In this document: piece by piece, positions 1-64,000 of the stretch
Layout of the letters: each line of letters opens with the position of its first letter
How positions within the stretch are numbered: position 1 is the stretch's first letter
NCBI GenBank assembly: GCA_037176885.1
Contig: JAWWNJ010000110.1
Location: forward strand, 804,620 to 868,619
DNA length: 64,000 nucleotides
Source: Favolaschia claudopus
Lineage: Eukaryota > Basidiomycota > Agaricomycetes > Agaricales > Mycenaceae
Direction of reading: 5' to 3'
The notes under the pieces: generated by a model
The model's database searches: none
What the model saw: only the letters and a program-made list of their open reading frames with translations
What the model was told of the DNA's origin: nothing
Translations under genes and position numbers: made by a program

Positions 1-1322
1 ATTCTGCTGGGTATGGTCACGGTCCAGGTAAGTCCTCCGCCGGCATTCCTCGACTCCTACTAATTGAACAGATTTACGTGTATTATATGAACTTCCCTCT
101 TGATTCCAGAATCATCAAGGCTCTGGTGCGTAACTGACTCCGATTGCTTTTCGAATGCCAAAACAGCAGTGCTTAGATTGCTATAATCTGGATAACCGAG
201 GCCGCTCATGCTGTAGCAACCTGCCATGGGATGTATAAGGTAACGGTTACACGATACGGCCACCTAGACTTGCCTATACCTCTTGAGCTTTGCATGGCTG
301 CTATTCTCGGCAACGCGATTCATCCTGTGGTGCAGGCGCGTTGCATTCTGTATCGTCTCGTTTACTGTTCTTACAACATCCTGTACAGGCCATATTTATC
401 GCTCGCATCTACCAGTTTTCCAAGCACTTGTCGAATCGGGCCCTCACAGCCGTTTGCTGGGCCATATCTGGATTCACGTTGGGTGCAACAGTCTTGCTCT
501 CGATAAAGGTGTTTGCCGCCACCTCCCTTGATCTGTTCGAAGAAGAATGGGATTGGCTCATTCTCGGCTTATTTGGGGCGACGGGTGGAGTTGACTTGAT
601 AATCGCCGCGTCGATGTGCTACTACACCCTCAAAATTCGAGCGATATTGAAAGTCGAGTACGTCGCTTTTTAGTTTGCTCTTCGATTCATATGCTCATGG
701 CCGCAATACAGGACTGGCACAATAGACACGATTATATCGTGGACTGCTCGTGAGCAAATGCTGGACTGGTTTTGTCGTTGTTTGAACGCATTCCGCAGAG
801 ACGGGGTTGTTCACATGCATGGCTGCAATCGCAGTGGCTGTCTGCGTTAGTCTGATTCCTTGTTGGATGCTCTGATTTTGGATCCTTACTGAATGCGACA
901 GTTCGCTACCATGAGACGTGACCACGTATGGCTTCCCCTTCTCATTGTTACAACCGGAAGTGTGTTGTCTTCTTGCAATTTTCAATCAATACCACTGACG
1001 CTGATTTCCATGTTTAGTTTATAGCAACTCCCTCCTGTCTTTACTCAATGGAAGACTGAATCTTGGCTATCAAACCGAGTCCCCTTTCGTCTTCTCCCTT
1101 TCAACATTCCGCAAAACGAATCGCAGTCGCGGCCTACGTAATGCGCAATTTTCGGTGAGTGTGGTGAGGCGACAGGTTCAAAGATGATCAACTGATTCTC
1201 AGCAGGATCCTCCCAACGTCCACCTAGAATTACCACCGCCCGCGACACCGAAGCCGGGTTCTATTTGGGTAAGATTCAGGCTGGATTTTGTTCGCTGTGT
1301 ACTGACCCGATCGCTCTTTTGA
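1..1322 (+). CDS. DUF6534-type seven-transmembrane protein, 5' partial
   Basis: The gene starts before the window. Joining exons gives a continuous polytopic membrane protein: exon 1-27 (ending GMVTVQ), exon 72-129 (IYVYYMNFPLDSRIIKAL), exon 177 to about 335 (IAIIWITEAAHA, then VATCHGMYKVTVTRYG), a long exon from 389 (AIFIARIYQFSK) to about 655, then shorter exons holding WTAQTGLFTCMAAIAVAVC and YSNSLLSLLNGRLN. This layout, with TETGL-like and YSNSLL.SLN.R blocks near the end, is characteristic of the DUF6534 family, abundant in agaricomycetes and of unknown function. The likely end is a Pro-rich tail stopping at 1320-1322; a further intron at about 1269 could extend it. The intron near 330-388 can be spliced from GT at 330 or from GC at 336; the latter keeps a Val-Gln pair that I recall from the family. 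No function is inferred. Confidence 0.75.
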
Positions 1323-1558
1323 AAGGCTGGGTCAACGCGTGCTGGATCCACCCATGCGGAATCAGCAGGGATGACGCGCCACTACACATTGGCACGCATG
1401 TCGACTGTCCAACAACCTCCGCTGGGTTTACCAATGGCCGTATGAATGCGGCACACTGTATCTTCATCGCTTTGTAATTATAGCCCTGTATTGAAAGAAC
1501 ATTTTCGCGCTTCGGTTGTTATGCTCTAGACCCCTACAAAATGTCTCCGATTTTGCCT
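1323..1558. other. intergenic, convergent gene ends
   Basis: No gene is recognised here. The stretch lies between the end of the DUF6534 gene (+) and the end of the DUF1295 gene (-) and probably holds both 3' untranslated regions. Short ORFs on both strands here have no recognisable content. Confidence 0.5.
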
Positions 1559-2847
1559 CTACTCGTCCTTCGCCTCTTTGCCCCACACTGTCCTCTCAAC
1601 TTCGACTCGTCCTCCGGTTATTGCCAGCCACAGTCCCTTACCGGCGGTGGCGAGAGGGCTGAACATGCCCACACGTGCCCGGTACGCGGTGTACGCGGGA
1701 TACTTTGAAGCAGTAATGGCTTCGGTATACAGTGTGGAGGAAAAGAAGAGTATGGAAAGGGCCACTGCGGGTGTCAACGGAGCGATGGCCGTCAGCAGGG
1801 AGCCCAAGTCGAATTTTCCTGCCACGAATGCTGAGGTGCGCAGGTTGGTGATGGAGAGGAGCTGGGAGGAGGGGAGGGACGCAATGTTCATGATCCACCA
1901 GAAGGATTGTTCGCAGGCGAAGTTGGGATGCCGCGACCATGCCCAGAGACCACGCGTAACGAAACCGCGTTCTGCGTCGGCGGGAGCCCATTGGAGGCGC
2001 GAACCTATCCATTGGTGGGTGGTGTGGAAGCGGCGGGGCTCGTGTTTGAAAGCTTGGTAGGCGTATTGTTGGTTGTCTGAGGTGAACTCTAGGACGAGGA
2101 TGAGGAGGGAGAGAAATATGACGAAATAATCGCGGTTTTCGAGGGGCTGGGGTGGTTGGGATGCGGCGATGTAGGCGGGAATGCCGAGCGCCAGCAGGAG
2201 GACGTTCTGAATGAAGCCTGTTTGTTGAATATGATATGAGTGAAAGTCACCAACGAAAAGAATTGCACAGCACTGATGAAGCCGAGGTTGAATATTTGGA
2301 AGAGAATTGGGTGCATTTGCTGGCGAAGGACGAGCCAACGGTAGTCTTCGTCCTTGCTGTATCAATTTTTTTTTTGTTAGCTACGCGGATTGGAGGTGAG
2401 AAATGCCACGTACAGGTTGAACAGACCGCGCCTGTACGTGTTGTAGCTCAATCTACGCGTATATGAGGAGATGTGAGGGAGAGCACGGCGTCAAGCAGCA
2501 AACCTAAACATCCAAGTTACAATGAGCGCCAGCATCATGAGAGCTCTCGGGTTGTATGCCCCCGGTGGGATACCGAGGGAGGCGGGTGTGTATGGAACGA
2601 GATAGAAAGGCTGCGTTTGGGGCCAGAGCGGAAGCAAGGCGAAGTACGCGGTGTAAATGGTCGGCAAGAACGTCCAGAGGCGGTCGACTTGGGAGACATT
2701 GGAGGTGATTATGGACGCGACGTAGGTTGCGACTGTCGAAAAAATGCAAAACTGGACCGGCCACTGGAAAGCAGGGGGGATGGAGCCGAGAACGTCCATG
2801 GCGTCGGTGGTGGAAGAAGTCGTGGGCAAGGTCAAAGCTAAGATCAT
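1559..2847 (-). CDS. DUF1295 / steroid-reductase-like membrane protein
   Basis: Reading leftwards, exon 1 begins at 2847 and encodes hydrophobic segments ending near WMFR. A second exon gives LSYNTYRRGLFNL, and a 57-nt intron (GTACGT...ATACAG) leads into KDEDYRWLVLRQQ. A further intron joins NLGFIS to FIQNVLLLALGIPAYIA. The last exon carries the family signature SRHPNFACEQSFWW and ends at 1559. RRG..DLKDEDYRW and SRHPN...E...W are hallmarks of DUF1295 proteins, related to 3-oxo-5-alpha-steroid 4-dehydrogenases and isoprenylcysteine methyltransferases; these are integral membrane reductase-like proteins, mostly without a proven substrate. About six hydrophobic segments are visible. The gene is divergent from the peroxiredoxin gene, sharing an upstream region of about 350 bp. 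Assignment to the family is secure; substrate is unknown. Confidence 0.85.
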
Positions 2848-3199
2848 ACGACGAATTTTAGGGAATTACGGCGGATACTTCCCACCTCTCACTCTCCCAC
2901 CGCTACAAATGGTCACTCACTCTCTACATTTTTTGTGTGTTCACCTCTGTTCACCTCAGGCTGAGGTATAAACGTCTGTACACCGTTCAAGACGAAGCGT
3001 TGACGCCTGTTTCAATTATTCGAAGGCCTTGGCAATGGCTATAGCGATTAAGCATTCTCTCGTGACAGGCACCATTGCGCCATCGATTTTGTGTCTCGTC
3101 GCGCACGCCATTCTTGTCAATTCTTCGTCACCTTGAAGGCTTTATCTACTTAAGCCAGCTTTGGTCGCCTAATCCCCATCTTGCTTCCTTCTTATCCAA

Positions 3200-4147
3200 A
3201 TGGCCTCTTTCCCCAAGCACGAGTACTCCCTCCGTCTCGGCAGCACCGCGCCAAACTTTGACGCAGAGACGACCATCGGCAAGATCAACTTTCACGAATG
3301 GCTCGGTGACTCTTGGGTATATATATGTTCGCGCTTTCATTTTTATCTCGTTTTTACTCGACTTTCCAGGGCATTCTATTCTCGCACCCCGGAGGTTTGT
3401 ATTTTCGAATCGAATCGAACAGGAGCATTTGACTACCCATCGATCTTATTGCAGACTTTACCCCCGTCTGCACGACCGAACTCGGTGAAGTCGCACGTCG
3501 CGCACCCGACTTTGCCAAGCGCAATATCAAGGTCATCGGTATCTCCGCTAACAACCTCGACGACCACAAAAAGTGGATCGAGGACATCAACTCCTACGGC
3601 GGCAAAGTCGGACCCACGGATGTCCAGTTCCCCATCATCGCAGACGCCGACCGCAGAATATCCTACATCTACGACATGCTCGACTACCAGGATGCGACCA
3701 ACAAGGACCTGAAGGGGCTTCCGTTCACTGTCCGTCATCTTTCCTCCTTTCCATGCGCGAAACTAACCCACGCGATCAGATTCGCACTGTGTTCGTTATT
3801 GACCCGAAGAAGGTCATTCGCCTCACGCTCTCATACCCTGCTGTGGCCGGTCGTAACTTTGTCAGTCTTAGATCCTGTTACTTATATCCACATCTTAACT
3901 CGAAACCGTCAGGACGAGATTCTTCGCGCGGTGGACGCGATCCAGCTCGGCGACAAGCACCGCATCGCGACGCCCGTGAACTGGAAACAGGGCGAGGACG
4001 TCATCATTCATGCTAGTGTGAACAACGAGGAGGCCAAGACGTTGTTCCCCGACCATACTGTGCACCTGGTATGTTTGAGCATATTTCGGGAACAAAGCAT
4101 ATGCTGACGGCAATTCTCAGCCATACCTTCGCACAACCCCCCTCTAA
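3200..4147 (+). CDS. 1-Cys peroxiredoxin (Prx6 family)
   Basis: The start ATG at 3200 opens MASFPKHEYSLRLGSTAPNF. A first intron (about 3318-3369) is followed by a very short exon (GILFSHPG) and another intron, giving the peroxidatic motif PGDFTPVCTTELGEVAR with the conserved Thr and Cys. Later exons give IKVIGISANNLDDHKKWIED, FPIIADADRRISYIYDML, and the Prx6-type C-terminal half TVFVIDPKKVIRLTLSYPA, NFDEILRAVDAIQL, then ATPVNWKQGEDVIIH. The protein ends PYLRTTPL at 4147. The long C-terminal extension and the absence of a second resolving Cys motif place it in the 1-Cys Prx6/yeast Prx1 group, which reduces hydroperoxides using thiols. No mitochondrial presequence is evident, so a cytosolic location is likely. 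Five short introns are needed. Confidence 0.93.
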
Positions 4148-4322
4148 GTTTATTTGTGAATATGAAGAAGCTGTATTGATAGAGAAAGACGTTACGATGT
4201 AAAGCTTTTATGAACTATCGCTATTCTCTTGTGGAAATGTAAAAGTTGTAAATGAACCGACGAGTCGGACGAAGGAGGAGCGATCCCGTGACCGCGAACG
4301 CATCTTGTTTCCTTCCACCACC
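4148..4322. promoter_or_regulatory. short tandem intergenic region
   Basis: About 175 bp separates the peroxiredoxin stop from the next ATG on the same strand. It must hold the peroxiredoxin 3' end and the promoter of the cysteine-synthase-like gene. No clear motif was recognised. Confidence 0.3.
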
Positions 4323-6306
4323 ATGCTGCAGCAATACATTCCGCGATCCGCTCGTCCCCTGGTGCTTGGAATTCTAATTGGAATATCTTTATCTGTGTCT
4401 TCATCCGCCGTGGTTCAATATGTTCGGCGGCGCAGGCGGCGCATCGCACAACTCTCCCAATCCCAAATTTACAAACTCGAAAACCGACCAATTGAACTGC
4501 GAAGCGACGATATACTCGATGGCTTAACAGGCGTGATTGGTTCGTATCTCTGAATGTCTTCTGGTACCGTCAAGGACGTCGAACAGGCAATACTCCGCTC
4601 ATCCGGATAAATTCTCTCTCCAGCGCACTTGGAGTTGAGATTTTGGCAAAAGCCGAGGCAGGTCTTCTTGGCGGCGGCATTACTGTGCTGATACGACTAT
4701 AGTTTCTTAATCCAGGGGGGAGCGTCAAAGATCGTGTCGCCGTGCGAAGTGAGTCTATTGCGATTATTTCTTCATCTTCTCAAGAAAAGCATTGTAGTGA
4801 TCGATGACGCTGAGCGTCAAGGTCTTATTCACCCGCACACTGGCTCCCGCATTTTTGAGGGAACATCGGGTTCAACTGGGATTTCTCTGGCCATGGTCGC
4901 GCATGCGAGAGGATACGACGTAAGTGAGTGTGTATGTATTTCTATGTATCGTGCCTATATCTCGCTTGCTCATTAGCTATCATAACGCCTGATGATATGG
5001 CCGCCGAGAAATTGCATGCTCTGCGCTCGCTTGGTGCGGACGTGGAGCAAGTTCGCCCTGCAAGCATTGTTGACAAGAAGCAGGTCTGCGAGTGTTCCCC
5101 TGGTTGATCTGCTGTCGCTGATGTTTAGCAGTTCGTTGTAAGACTTGATTCATGTGTATCGCAATGTGGTTGCGGACATTCACCTTCACCCCCAGAACAT
5201 TGCCAAAGAACGAGCTCTAGCATTCTCCAGCACTTCCTCGACTTCTGTAGTCTCCGGTCTGGGAGAATCCATCGCCGTCTTGACGTACACCGATGCGCGA
5301 GGGTTTTTCGCTGACCAGTTTGAGAATAAGAGCAATTATGATGCTCATTTCGACGGGACAGGTCCAGAGATTTGGCGCCAAACTAACGGGACTGTTAAGG
5401 CGTTTGTGAGTGGGGCAGGTGAGTTGCTTAATTTTACGCATAGACATCTCACCTAGAGCTTTGTGCTCCTCGCTTCACACATATAGGCACCGGCGGGACG
5501 ATTGCTGGCGTTGGCCGCTTCCTCAAATCAATGGACGAGGACGTGGTCATTTGTCTCGCTGACTGCGAAGGTAGCGGACTCTACAATAAGGTTGCATTCA
5601 GCGTTTACTACCTCAGCACGCCCGAATTACCTGTTTTAAGGTCACGCATGGGGTGATGTTCGACCAGCGAGAAAAGGAGGGGACAAAACGACGGCACCAA
5701 GTTGATACCGTCGTGGAGGGAATGTCCGTTCTTGTTTGCTCTTCAGATCTCAGTGGTTGACCTTGTGCAGTGGACTCAATCGTCTCACTCAGAACCTTGA
5801 GCTCGGACTGCCAATTATTGACGACGCTGTTCGGTAAACCATTTTCTCGTTAAGCTGACATTGCTGATCTCAAAGTTGTGAATTTGTCAGTGTAACAGAC
5901 CCTGAAGCGGTGGCCATGGCACGATATTTAGTCAAGCATGATGGCGTCTTCATAGGGTCGAGCAGTGCTTGCAATCTTGTCGCGTGTATCCGGCTCGTCA
6001 AAAAGATGGGCTGGCACAAGGGAGAACGGGTCGTCACTGTTTTGTATGTTTTCTTCGGCGCTTCCGGTCGCTAAAGCTCACATTGTTTTAAGATGCGACT
6101 CTGGAGCCCGACATTATTCTAAGGTGCGTGTAGCTTTCCTCCTCGTCCGAGCTTACACACAATACGTCCATGATCAGTTTTGGTGAGTGGAATGTTCCAG
6201 ACTAGAGTCGGTGTGTATCTGAAGGGCCTGTAGGAACGACGAATACTTGCTGAAAGCAGGCACCCCTATCGACACATCCATCATTGAGGAGATGATCTCA
6301 ACTTAG
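4323..6306 (+). CDS. membrane-anchored cysteine-synthase-like PLP enzyme
   Basis: ATG at 4323 begins MLQQYIPRSARPLVLGILIG, an N-terminal hydrophobic anchor followed by an Arg-rich stretch (VRRRRRRIAQL). Many small exons then give a fold-type II PLP enzyme of the OAS sulfhydrylase/cystathionine beta-synthase family: GLTGVIGNTPLIRI, LNPGGSVKDRVA with the PLP-binding Lys, a GLIHPHTGSRIFEGTSGSTG block matching the family (T)SGNTG phosphate/substrate loop, a Gly-rich GTGGTIAGVGRFLK loop, and a GSSSACNL-type segment. The C-terminus (NDEYLLKAGTPIDTSIIEEM) ends at 6306. The closest described type is fungal mitochondrial-outer-membrane cysteine synthase 2 (yeast Mcy1), whose physiological reaction is uncertain. 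At least eight introns are required, several of them poorly resolved by eye. Confidence 0.82.
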
Positions 6307-6551
6307 AGAAACTCCCGTTGCAAGATGTGGTGGATTGCTGTATCTAGAGCGAACATATGCATGTACTCGGTAGCTGCACTGAATCGAGGATGCTTAGACC
6401 GTCTTACCATGACAATGTTGCCATGACGTGAAAGCAGTTGTGTGACTGTGACTACACGTGCCTCACGCGCACGCGCGACGCGTTTCGACAACTGTCACAA
6501 AGGAACCGTGACTCTCCCTCGAACTTACACAGGAGTCGCAGACACGCCGAG

Positions 6552-9500
6552 ATGGCGGACTCATTCGAGCTGCGCGACGAGGTGCAAGCACTACAAGACG
6601 TCGACACTTACTCTATTGGCCATGATCATGACCTCTCCAGTGAAGACCCGGCGCGTTTGTTGGAAGGCACGTCCCCTGTACCACTACCCCCGTTTACCTG
6701 ACCTTTGCCCAGGCGCCGTCGAGGCTGTTGCGGAATCAAGTGAAGCCATCGGAGACCCAGAGGTCTTCGACGTCTATCGCAGTCTACTCAAGCACTCGGA
6801 TGCCGTCCCGGGTCCAACCATGAGCAAGCTCCTCGATTCCCTGACTTCGGGTTTGCAGGCCGAACTTGACGCAACCATTCGCGATCTCGATGATGAAAAG
6901 CAGGTGTATCTCGCACACAAAGCCCCACTCGAGATGTACGCGTTCCTGCTCCAGTGGTTCGTCACGGCCGCGGAGAAAGTCAAACAGACGGACGGCGACG
7001 GTCCTGGGACCCCTGCACCCAAGGCTAAGAAGGCGCGTGGTGGCAAGACAGCGGCTGCTGGGCGCTCTGGACGCACCGCATCCTCCAAAAAGACGGAATG
7101 GACGTGGATGGATCAGATTCCCGCCACTCTGAACCTCATCAGCAAGGTACTTCGGCTGTCTACTCTGCGGATATGGCCCACCACCGCCGAAAGAGATACA
7201 TTCATCAGGTGCGTCCCTATGCTACTCGTCGCCTCTCCCTTTCTCAATCTCGAGCAGTTGTCTAACGCGCCCCGCGTACCATGTCACCGAAAGCGAATTA
7301 TATATGAAACAGCAGGACATCAAGTTGAGCGTTTACAAGGTCATATGCCTTGCCGTCAAGCACCATGGTCATGCTCTTACGGCTCAAATCTCCATCATTC
7401 AAAGTCTGCAGTTCTCTGAGCACCTTTCCGAACCCATGGCCGAATGTCTCACGATTCTCGCGAAAGAGTTTGACCATGCTCAACTTGGAGATGAGATTCT
7501 TCGTGAGATTGGCGGGATGACTTTCATCGGCCAGGACAACAAGGGTCCACGCACTTTTTCGAAGTTCCTAATCAAGTTCTCTGAACTTGCCCCGCGTCTC
7601 ATGCTTAAACAAATCAGTTTGCTCCTTGGGCAACTTGATTCTGAGGTCTGTGTTCAACATCCTTACACTGGACGAATCCTCACAAAATAACAGGCGTACC
7701 CCATGCGCATTGGGGTCGTTGAAGTTATAGGGGCCATCATCCAAGATCTCGCAGACGGGAGTGAGGAAGACGAATCGTCCGACGGACCACAAAAGAAGCA
7801 GATTAACGGGCTTTATGACATCCTACTTGAGCGGGCACTCGACACTTCGTCGTATGTACGCACCAAGGTCCTCAATGTGCTCTCCCGTCTGTGCGACATG
7901 AAGAAAGCCAAATTTCCGAAGCAACGGCTGGCCATAACACAGGTTGCGGTCGGCGCACTCGAGGACAAGGTTGCCACAGTGCGCAAGAGTGCGGTGGCTT
8001 TGATTGTCAAGTTGCTTTTGACACACCCATATGGTCTCAGATATGGTGGTATGCTGACGCTTGAGACGTGGGAGGATGATTACAAGGCTTTGAAGGCGGA
8101 GTTGGCCAAGATCGAGGGGGCTGTAGGCGAGCCGCAAGAGGCGACCCAGGAGGACGATGATCCACAGTCGAAAGAGAAAGCGGACGATTCCATGGATGTT
8201 GATGGCGAGGACGGTGGAGGTGATACCGACGTAGAGGAGGGCGGTGACGAAGATGAAGATGAAGATGAAGACGAGGAGGATCTGTCTGCCATGTCTGTCG
8301 ATCCTGAGGCTGGTGAGGACCAAACGCCGAAGAAGAAGAAAAAGAGAAAAGCCCCGAAGCTGAAGCCGCGCAAGTCTCAAATCGCCGTCGACATGACGAA
8401 CGAGCAAGTGGCGCTCGAAACGCTGCAGACGAACGAATTGCTGCACTTACGCCTACGTAAAAAATATTACGCCGAGGCTCTCAACTTCATTCGCCAAATC
8501 GAGGGCACAATGGAGATCATGGAAAAGCTTCTGGGGAGTAAAAACAAGCCCGAGGTGCTTGAGGCGATCGAATTTTTCCGCGTTGCGCATGAGTACAAGT
8601 TTGCAAGAGCTGAGGCGAGTGTTGCTTTCATCCGGCTTGCGCGTCTCTGACTGTTCTGTAGGCGGGAATCAAAAAAATGTTACACCTCATCTGGAACAAG
8701 GACAACAGTAGCTCGACGTCAGAGGATGGACAGGAGCTGAAAGGTATACGGCAACGGCTCCTCGAATGCTACAGGCAACTGTACTTTGACCCTATCGTCG
8801 GGATGGAACCCAAGGCCCAGGTCAACCGCATTGCCAAAAACATGATCGAGTGAGTGGGTCTTCTTTCCGGATGCTCGTTACGCTGAATTCGAGATAGGTT
8901 AACATACAATGCTACTCTGGCTGAACTCACAAGCTTGGAGGAGATGATGCGCATAATGATGGACGACGACCAAATTCATGGCGACGTGATAGCAAAGCTT
9001 TGGAGCGTATACAGTGAGTGCCTCAGCTGTAATTCTAACACCAACATGACTGGTCCGATAGGCATCAACAAATCTCTCCCTAAAGCGCAACGCCGAGGCG
9101 CCATAATCATCCTGGGCATGTTGGCTCTAGCAAAACGTGGCGTCCTCACTGACCACGTCGACGTAATGCTCAAAGTCGGCTTGGGACATCTGGGCAAAGT
9201 AGGTTTCCTCTGTTTCTATTCCTTCGTCGTATTGCTCACCATCCGTTAGGCGGATCTAACATTAGCGCGATACACTTGCGTTGCACTGCAGCGTCTAAAC
9301 GGAAGTGCCAAAAAGATCAAAGGTCGATTTATTGTCCTCGTTAGCTTCACGCAAAAACTGAAGAACAACCAGGATCCCTGCTTGACAAGACAATTCGAAT
9401 TGAGATGGACCATCAAATTTTCGATAAGCTGCAAGAGGCTGTATTGAATCCATCTCGCTCGAAGGAATGGTTTGGGCTCGCCGAGCAAGCGATAAACACC

Positions 9501-11339
9501 GCATATGCACTTGGGGAGCATCCTGACGTGCTATGCAACACGCTCATAAAGAAGCTCACTGTGCGTGCATTCTCCCCACGCGCTCCCCCCGCCGCAGAAG
9601 AGCCCTCGCAACCTGTGGAGGAGCAAATGCCTCCTGCAGACCGAGATCCAGACGCCATGGACGAGGATCAGCCTCATCCCGGCGATGGCTCTATGGATTC
9701 CACTGCAGCGCCGGCCAAAGAGACTAAAAGTGGCGACGTTGGGGATGCGTTTGAGCTGAGCCAGCTGCTGTTTGTGGTGGGACACGTCGCCATCAAGCAT
9801 ATCGTATACCTTGAATTAGTTGAGCGCGAGTGGAAGCGGCAGAAAGACGAGAAGGACGGAGGTTTGTCTTGGTTTCTGGTGCTTTCGCTCTTATTCATGT
9901 GGTGTCTTACAGCAGATAAACAAGCCAATCCCAAGGCGAAGGAAAGAGAGGAACTTGATCAGGTCGCAGGTAACGCAGAGGACGAGATCGGCGAACGGAT
10001 AGCGGCGGTCCGCGAGTCGGAACTATTGTACGGCCCCGGCTCGTTACTCGCGCTCTACGGACCCATGCTTGTGCATGTTTGCGGCAGCCCACACAAGTAC
10101 AAGGTGGGGGCTTATGATAATATGTGCAAAAACCACCATTTATTTTCATTCATAGAACCGAACACTGAGGGCGGCGGCCACATTGTCTTTCAGCAAGTTC
10201 CTCTGCGTCAGCTCACAATTTTGTGACCAAAATCACTTGTTATTGTTCAAAATCCTCGAAACGTCGAAGAATGCCAATATCCGCAGCAATATTGTCATTG
10301 CACTCGGCGATGTTGCCGTGTCATTCAGCAGCATAATCGACGAGAACAGCAACGAACTGTACAAGGGTCTTTCAGACCCCAATCTGGTTGTCAAAAAGAA
10401 CACGCTAATGGTGTTGACTCATTTGATCTTGAATGGGATGATTAAGGTGAAAGGCCAGCTCGGGGAAATGGCAAAATGCATCGAGGACCCCGACACGCGC
10501 ATATCTGATCTCGCCAAGTTGTTCTTCAAGGAGCTGTCGACTAAAGACAATGCGATATACAACAACTTGCCGGATGGTAAGTCGATCTCGTCTTTATGAG
10601 TAGCGACACTGATCTTTCCTGCAGTCATCAGCCACCTGGGAATAGGAGAACATGCGGTGGATGAGGAAACCTTCCAGCGGACATTGACGTACATTTTCAC
10701 GTTCATCGAAAAGGTGAACTATTCCCGAGGCGTCTTTTGACTGTATCTCACTATTCAACAGGAAAAGCAAGCAGAGAGCATCGTCGAGAAGCTCTGCCAA
10801 CGATTCCATCTTTCGGAGGAACCGCGACAATGGCGAGACATTGCATTCTGCCTCTCACTTCTGCCCTTCAAGTCAGAGCGGTCGGTGAAGAAACTCATCG
10901 ACGGACTGCAGCATTACCGCGACAAGCTGCATGAGGAGACGGTGTTCGAGCGGTTTACAGAAATTCTGGTCAAGGTCGGTCGTGCCGTCGTTGTGTCGTT
11001 CTCCTCCTGAGACGCTTTGTAGGCCCGCCAAAACAAATCGCCGAACAAGCCGGACACTGAATTGGCCGAATTTGAGACGGTGAGCTTGGGTTAGACTTGT
11101 ATTGAGAATTCGGGAGTTTCTAAGCAGCACTGTAGATCTTGGAAGAAAGCAAATTACAAGGCGAAGAGGATCGGGATCTTGAGAAGCGAGTTCAGGGCAA
11201 GAAGGCGGTGGCGAAGAAAAAGGCGTCGAAGCGAAGTGAGTTCCAAGACATTTCTCATTGCCACATGGCTAACATTTGACCAGAGGCAGCACGCAAAAAG
11301 GCGGCGCCAGTGGAGAAAGAGGAGGATGAGGAGGAGTGA
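6552..11339 (+). CDS. cnd1: condensin complex subunit 1 (Cnd1 / CAP-D2)
   Basis: ATG at 6552 begins MADSFELRDEVQALQDVD. The protein matches the HEAT-repeat, non-SMC condensin subunit Cnd1/YCS4/CAP-D2: an N-terminal Cnd1_N region (DVYRSLLKHSDAVPGPTMSK), RIWPTTAERDTFI, then after an intron CLTRPAYHVTESELYMKQQD, IQSLQFSEHLSEPMAECLTI and KFSELAPRLMLKQISLLL. A long acidic linker follows (about 8200-8300). The conserved C-terminal HEAT block has LCVSSQFCDQNHLLLFKILE and SNIVIALGDVAVSFSSII, then the repeated DPN.VVKKNTLMVLTHLILN unit. The tail is Lys/Glu rich and ends EEDEEE at 11339. The encoded chain is over 1,200 residues, as expected. Condensin compacts mitotic chromosomes in the nucleus. The first intron (6655 or 6667 to 6712) has two workable donors. 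It is convergent with the zuotin gene. Confidence 0.93.
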
Positions 11340-11488
11340 TAGACCGATCTATAGGCAGAATGCTATCTATCTTATTGTTGTAACGATAATCTATATGTAT
11401 GTATCACCAGTGTTGTGTTTTAGGGATCTTGCTTGCCAGAAATGTGCGAAATGTATTCAAGTCTATAGGTCTACAGATCTCATCGTGA

Positions 11489-12972
11489 CTAAGCTCCCTC
11501 CTCGGCAGCCCTTGCAGCTCTACGCGCCTTCTTGGCCGCATTCGCCGCTGCGGCCTTGGCTTTTTTGGCTTCTGCTTTTTCCTGAGCACCAATAAGTAAA
11601 CGAACGACAGTCATGAAAAAAAAAACAATCACCTCCTCCTCCTTCGCCTTGCGCACCTTCTCGGCCTCTTCCTCTTCCTTCTTTTTGGCTGCCGCTGCAG
11701 CAGCAGCGTTTCCTGCGGCTCCCCCTTTGTTGGCCCCTCCAGCCTTTTTGGCCTCGCGCATCTCCTTTTCATGCTGCTTGATATGCTTGATGCGGGGGTC
11801 GACGCTGGTGTGTGAAATGGTTAGACTCTGGGGAAGTAGTTTCTCTCTCTCTCTCACCTCAAACACAGATCTACAAGTCCTCTGACGCGTGCAATATCCT
11901 CCTTCTTCCGACGCGCGCGTTCACTCTTGTTCTTCTTTTCGGTGTACCGCTTGTCGTCCCGGCTGCCGAGATAAATAGATTATGGCGCGCCGACGTCTCA
12001 AAGAAACACGACCGACCTATCGCTGCCCTCATTGACCTCTTTATCCAACCACTCAAAGCTGCGCCAGCTGTCAAAGTTGTACCAGAAGTCGTAGAACGCC
12101 TCGACGTGTGCTTTGAGCGTGGCGAACTCGTGTCCTTCGATGTCGTTCGGGTCGCGGTCGCGGAGGGGGACGTCGGCGGAGGTAGGCACGGCGAGGCCGG
12201 GGGTGGGTTGGGTTTTTGAGAAGCGGGATTCGCGTTCGAAGATGGGGGCGAAGGAGGGGAGGAAGGGGGGCGGGTTTTTGGACTGGCGATTGATCGAATG
12301 AGTGAAGAACGTGAAATGGAGAACGAGACGGTACCTTGAACTCTTTCTCGGTCGGGACGTCGTCGATTTCTTCGAGGAATTGAGGATCGACTGAATCGAA
12401 CTGACGACGGCGCTCCGAGTTGGTGAGGACCTCGTGGGCTTTCTGGATACATTTAAAGAACGCGTCGTCATTCGTGTTGATGTTCAGGCCCAAGGCTGAG
12501 GCGACGGCGGTTTCTGCCTTGTCGGAAGCCTTTTTGTCGGGGTGGTGCCGCAAGACCTTTTTCCGGTCTGCGCAGCGTTGCAGAAAATAAATTGTTACGA
12601 ATGGTCCAGGTACTTACGGGCTACCTTGATCTGCGCGGGCGTGGCCCTCCAGCGGAGATGGCTGAGACCGAGAACGCGGTACTGATCCTGCTTTTTCCAC
12701 TCTTTGGGGTCGAGAGAGAGCAGGGCTTCGTCCTCGCTCTCTTCGCCAACGCCGAGGTCATCTTCTACGCCGTTTGAGAGGGGCGCGGCTGCGGCGCGGG
12801 CGGCAGCTGTTGCATGGTCGTACTTTTTATGGTCGCCATCGTGAATTTTTGTGACGTGAAGGTGGGCGAGAAACGCGGGGCCGGCGGCGATTAGAGATCC
12901 CTTGGCCAAGGGGGTGAGCTTGGAGGTAGAGGCGGGAGGGGAGTAGTCGGCGCGCAATCCTGCGATGGCCAT
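11489..12972 (-). CDS. zuo1: zuotin, ribosome-associated J-domain protein
   Basis: The start at 12972 gives MAIAGLRADYSPPAST; upstream in-frame codons exist but a start here fits fungal zuotins. The ubiquitin-like entry to the J domain is KEWKKQDQYRVLGLSHLRWRA. A 5' splice site at about 12614 joins AQIKVAH to RKKVLRHHPDKK, which contains the HPD tripeptide needed to stimulate Hsp70. Next come the zuotin homology region (AFFKCIQKAHEVLTNSERRR, FDSVDPQFLEE, FYDFWYNFDSWRSFEWLD) and the charged SRDDKRYTEKKNKSERARRK segment. The chain ends in an Ala/Lys/Arg-rich helix (KKARRAARAAEEGA). With Ssz1, zuotin forms the ribosome-associated complex at the polypeptide exit tunnel. Oddity: the model stops after the charged middle domain, and I see no C-terminal four-helix bundle such as that of yeast Zuo1. 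Confidence 0.9.
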
Positions 12973-13058
12973 TATTGTGAGCAAGCAAAAAAAAAAGTTG
13001 TGTGACTGCTTAGCTGTCACACATCATCTCCCCATCTGGCTCTCACCACGAACCAACG
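12973..13058. promoter_or_regulatory. short divergent intergenic region (zuotin / ankyrin)
   Basis: Only 86 bp separate the two divergent start codons, so both promoters and 5' leaders must share or overlap this region. It contains an A-rich run near 12988-12997 but no motif I can name. Confidence 0.4.
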
Positions 13059-13678
13059 ATGGCCGATACGGTGAATCTAGTCTGCAGCTCTCCTGCCGCG
13101 TTTCTCAACTCGAAGCAAAGCGCCCCAAGCCCGACCCCGCCAGTCTCTCCTCTGAAAGTATCGATTTTGCGCATCGTATGTTCGACGCGGCGCGTACTGG
13201 GAACACTGAACTTGTTGTCGCCGCCGTCGACGCTGGTCTGCCTGTGAACATCCTCAACTCTAAAGGCAAACGCACTGAACCTCTGGCGACTGTGTTCTGA
13301 AACTGTGTATGCTATAGGCAACAGCCTTCTAATGCTCGCCGCGTATGGTCCGTGAAGGGATGTGGTCTCCGAGTCTTTGTGCGTTGTTGACGCAGTGTCG
13401 CAGCGGGGCACGCGGATCTCACGACGAAGCTGCTCGAGCGCGGCGGGGATCCTAATATGCTCAATGATATGGGGCAATCGATTATTGCTGGCGCGGTGTT
13501 CAAGGGTCATGATGAGGTGGTGCGCGCGTTGGCTGCGAAGGGGGCAGACCCACGGATGGGGCAGCCGAATGCGATCCAGGCGGCGCATATGTTCAAGAGG
13601 GAGCAGCTGATGGAGGTGTTAGGCGCGACCGACGCGGATATTGGGCCCGAAGTGCCCATGCCGGTACCGCACCCTTAA
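13059..13678 (+). CDS. small ankyrin-repeat protein
   Basis: The start MADTVNL at 13059 is joined by a 41-nt intron (13080-13120, GTCTGC...CAAAG) in frame to RPKPDPASLSSESIDFAHRM. Ankyrin repeats follow: FDAARTGNTELVVAAVDAGL, then after two more introns AGHADLTTKLLERGGDPN, GQSIIAGAVFKGHDEVVRAL and the final LMEVLGATDADIGPEV block. The stop is at 13676-13678. The protein is roughly 160 residues, made almost wholly of three ankyrin units. Similar small stand-alone ankyrin proteins are common in fungi, with no established role; protein binding is the only reasonable inference. The second and third introns (about 13270-13320 and 13345-13400) were placed by repeat periodicity. Confidence 0.8.
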
Positions 13679-13740
13679 TGTAACCGATACTTACGCGCGA
13701 ACCGAACTGTAGCCTAGTGTACAAATGGACTGTGCGCTCA

Positions 13741-13795
13741 GCGTTGTAACTTACCAATACCCAATGCAACAACACCCTCTGCGAGATAGATCGCA
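13741..13795 (+). repeat. short dispersed repeat, copy A
   Basis: This stretch resembles 15193-15242. Both contain TTGTAACT(T/C)AC, then GCAAC, then (C)TCTGCGAGATA(G/A)ATCG in the same order and with similar spacing. The two copies are about 1.45 kb apart in the same orientation. They may be remnants of a duplicated element or the ends of a decayed insertion. Nothing more can be said from the sequence. Confidence 0.35.
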
Positions 13796-14204
13796 CCAGA
13801 CAACTCCCCCGGGATGCGGAACAATTCGACTCGAAACGCAACTCGAAAGACATAGCGTCCACCTTGTAACACAGACGCTCCATACACACCCGGAGCCATA
13901 GAGCAGAAACACAGAGACAGGAACTACGATTTCATACTCCTTTGATTATAGATGTGACCTTGAATTACAGTCTGTACGACTGAGCTACTTGGATGAGCTG
14001 AGGAGCGATGGACGAGACGCACCCAACCTGGCAAGCAGCATTTGCTCTTGAGTCGAAGATTTGTGCTCATTAGGAGTTTGAAGACTCTTGCTTTTGATGA
14101 TGTTTCTCATGTCAAAAGTTCTTGAGGGTGAATCTTGCGGTGTTGAGGTCTTCAGCACTTGTCCAAGTACCTGATCTTGAGGAGTCTTGATTCTTGACGA
14201 TTTG

Positions 14205-14290
14205 TTTTGGTCTTGCGGGAATCGAGCCGGCGCTCACAACCGGTGGATGTTTTGTTCGGCGCACTATCCACTTGAGCACTCGAGCGTTGC
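14205..14290 (-). other. tRNA-like Pol III A/B-box pair (degenerate)
   Basis: On the minus strand the words TGCTCAAGTGG (matching the A-box consensus TRGCNNAGTGG well) and GGCTCGATTCC (matching the B-box GGTTCGANTCC at 10 of 11) occur in tRNA order about 50 nt apart. However, I could not fold the stretch into a cloverleaf: the acceptor arms do not pair, and no 7-nt anticodon loop with U33 is evident. A decayed tRNA or tRNA-derived short interspersed element is more likely than an active tRNA gene. Confidence 0.25.
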
Positions 14291-15192
14291 ATTCAGTGAG
14301 TTCGAGTGGAGCCTTGCTTGTCTGTCATGAACCTGAGGTGCGTGAGGTCTTGGTGAGGCCGGCAGCGTCAAAAGCAGTAGACCTCCAAACCTTCGGAACG
14401 AATGTGAAACCAGGGCAAAGGACGAAGATTTGAACGAGAAACTCACCGGCTTGACAGATAACGATTTTATTGATGGGTGAGGGTGTGTGCGCAGAACTGG
14501 CGGCGACGAGGGGGTTCACCTTTCACCCCAAAGACCTATGAGTGCTGTTCCAGCCAAGACTAATCAATGAGAGAGTGTTTAGAAGTTGAAGGGGGGTCGA
14601 GTTGTCGCTAGAGAGGTGCGGGATAGGCCGAGAAAGCACGGGAAGCTTGGATGTAAGTAGATGGGGTGCAATTTGAGGGTGTAGAGCTATTTTGCTTCAT
14701 AAATGGGCCAAACCAGCGTTGTCTGTTGCAAACTGGAGTCGAGTTGAGCTTTTTTTTGTTTCAGATTGCAGTCAAGAAGGTTCGAGGACAGGTTTGCAGG
14801 AGAGACAGAGTTGATTATGAGGGAGATTTTCTGGGATTGGTAACGTCTAGGTCGGAGTTCGGTTACGATGCAGAGGGGCGTGAACGTAGAGGTGAGCAGC
14901 CAGAACTGTCTTGAACGTCATAGTCCCTGTCCGCAAAACTGTAGTCAGCCAGAAAAATTTGTCGAGCGACGTCGTTGGTATACTGGGTGTTTCAAAGATC
15001 GTGTGTCGAACGAACCGGCGGTAAGTAAGCTTGTAAGGATGGGGCGTGAGCTCTTTCATATGCAGTCTGAGAACGCGGCGTTCAACGCGCCAACGCGCTC
15101 CCGGCGCGTCTTTCTGGTCTGCCAGGCAAGGGGCGAGACCACTGTGACTGAAGTGCAGCTACGGCGAGAACAAGGTCGAGTCTGCGTGCCAG

Positions 15193-15242
15193 CGTCGTAT
15201 TGTAACTCACAAAACGCAACCCCCCCTTCTGCGAGATAAATC
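15193..15242 (+). repeat. short dispersed repeat, copy B
   Basis: This is the second copy of the element at 13741-13795, sharing TTGTAACT, GCAAC and TCTGCGAGATA-ATCG in the same order. It lies about 360 bp before the eS10 start codon. Confidence 0.35.
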
Positions 15243-15604
15243 GTGTCACTCGAGTCCAAACACGCTTCACGAGAGATTCACAATGGTTCAAGTTAAGCAT
15301 TTGACGCGCGTAATGACAGGTTGATGTTGTTTGCGGGTATTGATTCGCGAAGGCTAAGCGTCGTACCCTCCGAAAAGTCAACCCGCCCCGTCAGCGCCGG
15401 CCCCGCCCTCCAACGCCGCCCAGTGAGTCTCCTGCTGACTTTGCAGGTCCCCCGTGGCCCACATCCAACTTTTCTGGGCGAAAACGGGGCACGGGGAGGC
15501 TGGATTGGGGTGCAACTTAGTGGATACCGTGCTGACACGATGGCAGACCGGAATTTGTGCGACAGCAGCTGCTCGCACATCCGCAAGACCTCGACCCACC
15601 CAAC

Positions 15605-16153
15605 ATGATTATCACCAAAGAGAACAGGCGCGTCATCTACGAGAACCTCTTCAAGGGTCCGTGCGTTCTTTCTTGCCATATATCACTGCTCACTCGGCGC
15701 AGAGGGCGTACTTGTGGCTAAAAAAGACTTCAACGCGCCGAAGCACGAGGAGCTCGATGTGCCCAACCTCCACGTCATCAAGGCCCTCCAGAGCCTCACC
15801 TCAAAGGGCTTCGTCAAGACCCAGTTCTCCTGGCAGTGGTACTACTATGTCCTCACCCCGGAGGGCGTAGAGTATCTCCGCGAGTGGTCCGTCCCTTTCT
15901 TACTCTCTTGCCATCCTTCCCCCGACCCCCACCCAGGCTCCACCTCCCCGCCGAGATCGTCCCCGCCACCCACAAAAAGGCTGCCCGCCCGCCGCGCCCT
16001 GCAGGCGTCCGTCCCGGCCCCGGCGGAGGTGACGGCGCGTACCGCGCACCCCGCGGCGACCGCGATGATTACCGCAAGAAAGAGGGCGGTGGTGCTCCAG
16101 GAGAGTTCAGGCCCCAGTTTGCCGGCGTTGGACGGGGCGCACCCAGAGAATAG
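15605..16153 (+). CDS. rps10: 40S ribosomal protein eS10
   Basis: ATG at 15605 begins [18 protein letters not shown] first intron (about 15659-15703) joins in frame to [20 protein letters not shown] and [18 protein letters not shown], then [21 protein letters not shown] second intron (about 15887-15936) joins REW to [20 protein letters not shown]. The tail is Gly/Arg rich ([16 protein letters not shown]) and ends at 16153. This is the complete eS10 fold followed by the usual disordered, basic C-terminus. The protein sits in the beak of the small subunit near the mRNA entry channel. Confidence 0.97.
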
Positions 16154-16262
16154 ATGTACTCCATGTTCATGCGTATTCCATGCTTTCCATGACATGACAT
16201 TCACTGCCAATTTATTCAAGCTTCATTTTCAGAGGTTTGAAACCTAAGGATTTTCCATTCAA

Positions 16263-16937
16263 TGGCTCGTTGTCCAACTAAGTCAACTGACGGCGGCAGT
16301 CTACGCGGAGTCTTGGTGTACTGGTCAGTCACCCAAACACTTGTCTCGATTCCGCCACCATGGTGCACGTAAAGATGTCGAAGACGTTCCGTCGGTGGAC
16401 AGGCAATCTTGGCTCAATTCTGACGAAAATGTCGAAATCGATGTCAATTTCGAGCTTCTCTCGCTGCGCAGAAGGACTATTTAACATTCATCTCACTCTG
16501 AATCGACCCAACCACGAGAGAGTCAGCTGGCATGTTGAGGGTGAATCTGTATTTCGACGCTGAGAGGCATGGCCCACGAGGTTGGTCTGTATGTTGTTGT
16601 GCTTCTGGACATTTTTTGGGATGGCTGGCGTAGAATTTCTCGTGAATCTCGTACTCGTCCACAGTCGTTCTGGATGAGGTTTTCCTCAGATACAATCTAC
16701 GGGCTGCAATCGCTGAGTGTCGGAGAAATTCCGAGACGGTCACGTCCTCGACTGTATTCGCTCGGAAAGCGGGATGAACCCGCCAAGGACCTTCTCAATC
16801 ACCGCATATACTGACTGGTTCGAGTATGGGCCAACATTGTTGACATAAAGCTTGACTACGCCTTCGTTGAAGCTGGAGGGGAACCAACAGAACTTGTCAG
16901 AAGTATAGATCGGCGAATTTGACAAGGGCGATGGCAC
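16263..16937 (-). other. possible uncharacterised gene or gene remnant
   Basis: On the minus strand three stretches look protein-coding in composition but lie in different frames. The first is 16937-16740, with LYVNNVGPYSNQSVYAVIEK and a stop after IPLSERIQSRT. The second is 16743-16477, with TVSEFLRHSAIAARRLYLRK. The third is about 16480-16330, with KLEIDIDFDIFVRIEPRLPV ending VAESRQVFG. They could be exons of one small gene or a decayed copy of a larger one. I do not recognise the family. The region lies between the 3' ends of eS10 and the exonuclease gene. Confidence 0.25.
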
Positions 16938-17029
16938 TGGCCGCCAACTTCACGAACAAAAACAGTGCACGACAAAACACTCTAGATACGGGATAGATAC
17001 ATACATCCGATACATTATTGAAAAAAATC

Positions 17030-18740
17030 TTACAACGCCGCCACCCCCGCCACCCACTCATAGTGCCGCTCCCAACTCCGCAAATCCGTCTGTATCAACA
17101 ACCGCAGCTTGCCCAAATCGTACTGCAGCTTCGGCCAATTCCTCACCGCGCTCACCACGTACGTCACCACCGTCCCCCGCGCCAGCGCACCCGCCCCCGG
17201 CTCGCGCCGCAGCGCCAGCTCCGCGCACATCGTGTCGATGTCGCGCTGCCCCAGCGCCCAGTGCCGGTACGCCCGCAGGTGTTGCGGCGCGACGCCGGCG
17301 GCTTCCATGTCCGGCGTGAGGAGGATCATGGGGACGCGTTCAGGCGCGGGGACGGGGTTTGAAGATGGCGATGGTGGCGCGAGGCACGCGTGATGATGTT
17401 GTACAGCCAGACTTGTTGCGTCCACCGTGATTTCGTTCGTCTTTGCCAGTGCCAGCAGGTGCGCATACACCTGAAAGCCGCAATACGCGTCGTTCGCCGC
17501 GTCTAGATGCAACACTCAGTCGATGGTAGAAGAAAATAAGAGAAGCAACACTCACACTCGATTTGCCTCTCGTTCTTTTCCAACGCGGGATGCTCCCAGT
17601 TCCCTATCCGCACGTCGTCGTCCTTCTCCAGCTTTTTGCCAAGGTACCGCTCCACCAGCTACGCAACCTTTGAGTTTAGTTTCATGCGTCGAGAACAACG
17701 CGTAGCGCACCTTCGCTAGTGCGATGACCTTCCTCCCGCCTCCCCACACCTCCTTCGTGGTCGGGTCCACCAGACGCGCCAGCGCCCCCAGCTCGACCAG
17801 CCCCCGCATCATCACACCGTAATCCTTGAACAGCTTCTTTGCGTCGTCTGTGTGCGTTCATTCGTCCCTCTTTAGCTCGTGACCCCAAGAAGAAGTACAA
17901 CTCACTCAGGATATTCGCCCCCGCTTTCGGCACGTCGGGGTCCTCCAACAGCTGTTGCAGCGCGAGAGGGAACCGCGGCATCGTTGTCTTGGAGGTGCGT
18001 AGCTGTATGACCACAATGCGCCGTTTGTCCGCGATTTGGACAACAGAGATTGGTCGAACGCCGTTCTTGCGGAACGCGACGACCCATTCAAAGTCGACTG
18101 AGAGCGGGCTATGTTCGTTGCGTTTCATCTCAAGTATAAAATATAGAAAGGAAAGCAAAGGGATGCCTACCCTGTTTGGTCCAGTTCTGCGACCCATTTG
18201 TCCGCGTCCGCTTCGGTGGTGGTAAAGTGCAACTTCGGGGGAGGTGTGAGTGTCTTGTAGCTGTAAACAGGCAATTCTGTTGTTGTTGTCGTCGCTGCGA
18301 CGGGCTCGGTTGTGGCTACGCTGGTCGAGGTCTTCGTCTTCTCCTTGGCTTTGGTGATTCGTTGCAAGGAAGACTTCTTGGGAGGCGCAGGCGCGTTTGT
18401 GGCGGGCCGAAAGAGTGGATGCAGGGGAGGCGCTGGCCAAGGATTCACCCTGCATTTTGTTTTGTTTGCATTATATGGGATTGTTAGACGCGTTAGTTAC
18501 GCACGTCTCGACGGAAAGTGGCGTCCGCGTCTCCATATCCATGGCTGCCAGCGCAGCCAGAACGCGACTTTGCCCGGGTGCGGAAGAGGTAGACATTGGC
18601 TTCTTTGGGGCCCGGCGCGGCGGGGATGGTGGAGAGGCGCGATAGCGGGAGGCCAGGACCAGCGGTGTTTTGGACATGAAGGCGGGAGGATGAACTTCAC
18701 GGTCACCTGATCGAGATTTTCGATCGCATAGCTCGGTCAT
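17030..18740 (-). CDS. DEDDy-type 3'-5' exonuclease domain protein
   Basis: Reading leftwards from 18740 (an internal start, MSKTPLVLASRYRA at 18677, is an alternative), an intron joins SVET to VNPWPAPPLHPLF. A disordered Ala/Pro/Lys-rich linker precedes a 3'-5' exonuclease domain. Motif I is LSVDFEWVVAFRKNG (Asp and Glu metal ligands), preceded by WVAELDQT. The motif II region is GANILNDAKKLFKDYG, and motif III is YAANDAYCGFQVYAHL with the Tyr and Asp of the DEDDy class. KTTMPRFPLALQQLLEDPDV lies between them. The remaining about 150 residues (to 17030) are not a known domain. The arrangement resembles Werner-like exonuclease proteins of fungi, without a helicase domain. A role in DNA or RNA end trimming is inferred only from the family. 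It is in tandem with the Sds3-like gene. Confidence 0.85.
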
Positions 18741-18868
18741 TGAAATCGAAATCGGTTTAAAATTGAGTAGGCTTCAAGTTATACAACAGCAGAATTAATA
18801 ATATGTATAGAACGTCAACATGAGAATATGCAACTACAGATCAATCTCTATCCACAGTCACCCAGAAA

Positions 18869-21800
18869 TCACAACCCTGGTATCCGTTCGCTTTTTGGAG
18901 GTGGTGGTAAGAGTGGCGGCGGGGGAGCCAATATCGGCGGCGGCGAAGGCACCCGACTCGACATTTTCTCGACCTTGTCACCTTTGAGATCCTTTTCAGA
19001 ATCAAAGCTCCCTTTCAAGCTCGTTAACGGAGGTTTACTAGGATACGGCGATGGTGTGGGATTCCCTAGATTCGCAAAGGGCCCTACGAACGGCGAATCG
19101 TTGCGCATCCCAGTCCCCTTGTCATCGGCCGGAGAATGGGAATTGGATGTAGCGGTGGGCGTGGTGGTCCGCGGCGAGCTCGTGTAGGCTTGAGACGACG
19201 AGGGTCCGTTGATCATGGCGCCGACCATCATTTTACTGGATTGCGGAGGCGGCGACGGTAATCGCTCTCGTTCAGATCGATGCAGCACAGGCGACCGACT
19301 CGGGGTTGGTGCGCGCGTGCTTAGTGGACCGATCCCACCGCTCCCAGAACCCAAGCCCGTTCCGCCACCCAGTATGCTAGGGCCGCTCAGGATCGGGGTG
19401 TTTGCGCCGTATCGCGAGCCGCCACTTCCCCCACCAAATGCTGAAGGACTAGGCAGTGTGCGATGAGAGGACGGAGATAGAGTGAGTCCGCTTGGTCGTG
19501 ACGGCCCACGCGATGGAGGACCTGATGCCGACGGAGGAGGGGCTTGACTTTGCGAATAGCGTCGTGGAGAGGACGGGTGTGACGAGGGCCGATGACTCTG
19601 TCCTGCATCGCCGCCGAGATATCCGAGAGACGTGGAGGACGAAGGAGGCATTCGGAAAGCGTCTTCAAGGGTGCGAGATCCGCGTGGAGCGGTCGGCGTC
19701 CCAGACGGTGGAGGTGTGTGCAAACTGCGCGCACCGCCAGCCCCACTGCTGGTATACGAGCTGCTCATGACAAATGGAGTCGCAAGGGGGCGATCGCGTT
19801 CGTCCATCTGCGCTGGCGGCGGCGGCCGCTTACGATAGTCAGAATGCTCGCGGTCATCACCTTTCCACCGTCCGTCATTGGGAGAAGATTTGGAAGGATT
19901 CAAGTTGATCATCTCAGCTTGGTGCTGCGAGCGACTGTCACCATGCGGTGGTCGTGCCTCCATGTGAACACGACTGTCTCCGTGAGGGCGATTGTCGAAT
20001 TCACGCGAAGCGCGCGGGCTGAGTGACGGTCGCGCTGACGAAGCCGTCGAACTCGGATGCACATGACTGGGCGGCGGACCGTGAGATGACGAGGGGGGCT
20101 GAGGAGGTGGCCCAGGCTGAGCATGATGGTGATGCACAACATGGTGGTGGTGGGGTCGGTGGTGATGATGAGGGGCTACAATCCCGTGGTGGTGCGGCGG
20201 CGGAGGGGCGCGATGTTGCTGCTGTTGTTGCATCTGCATCATGTACTCGCGACGATCGTATTCGTGCATGTCCCGCTCCCGTTCTCTCTCCCTCTCCCGT
20301 TCCCGTTCTCTTTGATCCCTTTCTCGATCCCGGTCCCGGTCCCGGTCGCGGTCACGATCTCGTTCCCGTTCTCGTTCCCGCTCCCTCTTGTCCCCTCTTT
20401 CGCGCATCATTCTCTCCTCGTCTTCTGGTCCTGGAGGTCCTCCCCCTGGGCGTACCATGGGCATCCCCATCCCAATCACTCTTCCCTCCCCAGGGGCGCG
20501 CACATCGCCGTCCCCAATGACTCTCGCTTCCGTAGCATTTGCTGCGCGCCATTCCGACGGCTTGCCCCATCTGCCTGGAGGTGCTCCTTGCGGAGCGATA
20601 CTCTCACCACGCCTTGCTGGCGTCCCGAACACCCCATAGCCCATCTCGAATGCTTGCTGCTGCTGCGAAGCGCCGGGATGCCCGTGATGCCCATGCAACG
20701 GTGGCGGCCCATGGGGGTGGTGCTGCGGTGGGGGACGGAAGGTTCCCATTGACGGTGTAAAGCTAGGCTGCATTTGTGGTTGTTGCTGCTGGAATTGGGG
20801 CTGTTGGGGATGCTGCGCTGGAGGAGGCGGGGGCACACGGTTGAACGCGGGCTGTTCGTAGACCGGCGGAGCTTGCTGTTGAGGCGGAGGTGGCATGCCC
20901 ATTCCCATATTCATCCCCATCCCGCCAACCACTCGCTGCGACTGTTGTGGTGGGGCACGGCTAGATATTTGAGGCTGTTGCGGTTGCTGCTGAGGCTGCG
21001 GAGCGGCATTGTGCTGGGGTGCAGGAGGGGGATGTTGGTGTTGGAGCAAAAAATCGAGATCGTTTTGGATATCGTTGGCGCTGAGGGGAGCGAGGTCTGG
21101 GAATACAAGTCGCTGAGGTGCCACGTTTTCGTTGGGGCGAAGCTCAGCGTGCCGCTGGCTCCGCGACGAGAGTGAATCTGATTGTAATGGCAGCGCCGAC
21201 TTGATGATTTGGTGCAAACTCGGAGCTGGGGACATTTGACTGTGCTGGGGTAATAGAGGAGGGATGCGGCGCACTAGACATAAAAGAGTCAGTCAAGGAT
21301 CGCAGAGGTCAAGCCAGAGAGCGCACATGTCTGCGGGCGTTCTATACTCCTTCGTTCCCGTTCCAACTTCCTGCGCTTCCGGTTTGTTTCCGCTATCATG
21401 TCAGTCTGTAGGTCGTCGCGTGCAAGCTGTAAACGAAATAAAATGAACGCGGGTCAGAATGGAAACACGTAAAAAAGCACCTTCCACCACGACCAGACGC
21501 CGCTCTCGCTCACACGTCGCCTGCGCTCGGCATCGGAAGCTTCGAATTTACGTTTGCGTGTTGCGAGCTCAATCCGACGGTCCCGACGCGTCGCAAGCTC
21601 GCGCTGGATGTGCAGCTGTTCAGGGTGTGTGCCGTTGGTAACGAGCGATTCTTCCCAGCTGAGCCCCTCCATGCGATCCAAATAGACTGCTTCACGGAGA
21701 AGTGCGTACTTGAGCTCGATGGCTGCGAGAACATCGAGTGCTTCGGCGCGATGCGCGGGCTGTACCTCCATCTCAACGTCCGCGTCGACATCACCATCGA

Positions 21801-23251
21801 CTTCCTCGTCACTCTTGTCCACATCTGGCTCGTCCGGTTCGGCATCGCTCTTGTCGGCATCCACCTCAGCGTCGCTTTTGTCACCCTCTGCCTCTATGTC
21901 GCTCTTGGCATCGACGTCATCGACGTCCACATCGACATCGCTTTTATCCGCGCCATCTTCTAGGTCAGCGTCTTCTTCCTCACTCTTATCTGCCGCGTCA
22001 AGATCCGCGTCTTCCACGTCGCCTTCGTTCTTGTCAACATCGGGCTCCCCTTCGTCAGCGTCATCGTGGTCTTCTTCGGCATCATCATCCACGCTGCGAT
22101 CCGATACAGGGGACACCTCCCGACTGCCTCCTGCAACTTCGGGTTCTTCCCCGTCGTTTGAGATTGGAGATACGGGGCGCTCTTCTACTGTTAGAGTAGC
22201 ATTAGACGCAGTTGCAGGACGACGGCCACGCGCGTTTCCCTTGATGTGCGTGACACCATTAGGCACGGTAGGGATGGCGAGGTCGTGATCAGCGGCGGGT
22301 TCAGGCGGAGACTCGTCCTCGTCAACTTCGCCCTCGTCGGACGCGGGATCGCCCTCGGACTCGGTGTTTTCGTCCACTTCCTCGTCGTTTGCCGTGGCCA
22401 GCGCAGGATCGAGGACGAGAGGCGGAGATGACGCGACTGCGAAAAGATCGAGCAAAGTCGCAGCTGCGGCGGCTGCACTCGGAGCCACGGGAGCGCTGTC
22501 TGGCGGAGGTATGGGCGGATCGAGGTCTACTTCCATGTCCACTCCGGGCTGCATATTGTTGTTAGCTTTCCGTCATTTAATACATTAGAATACACAGACG
22601 CGCACCTCCTCCGTGTCCGTGTCGTCCTTCTCTTTTACACGCTACACCAGCAGGCATGAGTTGACGCGAAAAGAAGGAAACGCAAGGGTATAACGAGACC
22701 TGAGATGTGGGACTGTCTGCATCGGGCTCGCTGTCGGCGGATTCCTCCTCCATCGCACGCGGCTTGCCCAAAGTTTCCTCTTCCTCTTCTTCCTCTTCGA
22801 CGGCTGGCGCGCTCCCAGGGGCGGCCCATTCCCACATTGGAGCAGGGACCATACTGCTGCGCTTCTTCCTGCCTACACCATTGCTGGTGCCGTTGCTGCC
22901 ACTTGTGCTCGCGCTGGCGGAGCTGGCAGCAGCGCGGCCCTTGACAGGACGGCCGCGAGCGCGACCGCGGGCTTTGCCTTTGCCCTTGGTGCCGTTGTCG
23001 TTGCCGTCTTCATCGTCTTCGCCGTCGTCCTCCTCTGTGAGCTCTGAGAGCTCGGATCCCGAGTCCATGCCGGCGTCGAGGCTGGTGGATGGGGGAGCCT
23101 TTGGAATTACTTCGGGGTTCTTTTTGCGGCGGGCTGGGGGGGCCTTTTTGGGTGCTTTCTTTGGACGGCCTGGTCTACGAGCGGGCTGAGGAGGTGGGGG
23201 AGGAGAAGGTGAGGGGGACGTGAGGTCGTCTGAAAGCGACGCTGTCGACAT
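18869..23251 (-). CDS. sds3: large Sds3-like subunit of the Sin3 histone deacetylase complex
   Basis: The start at 23251 opens MSTASLSDDLTSPSPSPPPP, then an AT-hook-like RRPGRPKK and an acidic SGSELSELTEEDDGEDD stretch. The second long exon (to about 21480) is highly acidic, with repeated ADKSD units (about 21,790-22,030). It then gives the Sds3 core: AAIELKYALLREAVYLDRME, GTHPEQLHIQRELATRRDRR and IELATRKRKFEASDAERRRR. A third small exon supplies the conserved LARDDLQTDMIAETNRKRRK, and a fourth exon begins TLRRIPPLL. That last exon is about 800 codons of Pro/Gln/His-rich low complexity with RERERERD repeats (about 20,260-20,400), ending SERIPGL. Sds3 anchors the Sin3-Rpd3 co-repressor. At about 1,400 residues this is several times larger than yeast Sds3. 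Because the core spans an exon junction, the four blocks must be one gene. Confidence 0.85.
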
Positions 23252-23530
23252 CGTCGAGGGCGATAGACGCTCTGCCTTGTTTGGTCGAAGGCTGATCAGT
23301 GGCAGTAACCAAATCCGATCTTATCGCACAGCCACATCTTCTTCTTGGCAGCGATCCTCCCACGCTTAGACACCTGAGGATGAAATGTACAGGTCAATGG
23401 AGACGCGTTTCTCGCTTTCTGGGGCTTTCACAATGCATCTCACAAATCGCAGATCACACTGGGCATAATCATAACATAGTAGCAGCATGAGCTCAATACA
23501 TGAGAGTATGTACCCGGGAGATTAGCGTGC

Positions 23531-24239
23531 TCAGAACGTCGAGGGACGGTGAGCAGCAAAGGTGGAGCGCGCCTTTGCGACACGGTGGGGCAGAGGGAAT
23601 TTGAGGTTGGGGGTCATGAGCTGCTTGATGTAGGGCCGGCGGACATCGGCGGACTTTTCGATCTCGACGACGCGCAGGATCTGAGGCATGCGTCAGTGGG
23701 TGGGATCGGAGGTGAAAAAGCGAGCCAACGAACGTGGATGGACCGGAAGCGGGCACGGTGACGAGCAGACATGTCCTGGTAGAGACTCTTCACGGCGTCT
23801 GCGCGGGAGAGGTCACGGAACTCCTTGTACATGTTGTGGGTGCCGGAGCGGGAGTCGTAGCGGAGCCAGATACCAAAGTTCTTGACTTTGAGAGGCTTCT
23901 TCTCATGGATCTAGCAAAAAGCGATTAACAAGTCCCGTTCCGCTTGCCTTTTGAGGGCTGCATGGGATGCTACGGTGTAAAGACGAGAACAACGCGACGC
24001 ACGACGTTCACGCCAATGATCTCACCACTGGCCTTTTTCACCTTCTTCAGTTGACTGCCCGATTGTTAGAATTTCTTTGACGAAAGAGATGAGGGGAAGA
24101 CTGACCGCAAGAAGTACCAAAAACGGGACTTTGCGACGACTTCATTGGGGGCAAAGATGCGCATGCGGTAGATTTTGGGAGTCGGGTCCGACTCGCTGGG
24201 CAAATGCCGTCCGATAACCTGGAATTCCTGCATGCCCAT
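23531..24239 (-). CDS. rpl20: 60S ribosomal protein eL20 (L18ae)
   Basis: The start at 24239 gives [20 protein letters not shown] and [20 protein letters not shown], then after introns [20 protein letters not shown] and [20 protein letters not shown], then [20 protein letters not shown]. The last exon encodes [20 protein letters not shown] and ends FAAHRPSTF at 23531. It is full length for eL20, with at least three short introns. In-frame codons upstream of 24239 pass through an Lys/Phe-rich homopolymer and are not expected in the protein. Confidence 0.96.
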
Positions 24240-25311
24240 TCTGAAAAAAAAGAAGAAAAAAAACTTGAGAACGACATCCAACGAGGATGGCGCCAATCCA
24301 CCCATTCCGACTCCGTTTTCTACATAACTTGGACACAGAGTCGTCGGAAGGGTGGATAGGACGCCATGGGACGGCGCAATGGCTCACTTTTGCTGGTTGG
24401 TCGGTCTTGAGGAACGGAGGAAACTTTTGGGAGGCGGTCGTGTGTGGTGTGACTTGTCACGTATGGTCACACTCGGTTAATCGGCTAGCAGCGCTCAGTC
24501 TCTACGTTAATCTCAAGTTTCTCAAAGTCTCTGCTGTTCATTGTCTCGCAAGGATGTCAAGCGGCTTTCTAACCTTTGCAGTGTGGTCCTTGTCGACCTA
24601 CGATTCTGTCTCAACTGTCGGCCGTCTCGCTATCCCAACACTGGTGCTTTCTTTGTATTCAGTTTCCGCACACTTTGGCTCCGAGTCGCCAACATGTTTT
24701 GTCAAATATATTGGACTAATCAAAACATTCTCGAGCATCGGCTGTTCATTGGGCAATGCTTCATCACTGTTTGCTGGGCACTCGAAAATTGCGAGGATAG
24801 TCTACGACCATTTCGTCCAACCTCCTGCAAACAATCCATTTTCTTGCTGCTGCCAGCTTCTGTTTATCTTCACGATGCAGGCGTTCCTCTGTTCTAGACA
24901 CTTCAATGGCAAACCTCGTGCTAGAGAAGCCTTGCAACTCAAATATGCCGCTGTTCGGGACTGGAGAGGGCCAAAGGTATCTGGCTGTGGCAGTCGTCCG
25001 TCTTTCTATCATCAATCAGGATACATACGAGGCAGGCAGCCGCACACAAACCGTGCGACAAGGTTCAGGATTGCTGCGCGTGTCGGATGGGGCTTGAGTA
25101 TCTACGAATCGTCTCTTGTTCAGCCCTGTGTTTACAGGGTTTCCTGTAAATAATGACATGGCAATAAAACGAAGCCATGCGGGGCCGCAGCGCACCCTTG
25201 GTGGTCTTTCTCAGAACTTCATGAGCATCTCAAATTAGATTGCGAATTATTGGTGTCGTCACAGTCACAACCGTGACCCCACTAACTTGCACGCGTCTAT
25301 TAACCACCACA
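24240..25311. other. 1.1 kb divergent intergenic region
   Basis: This stretch separates the divergent eL20 and Csn5 genes. It holds a 288-codon open frame on the + strand (24287-25153) with no recognisable domain. That frame overlaps the presumed eL20 promoter and has a composition unlike the neighbouring genes. I treat the stretch as non-coding promoter DNA. An A-rich run lies at 24241-24264. Confidence 0.4.
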
Positions 25312-26748
25312 ATGGCGGGCTCGAGCAGCAGCGCGACGGCGCTCAGCACGTTCAACCTTGCTAACGATGTTCTCGAGGTCTCTCCAGAAGACGAGATTTA
25401 CCGATTCGATGCCGAGGCGAACAGAAGGATCAACAGGGAGGAGCCCTGGAAGAAAGAGTGCGTTCAACGTAGGTGAAGCGCGTATATATACTGACCAAAA
25501 CGGATAATAGCCCGCATTACTTCAAGTCGTGTAAGATATCGGCGGTGGCTTTGATCAAAATGGTGTGTATTTACTGCACACACACATCTCTTCTTTCTTT
25601 CATCTCAACTCATGAACGAATGATGAATGGTATTGAAGGTCATCCACGCGCGGTCGGGCGTGCCACACGAGATCATGGGGATGATGCAGGGCAAGGTCGT
25701 CGGGACGTCTCTGGTGATCATGGACTCTTTCGCGCTGCCGGTGCAGGGGACGGAGACGCGCGTGAACGCCGCGAGCGAGGCGAACGAGTACATGGTCGAG
25801 TATATTGATAAGTCGGGCAAGGTGCGTAAAATCTACACACAATCAACTAAGGCTACTCGGCGCTCATGTTGCTATATTGATAGGCGGGACGACTGGAGCA
25901 TGCGATTGGGTGGTACCACTCGCATCCGGGGTATGGGTGCTGGCTGTCGGGTATCGACGTCGATACGCAGATGAACAACCAGCAGTTCCAGGACCCGTTT
26001 GTCGCGGTGGTGGTCGACCCGAATCGGACCGTGTCGGCGGGAAAGGTGTGTGCTCTCGTTTCGTTTATCTTTGTTACACTCAATACTAAGACAGGTCGAC
26101 ATTGGCGCGTTCCGGACGTTCCCTCCTAATTATACACCACCGTCTGCGGCAGGTGCGGCGGCAGAGTACCAGACGATTCCACTCAGCAAGATCGAGGACT
26201 TTGGTGTGCACGCGGGTCAGTATTACCCGTTGGAGGTGGAGATCTTCAAGTCGAGTTTGGATACGGAGCTGTTGGGGCTATTGTGGAACAAGTATTGGGT
26301 GAATACGCTCAGCCAGAGTCCGCTGATTTCGGTGCGTGTGTTGCTTTTCGATGCGTGTTGGTTGCTGAGAGGAGACAGAATCGAGCGTATGCGGTTTCGC
26401 AGCTGGCGGACTTGCACCAAAAACTGGCTAAGGCGCAGAGCTCGGTGACGTCGACGCGGGCGCCGGTGCCGATTCTGCCTGATAGCCAAAATTTTGCGGC
26501 GAAGGTGCGTCGCGGCGATCATAGTGTTGTTTCAGTTGACTGAGATTCTTACTTTACAGAAAGAGAAGGAGGACAAGAAGAAAGAGGACAACCAGCTGGC
26601 GAAGAGCGTGCGGGACAGCACGAAGATTGCGGTGGAGGCGCAGCACGGGCTGATTGCGCAGGTGATCAAGGACGTTGTGTTCTCGATGCGGCCGCAGACG
26701 GGGGTGGGGGAGGTAGTGGACACGACGATGGCGGATGCGACGGTGTAG
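25312..26748 (+). CDS. csn5: COP9 signalosome subunit 5 (JAMM deneddylase)
   Basis: ATG at 25312 begins [20 protein letters not shown]. Exons join to give the MPN+ domain: [60 protein letters not shown] and the zinc-binding JAMM motif [20 protein letters not shown] (E upstream, HxHx10D). The Csn5 C-terminal region follows: [39 protein letters not shown] and [20 protein letters not shown], ending TTMADATV at 26748. All metal-binding residues are present, so the protein should be an active isopeptidase that removes Nedd8 from cullins. At least six introns are needed. It is convergent with eL37. Confidence 0.95.
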
Positions 26749-26852
26749 AGAATACTTAGAATGCATGTGTATGATTTTGCAAACATTTGAGACAACTGCA
26801 TGCATTGCATATGGGCATGATGGTGAATGTACACGACTGGAAGGAAAGACAT

Positions 26853-27371
26853 CTACTCTGCAGCCTTTGTCGTGCGCTTGACCGCCGTCGTGTTTTCTCT
26901 GGACAGGGCGTGAGAAAGCGAGAATAAAAGAACAGATGAGGGAAGTGACCTGAAGCCGTTCTTGAATCTGCGGGATACGTTCTTGAGATGGCGCATTCTG
27001 CCAGTTCCGGTTGTTTTTCTGCGCTTTGCCTTCTGGCCCCACTCGTATGAGCGCATTTTTGCGGCGGGATATCCGCACTGCGCGCAGGCTAAGAGCGGGT
27101 CAGTGGGATGATGTTGGATTGTGGATTGGACAGACTTTTGTGCTGTCTGTGGAAGGCGCGGTTTCCGCAGCGACGGCAGAGGGTGTGCGACTTTGTGTGC
27201 CGCTTTCCGAACGACGAGGTTCCTTTGGTCTACAATAAAAAAAAAGTCGAGTCAGCGTCATCTGGCAGGTGCCGCGTCCATCCAGCCCATTTCTCGCTCG
27301 TTTGCCGTGATTGCTGGCCAGCGTCGTCTACGGGCGAGACAGACGCGGTGTGTGTTGGCGTAACTGACCAT
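26853..27371 (-). CDS. rpl37: 60S ribosomal protein eL37
   Basis: Exon 1 is a lone ATG (27371-27369) followed at once by a GTCAGT donor. The acceptor at about 27228 leads to [20 protein letters not shown] and [20 protein letters not shown], which has the four zinc-ligating cysteines (CxxC...CxxC). Next are [37 protein letters not shown] and, after a last intron (about 26895-26948), [14 protein letters not shown], ending at 26853. The ATG-only first exon is a known feature of several fungal ribosomal protein genes, and it explains why no ORF finder would start the gene correctly. Confidence 0.95.
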
Positions 27372-27498
27372 GGTGTCTTGAGGAGAGGTCTACTGCCCAC
27401 GATTCGCCGGGAGGATGGGGAGGGGATGAGTGGTGGCGGTGCTTTCTCACGCTCAGTCGAATTTACGTTATTATACAATATCTACAACATCGACGCGA

Positions 27499-28368
<870 letters not shown>

Positions 28369-28459
28369 GATCTCGACGTGACGCGTGCGAAAATTTCTGT
28401 CGGCTATTTATTTTTTTGGTTGTCGGGTGCCATCGGGTTCTCCGACTTTGCTCTCGACC
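28369..28459. promoter_or_regulatory. 91-bp divergent intergenic region (Trm8 / citrate synthase)
   Basis: Two divergent start codons are 91 bp apart, so this short stretch must serve as a bidirectional promoter. A T-rich tract is at about 28408-28418. No specific factor site was recognised. Confidence 0.4.
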
Positions 28460-30278
28460 ATGACCTCCATCCTCAGAACCGTACGTCCTCTGTGCCCTCC
28501 ATTGTGCATTTCACCTCACCTCTTCCAGTCCCGCACTAGGCCCGTATGGTCTGGCCTCGCCCGCGCCAGATTCTCCGCCTCTGCACCCGCCAATACGTCT
28601 CTCAAGGACCGGCTGGCCGAACTCATTCCCGTCCAACTCGAAAATGTCTCTCAGACTCTGTTCTAAACTTACCGCGCCGTCAATGCTCATCCCACTGCTA
28701 GGTCAAACGCGTTCGTGCTGAGCACGGTAAAAAATCATTCGGACCCGTCCTCGTCGACCAGCTTTACGGGTTCGTCTGGTTACCGTTCGTTTGCACCATC
28801 AGTTCTCACACAGCACTCCCAGCGGCATGCGAGGTCTGCCTGCTCTCATCTGGGATGGCTCAGTGCTCGACGCAGGTAACATTCGTCATGTCTATTTTCT
28901 CGATCCCTCCCAACTCACCACTCGCAGACGAGGGTATCCGGTTCCGTGGCAAGACCATTCCCGAGTGCCAGGAGCTGTTGCCAAAGGCACCGGGTGGTTC
29001 CGAGCCTCTTCCGGAAGGCCTCTTCTGGCTTCTTGTCACCGGAGAAATTCCCACTCAAGAACAAGTCACTGGCCTGTCAAAGGATTGGGCCGCTCGTTCC
29101 GCCATCCCTGAATTCGTCGAAGAGATTCTTGACCGCTGCCCGCCCACCCTCCATCCCATGAGCCAGTTCAGTCTGGCTGTCACTGCTGTAGGTCGCTTGT
29201 CAAGCATTTGTAGACATTGCTCATTTGTCTCGACAGTTGAATCACAATTCGGCTTTCGCAAAAGCATACCAGGATGGTGTATCCAAGAAGGAGTACTGGG
29301 GCCCTACTTTCGAGGATTCCATGGACCTGTACGCCATCTAACGTTGCTCATTCCCTTCCCCCTCTTACCTGTTTCTAGCATCGCCAAGCTCCCGAATATT
29401 GCCGGACGTATCTATCGCAATGTGTTCGGTCAGGGCAAACTCCCTGCAATCGACGCGGACAAGGACTACTCCCACAACTTGGCCACCTTGCTCGGCTTCG
29501 GCGACAACCAGGCATTCGTCGAACTGATGCGTCTCTACATCACCATCCACAGCGATCACGAAGGCGGCAACGTCTCGGCCCACACGGGCAAACTCGTCGG
29601 CTCCGCTCTATCTGACCCCTTCCTTGCCTTCGCCGCTTCGCTTAATGGTCTCGCGGGTCCCCTGCATGGTCTCGCGAATCAGGAAGTCTTGGTGTGGTTG
29701 AGCAAGATGCAGGCTAAGATCGGCGAGAACGCTTCGGATGAAGCTGTCAAGGAGTATGTCTGGGCTACGTTGAAAGGCGGTCAGGTCGTCCCTGGCTACG
29801 GCCACGCCGTACTGCGCAAAACCGACCCGCGGTACACTGCCCAACGCGAATTCGCTCTCAAGCATCTGCCGGATGATCCCCTTTTCAAATTAGTCGGCCA
29901 GATCTATAATATCGTTCCCGATATTCTACTGGAGGTTCGTAGTGCTCTCTCACTCGTGTTGAATCTCTCCAACTCATATCGTTCTTCCTCTTCTTAGGCT
30001 GGCAAAGCCAAGAACCCGTGGCCCAACGTTGACGCCCATTCTGGCGCGCTGTTGACGCACTACGGCCTGACCCAAATGCAGTTCTATACTGTACTGTTCG
30101 GAGTGTCCCGCGCTTTCGGTGTTGCTGCCCAGTTAATTTGGGATCGCGCCCTCGGTGCCCGTTCGTGTTTTTCTCTGGTCTCTCCAGTTCCGTGCACTAA
30201 TAACCGCCTTCAGCACTCGAACGGCCTAAATCATATTCAACGGAGGCCATCGAGAAGATATTCAAAGATAAATCTTGA
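28460..30278 (+). CDS. cit1: citrate synthase, mitochondrial
   Basis: ATG at 28460 begins MTSILRT and, after an intron, [20 protein letters not shown], a Ser/Arg-rich mitochondrial presequence. The mature enzyme follows: [74 protein letters not shown]. The catalytic residues are visible: His in [15 protein letters not shown], His in [15 protein letters not shown], and Asp in [37 protein letters not shown] is also diagnostic. The final exon ([20 protein letters not shown]) ends at 30278. It condenses acetyl-CoA and oxaloacetate in the matrix as the first step of the TCA cycle. About eight introns are needed. Confidence 0.95.
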
Positions 30279-30409
30279 CGTGTTGGGGCGCACAGTGCAT
30301 AGACATTATTCATCGGACAGCGTATCACAAAAGTAGCTAGATAATTCATGCTTTGAGATATCACAGCACCTCGTCAAGTCAAACATAAAAAATACAAAAT
30401 GTCCGTAAG

Positions 30410-33400
30410 CTATACATTGAGCTGTTCTTGCAGCCATTGTTGTCGCAGCGCCTGCCTGGTGCGGAGCTTTTCCCTACACCTCTGCATCTCCTCCCTACTG
30501 TGCAGCTGGAACAAATAGTCCTCTGAAGAGGAGACATAGAAGAGTCGGTATGTTCGCACGCAGATCTTGATCTCCAGACTGTCCCGAGTGGCGACATGGG
30601 GCAGCTTGAGCTCCAGCGGCAAGTTCCTGCAAAATCTGCCTTAGTTCGATCTTCATGTCAGCGAAGGAATAGCACGAACTTGCGCAGGAACGGTCGTTTG
30701 GTGCGACTCAATGTTATTCCTTCGGTGGTATCGCTCTAGAGGCCGATGCGGTCAATGACGGGCCCGGGCAGATGGACTCGAAAGCGTACGGAGACAAATG
30801 AATCGACATAAGATTGCCATCTCCCAGTGAGAACTTCGGAATCATCGAAGCTGGAATCGTCTTTCCCGAGAAGTTGAAAAGTCAAGTGCTTTGATTCAGG
30901 CAGCTACATCCAGGTCAGTCAGTCAAGCTTTTAGCACCTGGAGCAAAGTAACCAACCCAGTCTACTCGAAAGAGATTCTCGTCAGGTCCAAGAATTTTTT
31001 CGGCGCTCTTTCGGCTGTTGATCAAATCTTGTGTAGTAGGACACGCCAACTCTCGCTCTCGTCTCAGGACATCTTGCAGATCTTGACTTTTACCATCTCC
31101 GATCAATAGCTGCACCTGGCACCGACAAAGGTAAATAGGAGGCCAATGCTAACGACGAGTGCTGTACCTGTTTGATCAGACATCCAATGATTTTGTCAAC
31201 AGTGGAGATTTTGTACGCCTCCTGGAGTCGCTGGGTGAGCCAGAATTCGAATGGGACAAACTGAAGCTTACTTTGATACCAAACATAAACCGCACTTGAT
31301 CCTCAAATGCGTTTTGGTCGAGCTCGTTGTCGAATAACCTCTCACAAGATTCCAGCAAAAGATCGTAAAAGTGTTCTGCGTTAGAGACTCGAACACCCAT
31401 AGGTAGAGACTCTGGATGCGGAAAGGACCCTGGATCGGTGGGGATTGTCGGTTTCTCTGGACTAGTAAGTCTTGCTGCGATGTTTTTGAAGAGCGCCAGG
31501 CGCGAATATAACACCTTGGAAACTGATGAGCACTCGAGATAGCAATAGATTCAATCCACCAACCTCCAGAATCCGAAGGAGGGTGTAAAATATCGTGTTG
31601 GTGAAGAATGTATTTCGGGGAGGAATTCGCTGAGTTGGAGAGGGAATGGGGATATCCTGTTTGAGTTCCTCGTCAACAGGAAGAGGAGAGGGCATCCGCG
31701 AGCTCTGCGGAGAGGAATAATTCCGCGTCTTGCGGTTGCTTGACTTGGCTTGCTCGCTTTTCAACAGTTTCTTTCGCAAGTCACCGCCTGCGCCGACGGT
31801 GGCCACAGTTGCCTTACGGCTCTTTGCCCTGGAGCCACCACTACCGACACTCGAAACCTCTACGTCGTCCATGATACTGGCATCGTCGCTGAGGTCGCTC
31901 TCCACTGTTTCCTGGACAACGTTGAACGCTGCGTTGAAAACGACAGGGTCGAGCATGAAGAACAGTGGAACGAACGATCGCAAGAAAGTTTCAATCCGTT
32001 TTCGTTCCGCAAAGTTGATTTGTCCCTGCGTACGGTCGAGGAAAGAAAATGTCAGCATGAGCGTATCTTGAAGCACTTGTGTGTCGTCCATGACAAATTC
32101 CAACTGGTGTCGCGGCCGCGTTCTTGCGAACAGAGGGTCGATGAGGGAAGCACGCTTGGTGATTTGCTCCTCGCGTGCTGTGTCGATCTGGTTCACGAAT
32201 GCTTTGGTAGTTATGGCCTTTTTGTCGGCGGCCTTGAACAGGATCCCCTGGTGATCGAGACTCTTGCTATAATTTCGGGCGTCTACCTCCCGCCACACCT
32301 TGTTCCACTCTCGCTGGGCTCGTTTCCATTCCTCTTCCTTCTGTTTCAACCGCTGGAGAACTATGGGGATAGCAAGTGCCGGTGTGTCCTGCATGGCATG
32401 AATGACGCTCAGTCCCGCCTCCCGGCCATAGATCTTCTTGATGACACGATGGTGTATGCTCTTGATTTGCCCGTTTAGGTTCGGTTTGGGTTTATAAGAA
32501 GCCCTGTCTTCGGGGCTCAGAGATGCCATCTTGTTATTCAATGGTTCAAGCATTGTGATAGTCCGCACAATCGCCTCGATGTGGAAGTCGTACTCATGGC
32601 GCTCTTCTTCGCTGCGATGAAGAGCTTCCTCGTATATGTTCATACGGGGAGTAATGAAGCCAGCATCCTCGCTACTCCACGTGGGATGCGACACCCATTC
32701 GTCGTTGAGAACGAGGCGACACATCTCATCACGACCAGAGCACGTTACATTCGCCTCCTACGCAGTGCATAAGATTTTTCTACGCTCAGATAGATGACAA
32801 GGTACACACCGCAGCAGGGATTTTCCTGTAGCTGCCAAATTGGGCATCAAGTTCCGCTTTCGTAGCTTTTGCTTTCACCTCCCGGCCAATGACTGTCGGT
32901 CTCGTCCATGAATGACCTGCGGATTGCTGCTGCTCTAGCGAGTACTCCCTATCTCTGCGTTCATCCCATCCAACAATTTCCCTTAACATGGCCAAAAGCT
33001 CGCCATCCCCTAGAAAAGTACGACTCTCCCTAACGAGCCTCGCGGTGTCAATAAATTCTTGAGTGAAAAGATTGACTAATTTCAGGAATTCATTATACGT
33101 TTCTCGGTTGTCGTCGAGATACCGCTTTACACGATCGAAAAACACATGAGCTTGCGAATCCTCCGGTGCAGCTGCTAGCACAGTTGGCGCAGGAACGCGA
33201 GAGCCGGCATGCCGACGGACGGACGGTGGTGGTGAAGCACGGCCTTTATAGGAAGACGCCGTTAGGTCTGATACGGGGGTGTGCTTAGCTTTCTTTGCCT
33301 TATCGATGTTCAGTTAGATCAATATTTGTGAGTATGTTAACAGCCGACCTTGGATGCGACCTTGGGCATGATTTCTATCATCTCTCTTTCGATAGCCTTG

Positions 33401-34477
33401 CGTTTTCTTTTTTGAGGTAACGAGTTAACCTGTTCGGCTTTTCTTTGTTTTCCCTTTTCTGAGCGAGATGAAGACGGTGCATCCTCCATTAACTGTCTAT
33501 TCCTTTCGGGCATGAAGATACGGAAATCCGCCCGTAAATCTGGATCATCTTTGAACAGATGTGCTATCTGTTTAGAAACTTCCTCCTAACTAAGAGTTAA
33601 AGTGGATTGCCAACGGAGCACTGTATGTGTCACCTCGTCTATCATATCGGGTTTGTGGTGATATTTAGACAAAATGTCGAGGAACTGCCGATAAGTTTCT
33701 GCGTCACAACGCTGCTTGATTTTTTGCACGTACTGCACCGCCGGCTCAATGGTTTGTTTGTCGCGTGACTTGGGTTCCACGGAGCTCTGTCTGGTCGTAG
33801 ATGGTGCAGGAGCCACGCTAACAGGTGTGCGCGCTTCGGTGGTAGACCATAGAATCGGGCCATTTCCTAACCCGTTGTTGGTGGTCTGCATTGTGGTTCC
33901 GGTGGGGGTTGTGACGGTGATATAGCTTGAGTCGTGATCATCCTTGGTGCATTCTATTCGATAACCAGCAGGGAGAAACGTGTTGAACCCTTGGATGAGG
34001 ACGGCATGTCCATTGAAAAGATGGGAAACGCGTTTAATGACCCCCGGAGTATCTATACTAGAGCGCTGTGAGAATTCGGGGCATATGCGATGGCCGAACA
34101 TACATTTGACTCTTGAATTCCTTCATAATATCGAGGAAATGATTGTATACGTTGGGTTGGTCGTGAAACTTGTGCTTGACTGCGTCGAGATAGCTCAGGG
34201 CATCTGTCACATTCAGAGGGCGGTCTAAAGGAGTGGTATTTTGTGAACCAGAAAAAGACGCGGGTGTGATGTCGATGGTCGGAGAGGCACTGGCAGTTGG
34301 CTGGAGCAAAAGACCGGCATCTTCGCGAGAGGAATCCATAGGTGGAGGGAGAGAGTCGGGAGAAGGCCCAGATAGAGACACAGCAGATTGAGATTCATCC
34401 TTTACCACGCCCATTCCGAGCTCACCGCTGAGTTTGTCGTCGAGCACACCGTCCACACCACGGCCGCCAAGAGACAT
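30410..34477 (-). CDS. sin3: Sin3 transcriptional co-repressor
   Basis: The start at 34477 opens [23 protein letters not shown]1 is [20 protein letters not shown] with [23 protein letters not shown]2 is [20 protein letters not shown] ending [20 protein letters not shown]3 is [20 protein letters not shown]. The histone-deacetylase interaction domain runs from GSYRKIPAA through [40 protein letters not shown]. The C-terminal Sin3 domain contains [20 protein letters not shown] and LFRVDW, and ends [17 protein letters not shown] at 30410. Near the end an in-frame TAG appears in the naive reading, but a 54-nt GTACGC...CTCTAG intron (about 30742-30795) removes it and joins YVDSFVS to [17 protein letters not shown]. 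Sin3 scaffolds Rpd3-type deacetylases; its partner Sds3 is encoded 7 kb away. Confidence 0.93.
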
Positions 34478-34516
34478 TGTGTGACACCCTTGTCACACTC
34501 TTCAAACCCGACTAAA
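34478..34516. promoter_or_regulatory. 39-bp gap between divergent Sin3 and NOSIP starts
   Basis: The Sin3 start codon (34477, minus) and the NOSIP start codon (34517, plus) are separated by only 39 bp. Transcription start sites and promoter elements must therefore overlap each other or the opposing coding regions. A CACTTGTCACACT-like stretch is present, but no known site is claimed. Confidence 0.45.
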
Positions 34517-35838
34517 ATGACGAAACACTCGAAGAATAATACAGCCTCTTCCATATTTTCTTATGCGGGTACGATGTTCATTCAGCCTACCAAGGCCCCG
34601 CAATATTCCCCTCTACAGAACGCAAAGCGGCAACCGAGTATGGAACAAAGCGCCAGCGACTGGGAAACGAGTCTATGCGTCGTTTTGATGCATGCTCACT
34701 TTGTCTGCAAACCGCCCGCGAACCAGTGTGTTGTAAGGACGGACATCTTTTCTGCAAAGAGTGCGCCGTAAATGATCTCCGTGCGTCCTTCCCGTCTGCT
34801 CGAGAATACAACTCAAGACTCTGCAATAGTTAGCCAGAAAAAGGATCTCAAGCGTCAAAAGGAAAAGGCCGAGCAGATCAAGAAAGAAATCGAAGGGCAA
34901 GTTGAGCGAGCCAAAGCCGCAGCTAAAGAGCGCGTCCTGCGGGACTTTGAACGCGGTCAACTAGGGCTTGCATCTTCCTCCAAAGCTGCCGTCTCCTCTG
35001 CAGAATCCAGTTCAGTCGGGACCAAGCGCGCGTTCTCCACCGCATTCGAATTCTCGCCTTCTCATGTCTCTGATCTTGTTGCGCAAGCCGAGGCTGCCGC
35101 CGCCCGTGCTATTTCCCAGGAACAAGCTGAAGCTGCTAAAGGCCTTCTGCCCGACTTTTGGCTCCCGTCTTTGACTCCGACTTTCGATGGCGTTGCGCAG
35201 CGTGATTTTGTAGCCGCCGGCGGCACCTCTGGAGAATTCAAGATGGGAGCAGTTTGCCGAGGGGGTGGAGAACGGCATTCATTTGCGTATGGCGTTGGCT
35301 CTGATTTTTTTTTACACCACACATAATTCTGTTGGGTAGGTTGAAGGACCTGACGCCGGTCAAATTCACAGTTCATACTGAGTCAAGTGCAGACGCTGGC
35401 TCAAAAGGAAAGCCTCCCGGCGACGCGGTTTGCCCGTCTTGTCTGAAGAAACTGTCCAACAATGTTATCATGTTTTGTGCGTTGAGTGTATCTCTTTCGT
35501 CCCGTGGCTAATGTCTATTCTTCAGTGATGAAACCGTGTTCGCATGTCATTTGTCGAACGTGCACTGAGACCTTAGTTAAACTGGAAGCGCCGCCTTCAA
35601 ACCGTGAAACTCCTTCCTCTTCTAACGTCGCTTCCACCCCACAAAGAGAGGTACACACATGTGTCGTTTGTGATGCACAATTAAGGAGGAAAGATATAAT
35701 CGAACTCAAACGGGAAGGTGAGAGAGCGGCATGAATGGTTTCACCGAGGTATAGTATTAATGGCTTTCAACAGGTACAGGCTTCGCCGGTGGCGGTCTGG
35801 CTGAGACCAGTCGAACGGGTATTTCCTTCCAAGCTTGA
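34517..35838 (+). CDS. NOSIP-type U-box/RING E3 ubiquitin ligase
   Basis: ATG at 34517 gives MTKHSKNNTASSIFSYAERK (first intron about 34569-34618), ATEYGTKRQRLGNESMRRFD and ACSLCLQTAREPVCCKDGHL with FCKECAVNDL, the N-terminal zf-NOSIP/RING half. A helical LEQKKDLKRQKEKAEQIKKE region and an Ala-rich linker follow. The C-terminal RING is VCPSCLKKLSNNVIMFLMKP, CSHVICRTCTETLV and CVVCDAQLRRKDIIELKREG. The protein ends in TGFAGGGLAETSRTGISFQA at 35838, a tail typical of NOSIP orthologues. Human NOSIP is a nuclear/cytoplasmic ubiquitin ligase also found with spliceosomes. About five introns are required. Confidence 0.92.
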
Positions 35839-36207
35839 TGTCTCCGGTGAGAGTCGTGACGGTACACCTGTTAAACAGTTTTAAAACATACCGCTGGTCA
35901 CCGCGCACCATATTATATATTAACGTCGGAAGTGATGTTCCAATATTTATGCGCGGAGGTAGCCATTTCGTACTCTAAAACATGAAAGAACGGGAAGCAT
36001 TGTACTGAGTCGTTGAAAAAGCGCGACCGCATCTCGCGACTGTTTCAGGCAACGCGAACAAGATAATACAGAAGGGTCAGAGAACGCGGAGAGTTTGTAA
36101 ACAAGTGATTACGTCAGTGGCTGTGCCGTTTCCGTTTCCTGAAGTTTCTGACCACGACGACGACGGGCTGTTGACGCCGTCTTCTTCAGCGAGCTCATCG
36201 TATTACC
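35839..36207 (+). promoter_or_regulatory. upstream region of the DUF7137 gene
   Basis: About 370 bp without a gene between two genes on the same strand. A TTACGTCA word at about 36107, the reverse complement of TGACGTAA and similar to ATF/CREB-type bZIP sites, lies about 100 bp before the downstream start codon. This is a single word match, so any regulatory meaning is speculative. Confidence 0.25.
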
Positions 36208-36963
36208 ATGTCTGCTTCCCCCAATAACTCCTCATCCGCTCCAGCCTCCGTCTCGTCCGTTCCACCTAGCGGCAGTAATAGCGCTCCTGGCAACTCCGAA
36301 TCCAATGGCCTGTCTATCGCGCAAACTCTGCCCCCAGGTTTCGCCAGCATCACCGCGCCTCCACAAACTGCTACCAGCTTCTTCAAAATTGCGCCCAATC
36401 AGCTCATCACCATCGGGTGGAATCTCACTAGCGTCATCGCGACCCCAACGAGCCTGACGCTTAGCGCAGTGTGTGACAATGGAAATACTTACCCTGTGGG
36501 GCCGGATGAGTCTGGGAGGGTCGCGGGGACGGATACGCAAGTTATTTGGGACGTCTATTCGTATAATCAGGTACGTGTTCTTTGCAACGACAAGTGGAGA
36601 CCATTCACAGAACGACTGCAGGCGCATCCCGGAACACAGCTCGCTCAGGCATCGTATACACTCCACATGTATGATGATCGTGGGCCAACCGCTACCGCCC
36701 GTGCAGGATTTATGAGCCCTAATACTGCCCTCGCTTTTGCGTTGTATACCCCCCAAGGATACACACCTCTGTCTAGTGGTTAGTTCGGTTGATATTTACT
36801 TCACCTTGGTAGCTGTACTGATCATATCATCACATTAGGCTGGTCATGTACGGGCTGCAGCTCCGCTTTATCCACCCGCCCCCCTGCCGTTGCTACAGCT
36901 CTCTTCGTTTCCATTCTCCTCATGGTATTTTCTGGCATGAGGATCCTGCGACGGTTAGCATAG
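36208..36963 (+). CDS. DUF7137 single-pass membrane protein
   Basis: ATG at 36208 opens a Ser/Pro/Asn-rich segment (MSASPNNSSSAPASVSSVPP). The conserved region is SIAQTLPPGFASITAPPQTA, TSFFKIAPNQLITIGWNLTS, TQVIWDVYSYNQ and, after an intron (about 36571-36622), ASYTLHMYDDRGPTATARAG and FMSPNTALAFALYTPQGYTP. A second intron (about 36781-36839) precedes WSCTGCSS and the C-terminal membrane helix VATALFVSILLMVFSGMRIL. The chain ends RRLA at 36963. The layout matches fungal DUF7137 proteins, usually predicted to be extracytoplasmic with a C-terminal anchor. Function is unknown. I do not see an N-terminal signal peptide, so the true start may lie upstream in a missed exon. Confidence 0.75.
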
Positions 36964-39250
36964 TCGTCTTGATCTTATCTTGGACCGTACACAGGCGTGG
37001 CTGATTCGCAATGTCATGGACTATCTTCATCCTCATTCACTACGGTTTTCATAGCCTCTCTTTCTGTTTTCAGTATGACCCTCATGACACGCACGCATTG
37101 CACACACACCACCACATCGGACTAGTACATTTCACAATGAGGCTGCTCAGCGGCAAGCATAGACAGTAGTACAGTATTCGAGTAGTTTGCTTGGTTGAAA
37201 ATCGGCATAAGTTAAGTAATAGACTGTATTCCCGTAATTACCACACCGGAAAAGAAACTCTTTCTCGAGGTCTGAAAGGACTTCCAAGGGCAAGAAGAGG
37301 ATGGTGATGTCTGGGATGTTTGCTAGCAATGCAGACAACGAGGCCCCGGGAAGCTCCCGCAAAGGATAGTACTGAAAAGTGGCTTTTTCAGGCCCATAAT
37401 CCGCGCTAGTCTAGTGTTTACTGCGGGGGTCTGACCGTGTACCTGAAGTATTATGTAATATCATGTAAGCAGAGTTCGAGTCGCGTGGATCTCCAAACAC
37501 GACTTCCGTAAAATCTTTGTGGGCAGCTCACTCTTTATATGCGAAAGTATGATTCTGTCGCCTCAGAATCTTCAAAAGGGACCCGCGATATCTTGCGGGC
37601 AATACACACGTTTTCGGTCTTGGACTTTCGGCCGAAACGGACCCGACATTGCAAGAACACAACTGGGAATCTGCTTTTCTTGAAACCGTGCTGTAGATAT
37701 CTCAGAGAGTATTTCAAAACACTAATCAAATCTTTAAATGAGTATACCACCTTGCAATGATGTTTGTATTGGGAGAAGGGAAGCAGAGGTACGAAGTTCG
37801 GACATTGCCGGCTTACATGATATTAGATAATACAATCACTACACAATCAGACCCCCACGGTAAGGAACAGACTCTATGTAGCGAGGGCAGCGAGCTCAAA
37901 TACATAGAGCGTCTGTCTAGGAGAGACTAATAATCCGCGAGCTCTGTCCGTAATCGGGTTTAAATGTTTGTTTACTCAAGTCTAATCGTCAAGGCAAGTC
38001 TCTTACACCACCCTCACTTCCGAACTCACCCAGTATCCCCACCTCTTAGGTCGTAAGACTAAGAGGGATACACGACATAACTCGCCCCCCCCCCCGCAGT
38101 TACTAGTCTCGTGACCAGACTCTTATGACATCCCAAAGGGAAAAAGGGGACATAGCTGGCACATACCTGGTACCAGTAGGATACCAGGTCTACTTTCCGT
38201 AAATACGCCTCTCAGATCACCTACCAAATCATGGATTACCAATCCCGTAAATAGCCGGAATCAACAGTCACACATAAGGATAAAAATATCATTCAGGCTG
38301 GCTCACTTCGACCACCATCATAAAGTGCATTTGTTGCTCGTCTGCCAATCTTCCGCTACCTTTTGCTTTGATGCCTCAGTCTACTAAGACAGTCCAGTCT
38401 ACTCCTCTCTCACGGGTTTCTGCCCACAATCATTCGAGACCAACAGACTGAGTGCTAGTGGAGATTTGGGGTAAAATGGACAGCAACGGAAATGCCCAAC
38501 ACTGTGACTTCTCAACACTGCTCCCAGTCCCGATGATAGGGCCGCTCAGCGGCTAGGCATGAAATGCCCAGAATTTATCGATTTTCGAGACCTATCAGCG
38601 GGAGAAGTGAGGCTAGGATAATAGAAGATATGCCCGACCTCGCGGGCAGTATCTTATTGCTGAGGATAGCCGACAAGCTGGCGGGACACTAACGGGTAGC
38701 AGCGGCTTAGCGACGTTTCCCTAAACATGGGTGCGAGTGCGAGACTTGACTCGCTAGAAGGGCACAGTCAGGCGCTTGAAACACGTCGAGTTGAGTGGTA
38801 AAGACCCAGAAACGGTCTTATGAATTCCTAGTACAATCTATAGACGAAAGCGTGCTATAGATGTACAACGAATCTCTTTTGAAAACAAGAAGAGATAGAG
38901 TAGATGGGCACAGATAAGACTAGAAAGACGGCTATTAGCTATTAGAGAAGGTCTAGCCACTTACCTTCAATGAATGTCCTTTCCCTGAAACCACCCTTGC
39001 CTCCCTAAAGCCCGGAGGTACTCGACGGCGCTTGAGGAGACTTATTAGGTGAAAGTTTGGGTAAAAGAAGATCAATTCACGTGATTTCGTAATTACCATT
39101 ACATCATGACGGGTAATCCGGTAATACAAGTACAGATATTCGAGAGGGAAAAATGATACCGTATCCAGTAAGTAAAATAAAGTCCCTGGGGTTATAAGAT
39201 CTATAATACCTTACAGAGCCCCCCTATCCTTTTTTGCGAAAGAATAGATT
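36964..39250. other. 2.3 kb gene-poor, AT-richer region
   Basis: No gene is recognised. The base composition is visibly AT-richer than either flank, stop codons are frequent in all frames, and many short direct and inverted words occur: CTATAG flanking 38838-38861, CTATTAG twice near 38933, and a C10 run at 38086-38095. A+T-rich decay of this type fits an old transposable-element remnant between the housekeeping block and the accessory island. I could not define long terminal repeats or terminal inverted repeats by eye. A tRNA-like pair of Pol III boxes lies at about 37,408-37,483. Confidence 0.45.
37402..37490 (+). other. tRNA-like Pol III A/B-box pair (degenerate)
   Basis: GCTAGTCTAGTGTTTAC resembles a tRNA D-arm/A-box, and about 60 nt further AGTTCGAGTCG resembles a B-box (9 of 11 to GGTTCGANTCC). 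The T-arm stem and the acceptor stem do not pair properly, so this is not a credible functional tRNA. A tRNA-derived retroelement or a decayed tRNA is possible. Confidence 0.2.
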
Positions 39251-40474
39251 TCAAACAATTGATGCAAATACCTCGGGCAGCACTATATCAGTCACTTCTT
39301 GGTCGCGCCAGTCCGCCGGGAACGTCAACTCGAACAACGCCCGCAATTCGTCAAAATCCTTCTGCCTAGGAACGACTCCTTTGAAATCTTTGTCCTCCGC
39401 GCGTGCTGCATTGTACGTCACTTTTCTGAAGAATTTATTCCAATGCCCGCGCGTACGCCAACGCATGTTGGGAGGAGATCCGAATATCTCCTTCTTGACG
39501 GATTCCAACAGCTGAAACGCTTTGGCGGAAAGATAACCTCTCATAACCCAGGTGGAGTGTTCAAAAATCTCGGGCGGAGGCCACAAAGATAAGTCAGTCT
39601 CCGGATACTTTCCTGGGATACGACCAATCAAGATTCCAATCTCACTGGGAGAAACGCAGTCCATCGTGTAAAATTCGCTGTTGTCAGCGTCGAAGAGCTT
39701 AGTGTCTCCTCTGTCGAAGTGAGTTACTTGGAGGCTTGGACCAGCGGCGTAGCGGGGGATAGCTTCGGAGCAAAACAGCTCGTAGACGTAACGAAGAACT
39801 CCCCCCATGCGAATGAAAGCGGGAGCTTGAGGGCGACCAAGAAGCATGTTCAGTTTGGCCAAATAGGCGGTATAGGTAGCGCCGGCTCCGTTGGAATTCC
39901 ATTCAAGAGGCTCGTCGACGTAGCCGGGAAGATATATGGCTGACAGAGTATTGCGCTCCAGTGACGAGATCGGCAAGTCGTTGAATTTCCTGACATCTGC
40001 CCGTTTGACGTAGAGCTCAAAGGGAATGCCATGACGAATTGCTTGCTCCAAAATTTCTTCCATCCGTCCAATGTTACGATGTTTGACCGCCAGAACCTTG
40101 AAACGCCAATGCGAACGCTCGTCAGAGAAGTGAATCCGTGCGTTGGTGAGCCACCCATCATCCCAGATGACATTGGATATAGGGCCATATACAGCGTCCA
40201 CTTCGAGAATACCGCGCGATGAAGCAAAGAATAAAATCCGCCGCATTGCTTCGCCTTCCGAGAGAATTGGTGAAGGTGAGCGTACCGCCACGGCATTAGA
40301 TGAGCCGAAGTCGTCACCGAGACCAGCTTGAAGACGGTCCGCCAATGGAGTGATTTGATGCCGACCTAAACGAATAGGAAATCCGCTTCTACGGTTAGAG
40401 GCGCTCCAAACGTCCGATAAGCGATCGCTGTTAGAGGAAGCCGGAGGCTCTTCGACAGGTAGTCCTTCAGACAT
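39251..40474 (-). CDS. uncharacterised intronless protein, 407 aa
   Basis: A single open frame of 407 codons starts at 40474 (MSEGLPVEEPPASSNSDRLS) and stops at 39251, with no intron. Recognisable landmarks are an N-terminal Ser/Pro-rich segment (SPSPILSEGEAMRRI), a mixed alpha/beta central region (WLTNARIHFSDERSHWRFKV, HGIPFELYVKRADVRKFNDL), LPGYVDEPLEWNSNGAGATY and a Trp/Arg-rich end (RWRTRGHWNKFFRKVTYNAA). I know no domain matching this. The intronless structure, unlike the intron-rich neighbours, and its position between a decayed stretch and the island suggest an element-borne or recently spread gene. This is inference only. Confidence 0.6.
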   Translation of the reverse strand: MSEGLPVEEPPASSNSDRLSDVWSASNRRSGFPIRLGRHQITPLADRLQAGLGDDFGSSNAVAVRSPSPILSEGEAMRRILFFASSRGILEVDAVYGPISNVIWDDGWLTNARIHFSDERSHWRFKVLAVKHRNIGRMEEILEQAIRHGIPFELYVKRADVRKFNDLPISSLERNTLSAIYLPGYVDEPLEWNSNGAGATYTAYLAKLNMLLGRPQAPAFIRMGGVLRYVYELFCSEAIPRYAAGPSLQVTHFDRGDTKLFDADNSEFYTMDCVSPSEIGILIGRIPGKYPETDLSLWPPPEIFEHSTWVMRGYLSAKAFQLLESVKKEIFGSPPNMRWRTRGHWNKFFRKVTYNAARAEDKDFKGVVPRQKDFDELRALFELTFPADWRDQEVTDIVLPEVFASIV

Positions 40475-41091
40475 ACGATGAACCCATTCCGACAGTCCAT
40501 TTAGTAGACTTTTTACAAAAAGTAGTGGGGATGGCCAGATATCTTTTGCAAAAACATGTGAGCTTACCCACGCAAGCCTCGGGGCTGTTGATGGGGCCTC
40601 GGCAAGGCTTGTCGGAGTTTGAAATACACCATCAACATCAGAATTGATGCCTTTGATGATCCCGGGGCGATTTTTTATTAATTTAATGCAATTTAATGCT
40701 CCGTTGCCCTCGGAATTTGTGTCCGGCTCGGAACAGTGTCGGAACGCTTTCCGTGCCTTTCCGAGGCCTTACGTTGCCTGTACTTGTCAAGAAAAGGAAG
40801 CCATCAATTACGGAAAACATATTGAGCGGGAATTGATGTGGGGCTTTCCACCTTCTTCCCAGCCTCTACATCGATCCCACCGCAAGAAAACAGTACGAAC
40901 ACCTTCCCCCCCTCTCGCTCCCCCTCCTCCTGCGTGTATACGTCCCTCTCGCGTCGAATCACTCGAAAAATTCACCACATCAATCGGCAGCGGGGTTGGT
41001 CGTAGCGGTCTCCGTGGCAGCGCCTGTCGGTTGTCTGTGAAGATATTAGCTTGTAAGTGTAAACCCTCAGCACAGGCGGGTCCTCTGGTAC
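40475..41091. other. 617-bp intergenic region
   Basis: Nothing recognisable. A 220-codon + strand frame (40644-41306) overlaps the 3' exon of the next minus-strand gene and has no domain. The GC-rich repeats in it look like a shadow of that gene. Confidence 0.4.
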
Positions 41092-43572
41092 TTACACAAG
41101 CCTTTCAAGCACCCAGAACATATCCTCCACCGCCTCATCCCAGTCTCCGCACGGCATCCTTTCAGCAGCCTTCCACCAACGAAGGCAGATCAACGCGTTC
41201 AGGAGCCCGTTTGGACCGGTCTGCGCACGCAACTCGGACCAGTCGCCCTCTCCCGCTCGTACCAGACGCCGCCCATTGCTCGAACGCGTCCTCCATTGGG
41301 GGTTAATCGCCACCCACCACAACCACCACGTCACGGAGAATCCAAACAAGTCGGTAAGCGCAGGCTGGGGGCCCCCAACGCGCTTCCGCTGGATCCATCC
41401 CTTCACCTCCGACGGCCGTTGTTTGGTCTTCAGCCCTTTCGCCTGCGATTTCAGGTCAGTACACATACCCATTCGTAACCGCAGGTCCACTTACAGGTCC
41501 ATCAAAGTCAGCGTTCGTCTCACATTTCCACCACAGGTCGACCACCTTCTTCCACAAATCGCCGCATTCGCCATTTAGCAGCTGCGCCTTTGAATCCCTT
41601 GCCCAGTTGGGCACCCCATCAACCCTTTGCAACGATTCTCTCCCGGCCGTCTCTTCGCAGTGCGCCCCCCTCCGACGCTACCACTTCCACCCCTGGCATC
41701 ACCGTTTGCCTCCCCGTCACTACTTCCGCTCCCGCTCTCGTCGTCGTCGTACCCGTCCTCGTCAGCCGCCCTCTTCCTTCGCTTACCGCTTGGACCCTCC
41801 ACGTCCTCGTCGGGTTTCCTCTTATTCGCAGCCCGCAACTCCGCCATCATCGACGACACCGAATTTTTTAGACCCAGCTTTTCAAGTTGCTCGTTACTCC
41901 AGGCTATGTTGCTCTCCCGCGTCTGGAAGAGAACATTGCCGCCCTCCAGTTCCCTGAGGCAATCCGCCTGGGAGCCAGGGGTCATCGCTCTCACTTGGCG
42001 CCTCAGCGGCGACTTCACCAGCGGCATAGCGTCGAGCCGCGCCTCGACGTCGTTATCCTCGTCCCAATCTTCCTCTTCCCCATCCCAATCTTCTTCTTCC
42101 TCGTCTTCGGCATCGTCCTGGGCTGCATCATTTCTCGCTTTCTCCTTCGCACTGCGCTTCCCGCCCCGCCTCTTACCTCCCTCCTTTTCCGCCGCGTCGC
42201 CTTGGTGTGCTTTGCCTGCAACGTCTTTAGCGCCGCGCTTTCCACCGCGCTTCCCACCGCGCTTTTTCTCTCCTTCTTTATCGCGCTGCTCGTTGCCGTC
42301 GGCGGTGGGTGCGGAGTCGGCGGAGGGCGTGGAGTCGGTGGCGGGCGTGGAGTCGGTGGCGGGCGTGGAGTCGGCGACGGGCGCGGGGTCGGCTGCGGGG
42401 AGCGTAGAACCGGCTGGGACCGTCGATGGGATTGCCTCAGCTGCGCTCGCCAGCGGTGTCAGCGGACCTGTCGCATCGGGCTGGGCGGCTTTGCTATGGG
42501 GTGAGATGACGGCTGCTTCTAGTAAGGTAAGCACCTACCGCCCGCTAACAGGTATCTCATCCACTGATCCATGATACCTTTGAAACCCCTAGGATCCCAA
42601 GCGTTCAGTTTCAAACCCTGCGTCCCCTCGGCCGTTGCTTGCGAAGTACGGATGTCGAACCGACCGTCAATCACCGTGCCCGTTACGAGGAGCACATGCG
42701 AGCCGGTTAGAGCGCGGAGAGAGTCGAGGAGCGGTTGAACGGTTACCGCCAAACGTTCACGCGCCCTGGAATCGTACGGTGAGTACAAACTTGTAAACAG
42801 CGCAAACATGAGGCACTGACTCTCGTTGCAGGTCCGCCTCCTTCACCTCCGCCGCCCCGGCGCCTTCGCCTGTCTTGTATTCAGTCATCGCCACCTCGAA
42901 CTCTTCATCCACCCTAGCCTTCAAGGCTTCCCGGTATTCCTCCGTCTCTTCCGCCAGCAACTCCCGTGCGACCACACCGCGCTCCTTGATGCAATTTTTC
43001 TTGCCGACCAGCTCCGGGTATCTTTCTTTGAATCGCTGCTGTATCTTCGCCAACGCTTCCTCGTCCTGCATATACGACTGGTACAGCGCCAGACGCCTGG
43101 GCGCTTGCTCGTCGGCGCGTCGCAGCTGGGCAAGCCATCTTGCAAATGGATTCGACGCGCCCTTGCTTGTGCGAGCGTACGAAAACCATCGTTTTATCTT
43201 CTACACGATATTCAGCCCAGCCTCTGCCGCAGCGTAGGATTCGCTTACCGTCTCCGTCTCCGACTTCACTTTCTTCATCTCTTCCTTCTCGTCTGTCGTC
43301 AACTCGCCGTCGGGTTTCATAGGGTAGGTCGACATGTCCTCAGGCGGTTCTTCGTTTAACGCCAGCGTCCAGGGAAAGCGCCGCCAGTATTCAGCCCAGA
43401 CACCCTTCCACCAATCACGCGTCTTTCCGTCAGCAGACGCCTTGCAGAAATCGTCGATTAACGAGCGGAGAAATTCCCGCCGAGCCCCATGAAAATCTCC
43501 TGGGTTGCCGCGTTTCTTTTGCGCGCCCTCGTCCTTTTTCGCGTCTTTCCTTGTCGCCTTTTCCTTTGCCAT
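41092..43572 (-). CDS. large island protein with HTH-like motif and Trp-rich C-terminus (set 1)
   Basis: The start at 43572 gives MAKEKATRKDAKKDEGAQKK, then GDFHGARREFLRSLIDDFC and a Trp-rich WKGVWAEYWRRFPW. A 47-nt intron (about 43201-43247) joins SETET to KIKRWFSYARTSKG, a stretch resembling the recognition helix of homeodomains (K.WF..R). Next come LYQSYMQDEEALAKIQQRFK, VARELLAEETEEYREALKAR and DSLRALTGSHVLLVTGTVID. A Lys/Glu-rich low-complexity region contains DSTPAT repeats (42313-42384). The C-terminus has DLWKKVVDLWWKCE, WIQRKRVGGPQPALTDLFGF and VTWWLWWVAINPQW, ending WVLERLV at 41092. Block order is shared with the gene at 49578-52516, so the two are paralogues. I recall many such multi-copy hypothetical proteins in basidiomycetes. 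DNA binding is inferred, not shown. Confidence 0.72.
42313..42384 (-). repeat. 18-nt coding minisatellite (four units)
   Basis: Four 18-nt units of the form GGAGTCGGTGGCGGGCGT lie head to tail inside the large island gene and encode DSTPAT-type hexapeptides on the minus strand. The middle two units are identical, suggesting recent slippage. Confidence 0.8.
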
Positions 43573-44004
43573 GAAGAACTTGGGAGTAGAGCACAGAACC
43601 GAGCAACGAACGACGTTTTTACATACAATACTACAAGTTCCGCACGTACCGCTACCACAGCCACTGTACTTACTATCTAGAAACCTCAAATTCAAAGTAC
43701 TTCGTAGATTCACTCCTGAGTTGTACAAGAAAAGAATATATTTTACAAGTCAACAATGCTACATACATGAAAGAGAAATAAAGACAAGATACTCAGCAAA
43801 CTCGATATGATACATGCGATGACAACACGACACAGACGATACGACAACTCGGCGATACAAGGCTACGAAACAAGACAATGGAGGGGGCAGGCGGCGAGGG
43901 ATGTAACAAGAAAGGGAAGATAGTAAGGAGGGGGTGGAGTCCGTAGATATGGAACGTAGATATAGGCGTCCGAGTATACAAGAAAGGAAGAAAGCGCGAC
44001 AAAC
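43573..44004. other. 432-bp intergenic region
   Basis: This lies between the start of the large island gene and the 3' end of the next minus-strand gene. No gene is seen. Purine-rich words (AAGAAAAGAATA, GAAAGAGAAATAAAGA) occur. It presumably contains one promoter and one 3' end. Confidence 0.4.
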
Positions 44005-45113
44005 CTACGACGACGACGGACCCATCCTGCCATCCCGCACCGGACGACCGGCGATGCGCACACCCACCGCCCACCCGTGCATTTGCTCCAAGATGGTCTC
44101 ATCCGCACAATACATCAAGGTAAACATGGGGCCCATCCCGCGATCCATTGCCGCGCGCACAGCCGCCTCGGGCTCGCTCCAAGATTGGTTGCGCAAGCCC
44201 TTGATGCCCCAAAGAAGGCTGCCCGGCGGAGGGAAGAGGTCGTCATCGTCGAAGGTGTACTCGATGTCGCTCAACGAGCGTGGGGAGGACTGAGGAGACG
44301 AAGAGGGCATGTCGGTGGACAAGTCGCTGATGTTGGACAAGTCGCTTGAGTTGAACGACAATACGGATGACGCGGTGGGCGGACGTGCGGGAGACGAGGT
44401 TACGGGGGGTAGATTCGCCGGGGACGACACGGGCGCCGGGGACGACACGGGCATGGTGCGCATAAAACGCGGGGTAGCAGGGGCGCGGGAAGCCGACGGG
44501 GAGGTCGGGAACGCAGACGAAAAAACCGTTCCGGTGCTGCGCGGCCATTGGTAGGTCGATGGAGAGAAGGGAGACGCGCTGGAGAGATCAAAGGGGGAAG
44601 CGAGGGTCTGGGTACCAGCCGGAGGCGTGAGGGGACGACGGGGGGGAAGGTTGAAGGCGGAAGTGGAAGGAGGGGGAGAGACGATCGAGGCCGCAGGGAT
44701 GGGCAAGGTCGAGGCAGGTGCGGTGCACACGATGCCATTGCGAACGACGGACGTGGGGGCGCTAAAGCCTTTTGGGAGCTTGGGGTTGGGGCAACCGTCC
44801 TTGTGGTGCTCGTCGCAGAGGATGGCCCAAGCCTCCTCGACGCCGCCAGGGCCGCCCCAACGCCTGACGGATCTTCTGACGGCGCCCGAAAAGCCGACGA
44901 TTTGCTCATTCGCACGAAGGCTGATGAAGGTGAGCACTCAAAACCTAGAAACCGATAGAAGACAAAAACTCACGGGCAGTCGAAGACTCCAACGCCGCAA
45001 TGGCCAGCGCCGATGAGGTGGAAGCGGCCTGCGGGGTCTGAGTCGACGGCGAAGGTGTCGTCGTAGGTGCCAGAGGCGTAGTAAAGAGGCAAGCAGCGAG
45101 TTCGCATCTGCAT
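44005..45113 (-). CDS. viroplasmin/RNase H1-N-like domain protein (set 1)
   Basis: The start at 45113 gives MQMRTRCLPLYYASGTYDDT and FHLIGAGHCGVGVFDCP. An intron (about 44928-44976) joins in frame to LRANEQIVGFSGAVRRSVRR and WGGPGGVEEAWAILCDEHH. The spacing of G..GVF, GFSGAV and EAW...C resembles the small RNase H1 N-terminal/viroplasmin-type fold (Pfam Cauli_VI), known for binding RNA:DNA hybrids or dsRNA. About 180 disordered Ser/Pro/Thr-rich residues follow, with a C-terminal block (SLLWGIKGLRNQSWSEPEAA, MFTLMYCADETILEQMHGW) of unknown type. The chain ends at 44005. The domain call is more tentative than for the copies at 53057 and 54986, because spacing differs. Confidence 0.6.
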
Positions 45114-45291
45114 TTTTAGAAAGTTTGAAGTTGGGATTTTTTGCAAAAAAAAGGTGGGGGTTGGTGGACAAGGTGGAGGGATGCTCGCTTCAGTCACATG
45201 GGAAGCTATATAGTGGCTTGCGCCACAGTTCCCGCGGTAAGTGCGCACCCTACGTTTCTTCTTCTTCCTCCCAAATCTCAGCGCAAAGACG

Positions 45292-46004
45292 ATGTCGCAG
45301 TCGGACATGAACCAAGTCGGAGAGTTGCAAAGGTGAGAAAGTGTGATGTGATCCATTCCTTGACAGTCACGGAATAACGGCTTTCCTTTTTTGTCCTATG
45401 TCTTCTCAGCGCCATTCTCGAAAATCTATCCAGCGCCGCTCTTGAAAATCTATCCATCGCCCCAGCCTCTACCCCTCCTCCTCCCCCTCCCAGCCCCAAG
45501 CCTATCCGCGAAATGGGCCCCGGCATTCGCCACGACGTCCTGGACTCGTGCCTCTCTGATCCCCGCGACATCATGGCGGCTAGGATGGAGTCTCTCAAAC
45601 ATCGGCTGCACAATCTCCACCTACTCGACACCACCGTTGAGAACACGGTCGACCCCCTCGAGGAGCTCCAATCCACCGTCGACCTCATCTTCACCGCCAT
45701 CAGCGAACCTCTCATCGGCAACCACGACGACTATTCCAGCGACGCAGCGAGCGCTGGAGACTCTGAGCACAGCTCCCTCAGCGAGGAGGACCGCGCCGAG
45801 CTGAAGACGTTGGGCCCTGCCGACCGCGCAGAATTCATGTCGTTGAGCGACGCCGATCGCGCCGAGTATTACAAGAATAAGCGCGACATTGCGGCCGCTC
45901 GTCACGCTTGGGGCACGGTCATGTCGGCGATGCGCACCTTCCGCGCCCTGCGCCCCGACGAGGACCTGAAGGAGCAGCTTGAGGAAATCCTGAAAACCTT
46001 GTGA
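45292..46004 (+). CDS. uncharacterised acidic protein with three 11-residue repeats
   Basis: ATG at 45292 opens MSQSDMNQVGELQ. A 70-80 nt intron ending at about 45409 joins in frame to SAILENLSSAALENLSIAPA, then a Pro-rich linker. The rest is acidic and helical: MESLKHRLHNLHLLDTTVEN, DLIFTAISEPLIG and, near the end, three consecutive 11-residue units (EEDRAELKTLG, PADRAEFMSLS, DADRAEYYKNK). The C-terminus is LKEQLEEILKTL at 46004. I recognise no domain; the regular DRAE spacing suggests a helical repeat or coiled coil. It is divergent from the viroplasmin-like gene, 178 bp away, and is the only + strand gene of set 1. Confidence 0.65.
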
Positions 46005-46190
46005 GCTTCCATTCACTGACATCTTCTCCCTCTCTGACAAGCTTGGTACAGGGAACGCGTGAGGGCCGAGACGCTTGGGGAAGAAATTGACTGAAGGAAC
46101 GTATATTGCAGAAGTGTAACGTCTTTCTTGGCACAGTAACCTACCCTACATACAATGTAACATACTGCGAATGCCCAAAATCTATGGAGG

Positions 46191-46224
46191 TTGACTGATT
46201 CTCAAAATTGACTGATTCTCAAAA
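46191..46224 (+). repeat. 17-bp perfect tandem duplication
   Basis: The 17-mer TTGACTGATTCTCAAAA occurs twice head to tail, followed by the related words CCGAATTAAAACTT and CCCGAATTGAAATT. It lies in the short convergent gap between the 11-mer repeat gene and the Arg-rich gene. Confidence 0.85.
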
Positions 46225-46359
46225 TTGATGAATAAAACTTTCCGAATTAAAACTTCCCGAATTGAAATTGAAGGCAACGCTGAATCAAGACTTGCATTTG
46301 AGAAATAGCAAAATACATGCGATGAGATTTTCAAGACTAGTATACCGTAGCATAACGAA

Positions 46360-47089
46360 TTAATACCACCGCCATTTGCCGCGCTGGAAAAAACGTGTCT
46401 GCCCTGGCAGCGGGACATAGTCGGGGGCAGTCGTCGGGTCGCAGTGATCCAGAAAGTGATCGACCTCCTCCTCGTAACTCATCCGAACAACCCTCTTCTT
46501 GCGCTGGTGGGTGGATGAACAAGCTCCCCTCCCTTCATCCTCGGAGGACGATGAGGTGGAGGACGATGAGGCGGAGGACGTTGCCGCGTCTCCCGTATCG
46601 TCCCCCAGACTCTTGCGTCGCGTAGGTGGTGACTGCTTTCTGTCAAGCCATGAATGGACCCCGTTCTCCTTGATATACTCCCTGTATTTTGGCTATGAAT
46701 GAATTGAAAGGAAAGAGATGAAAAAAATTGCTACGCACAACGCTCGCCGATCCGCCTGCCTACTCGCCAAACGACCCCGATTCTTGAGCCTGTAGCGTGC
46801 GCTGGCGGCGCGTGCGCGTTGTTGATAATGTGAGTTCCCCTCCGAGCCGTCAGCCAGTTTTGCTCGGCGACTTGGGTTAATTCAGCGGATGAGAGAAAGA
46901 GTGTGCGAGAAACATACCGCGCCATACGCTCTCGTGCCTTTTCTCGGAGTACCTCTTTGTTCCTGTACGTGGTGTCGTTCGAGGGGCGTGCGATGAAGTG
47001 GCAGAGCGACTGTAGTACCTTTCGCGGTAGCGCGTCGCGGCTTGAAGCTGGGCCTTTGTGGAATGACCATCGACGGATTTTGACGGCAT
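46360..47089 (-). CDS. small basic Arg-rich island protein (set 1)
   Basis: The start at 47089 gives MPSKSVDGHSTKAQLQAATR, and an intron joins YRER to NKEVLREKARERMAR. Another joins to RRAKLADGSEGNSHYQQRAR and ASARYRLKNRGRLASRQADR, and a last one joins RAL to PKYREYIKENGVHSWLDRKQ. Ser-rich acidic linker, then RMSYEEEVDHFLDHCDPTTA and QTRFFQRGKWRWY to the stop at 46360. The repeated (R/K)YR.(R/K)NR.. units are Arg-rich helices somewhat like bZIP basic regions, with no leucine zipper. The gene at 56621 belongs to the same family. Nucleic-acid binding is a reasonable guess, without direct evidence. It lies directly downstream of the TET/JBP-like gene on the same strand. Confidence 0.7.
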
Positions 47090-47589
47090 ACTGGACCGAC
47101 GATTGCGACGAGAGGGTCGGTGACTGAACCAGATTTGAAGTCGGGATGAAAGTGTGTCAGTGGCGTGTGGAGGTGAGAGGTTAAAGGATGGAGGTTAAAG
47201 GATGAAGGTGGTTTGTGGTCGAAAGACCATGTATGGATACTGGACTTTGCTCGATTCTCGTGAGTTAGATATTCCGAGTCAATAAAATACCTAAAATCTT
47301 GCAAAAAAACCGGAGGCTGGGGATACATGTTCTGATCAATCTTCTCCGCGAGCACTTGGGGATCTGAGTGGTAGGTAACTTGTAAGCACATTTTCCGGTA
47401 TTTTCGGGATCGGTGAGTTCGTCATACCCGTAACGAGTTCGTCATACGCAAGGTAATTCGAGTCGTCGAGGGCGCTCTTCAGAACGTATTGGCACTAAAA
47501 TTGAAAAATTTGGCAGTAGAAAACATTGTTAAGTTAAGGTACATATGTATGAAGACAATATCGACTTGGTAGCTATAGTTTTTTGGTGG
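47090..47589. other. 500-bp intergenic region with short direct repeats
   Basis: No gene is recognised. Two short duplications are visible: AGGTTAAAGGATG twice at about 47176-47203, and GAGTTCGTCATAC twice at about 47418-47448. The stretch should hold the promoter of the Arg-rich gene and the 3' end of the dioxygenase gene. Confidence 0.5.
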
Positions 47590-48758
47590 CTAAAGTGTTT
47601 TGACAGGCCCTTCCCAAACGCTGTACATCTTTATCCCCTCCGCCCATCGCCGGGCTCGGTCCTGCTTACGACGAGCGTGCTCTGCCTGCGATGTACGCTC
47701 CGACGTATCGACGTCTTTGTCGGTGCGGAAGCCGTTGTACGCCCACCGAAATAAGCCCGCCGGGGTGTATTGGGTGAAGGAAAACCTTGTCTCGCCCTTC
47801 TGGATCTTGACGTTTGAGTGACGGAGTATTGCGGATGGAATGAGGATGGTGGCGCCGGGAGGGAAGCGGATTATCAGCTTCAAATCCCACAGGACAAGAT
47901 GGCCGCCGCGGTCGGGGTCGAAATCGCCGAGGGCGGTGATGGCGCACCAGCCCCACGCGAGGTTCCGAAAGTCGATGTGTGGCAGGGTGACAGTGGCGGG
48001 TCCGAAGTTGAAGGTAACAGTGGAGAAGACGGATAATTTGCGGGAGAAGTTGCGATGGAGGTTGTGGTCGTGCGCGCAGACGTCGGCGAAAGTGGTGTCG
48101 TAGAAGTCAAACAAATCCTTCGCAAATGCAGCGAAGATTTCTAGGGTAGGTCAGCGGTACCCGCTCCAACGGTGCGGAAGCTTTACTCACGGTTGGTCCA
48201 TCCCGCAATGCGTTGGAAGGGCTTCAGCGAAAAGAGCGAGGCTAGGGTGGCGAGGGTGTGCGCAGTTTGCGCCACATTCTGCGGGTGCGTTTGTCCCCCA
48301 CCCATGGAGACGCCCATATTCTTGGCGGCGTGTGCACCACGGCGAGGCGTGGGCTCCGACGCCTTGCGCTTGCGCCGCCACTTAGGCTCCGTGTACACTT
48401 GGATCGCGGTGGCCTGCATTGCCTCCGCCGCGGGGACCGCGACTTCGGTTTGCCAACAACGCCCGGGCTGGTCGTCGGGGAAGCCCGCAAGGCAGAGCAG
48501 GATCTGCCGATCCGCATCGACGAGCGGCGTCAGCTCCCTGTGGTAACCGTGTGTTAGAGTGTGGAGGGGAGCGAAGTAGTAGGAAGGAACATACCCTTGC
48601 CAATCATACACCCGCATATCGGGGTCCTGCGCCAACAATTCCTCAAGAGAGAAGTAACGGGGGTCGTCCTCGTCTTGTCGAACGGCTTGCCAGCCGGAGG
48701 AGGCTATGAGTCCAGGCTGTAATATAAAGACTAAATGTACTGGACACAGCCTAATCAT
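47590..48758 (-). CDS. TET/JBP-like 2-oxoglutarate/Fe(II) dioxygenase, ligands intact (set 1)
   Basis: The catalytic half is clear. FSTVTFNFGPATVTLPHIDF carries the HxD iron ligands (HID), followed by NLAWGWCAITALGDFDPDRG, GGHLVLWDLKLIIRFPPGAT, ILIPSAILRHSNVKIQKG with the distal His, and ETRFSFTQYTPAGLFRWAYN with the Arg expected to hold 2-oxoglutarate. The upstream exons give YFSLEELLAQDPDMRVYDWQ, then via an intron GELTPLVDADRQILLCLAGF, and SMGGGQTHPQNV. The end is YSVWEGPVKTL at 47590. This matches the fungal TET/JBP expansion, whose members are predicted or shown to oxidise 5-methylcytosine or thymine derivatives in DNA. The start at 48758 is only the longest open frame; an upstream exon joining at PGLIASSGWQAV is quite possible. 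Confidence 0.82.
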
Positions 48759-49577
48759 AATTTTCCTATTAACGTGGACACAGCCAGTTGGTGGCAGTGT
48801 CCTCTCTAAACACTTCTTTTTCTCTCCAGCTTTTCCCGGGCTGGCCGCCGGTCAGCGGGCATCAAATACCTAAAGTGGGTTCTTGCTCGGGACCTGATAA
48901 AGATATCTCGGTTCTGGTAGATGTGTCCGAACCTTGATAAAGATATCCAAGCCTTGATAATTAAAGATATCCACCATCTCCGTCCGTTGGCATTTTGTGT
49001 CAATGGCTGTGTGCGAGTTTTGATCTCCCTCTCCTTCGCATCAATTCCCGCCATCGCAATGCCGCCCTCCCGCCGCCCCGCCCGCCCGCTCACAAAATAA
49101 TCATATTGACAATTCCCAGCTCTTTTGACATTCAATTCTTCCACTATTTTGAATCCTAATCATTCAAAGCAAGAACTTACTCCCCAAATGTGAACTTGTT
49201 CCCAAATGTTCTGAACATAGCATTTATTCCCAGTCCCATCTCTTGTACTGACGCTCTATCACGATCATTCACCTTCCACCACACAATCCATCCGTCAAAC
49301 TACACACCGACACATCCGCGGGAAAGACCAATTTCCTGCCAAGTTCCGATCTTCCGCGTCAAGTCCTTCGTTTCGGTCAACAGTCCCTGATAACTCGTCT
49401 TAGAAATCAAGCTAAACCTCAGATTCTCTACGAAGTCTCACAAAATCCCAACTCACAATTTTCTACATATTCAACATACAAAATTACAGACAAGTAAAGC
49501 ACGAAAGCAAATTCAAAGCAAACGCAAAGCAAGTCCGACGCTTCCAAGCAAAACAAGTCCGCGAACAAACTACCCCG
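48759..49577. other. 819-bp intergenic region upstream of the dioxygenase gene
   Basis: No confident gene. A 112-codon minus frame (48806-49144) might hold a missed 5' exon of the dioxygenase gene but shows no family signature. Around 49,440-49,560 there is an A-rich stretch with repeated AAAGCAA words near the 3' end of the next gene. Confidence 0.4.
48893..48974 (-). repeat. three copies of a TTGATAAAGATATC word
   Basis: CCTGATAAAGATATC (48893), CCTTGATAAAGATATCC (48932) and CCTTGATAATTAAAGATATCC (48952, with an ATTA insertion) lie within about 80 bp, 135-215 bp upstream of the modelled dioxygenase start. Each contains GATA and its palindromic GATATC neighbour. Such spacing could reflect a regulator site array or simple local duplication. 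Confidence 0.6.
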
Positions 49578-52516
49578 CTACCCCGCAGAACTCTTCCTTG
49601 ATCTCTCATACGCAACCAGCCCCTGCATCATCCATTTCACGTCCGCAACTGCTTCCGCCCATGCCCTTTTCTCCTCGCTATCCGCTACTTTTACCAGCTC
49701 CTTCCCCCACCAATACAACGAAACGCCCAGAATCACAAATCCGTTAGCACCCGGCACCCGCAACCTGGACCAATTCTCATCCGAGGTCTCTGGATACGTC
49801 TCGCGTTCATACCACTTCTCGTTCCCCCGCTGCTTCACTCGCCAGGCCGGCTGCATCGCACGCCACCACCCCCACCAAGCTTCCTCGTATACCACAACAT
49901 TCCGAATCTCTGGACCTCCCGCACGCGTCATTGGACAATTTCTGCTACCACGCCCCAACTGAATCCACGCTTTAACCTGGGGAGGACGGCTCGTAGTCGG
50001 CAGAGTCGCGGTACGATCGCCCTCAGCCCAGTTGTAAGTCGCCTCCAGCTCCGCCGAACGTCGCAATAAGTTGCTGAATATATCCCCCAGATCCACGCCC
50101 GACATCTGGGCATACACCTTTCGGTACCATGCCGCAGCCTCTGATGGGCAAGGTGGAATCCCCGTCTCAGGTGGCGTCGAGGAACGCGACCCAGAGCCAC
50201 TTCCCCCGCCACCTAGGAAGGTGAGCGCCGCTTGAGATGGCGGGGGTTGTCCCCCTCCATTCGCAGGACCGGACGGCGTCGTTTTCGGAGGTGGTGGAGG
50301 CGTCATATGCGGCGGCTGGGGTGGAGGAGGCGGAGGTGGAACCGGCGCCGTACCGGCGGGCGGAGGCGGGGGTGGAGGAGGAGCCAAAGGCGGTTCCGCC
50401 GTATGGGCGGGCGGCGGCGGCGTCATATGCGGAGATTGGGGTGGAGGAGCCAAAGGCGGTTCCGCCGTATGGGCGGGCGGAGGCGGGGGTGGAGGAGGAG
50501 CCAAAGGCGGTTCCGCCGTATGGGCGGGCGGCGGCGGCGTCATATGCGGAGATTGGGGTGGAGGAGGAGGCGGTGGCGGAGGCGGAGGCGGCGCCATATG
50601 CGTAGATGGGGGTGGAGGAGGCGGCGCCATATGTGGAGGTGGGGGTGGAGGTGGAGGGGGTGGCTGCGACACATGCGGGGGTGGAGGCAGCGACTGCACC
50701 GTTTGAGATCCTGACGAGGTCGATTTAGACCCTGTGTTCGCGGGGGTTTTCTTTGGTTTAGGTTGGGGACGAGGACGGCTCTCCTCGATCGCTGTTGTCC
50801 CAGATCCCGACGGGCCGTCTTTAGCAAAACGGACTCGTTTGCTGCCAGGTGCTCCTTTCTCCCCGATGTCGGCCTTTCTCTTTCTTCCCCCTCCTTCGCC
50901 CTCGCTCCTAGCCTTTTTACCCCCACCATCCTTTTCCAGCCTATCGCCAGTCCGTTTCTCCCCTCCTGCCTCCACCTCCTTCTCCTTCCCCTTCCCCTTC
51001 CCCTTCGTCTTCGTCTTTTCCTTCGGTTTCTTGGCCTGGGAGCTCTTCTTCGACCCTCGCACGTCAGCCTCGGCGTCACTATCCGCACCGGATTCAAACT
51101 CCTCCCCCGAGCTCGACGAAGAGTCGCTCTCATCATCAGAATTCGCAGATTTACCCCAGCCGAGGTCGTCAGTATCGCTCATCCGATATCTTGCCCCCTC
51201 GAGCAAGTCTTCAGATTGCGGTGGCGTAAGCGCGGCCTCTTCACAGTCCTTGGGAGCTGCTCCACCTCGTTAGTCACCTTCGTATCTCCGGAGTCAGTTA
51301 GGAATACGCACTGTACGCTGTTTTGAGCCACTCGCGCATGAAGTCCAAAACATCGCGGTCGAATCGAGGTTTCACCCATTGCGGGAAAAAGCATCCTCCA
51401 GCACCTAAACTTCGTCCGTAAGATACTCTGTAATAGGGTAATAAGATGTATCAGATATAGTAGCTTCAAACAATGGAAACTTGGCTGAGAACGTACGTGA
51501 CAGTTCTCAATTCCCCTCCTTGCGCTGGAATCGGTCCGCCGAAAACCACAAAGGCTGAAAGCCCGGTGTGGTCATGGACTCCCCGCAGAACGTTGGTCAT
51601 GAAAGGACCCAAGTTATCAATACACCTGGCACCCCGACGGCCGTCAGTATTCAGCCAAAACGCAGGCAAGATGAAAGACTCACCGCTGCTTATCCTCAGG
51701 CGATTTCGAAGGCGGGGCCCTCGCCTTGAGCTCATACTCCTCCCGCGCTGACAGCGCCTCCTGACGCGCTCGCAGGCGCAGCGCGTCCTGCTCCTCGACG
51801 GGCAATTCCTTGAATAGGTCCCGCGCGACTGAGGCGCGGAAATTCGCATCCATACCCTTTGTCCGCAAAGTGGTTCCATCGTCTCCAGTGCAGGTCGCCT
51901 GCCAGCGTGCTTGAACGACCGGCTCGATGTCGGAGTCGTATGATTCCCGCATGTACTGCTGGAATCCTTGACGAGCCTTGTGGGGAGGAGTGATTCCAGA
52001 GAGTTTGGCGAGAAGGCCGGCCCAGGGATCCTTGCGAGGATCACGTTGATTCATAGGTTTGCGTAGTCGACGAGCGCGATATTTGAGCCAACGTCCGATC
52101 CTCTGAGCGGATAGAAGAAGCAAGATTGGAACAGCCGTCAGTCACGCGCAGAGAAGCCAATGGTAAACAACACTTACAGCATTCAGCGTGTCTACGCGTT
52201 CGCGCTTGGCCGCTGTCTCCTCGACGTCGAGCTCCTCAACTTCTGGTATCGCCAACGGGTCGTACTCCGGCAAAGGCTCCTCCGGCTCTTCTTCGTCACG
52301 CAGACGCCAAGATATGCGGGCGTGAAACTCATTACACACCAGCCGCAGGTAATCGCGCTCAGCGCGCCAACCTCGCTCCAATGCGTCTGTGTATGGTGCA
52401 ATGTGGGGCTTCAAGATCTCTTCACGGGCACCCTCCGCCCACATCTTCAAGTTGCGACGGTCTTTCTTCTCGATGCGCTTCCACGACCGGGCTCGTTTCT
52501 GTGTCTTGGCAGCCAT
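49578..52516 (-). CDS. large island protein, paralogue with Pro-rich insert (set 2)
   Basis: The start at 52516 gives MAAKTQKRARSWKRIEKKDR and MWAEGAREEILKPHIAPYTD. An intron (about 52113-52170) joins to RIGRWLKYRARRLRKPMN, the counterpart of the HTH-like helix of the 41092 gene. Next come GFQQYMRESYDSDIEPVVQA, VARDLFKELPVEEQDALRLR, DHTGLSAFVVFGGPIPAQGG and GAGGCFFPQWVKPRFDRDVL. Then follow an acidic Ser/Glu/Asp region, Lys-rich stretches and a long Pro/His/Met-rich repeat array (50319-50710). The C-terminus aligns with the paralogue: VKAWIQLGRGSRNCPM, AWWGWWRAMQPAWRV, NWSRLRVPGANGFVILGVSL, ending SRKSSAG at 49578. About 800 residues. Function is unknown; DNA binding is inferred from the basic WLKYR helix. 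Confidence 0.72.
50319..50660 (-). repeat. GC-rich coding minisatellite encoding poly-Pro units
   Basis: Tandem and nested repeats occur inside the large island gene. The block GAGCCAAAGGCGGTTCCGCC recurs at about 50381, 50447 and 50498, alternating with GTCATATGCGGAGATTGGGG blocks. On the minus strand they encode PPPPP runs with AHTAEPPLAP and SPHMTPPPP units. Confidence 0.85.
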
Positions 52517-53056
52517 TTCGATATCAGCTATTGGGATTTATCTCCAAGTCAGTCAATTGTCTCGTCAATAAGAAGAAATCAGCCAGTAGCTCACTTTCAG
52601 AGTTTACAGGCGGGGGCAAGGATTTCTTTTGAATTCGTGTCAATGTGTTTCTAGCATCACTCCCAGTCAGTACTTGCGAATAGGAATAAGTCAGTCAATA
52701 GCTCACTCTGAGAATTTACTGTACTGAGGCTATCGTCGGTGCGGCAAGTCTTTCTTTTCTTTCAAATCTGTGATATTTGTTGTTAATACATAGTGACATT
52801 GTTTGCTGAGAAGACTGCTCACCTGAATCGCGCTTCAAAGTCTTTTTCTGAGCCTGAAATTCGGGGGTCCAGCGAAATGAGAGGGAGCAATGTAGTCACA
52901 GCGCTTCGAATATTCGTCACGCGCCGCAGCCTACCGATAACTTAAACGATTCCCAAATCGGTCGACAAGATCTCCGATCTCCTTAAAATCTCAACGAGTT
53001 CTCTTCCCACCCATCTCTCTTTCCTCCCTTCCTCCCACTCACTCACCAACTCCCCA
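52517..53056. promoter_or_regulatory. 540-bp divergent promoter region with an internal duplication
   Basis: This separates the divergent large island gene and a viroplasmin-like gene. Two diverged copies of a segment are visible: 52569-52620 (AAGAAATCAGCCAGTAGCTC then ACTTTCAGAGTTTAC) and 52684-52730 (AATAAGTCAGTCAATAGCTC then ACTCTGAGAATTTAC). Both are followed by GGCAAG and a TTTCTTTT tract. The duplication is about 115 bp apart. Confidence 0.5.
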
Positions 53057-53699
53057 ATGTCTTTGCCTCTTGTTTCGTTCCCCGGCTTCCCTTTCGCATC
53101 GCCTTACGGGCAACCCTTCCAGCCTTCTCTCTTTTCTCCTTCCCCGATGGGTACGCCGGTCCATTCCTCTAGCTGATTGTTTTCACTCACCCCATTCAGT
53201 CGTCGTCTACGTTCCCTACTCGGCTCCGCCCACGTCCTTCGTCGCGCCTACTGCGCCGACAGCGCCCGCCGCGCCGCCCGCCCCCAAACCGAAGGACGTC
53301 AAGAAGGAACCCGCCGCCACTCCCCCCAAGGACCCGAAGTCGGCTCTCCCGCCTCGCCTCGCTGAGCGTCTCAGGTCTGAGGGGCCTTGGGAGGTGAACC
53401 AGATTTATTCCGTCGTCCCTGAGGAGCCCCTCCACGGCATTGAAGACGACGCCCCCATTACCGAGTGGTACTCGATCACCCGTGGACGCTTCGTGGGCGT
53501 CACCGAGCAGTAGTACGTTTCTTTTTACTTTTCTCGCCTGACCCCACCTCATACCTTTTGTTGCTACCCCAACAGTGCTGTCTCCGACATTGCGATCACC
53601 GGTGTTGCCTACGGTGCCCGCAAGGCGTACCCCAACCAGGACGAGGCCCTCTATGCCTTCAACAAGGCCCTCGCCTGGGGCGCCGTCCAAATCGTCTGA
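53057..53699 (+). CDS. viroplasmin/RNase H1-N-like domain protein, small (set 2)
   Basis: ATG at 53057 begins MSLPLVSFPGFPFASPYGQP. An intron (about 53151-53200) leads to VVVYVPYSAPPTSFVAPTAP, an Ala/Pro/Lys-rich linker, LAERLRSEGPWEVNQIYSVV and the domain core ITEWYSITRGRFVGVTEQ. A second intron (about 53512-53574) gives YAVSDIAITGVAYGARKAYP and NQDEALYAFNKALAWGAVQI, ending at 53699. WYS.T.G...GV......V..ITGV..G..K.Y....EAL.AF matches the pattern of the RNase H1 N-terminal/viroplasmin fold. About 175 residues with no nuclease domain attached. It is one of three such genes in the island. Confidence 0.72.
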
Positions 53700-54985
53700 C
53701 TCGTGTATGTCCTCTATCTCTCGTTCACATGGACCCCAATTCCTTACTCCTTACATCCTGTCTTCCCTCCTACCTAGATTCTTTTAGTTTACATTTGTCG
53801 AATGCGCCTTTGTTGCCCTGCTTTTTGTCGTTCCGTAGAAAAAAAAAACTTCCGCGGGTCCTAATTTCCATGAGCGAGCGATCTGCAATATTTTCCCTTT
53901 GGGGCAACGAAGGAAACTCGTTTGAGGGGAATCAGTGTCATAGGTTCGGGACCATTCTCGGATCTTCGTCTGCCTTGGCTCGGCGAGTGCTCGGCGGCGA
54001 CGGAAGTTTGCGGGTCACCGCTTGGCAGCATCAATATCTGATGCGCATCAATACATCATGACGTTGCCCCCGACGCCCACCTCAGCCAACCAGTGACCCG
54101 CCGTCTCCTCTACTCTGTATACTCTGTAGGATGCCTTGCATCGTACAACCTCAAATACCCTCTCTGCCAACATCAGCTTCATCGACGCCCTGAATCTACT
54201 TACTGAAAAAACACATCAGTCACTCGTGAGACCGTATCGAGGGCTTTTCACAAAAACCACCGAAATATTTGCCGAACGACTTCTGAATCAATGGATACAG
54301 CCTTTCCCTGTCTACCCTCTTCGATGCGGAACTCATCCGTCGGCGGAATTTTGCCTCCGAGCATCACTGAATACAGCCTGGTGCTGACTGACCCCCGGCT
54401 CACCGTTTATGCTTCCGGTCGCTGTTCCAACCCCATAATCACCCGTCGGCGGAACGAAAACGCTTCCGTACATCCCTGGATACCAATTCAATCCATCTCT
54501 CCACGCGTGTGCTTGCCTTTCGGGATTGATCGTCCATCACTGGTACCAGCCAAGTTCTGGCAGAGCGAATTGTCTGTCCTCTCTCCTCTTTCATCTCCCC
54601 TCATCTCCTCATTCTATTTCTCTTCCATTTCAGACTCTTTCATCCAATCCTCTCAGTCCAATGCTCTCTTCCCCAAGTTTCCGACACTTCATTATCACGG
54701 CACTCTAAGCGAGACCGATTTTCACGAACACGAACTCGGTGTCACTCATGTTGCCGAGTTGGACACCACATCCACATGATCTTTGATTTCCCCAAAATCG
54801 GACATCCAGATATTCGGGTGAACCAGCCCAGTTTCCCATTTTCGCGTTCCTTCCAACGAATTTTACACGCCTTCCAAACTTCTTTCGGTCCAGACGTGCC
54901 GGCGTATTTTCAGGGTCCCAGAGCTCTCGCCTCTCATTCCTCCCTCCCGTTTTCCACCTCCCTCACCGTAATTTCTCGCTCCCCC
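53700..54985. other. 1.3 kb intergenic region
   Basis: No gene is recognised. A + strand frame of 162 codons (54291-54779) is Ser/Pro/Phe rich without domain or splice support. An A9 run lies at about 53841-53849. T/C-rich stretches from 54,570 to 54,970 look like a typical fungal pyrimidine-rich promoter ahead of the next gene. Confidence 0.45.
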
Positions 54986-56111
54986 ATGCCTTCTACTCCC
55001 ACTCCCGCCGAAATCGCAGCACGGATCCAAGGTCCCAACAGTCGCGCCCCCCTCACCACCCTGCAACTCCATGAATACGTCGAGGATCTTTCCATCGAAG
55101 GCTGCGCCGAATTGCTTGAGCGCCTCGGCCTCGCGCCTGTCGCCACTCGCCTCGTCGTTACCCTAGATCGACTCCAGCGGGCTGCCCAAGTGCTAGCCGA
55201 CGAGAATGAGGCGTACGATGCCGAACAGCCTGTTGACTCCGCTCCCCCGTCCCCCAATTCGATATACGACTCCTTTCCGCCGTCCCCCGATTCGACGAAC
55301 CGTTCTGGTGGGCGGATTTGTTGTTCACTGATAATTATTGCTAACTGATCAAGCAGATTTGGAGCGCGGAAGTCCTCTCAGCGATACCGAGCGTCCACCG
55401 TCCTCCTTGTCACCCTCCTCGCCGACCCGGCCGACCCAACTTCCGCGCTCTGCACCTCCCACTCCGCACCGCCCCTCTCGAGCCTCTCCTCCTCCAGTTC
55501 CCGCCACCCCACACCGACGTGCTCCCGCCAGTGGCTACGCGATTCGCTCTCCCGTCAGTCGCAAGACCACCACCGTCACTTGGTTTGAGGCGAACGCCCT
55601 GACCTCGGGACACCATGGCGGCTTCGCACGCGCTCGACGTCCCCGCAAGACACCCTCCCGCCGCGGCCCCTTCAAGGCCTATGTAATCTTCATCGGCCAC
55701 GAAGTGGGAGTGTTTCAGAATTGGGCACAAGTACTCCGCCTTACCACCGGCCACGGCGCCGCTCTCCAACGTGGTTATTCGTCTGTTGAGGCCGCCAACG
55801 CAGCGTTCGCGTACGCCAGGGAGCGGGGGTGGACGAGCGACACAAATATGTCCATCGCCCGCCCCACCCCTCGCCCGGATACTCTTGAAGAACCTAGCCC
55901 CCTTTGCGAGGAAGGAGAGGATTGGTGGTATGTAGTTTGTGTCGGAATTACGCCGGGGGTGTACCGCTCGCTGCTGGAGTGCAGTCTCAATGTTATTGGT
56001 GTACCTAACGCTTCTTTTGCTTCCTTTGATACTCGCGCTGAAGCTGAGGCGGCGTATGCAGAGGCGGTCGCCGCCGGAATTTCTCGTACTGTACCTTCTC
56101 GCTCTCTCTAG
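54986..56111 (+). CDS. protein with two viroplasmin/RNase H1-N-like domains (set 2)
   Basis: ATG at 54986 gives MPSTPTPAEIAARIQGPNSR and a helical LHEYVEDLSIEGCAELLERL segment. An intron (about 55307-55356) joins NRS to DLERGSPLSDTERPPSSLSP, followed by a Pro/Ser-rich linker. The first domain is FKAYVIFIGHEVGVFQNWAQ, VLRLTTGHGAALQRGYSSVE and AANAAFAYARERGW. The second is DWWYVVCVGITPGVYRSLLE, CSLNVIGVPNASFASFDTRA and EAEAAYAEAVAAGI. Each has the YVV.VG..PGV.......V.G...A....F....EA..A.. pattern of the viroplasmin (Cauli_VI)/RNase H1-N fold. The chain ends TVPSRSL at 56111. Hybrid or dsRNA binding is inferred from the fold. An upstream in-frame ATG at about 54776 would add a stretch without family support. 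Confidence 0.8.
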
Positions 56112-56620
56112 CCCTCGTTACGATTTCTTTTGTAAAAAACAACATCTCAATATATTTGCCCGTATCCCCTGCTCTTTCCTGCCCCAATGCAATATAAAGA
56201 ACCGGCCTTTTGTCGCCTCTGCCTCAAACGATGAAGGCCTCGCCGACACAGAGACAGGGGTGTCACACAGGTCACAACCGACGAGCAGTCTCTTCTTGGG
56301 CCATATTGGCACTCTCTCTGTCCAACGAACTGGGAAACGTATTCAGTACTGTTCTATCCCCCCTCTTGACGAAAAAACTGCCCGCAAATACCTCATTTTG
56401 CCTTGGTTTGCCTATTCGATGACGAACTCCAGAAATCGAAACTGATTCCCTAACATAGATTGTGAATATCACCGACTATACCTTTTCCTCAACGTCACCT
56501 CTAGCACACCACTCCAAACAACACATCTGCTTGCTCTTTGACCTGCCTCGGCTCCACCCTTGCTTCCCGTCCCTCCTGCTTCATCCAATTCCACCACGAT
56601 CTCGACTTGTCTTTCTTTAC
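56112..56620. other. 509-bp intergenic region
   Basis: Two + strand genes flank this region. No gene is recognised. T/C-rich sequence occurs just before 56621, typical of a fungal core promoter. Confidence 0.4.
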
Positions 56621-57407
56621 ATGGCTCGGAGGGAATCCAAGTACACCCCTGAAGAACTTCGTCAGCGACGTGCTCAAGCCTCCTGGGAGTACCGGCAACG
56701 GTGAGCTGGGCTCACGTCTTTGCTCCGTGGGTGTCTCTAATCCTTCTCACTGTTCACAGTAACCAAGCGGCGACCAACGACAAAGCTCGCCTTCGCATGA
56801 GAGCGTGCGGCTACTCATGCGACTTCTGGCATGCTCCCGCTGATCTCTATTCACAGGAAACGGGAAAAGCTACTCCGTGCACCCAGCGCGGTGCAGTTGG
56901 AATACTCGGTACGAGCAGAAAAATACCGACGGGACTATACGGAGTGCGTATTCTCCTGAGTTTCTCTACTAATATGAGAAGTACTAATCAAGTACTACTC
57001 CCGTGAATAGACGAAGCGTCAGGGGGGCGGGGAGCGGCAAGAAAAAATGGAGGACGAAACAGCGGAAGGGGGCTTCGACCTCTTCTCTTACCCCCCTTTC
57101 GCGGGCCCCGCACAACATCCCCAAGTACGACGATCCACGCGAGACTTGGGGACGACATGCATTTCTCATCGATACCGCCGCACCGACCTCCTACAGCCGC
57201 GCATCGCCTCCACTCATCGACGTTCGTCCGCCGACAGCTCATACCCGCACATCGCCTCCATTGGATTTACAATATGACTCTGAGAGTGACACAGAAAGCG
57301 AACACAGCGAGGGGGGCTGGGAAGCCGACAACGAGAGCGGCAAATATGGGGAGAACTATGGGGGTACCGTCTATATCATTGGCAAGCAAACTGTATATTA
57401 TGACTAA
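56621..57407 (+). CDS. small basic Arg-rich island protein (set 2)
   Basis: ATG at 56621 begins MARRESKYTPEELRQRRAQA, then SWEYRQ. An intron (about 56700-56759) completes RNQAATNDKARLRMRA, and a second (about 56807-56859) leads to KREKLLRAPSAVQLEYSVRA and EKYRRDYT. A third intron (to about 57010) gives ERSVRGAGSGKKKWRTKQRK and a Ser/Pro-rich, then acidic tail ending VYIIGKQTVYYD at 57407. The repeated YR.RN-type basic helices match the gene at 46360-47089, so the two are diverged paralogues. About 210 residues. The TET/JBP-like gene that follows is on the opposite strand here (convergent), unlike set 1, so local order has been rearranged. Confidence 0.68.
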
Positions 57408-57724
57408 CAAACATGCTCTCCTGCACATACACCTTCACCACATCCTGTTTCATTCAAGCTCATTGAAAGCAAGCTACATATATTGTACTGAGGGAGCTAT
57501 TTAGAACCTCAGTCAAGTAATAGAATTGTGACACAGCGTAGATAAGTATACGTTGCGAAAGAGTAAACGAGTCAAATACGCGTCGCAGAATACGTAGGTA
57601 AGTATGGGTCGGAGGATATGTACCTAAGTACGGGTTGCACAGAATAAACATGAGATTAGTATGCATCGCAAAGAATAGGTAGATAGCTTGAGAGAGAAAC
57701 CGGAGTCGAGAAATAGTCAGAATG
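57408..57724. other. 317-bp convergent intergenic region
   Basis: This lies between two convergent genes. It is AT-rich with repeated AGTA(C/T)GGGT-like and ATACG words around 57,545-57,640. No gene is seen. Confidence 0.4.
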
Positions 57725-59366
57725 CTAGTCATCGCTCTCGTATCCCTGGGGTGCGGCTAACGAGGGGGGGTTGATCCCAGGGTATTCGAAGGTCAGGACA
57801 CCCTCTTGAACGTCGCGCACGAGGGGGAAGAGGTCGGCAGCCTGCACATGCGAGTCGATGCGGCGGTTCTCGCGCATGATGTGCTGCTCCTCACTAGCTT
57901 CCCTGGCGAACTCGACATCCGACTTGTAGCCGTTCTCCACAAACCGACGCACGCCCGAACCCGCCCATTGAATGATGGAGTACCGCTCTTCTGTAGGCCC
58001 GACGTCGACAAATGAGTAGCGTACAATGCCGGTGGGGATTAGGATCGAGCTGCCGGCGGGGAATTGAATGACCAATCCCAAGTCCCAGAGAATTATATGG
58101 CCACCGTGAAGGGATCGAAAAGTACCCGCCGCCGTCACAATACTCCAGAAGGCGGCCTCGAAGGGAGGGATGTTGCCGCGCCAGTCGGAGCGATTACGGT
58201 GAGGACCCCCAAGTTCGACGGTAGCAGCTGAAAACACACTAGCTTCGCAAGGATAGAAGGCGGTGGGATAGAAGGCGAGGAAATCCTCTTTTTGAGTCAA
58301 AAGGGCGGAGTAGGCGGCGTAGCAATAGATTTTGAAGAGACCTGAAAAAAGGGAAGAGGCAAGGCCGCGGCGTGAGAAGACGCTGACAAAGATTGAAAGT
58401 GGACTTCACTCACCATTCACAAATCCCAAGAGGTTACACATCGCAATGGTGCTGAAGATGGCGGCAAATGCAAGAGTATCAGCAACACGAGCAGGCTCTG
58501 GACCTTTGTCCTAAATCCCAGTGTCATCAGCCAACGTCTCTCACGCCAAAAAAAACAAAATCGGTATTGAACTCACGGCGACAGGAAGCTGGTTGAAACT
58601 CTCCCCGATTCCACCAGACAACACGGGACTCTCGTCGGCCGGATGTCTGACTTTGTAGGCTGCGGCTTCACGACGACAATGGCGATTGATATCGTTAAGA
58701 TGACCTTTCTTGACATCGACATTGTCGGCACGTCCCAACAGAAGCAAGACCAGTCTTCCTTGCGAAAAGACAGGGCGAGCGAACCTGCGAAAAAGGTAAA
58801 GGTGAGCTATAGAAATGCAGGAATCTAGAATATAGAGTGACGAACCCGCCACCCCAGGGTATGAGCCGGAAACGGAAGAGCGACTTGGTCCCCACGACCT
58901 CGTCCAGAGCATAGTTCCGGTCTTCGAGCAGAGCCGCGTCAAAGGCTTGACCGTCGCGCACAAGAATACGACCGCGGGAGTTGAAAGGAGGGACGGTGAA
59001 TACTCGGCGAGCGTCCGCGACGTCTTGCCACTGATTCCGGAACCGTTGTTCACGCTCGAGGGCGACGCGTGCTTCCGCACGGCTGCGGGAGTATTGGGTG
59101 TGCTGGGGCGGTGAAGGTGTGTCGGTCTGGACTTCAGCGTTTGCATAACCCGGGGGAGGAGGAAGAGGCTGCTCCTCAGGCAGCTCGTGGCCGGCGAAGG
59201 GGAGGGATGGATCTTGATGAGCTATCTCCTCTTGCAGGCGACTCTCGAGGTCGAATGTGAGATGCGGCTCGAGCTGTGTGTCCAGATGCAAACCGAGAGC
59301 GCTGTAAGACGGGATGCGTCGAGTGCGCTTGGGGCGATTGCGATTGGGATTGGCGACGCGGCGCAT
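57725..59366 (-). CDS. TET/JBP-like protein with degraded metal site (set 2)
   Basis: The start at 59366 gives a long N-terminal extension: MRRVANPNRNRPKRTRRIPS, a Pro-rich part, and EARVALEREQRFRNQWQDVA. The dioxygenase-associated region follows: SLFRFRLIPWGGG, an intron, FARPVFSQGRLVLLLLGRAD, SPVLSGGIGESFNQLPVA and CNLLGFVNGLFKIYCYAAYS. The catalytic core aligns with the set 1 enzyme at GGHIILWDLGLVIQFPAGSS and ILIPTGIVRYSFVDVG, then EERYSIIQWAGSGVRRFVEN. The HxD site is replaced (PHRNRSDWRGNIPPFEAAFW), and the distal His of RHSN is Tyr (RYSF). The 2-oxoglutarate-binding Arg (ERYS) remains. It ends PQGYESDD at 57725. The protein is probably not an iron-dependent oxygenase as written; a binding or regulatory role is speculative. 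Five or so introns. Confidence 0.78.
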
Positions 59367-59713
59367 GGAATTGTCGGGCGTGCGTGAAGGCGTGCGTGTC
59401 CTTTTTTTGTGGGGGGGGAATGGGGACTCAGAGACAATTTTGGTTGGGATTTTGACTGCTGCGCCTAGTGAATTCCGGGATTAGCCGATGGCTGCATCCA
59501 ACGCACCATATATGGGGCTAAGTACCGCCGTAACGAGTGATCCCATTTTCCACTTTTTTTGGGCTGACGATTCACATCGGGACCTAACCGAAACGACTCG
59601 CGCAAGCGAGACGAGCCAGACCGGTTCACAATACTGGGGTCGAGGATAAAAGGTGGCGTAGGTTTGTCTCAGGCATCATTCGCCCTTCTTTCTCTTTTCT
59701 CTCATACTTATAC
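59367..59713. promoter_or_regulatory. 347-bp divergent intergenic region
   Basis: This separates the divergent inactive-dioxygenase and orphan genes. It contains a TATA-like ATATATGG word (about 59507) and a TCTTTCTCTTTTCTC pyrimidine tract (59687-59701) just before the + strand ATG. No named site is claimed. Confidence 0.35.
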
Positions 59714-60946
59714 ATGGCAGACTCTCCTCCTTCCCCCCGAATCGACTTCACCATCCCCTTATTGTTCGAAATGTCGAGCTTCCCCTCGAGGTCGCTCGCT
59801 CCCTTCCCCTTCCCTCAGCATCTTCTCTCCACCCCCCAAGGCTCGCGTGCAGCGTCGCCCTCGGACAGCTCTTCGGAGGAAGAGCCCAGTACGTTCCATT
59901 CACATTCCGTTGACCGGCTCTAACACTTCTCTAGATGTGCAAAAGCTTCTTGGGTATGAAGTCATCACGACTCATCGCGTTGCTGGCTTGCCGACGTAAG
60001 TGTTCTCGCAATTCTCTTCTACTATGACTGACCTGTTTGCGATTGCAGCGAGCATATTGAACACATACTCCAATCATTCCGCGACCGGTACCGGCGGGAA
60101 GGCCATCCAGAATCTCGCAACACCAGCGGCGACGCCCTCGCGCGGATGTCACGGAACGCTCAAATCCGCCTTGCGTACGACGCCACCGCGCATCGCCTGC
60201 GGTCGTTGTACACCGACGAGGTCCTCACGCCCCTGGCCGACGCGCAGCGCGGTGAGCGCCTGAGGTATGTTTTGCCGGCTTTTCTTCCTCAATGTTCCCT
60301 CTTGCTTACTCTGTTCCTCCAGAAGCTTCCTGCATCCGATTCCCCGGTCCCATGGCGCCAGGATCGCGGCTTCCTTAGCTCGGAGGGAACGCTACGAGGC
60401 TTGGGACAACGTGGACCCCGAAGATATCAAGATGGCCGTCGAGAACGACAGCGACGACGAGATGCCTCCTCTTATTCCGCCCCCTCGCGAGGAAGACGAC
60501 CTCTTTCACAATAACTCGGATGCTCCGGAGTCTGCAGAGCAGGCTGGCTTGCGGCGCTGGGCGGCGTAAGTCCAGCAGTATCTCTATGATTTTGTTTTCA
60601 TGCTAATCTTTTGTTTTACCTTCTGCAGCAACGGATTCATAACCTGGTTCCCTCCCATCTTCCTTACTACTGAACGCCCCTTCACGGAGCCGCCATACGC
60701 TGCCAATACATTGGACGAGCCCCATCTCGTCAAGGTACGTCGCGCACTTCTTTTTTCTTCTTCTGGATATTCTGTTGATGGTTTCTCGATTAGATCTACA
60801 CTGCGTCCAGCACGAGGGAGGGGGAATGTCACTGCGAGGACGGTAAACATAAGGATTGGCAAGAGAAGCAGGGGTACGCGTTCAGAGCGGACGACGGAAC
60901 GCTGGTGGTTCAGCAGTCGAAAATGGTGTTGGTGCCCATGGTTTAG
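59714..60946 (+). CDS. uncharacterised island protein
   Basis: ATG at 59714 gives MADSPPSPRIDFTIPLLFEM and a Ser/Pro-rich segment. An intron (about 59889-59934) joins to NVQKLLGYEVITTHRVAGLP, and a second gives TEHIEHILQSFRDRYRREGH. Helical basic segments follow (ALARMSRNAQIRLAYDATAH), then the next exon HPIPRSHGARIAASLARRER, EAWDNVDPEDIKMAVENDSD, and, after another intron, NGFITWFPPIFLTTERPFTE. The last exon carries ECHCEDGKHKDWQEK and ends MVLVPMV at 60946. I recognise no domain; the ECHC..GKH stretch might bind metal but is too short to judge. About 290 residues in five exons. Its position directly before the KDZ gene makes it a candidate element passenger. Confidence 0.62.
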
Positions 60947-61257
60947 TTCCTTACATCGAGTCGTACCTTGAGTCCCTTGCATTGAGTCGTACTTTGAGTC
61001 GTATGGTAGTAGTCGTAGATTTTTTGTTTTCCTTTTTCGGTAGAGAATAATGTGCAAAAGTCCCAAATTGGGACATGTTTTGAATTGTTTTTTCTTGGGC
61101 CTCACTCTCGAGTACAGACAGCGCTGAGCGCTCTCAACGTCTGGAACTGCAAGCTGCTGGCTCTGGAGCCTTCGTTTCAAGATGTTCGCACTACTGCTTC
61201 CCTCCCTCATCTCAGACTCCTTCTGGGGTCACCTCGTCTCCTTCTGGGGTCACCTTG
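60947..61257. promoter_or_regulatory. 311-bp region upstream of the KDZ gene
   Basis: The first part repeats the word (A/T)GAGTCGTA three times at about 60957-61002. An A/T-rich stretch follows, then the tandem repeat at 61217-61255. No gene. Confidence 0.4.
61217..61255 (+). repeat. two-unit tandem repeat, 21-bp period
   Basis: CTCCTTCTGGGGTCACCT occurs twice, at 61217-61234 and 61238-61255, with a 21-bp period. It ends two bases before the KDZ gene start codon at 61258. It may be part of the leader of that gene or near an element boundary. Confidence 0.85.
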
Positions 61258-64000
61258 ATGTCGTCGCATTTTGTCTCACCGACGCGCCGTGCGCCCAATC
61301 GCTCCCAAACGGTGGACGCCTATGTCGACTATGAAGCCACAGCAGATGATATCTCGCGCGACACCGACTTTACCTCGTCTCAAGACGGACTGCGCGGAGT
61401 TCGTCGCGCGGTCAACGTCCAGAGTCGGCGGCCTACAAGATTGCCGCATGAGCTTGACGCCCTGAGCAACTGGACGCCGCTTGCGGATGGTGAGCGTGTG
61501 GATGAGGAGGAGGTGGGGGATGTCGGTAGTAAGAGGAAGCGGTACGACAGCTCGGTATGCTGCGTAGCTTTTCGTTTGACTGACAATGGACTAACGCAAT
61601 GCAGGACGAACCGATGAAAACTTGGCGGCCGCTCGCGCAGCTTTTTTTGGAAGAGCTGGTACGGCGGGACGGACTGGGAGATTTTGGTAAAGCGTGCGGC
61701 AGCTGTGGAAGGGCGGAAGACGGTTGGCGACGATTTCGTTGCGAGGACTGCGGTCCGTCCACTCATTGTCAGGAATGTATGATAGCGAGGCACCAATTGA
61801 TGCCTCTGCATGTACTGCAGGTACGTTTCTCGTTTATCTTGACTGATTCAAGAGCCTCACATTCAATGCAGGAATGGACGGGTGCTTTTTGGAGCCAGGT
61901 CTCCCTCGCGTCCTTGGGATATGTGTTCCAGCTAGGACACGGTGGATTGCCTTGCCCCCGCCCTGCGCCCGCCGCGCGTTCCATGGTAGTTATGGACTTC
62001 CCCACCATCCACGACGTCAAATATCGCTATTGCGCGTGTGACTTGTCCGATCGTATGAACAATCTCCAGCAACTCCTACGTACCGGCTGGTACCCGGCGA
62101 GCACAGTGGATCCTGCCACGTGTGCCACGCTCAAGACCTTGGAATCCTTCCGACTTTTGAACGTAGTGGGGGACTTAACAGTGCACGACTTTGTGCGGGT
62201 GATGGAACAATGTACGGATGCGAGCGGGCTTGAGGAGCTTCCGGTGGGTGAGCCCGTGTCAGAACTGTGATATGATGCTGACGAGGGTTCATTGGGTAGG
62301 ATCGTCGTAAGGGTTTTGGGCGGATGAGCAGACAATTTGCTTTCGTGCAGCGTATGAAGAGAGCCGGTCGAGCGCATGACGCAGGAGGATTGGAGTCCAC
62401 AACGCGGGGGGAGTGCGCTGTGCTGTGTTGGCGTGCCCGCAGGAGGGAATCAACCTACCGGAGGGATGGGAGGACGTAGGGCCGGAGTTTCAGTGCGTAT
62501 CATCATTTTTTTATTCCAGTTCGACACAGGCTGATTTTGCGATTGAGATTTCTGTATATACTTATCATCGCGATGGACGCGAACTTTCGGCTACGCAATC
62601 GCTTGCGCGCAAACGCCCATGAGGATCCTCCTTTGGGATCGGGGTGGGGGCATATCGTGGAAGAGAGCTGCTACAAGAAACATCTGAGGAATTATGTCGC
62701 TGAGAAAGATATTAGTACGTGCATCGCGTTCGCCGCCTTGGCGCAGAAAGACACTCGGTTGTCGACGGGACTGCGGGCTTCGGGGATGGGGGGGGTTGGT
62801 ATGCGCGCGACATGAGTTGGTGCGGCCCCAAGGGCTGGGAGATTTACAGAAGGGAGAACGGTATGAGATTTCTAATATAGCTGTGCGAGATTTTTACTGA
62901 ATTTATTGCAAGGTACGCAAACATGGATTACATTGTCTTGGCGGCCCTCATGGGCGTCGCCTTGCTCTACGTCGCGATTGCGTACGATATCGTATGTCAG
63001 TATCGCATTAACTTCGAAGCGCGGATGGCGAAGCTGCCCAACGACATGCAGCTTGATCTCAAGAGGACGAAGGTACTCTATGGATTGCCCGTATGGCATG
63101 CCACTGCCCACGAGCGAAACTGCCAGTCGCAGAATTCGCTAACGTACCAGCCGGGGGTTGGGAGAACGGACGGTGAAGGGACGGAACGAGTGTGGTCGGT
63201 ATTCAATGGGTTGGCGACGGCGACGAAGGAAATGAACAGGGGCGCGCGGGAGGACGGGATTGAGGATAAGGTGGACCACCACAATTTTCAGAAAAACATA
63301 CGACAGGGTAGGTACTTGTTTTGGGGTTAGATTTGGAGTTACTCACGTAAATTTACAGGTGAGGCCTTGCCACGCAAGCTGGTCCATCGCCATCGACGAA
63401 CGCGACCGGCAGGTGGCGGCTTTCGATGAGGTAGATAGAACATTGGACCAGTCGCTGCGAAAAGAGTGGCAGGGGATGGTTGACGCCTGGACTGAGGACA
63501 AGACGAAGCCGAATCCTTACCAGTTGGATGACGGGGAAAAGCGGTAAGTTCTCCAGCGTTGCACCTGATAGTTTGCTGATATACGGGACAGGAGTGAGCG
63601 AGGCATCCATTCGGCAAGCGCTCGCGCAAGAGGAATTGGACGAAGCTGTGTCAAGCAAGTCAACGCTCCACAAAGCTAGCGTAACTTCCATGCTAGTCAT
63701 GGGTTTACAGCTGGAGGACCACCAGTATGTCGGCTCACCTCATCAGAGTGCACAGGGTCACTGATTATATCTGGAAGGGATCGGATTCGGCGTGAATCAA
63801 AGGGCCGCGCGCTTCTCGCCGGTGATCTGTCTGAGCGTGTTACGACTCTGCGGCGCTCGTTCCATGTCAAGCTAAAACAGTTCCGTCGACTGCAGGATGT
63901 CTACACCCCCGGCGCTGTTGAAGAGTTGAGGGCGGCAGAGGAGAGACGGGATAGCGAGCTGCCTCCGCCGCAGGCGGAGGACATTGTTCTCTATATGCCG
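61258..64000 (+). pseudogene. KDZ-family transposase gene with CxC2 cluster, 3' partial, two apparent frameshifts
   Basis: ATG at 61258 opens MSSHFVSPTRRAPNRSQTVD. The CxC2 cysteine cluster is KACGSCGRAEDGWRRFRCED, then CGPSTHCQECMIARHQLMPL. After introns, the KDZ core has SFRLLNVVGDLTVHDFVRVM, RMKRAGRAHDAGGLESTTRG, PQEGINLPEGWEDVGPEF, LIIAMDANFRLRNRLRA with a candidate first Asp, ARHELVRPQGLGDLQKGERY, ANMDYIVLAALMG with a candidate second Asp, AYDIVCQY, and GRTDGEGTERVWSVFNGLAT with a candidate Glu. Two one-base frame breaks are needed: near 62429-62430 (between AVLC and ACPQEG), and at a run of eight G at 62788-62795 (between RASGMGG and VCARHE). They may be real lesions or sequence errors. 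The frame is open at the window end (EDIVLYMP). KDZ elements are eukaryotic DNA transposons, abundant in basidiomycetes. Confidence 0.85.

Follow-up and report, generated by a model that had tools for sequence, protein, structure and literature searches.

Two divergent gene sets lie side by side

The window, a 64,000-nt stretch of Favolaschia claudopus contig JAWWNJ010000110.1, contains two gene sets. Set 1 comprises a Trp-rich gene (41092-43572, − strand; exons near 41095-41490, 41578-42534, 42760-43200 and 43204-43572, start judged by eye), a gene in what we call the viroplasmin slot (44005-45190, −; exon limits approximate), a small conserved gene absent from the initial annotation (45378-46004, +), a small basic, Arg-rich gene (46360-47194, −; exons approximate) and a TET/JBP-like dioxygenase gene (47590-48707, −), which has the HxD motif and the distal His and whose N-terminal exon is cut by set 2. 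Set 2 comprises a Trp-rich gene with a proline-rich tandem-repeat linker (49578-52537, −), a gene once called viroplasmin-like (53057-53699, +), a gene in which 55335-56108 holds a pair of Cauli_VI (RNase H1 N-terminal) stretches (54986-56111, +), a small basic gene (56621-57407, +; exons approximate), a TET/JBP-like gene that has lost the HxD spacing and carries Tyr for the distal His (57725-59480, −; 5′ limit approximate) and a KDZ transposase gene that runs past the contig end (61584-64000, +). Strand order differs between the sets, as the initial annotation stated and the gene coordinates bear out. The KDZ transposase it reported is present at 61584-63327 (+), with a CxC2 cysteine cluster at 61584-62267 (PF18803, E 5e-31) and the KDZ core at 62881-63327 (PF18758, E 9e-36). 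A set 1-type copy on C25, which like C282 and others named below is a further contig of the same assembly, matches these families at E 3.5e-35 and 3.2e-35.

Four protein families had been described as homologous between the sets. Comparing all 1175 window ORFs of at least 35 aa against each other (low complexity masked, cut-off E 1e-3) yielded only two non-overlapping matching pairs, the TET/JBP-like and the Trp-rich proteins. The former pair (47593-48150 and 57728-58405) matches at E 3.5e-23 by BLASTP and 9e-25 by profile, the latter (41095-41490 and 49581-51269) at E 4.5e-12 and 3.1e-15, and profiles link two more Trp-rich exon pairs at E 5.1e-7 (probability 92%) and E 1.8e-4 (probability only 48%). 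Of the three proteins called viroplasmin/RNase H1-N-like, only the one encoded by 55335-56108 belongs there (PF01693, two stretches, E 2.6e-21); the 44005 gene and the spliced peptide of the 53057 gene matched no Pfam family at E 1. No similarity was detectable between the 44005 and 55335 genes (E 0.18 with a three-sequence profile, whose small size makes this a weak test), and the Arg-rich genes, also proposed to be homologous, gave no BLASTP match and a profile E of 0.26 between their longest exons (two-sequence profile, likewise weak). Profile search, whose failure on the pairs the initial annotation had named as refuting its module, upheld two of them and showed no similarity for the other two; the unit stands on the two upheld pairs and the KDZ transposase.

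Set 2 is a KDZ transposon inserted into another

The left part of the set-1 transposon spans 40493-48707, starting with the terminus CAGTCCATTTAG and ending at 48707, where set 2 interrupts the element. C282 carries the rest of it, with a KDZ gene (C282:14873-15280) and the right end. The element is flanked by the target-site duplication ATTCCGA (40486-40492; right copy C282:17410-17416), and joining its outer flanks gives a single 541-codon open frame across the insertion site. The set-2 transposon occupies 48708-64000 and continues on C282; it runs from GAGTCCAGGCTG to CACAGGTG, its right terminus lying at C282:12038, about 1.2 kb beyond the window end, for a total of about 16.5 kb. Its duplication, AGGCTAT, is found at 48701-48707 and again directly after its right end on C282, beyond which DNA of the set-1 TET gene resumes (81% to C58 over 216 bp). 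Set 2 is inserted within the TET gene of set 1, and it was this transposition that brought the two sets together.

Each set thus has defined termini, a perfect 7-bp target-site duplication and its own KDZ transposase. Seven-bp duplications were found at 4/4 set 1-type and 3/3 set 2-type sites, those read on both sides. Set 1-type elements end in 5′-CA..TG-3′ and have imperfect terminal inverted repeats (TIRs), with 48 (C25), 47 (C58) and 41 (window) matches in the terminal 60 bases; the set-2 terminus begins with GA. The search for inverted repeats and target-site duplications that had been suggested returned duplications on both elements and imperfect repeats in set 1.

The RNase H1-N exon of the window aligns to its counterparts on C282 and C460 in two pieces only, at 94 and 99%. 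Identity between the copies is therefore incomplete, and C282 may be an allele of C110, the contig of the window, rather than its continuation. Because the assembly contains both haplotypes, locus counts below include allelic copies; the element copies also share descent.

These boundaries bear on the proposal that an old segmental duplication of a functional host gene module took place beside a KDZ element, which might have mobilised the module. Two gene pairs are indeed diverged homologues and overall order is alike, but each set makes up the interior of a separate transposon with separate termini, 7-bp duplications and KDZ genes, the set-1 TET gene is interrupted by set 2 and dozens of copies are dispersed in the genome, so that we regard such a duplication as extremely improbable and, provided C282 is correctly assembled, ruled out by the target-site duplications.

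Cargo genes travel in fixed order and appear constrained

Gene order was identical in 34/34 clusters. Co-occurrence in this genome is far above chance, which rejects chance linkage of the families and corroborates the recurrent multi-gene unit tied to KDZ and TET/JBP genes. Every locus of the set-1 basic gene (5 matching rows, 4 loci) and of the small conserved gene (14 rows, 12 loci) is at a set 1-type TET locus. The set-2 KDZ query reached set 1-type KDZ genes at only 10/31 loci, and a second KDZ query was run for this reason. Among the 63 other TET-like loci, 11 have a Trp-rich match within 10 kb; as most have none nearby, TET and cargo are not inseparable. At set 2-type TET loci, 14/61 are without a Trp-rich match within 20 kb. 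A contig end is close by at some of these 14 (C274:530, C282:4604, C460:10258) but not at others.

The extra genes might be passengers, fungal genes captured by chance that play no part in transposition. They are without assigned function, and clusters of a single family do occur among the matches listed (KDZ 62/283, TET 47/283, Trp-rich 27/283), in part because the match lists were capped. Against this, order is fixed, and dN/dS is 0.10 to 0.24 for the Trp-rich exons, slot gene, small gene and basic protein, with several dS values above 1.5 and near saturation. One outlier of 1.22 stems from Trp exon 1, which at 41% identity is probably misaligned, and another comparison yielded no dS. On balance we consider the passenger explanation unlikely.

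Relatives of the Trp-rich protein occur in Favolaschia and Mycena: a protein search that scored only the best candidates, those with most words in common, gave 12 matches (P0001-P0012), and a region search gave 14, five of them new. A TET relative (P0035) and a Trp-rich relative (P0134) from Mycena crocata sit on contigs of equal length, 326270 bases, a hint that the two families may co-occur there as well. None of 17 family members matched Pfam at E 0.01, and a fold search with a low-confidence model (pTM 0.32) gave no match below E 1.9. Of nine fold-search rows, three are MADS-box proteins (E 6 to 10); these were judged to match where confidence in the model is low and were left out of account. 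With neither a Pfam match nor a known fold in this family, only linkage points to the role proposed for the cargo partners.

The iron site is conserved in set 1 and broken in set 2

In the set 1-type TET family, at least 90% of 44 aligned sequences keep each of H322, D324 and H375, and the window copy has all three. A structure model revealed the TET/JBP double-stranded beta-helix fold; no TET was recovered when the TET proteins, as single sequences or as profiles, were searched against PDB sequences. Pfam PF12851 scores the window set-1 exon at E 0.086, short of the cut-off, and matches 2/44 relatives at E 0.01 (best 9.5e-7); in PHROGs the TET protein had no more than a weak match (0.0073). 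CcTET from Coprinopsis cinerea (PDB 7vpn, 7w5p, 8jkk) shares the fold, the HxD motif and the distal His with the set 1-type enzyme, but identity is only about 11 to 14% and neither single-sequence nor profile searches linked the two. Counted without gaps from the iron-binding Asp rather than aligned, positions +3 and +9 are Gly331 and Asp337 in CcTET (Kojima 2025, PMC12730594) but Asn and Cys in the set 1-type family.

In set 2 the distal His is Tyr and the HxD spacing is lost in 7/7 copies read. Judged from its sequence, the set-2 protein is a TET/JBP homologue by descent that we do not count as an active member. With the HxD...H triad broken, a binding or regulatory role would be more likely. 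It could still be catalytic through an atypical iron site made of the His (kept in 7/7), an Asp a few residues on (6/7, one Asn) and the Tyr, and the low dN/dS of 0.06 to 0.16 would fit this. To our knowledge no TET has such a site and the distal position is Tyr in every copy read, so we think continued catalysis improbable.

Relation to known KDZ and TET-carrying transposons

Iyer et al. are said to have described in 2014 that TET/JBP genes are linked with KDZ transposons in fungi. TET-positive Kyakuja of Agaricomycetes (Kojima 2025, PMC12730594) combine a KDZ transposase, a TET/JBP gene and 7-bp duplications as seen here. Their 5′-CA..TG-3′ termini are common to set 1 only, set 2 beginning with GA, and set 1-type elements differ from them in having imperfect TIRs, further conserved genes and a TET lineage to which neither single sequences nor profiles connect CcTET. 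By target-site length, as read from the assembly, both elements are closest to Kyakuja. Termini of the form 5′-CA..TG-3′ without TIRs have been reported for two Laccaria Kyakuja families; set 1-type elements pair CA..TG with imperfect TIRs and set 2 starts with GA, so we do not file the elements as Kyakuja proper.

IS3EU and PHISTA of rust fungi also carry TET with a further protein, an alpha-kinase in IS3EU, where order is kept, and an unnamed third protein in PHISTA (PMC12730594). They belong to other transposase superfamilies, and the partner genes of IS3EU also differ. Cryptococcus KDZ1-KDZ3, about 9 to 11 kb long and observed to move, are likewise KDZ transposons, but of CxC1 type, with duplications of 4 to 8 bp and TIRs of 139 to 241 bp; the excerpts consulted mention no TET gene (PMC12810828). 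KDZ elements of Marasmius oreades are KDZ transposons as here, and TIR motifs have been described for them (PMC8290104). No earlier description of the extra cargo genes was found in the literature listings, paper sections and passages searched.

A possible role for the cargo

We consider it highly probable that the locus holds two nested multi-gene KDZ transposons from anciently diverged families, and propose the following roles for transposase, TET and cargo. By analogy with its family, the KDZ transposase would cut and paste the element through a 7-bp staggered cut. The set 1-type TET-like enzyme would oxidise methylated bases in the DNA of the element, thereby countering methylation-based silencing, and the set 2-type protein, which is without a canonical iron site, would more likely bind or regulate. 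More speculatively, the constant order and apparent constraint of the cargo genes suggest that the Trp-rich, RNase H1-N-like and small basic proteins might be nuclear partners that aid transposition or anti-silencing.

A more far-reaching and tentative possibility, which we favour less, is a large class of mushroom transposons with a conserved, co-evolving anti-silencing set (TET-like, Trp-rich and nucleic-acid-binding partners) as their own machinery, one old branch of which has turned its eraser into a catalytically dead, selected DNA-binding protein. If this were so, these elements would handle host DNA methylation in two different ways. A need for the cargo in transposition or anti-silencing would help explain why this genome has so many uncharacterised TET-like and Trp-rich genes and why relatives of these occur in Mycena. 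With the gene set now placed in a mobile element of known ends, its genes can be tested singly, and transposon TETs with an apparently active (set 1) and a putatively dead (set 2) site can be compared side by side.

Gene families shared by the two sets

The window is the terminal 64 kb of contig C110 in an assembly totaling 264.6 Mb, and the contig ends at window position 64000 within a transposase gene. Passages of the genome report for F. claudopus CIRM-BRFM 2984 (Mycenaceae) give 265 Mb and 86.8% duplicated BUSCO genes (PMC10905254). We read this duplication as a sign that the assembly contains both haplotypes; the genome counts therefore include allelic copies. Judging by the ten ORFs scanned in positions 1-38000, among them condensin subunit 1, citrate synthase, Sds3-like and Sin3-corepressor ORFs and DUF1295, this part carries ordinary host genes.

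The initial annotation read the two similar gene sets that follow, set 1 from 40493 and set 2 from 48708, as an old duplication of a four-family module beside a KDZ element. An all-against-all comparison of 1175 window ORFs gave two pairs of paralogs, one TET/JBP-like (E 3.5e-23) and one Trp-rich (E 4.5e-12), both confirmed by profile comparison; by exon, the C-terminal and middle exons of the Trp-rich pair matched clearly and the N-terminal exon weakly. The other two families were not confirmed as pairs: profile comparison found no similarity between the viroplasmin-like gene of set 1 and the RNase H1-N gene of set 2, and neither comparison related the Arg-rich genes, with profiles of only two or three sequences in each case. 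Of the three genes called viroplasmin-like, one (55335-56108) matches the RNase H1 N-terminal family, and the other two, at 44005 and 53057, have no match. The KDZ transposase of set 2 is a clear match, with a CxC2 cluster. Tandem repeats at 50277-50687 encode a proline-rich linker of the set-2 Trp-rich protein.

Set 2 is inserted in set 1

A genome search with set-1 TET DNA as the query returned 31 set 1-type matches, with C4 entered twice because about 20 kb separates the two parts of its TET gene. At all 31, the expected side and strand hold a Trp-rich gene no more than 30 kb away, and in 27 the distance is 6.3 to 7.2 kb. Across 13.9 kb the C25 and C8 loci share 99.0% identity, and outside this stretch their sequences differ, which places the element boundaries at CAGCCCATATAG... 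on the left and ...TATATGGGGTG on the right; 7-bp duplications (ACCACAG, GGTATAT) accompany these copies. A third copy, on C58, has the duplication GATATGA and matches the window in three blocks at 74 to 78% DNA identity. In the window, the related terminus begins at 40493, directly preceded by ATTCCGA.

The match between C58 and the window ends at 48707, within the TET gene. At 48708 a new terminus starts, GAGTCCAGGCTGTAATATAAAG..., which differs from the set-1 terminus and also bounds other elements (C6, C81, C194, C96, C26 and more). The right terminus of set 2, ...CACAGGTG, is found on C282 with its last base at 12038; the seven bases after it, AGGCTAT, are identical to those just before window 48708. 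Next on C282 comes DNA matching the C58 TET gene beyond the point where the window match stops (81% across 216 bp), then a set 1-type KDZ gene (C282:14873-15280) and, farther along, the right terminus of set 1 with ATTCCGA after it. Each insertion is thus documented at its two ends, and the target-site duplications that the initial annotation proposed to look for are ATTCCGA around set 1 and AGGCTAT around set 2. Contig C282 could either continue C110 or be its allele. In C282, as in C460, the RNase H1-N exon matches the window in two pieces (94 and 99%); on C282 this difference favors an allele, or else a contig end of poorer quality, and set 2 sits within set 1 in either case.

Set 1 itself interrupts an ORF at 39254-40485 (-). 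Together with the other flank on C282 this makes a single frame that stays open for 541 codons; the target of set 1 thus appears to have been a gene, and the window part of the frame has no Pfam match above cut-off. Other nested cases are probable among set 1-type elements in which 11 to 21 kb of additional DNA lies. Second KDZ and Trp-rich matches lie within the inserts at C46:1315776-1343028 and C67:1283993-1313499, extra DNA lies within the element at C35:138763-161397, and the insert at C4:1001526-1028941 contains a KDZ match and splits the TET gene itself, as in the window.

Gene order and linkage

Searches with TET, KDZ, Trp-rich and slot-gene queries, the last pooling two queries without detectable mutual relatedness (the 44005 gene of set 1 and the RNase H1-N gene of set 2), formed 283 clusters at 10-kb linkage, 45 of them with all four families. 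The order Trp, slot gene, TET, KDZ was found in 34/34 clusters with exactly one of each. These counts are lower bounds, the large searches having scored best candidates only, and expected values assume uniform placement; since the copies are kin by descent, the counts show linkage and not independent events. Within 10 kb of the 31 set 1-type TET matches, a Trp-rich gene was present at no fewer than 28 (expected 0.35), the set-1 slot gene at no fewer than 29 (expected 0.11) and a set 1-type KDZ gene at no fewer than 26. For the 61 set 2-type loci the corresponding counts were at least 43 (Trp-rich, expected 0.68), 56 (slot gene, 0.47) and 49 (KDZ, 0.69), and among the matches listed 14 had no Trp-rich match within 20 kb. 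Two further set-1 genes, the small gene at 45378-46001 (14 rows, 12 loci) and that at 46363-46692 (5 rows, 4 loci), occurred at a set 1-type TET locus every time. Other TET-like loci had a Trp-rich match within 10 kb in only 11 of 63, among the matches listed. Clusters with only Trp-rich and slot gene (21 of 283) or only KDZ and Trp-rich (10) also occur among the matches listed; Trp-rich clusters without TET may represent related families in which no TET gene was detected.

TET genes within KDZ elements are already known. Other TET-positive transposons with extra proteins, IS3EU with an alpha-kinase and PHISTA with a third protein, are described in sections of Kojima 2025 (PMC12730594). The listings and passages of the literature searched yielded no description of the fixed extra genes of the KDZ elements analyzed here.

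Partner proteins and proposed mechanism

Relatives of the Trp-rich family are found in Favolaschia and Mycena, and the family has no Pfam match. In its structure model, which is helical, long stretches have low confidence, and a fold search with this low-confidence model returned no PDB neighbor. In the annotation, the Trp-rich protein P0001 (Favolaschia claudopus) has an additional C-terminal extension, either a fusion or a gene-model error. Comparison of the window with C58 gave dN/dS of 0.10 for the Trp C-terminus, 0.13 for Trp exon 2, 0.18 for the small gene (75 codons), 0.22 for the slot gene and 0.24 for the basic protein, the Arg-rich product at 46360 (-). Overall, 13 of 15 comparisons gave 0.03 to 0.24 and one gave no dS; the remaining value of 1.22 (Trp exon 1) is probably a misalignment.

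As judged from the KDZ family, the transposase would move the element and make the observed 7-bp duplication. The set 1-type TET-like enzyme would probably oxidize methylated bases and thereby lift silencing, as Kojima 2025 (PMC12730594) proposes for TET-positive transposons. Tentatively, the partner proteins would probably bind nucleic acid and assist transposition or silencing relief. For the set-2 TET-like protein, a putative binding role is more likely than catalysis.

Copies and short relatives of set 2

The set-2 TET exon is 100% identical among C110, C282 and C460, as is the KDZ exon among these contigs and C82. The flank of set 2 on C82 and C460 differs from that on C282, and we therefore see an element inserted at two sites with hardly any change, a sign of recent activity. 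Shorter elements, about 5 kb long and bounded by set 2-type termini, inside which no TET or KDZ match was found among the matches listed, are probably non-autonomous relatives. They lie at C81:205991-211181, C194:166056, C96:692448-702643, C26:367725-373406 and C8:1726030-1731393, one end of the last adjoining a TET fragment at 1731394.
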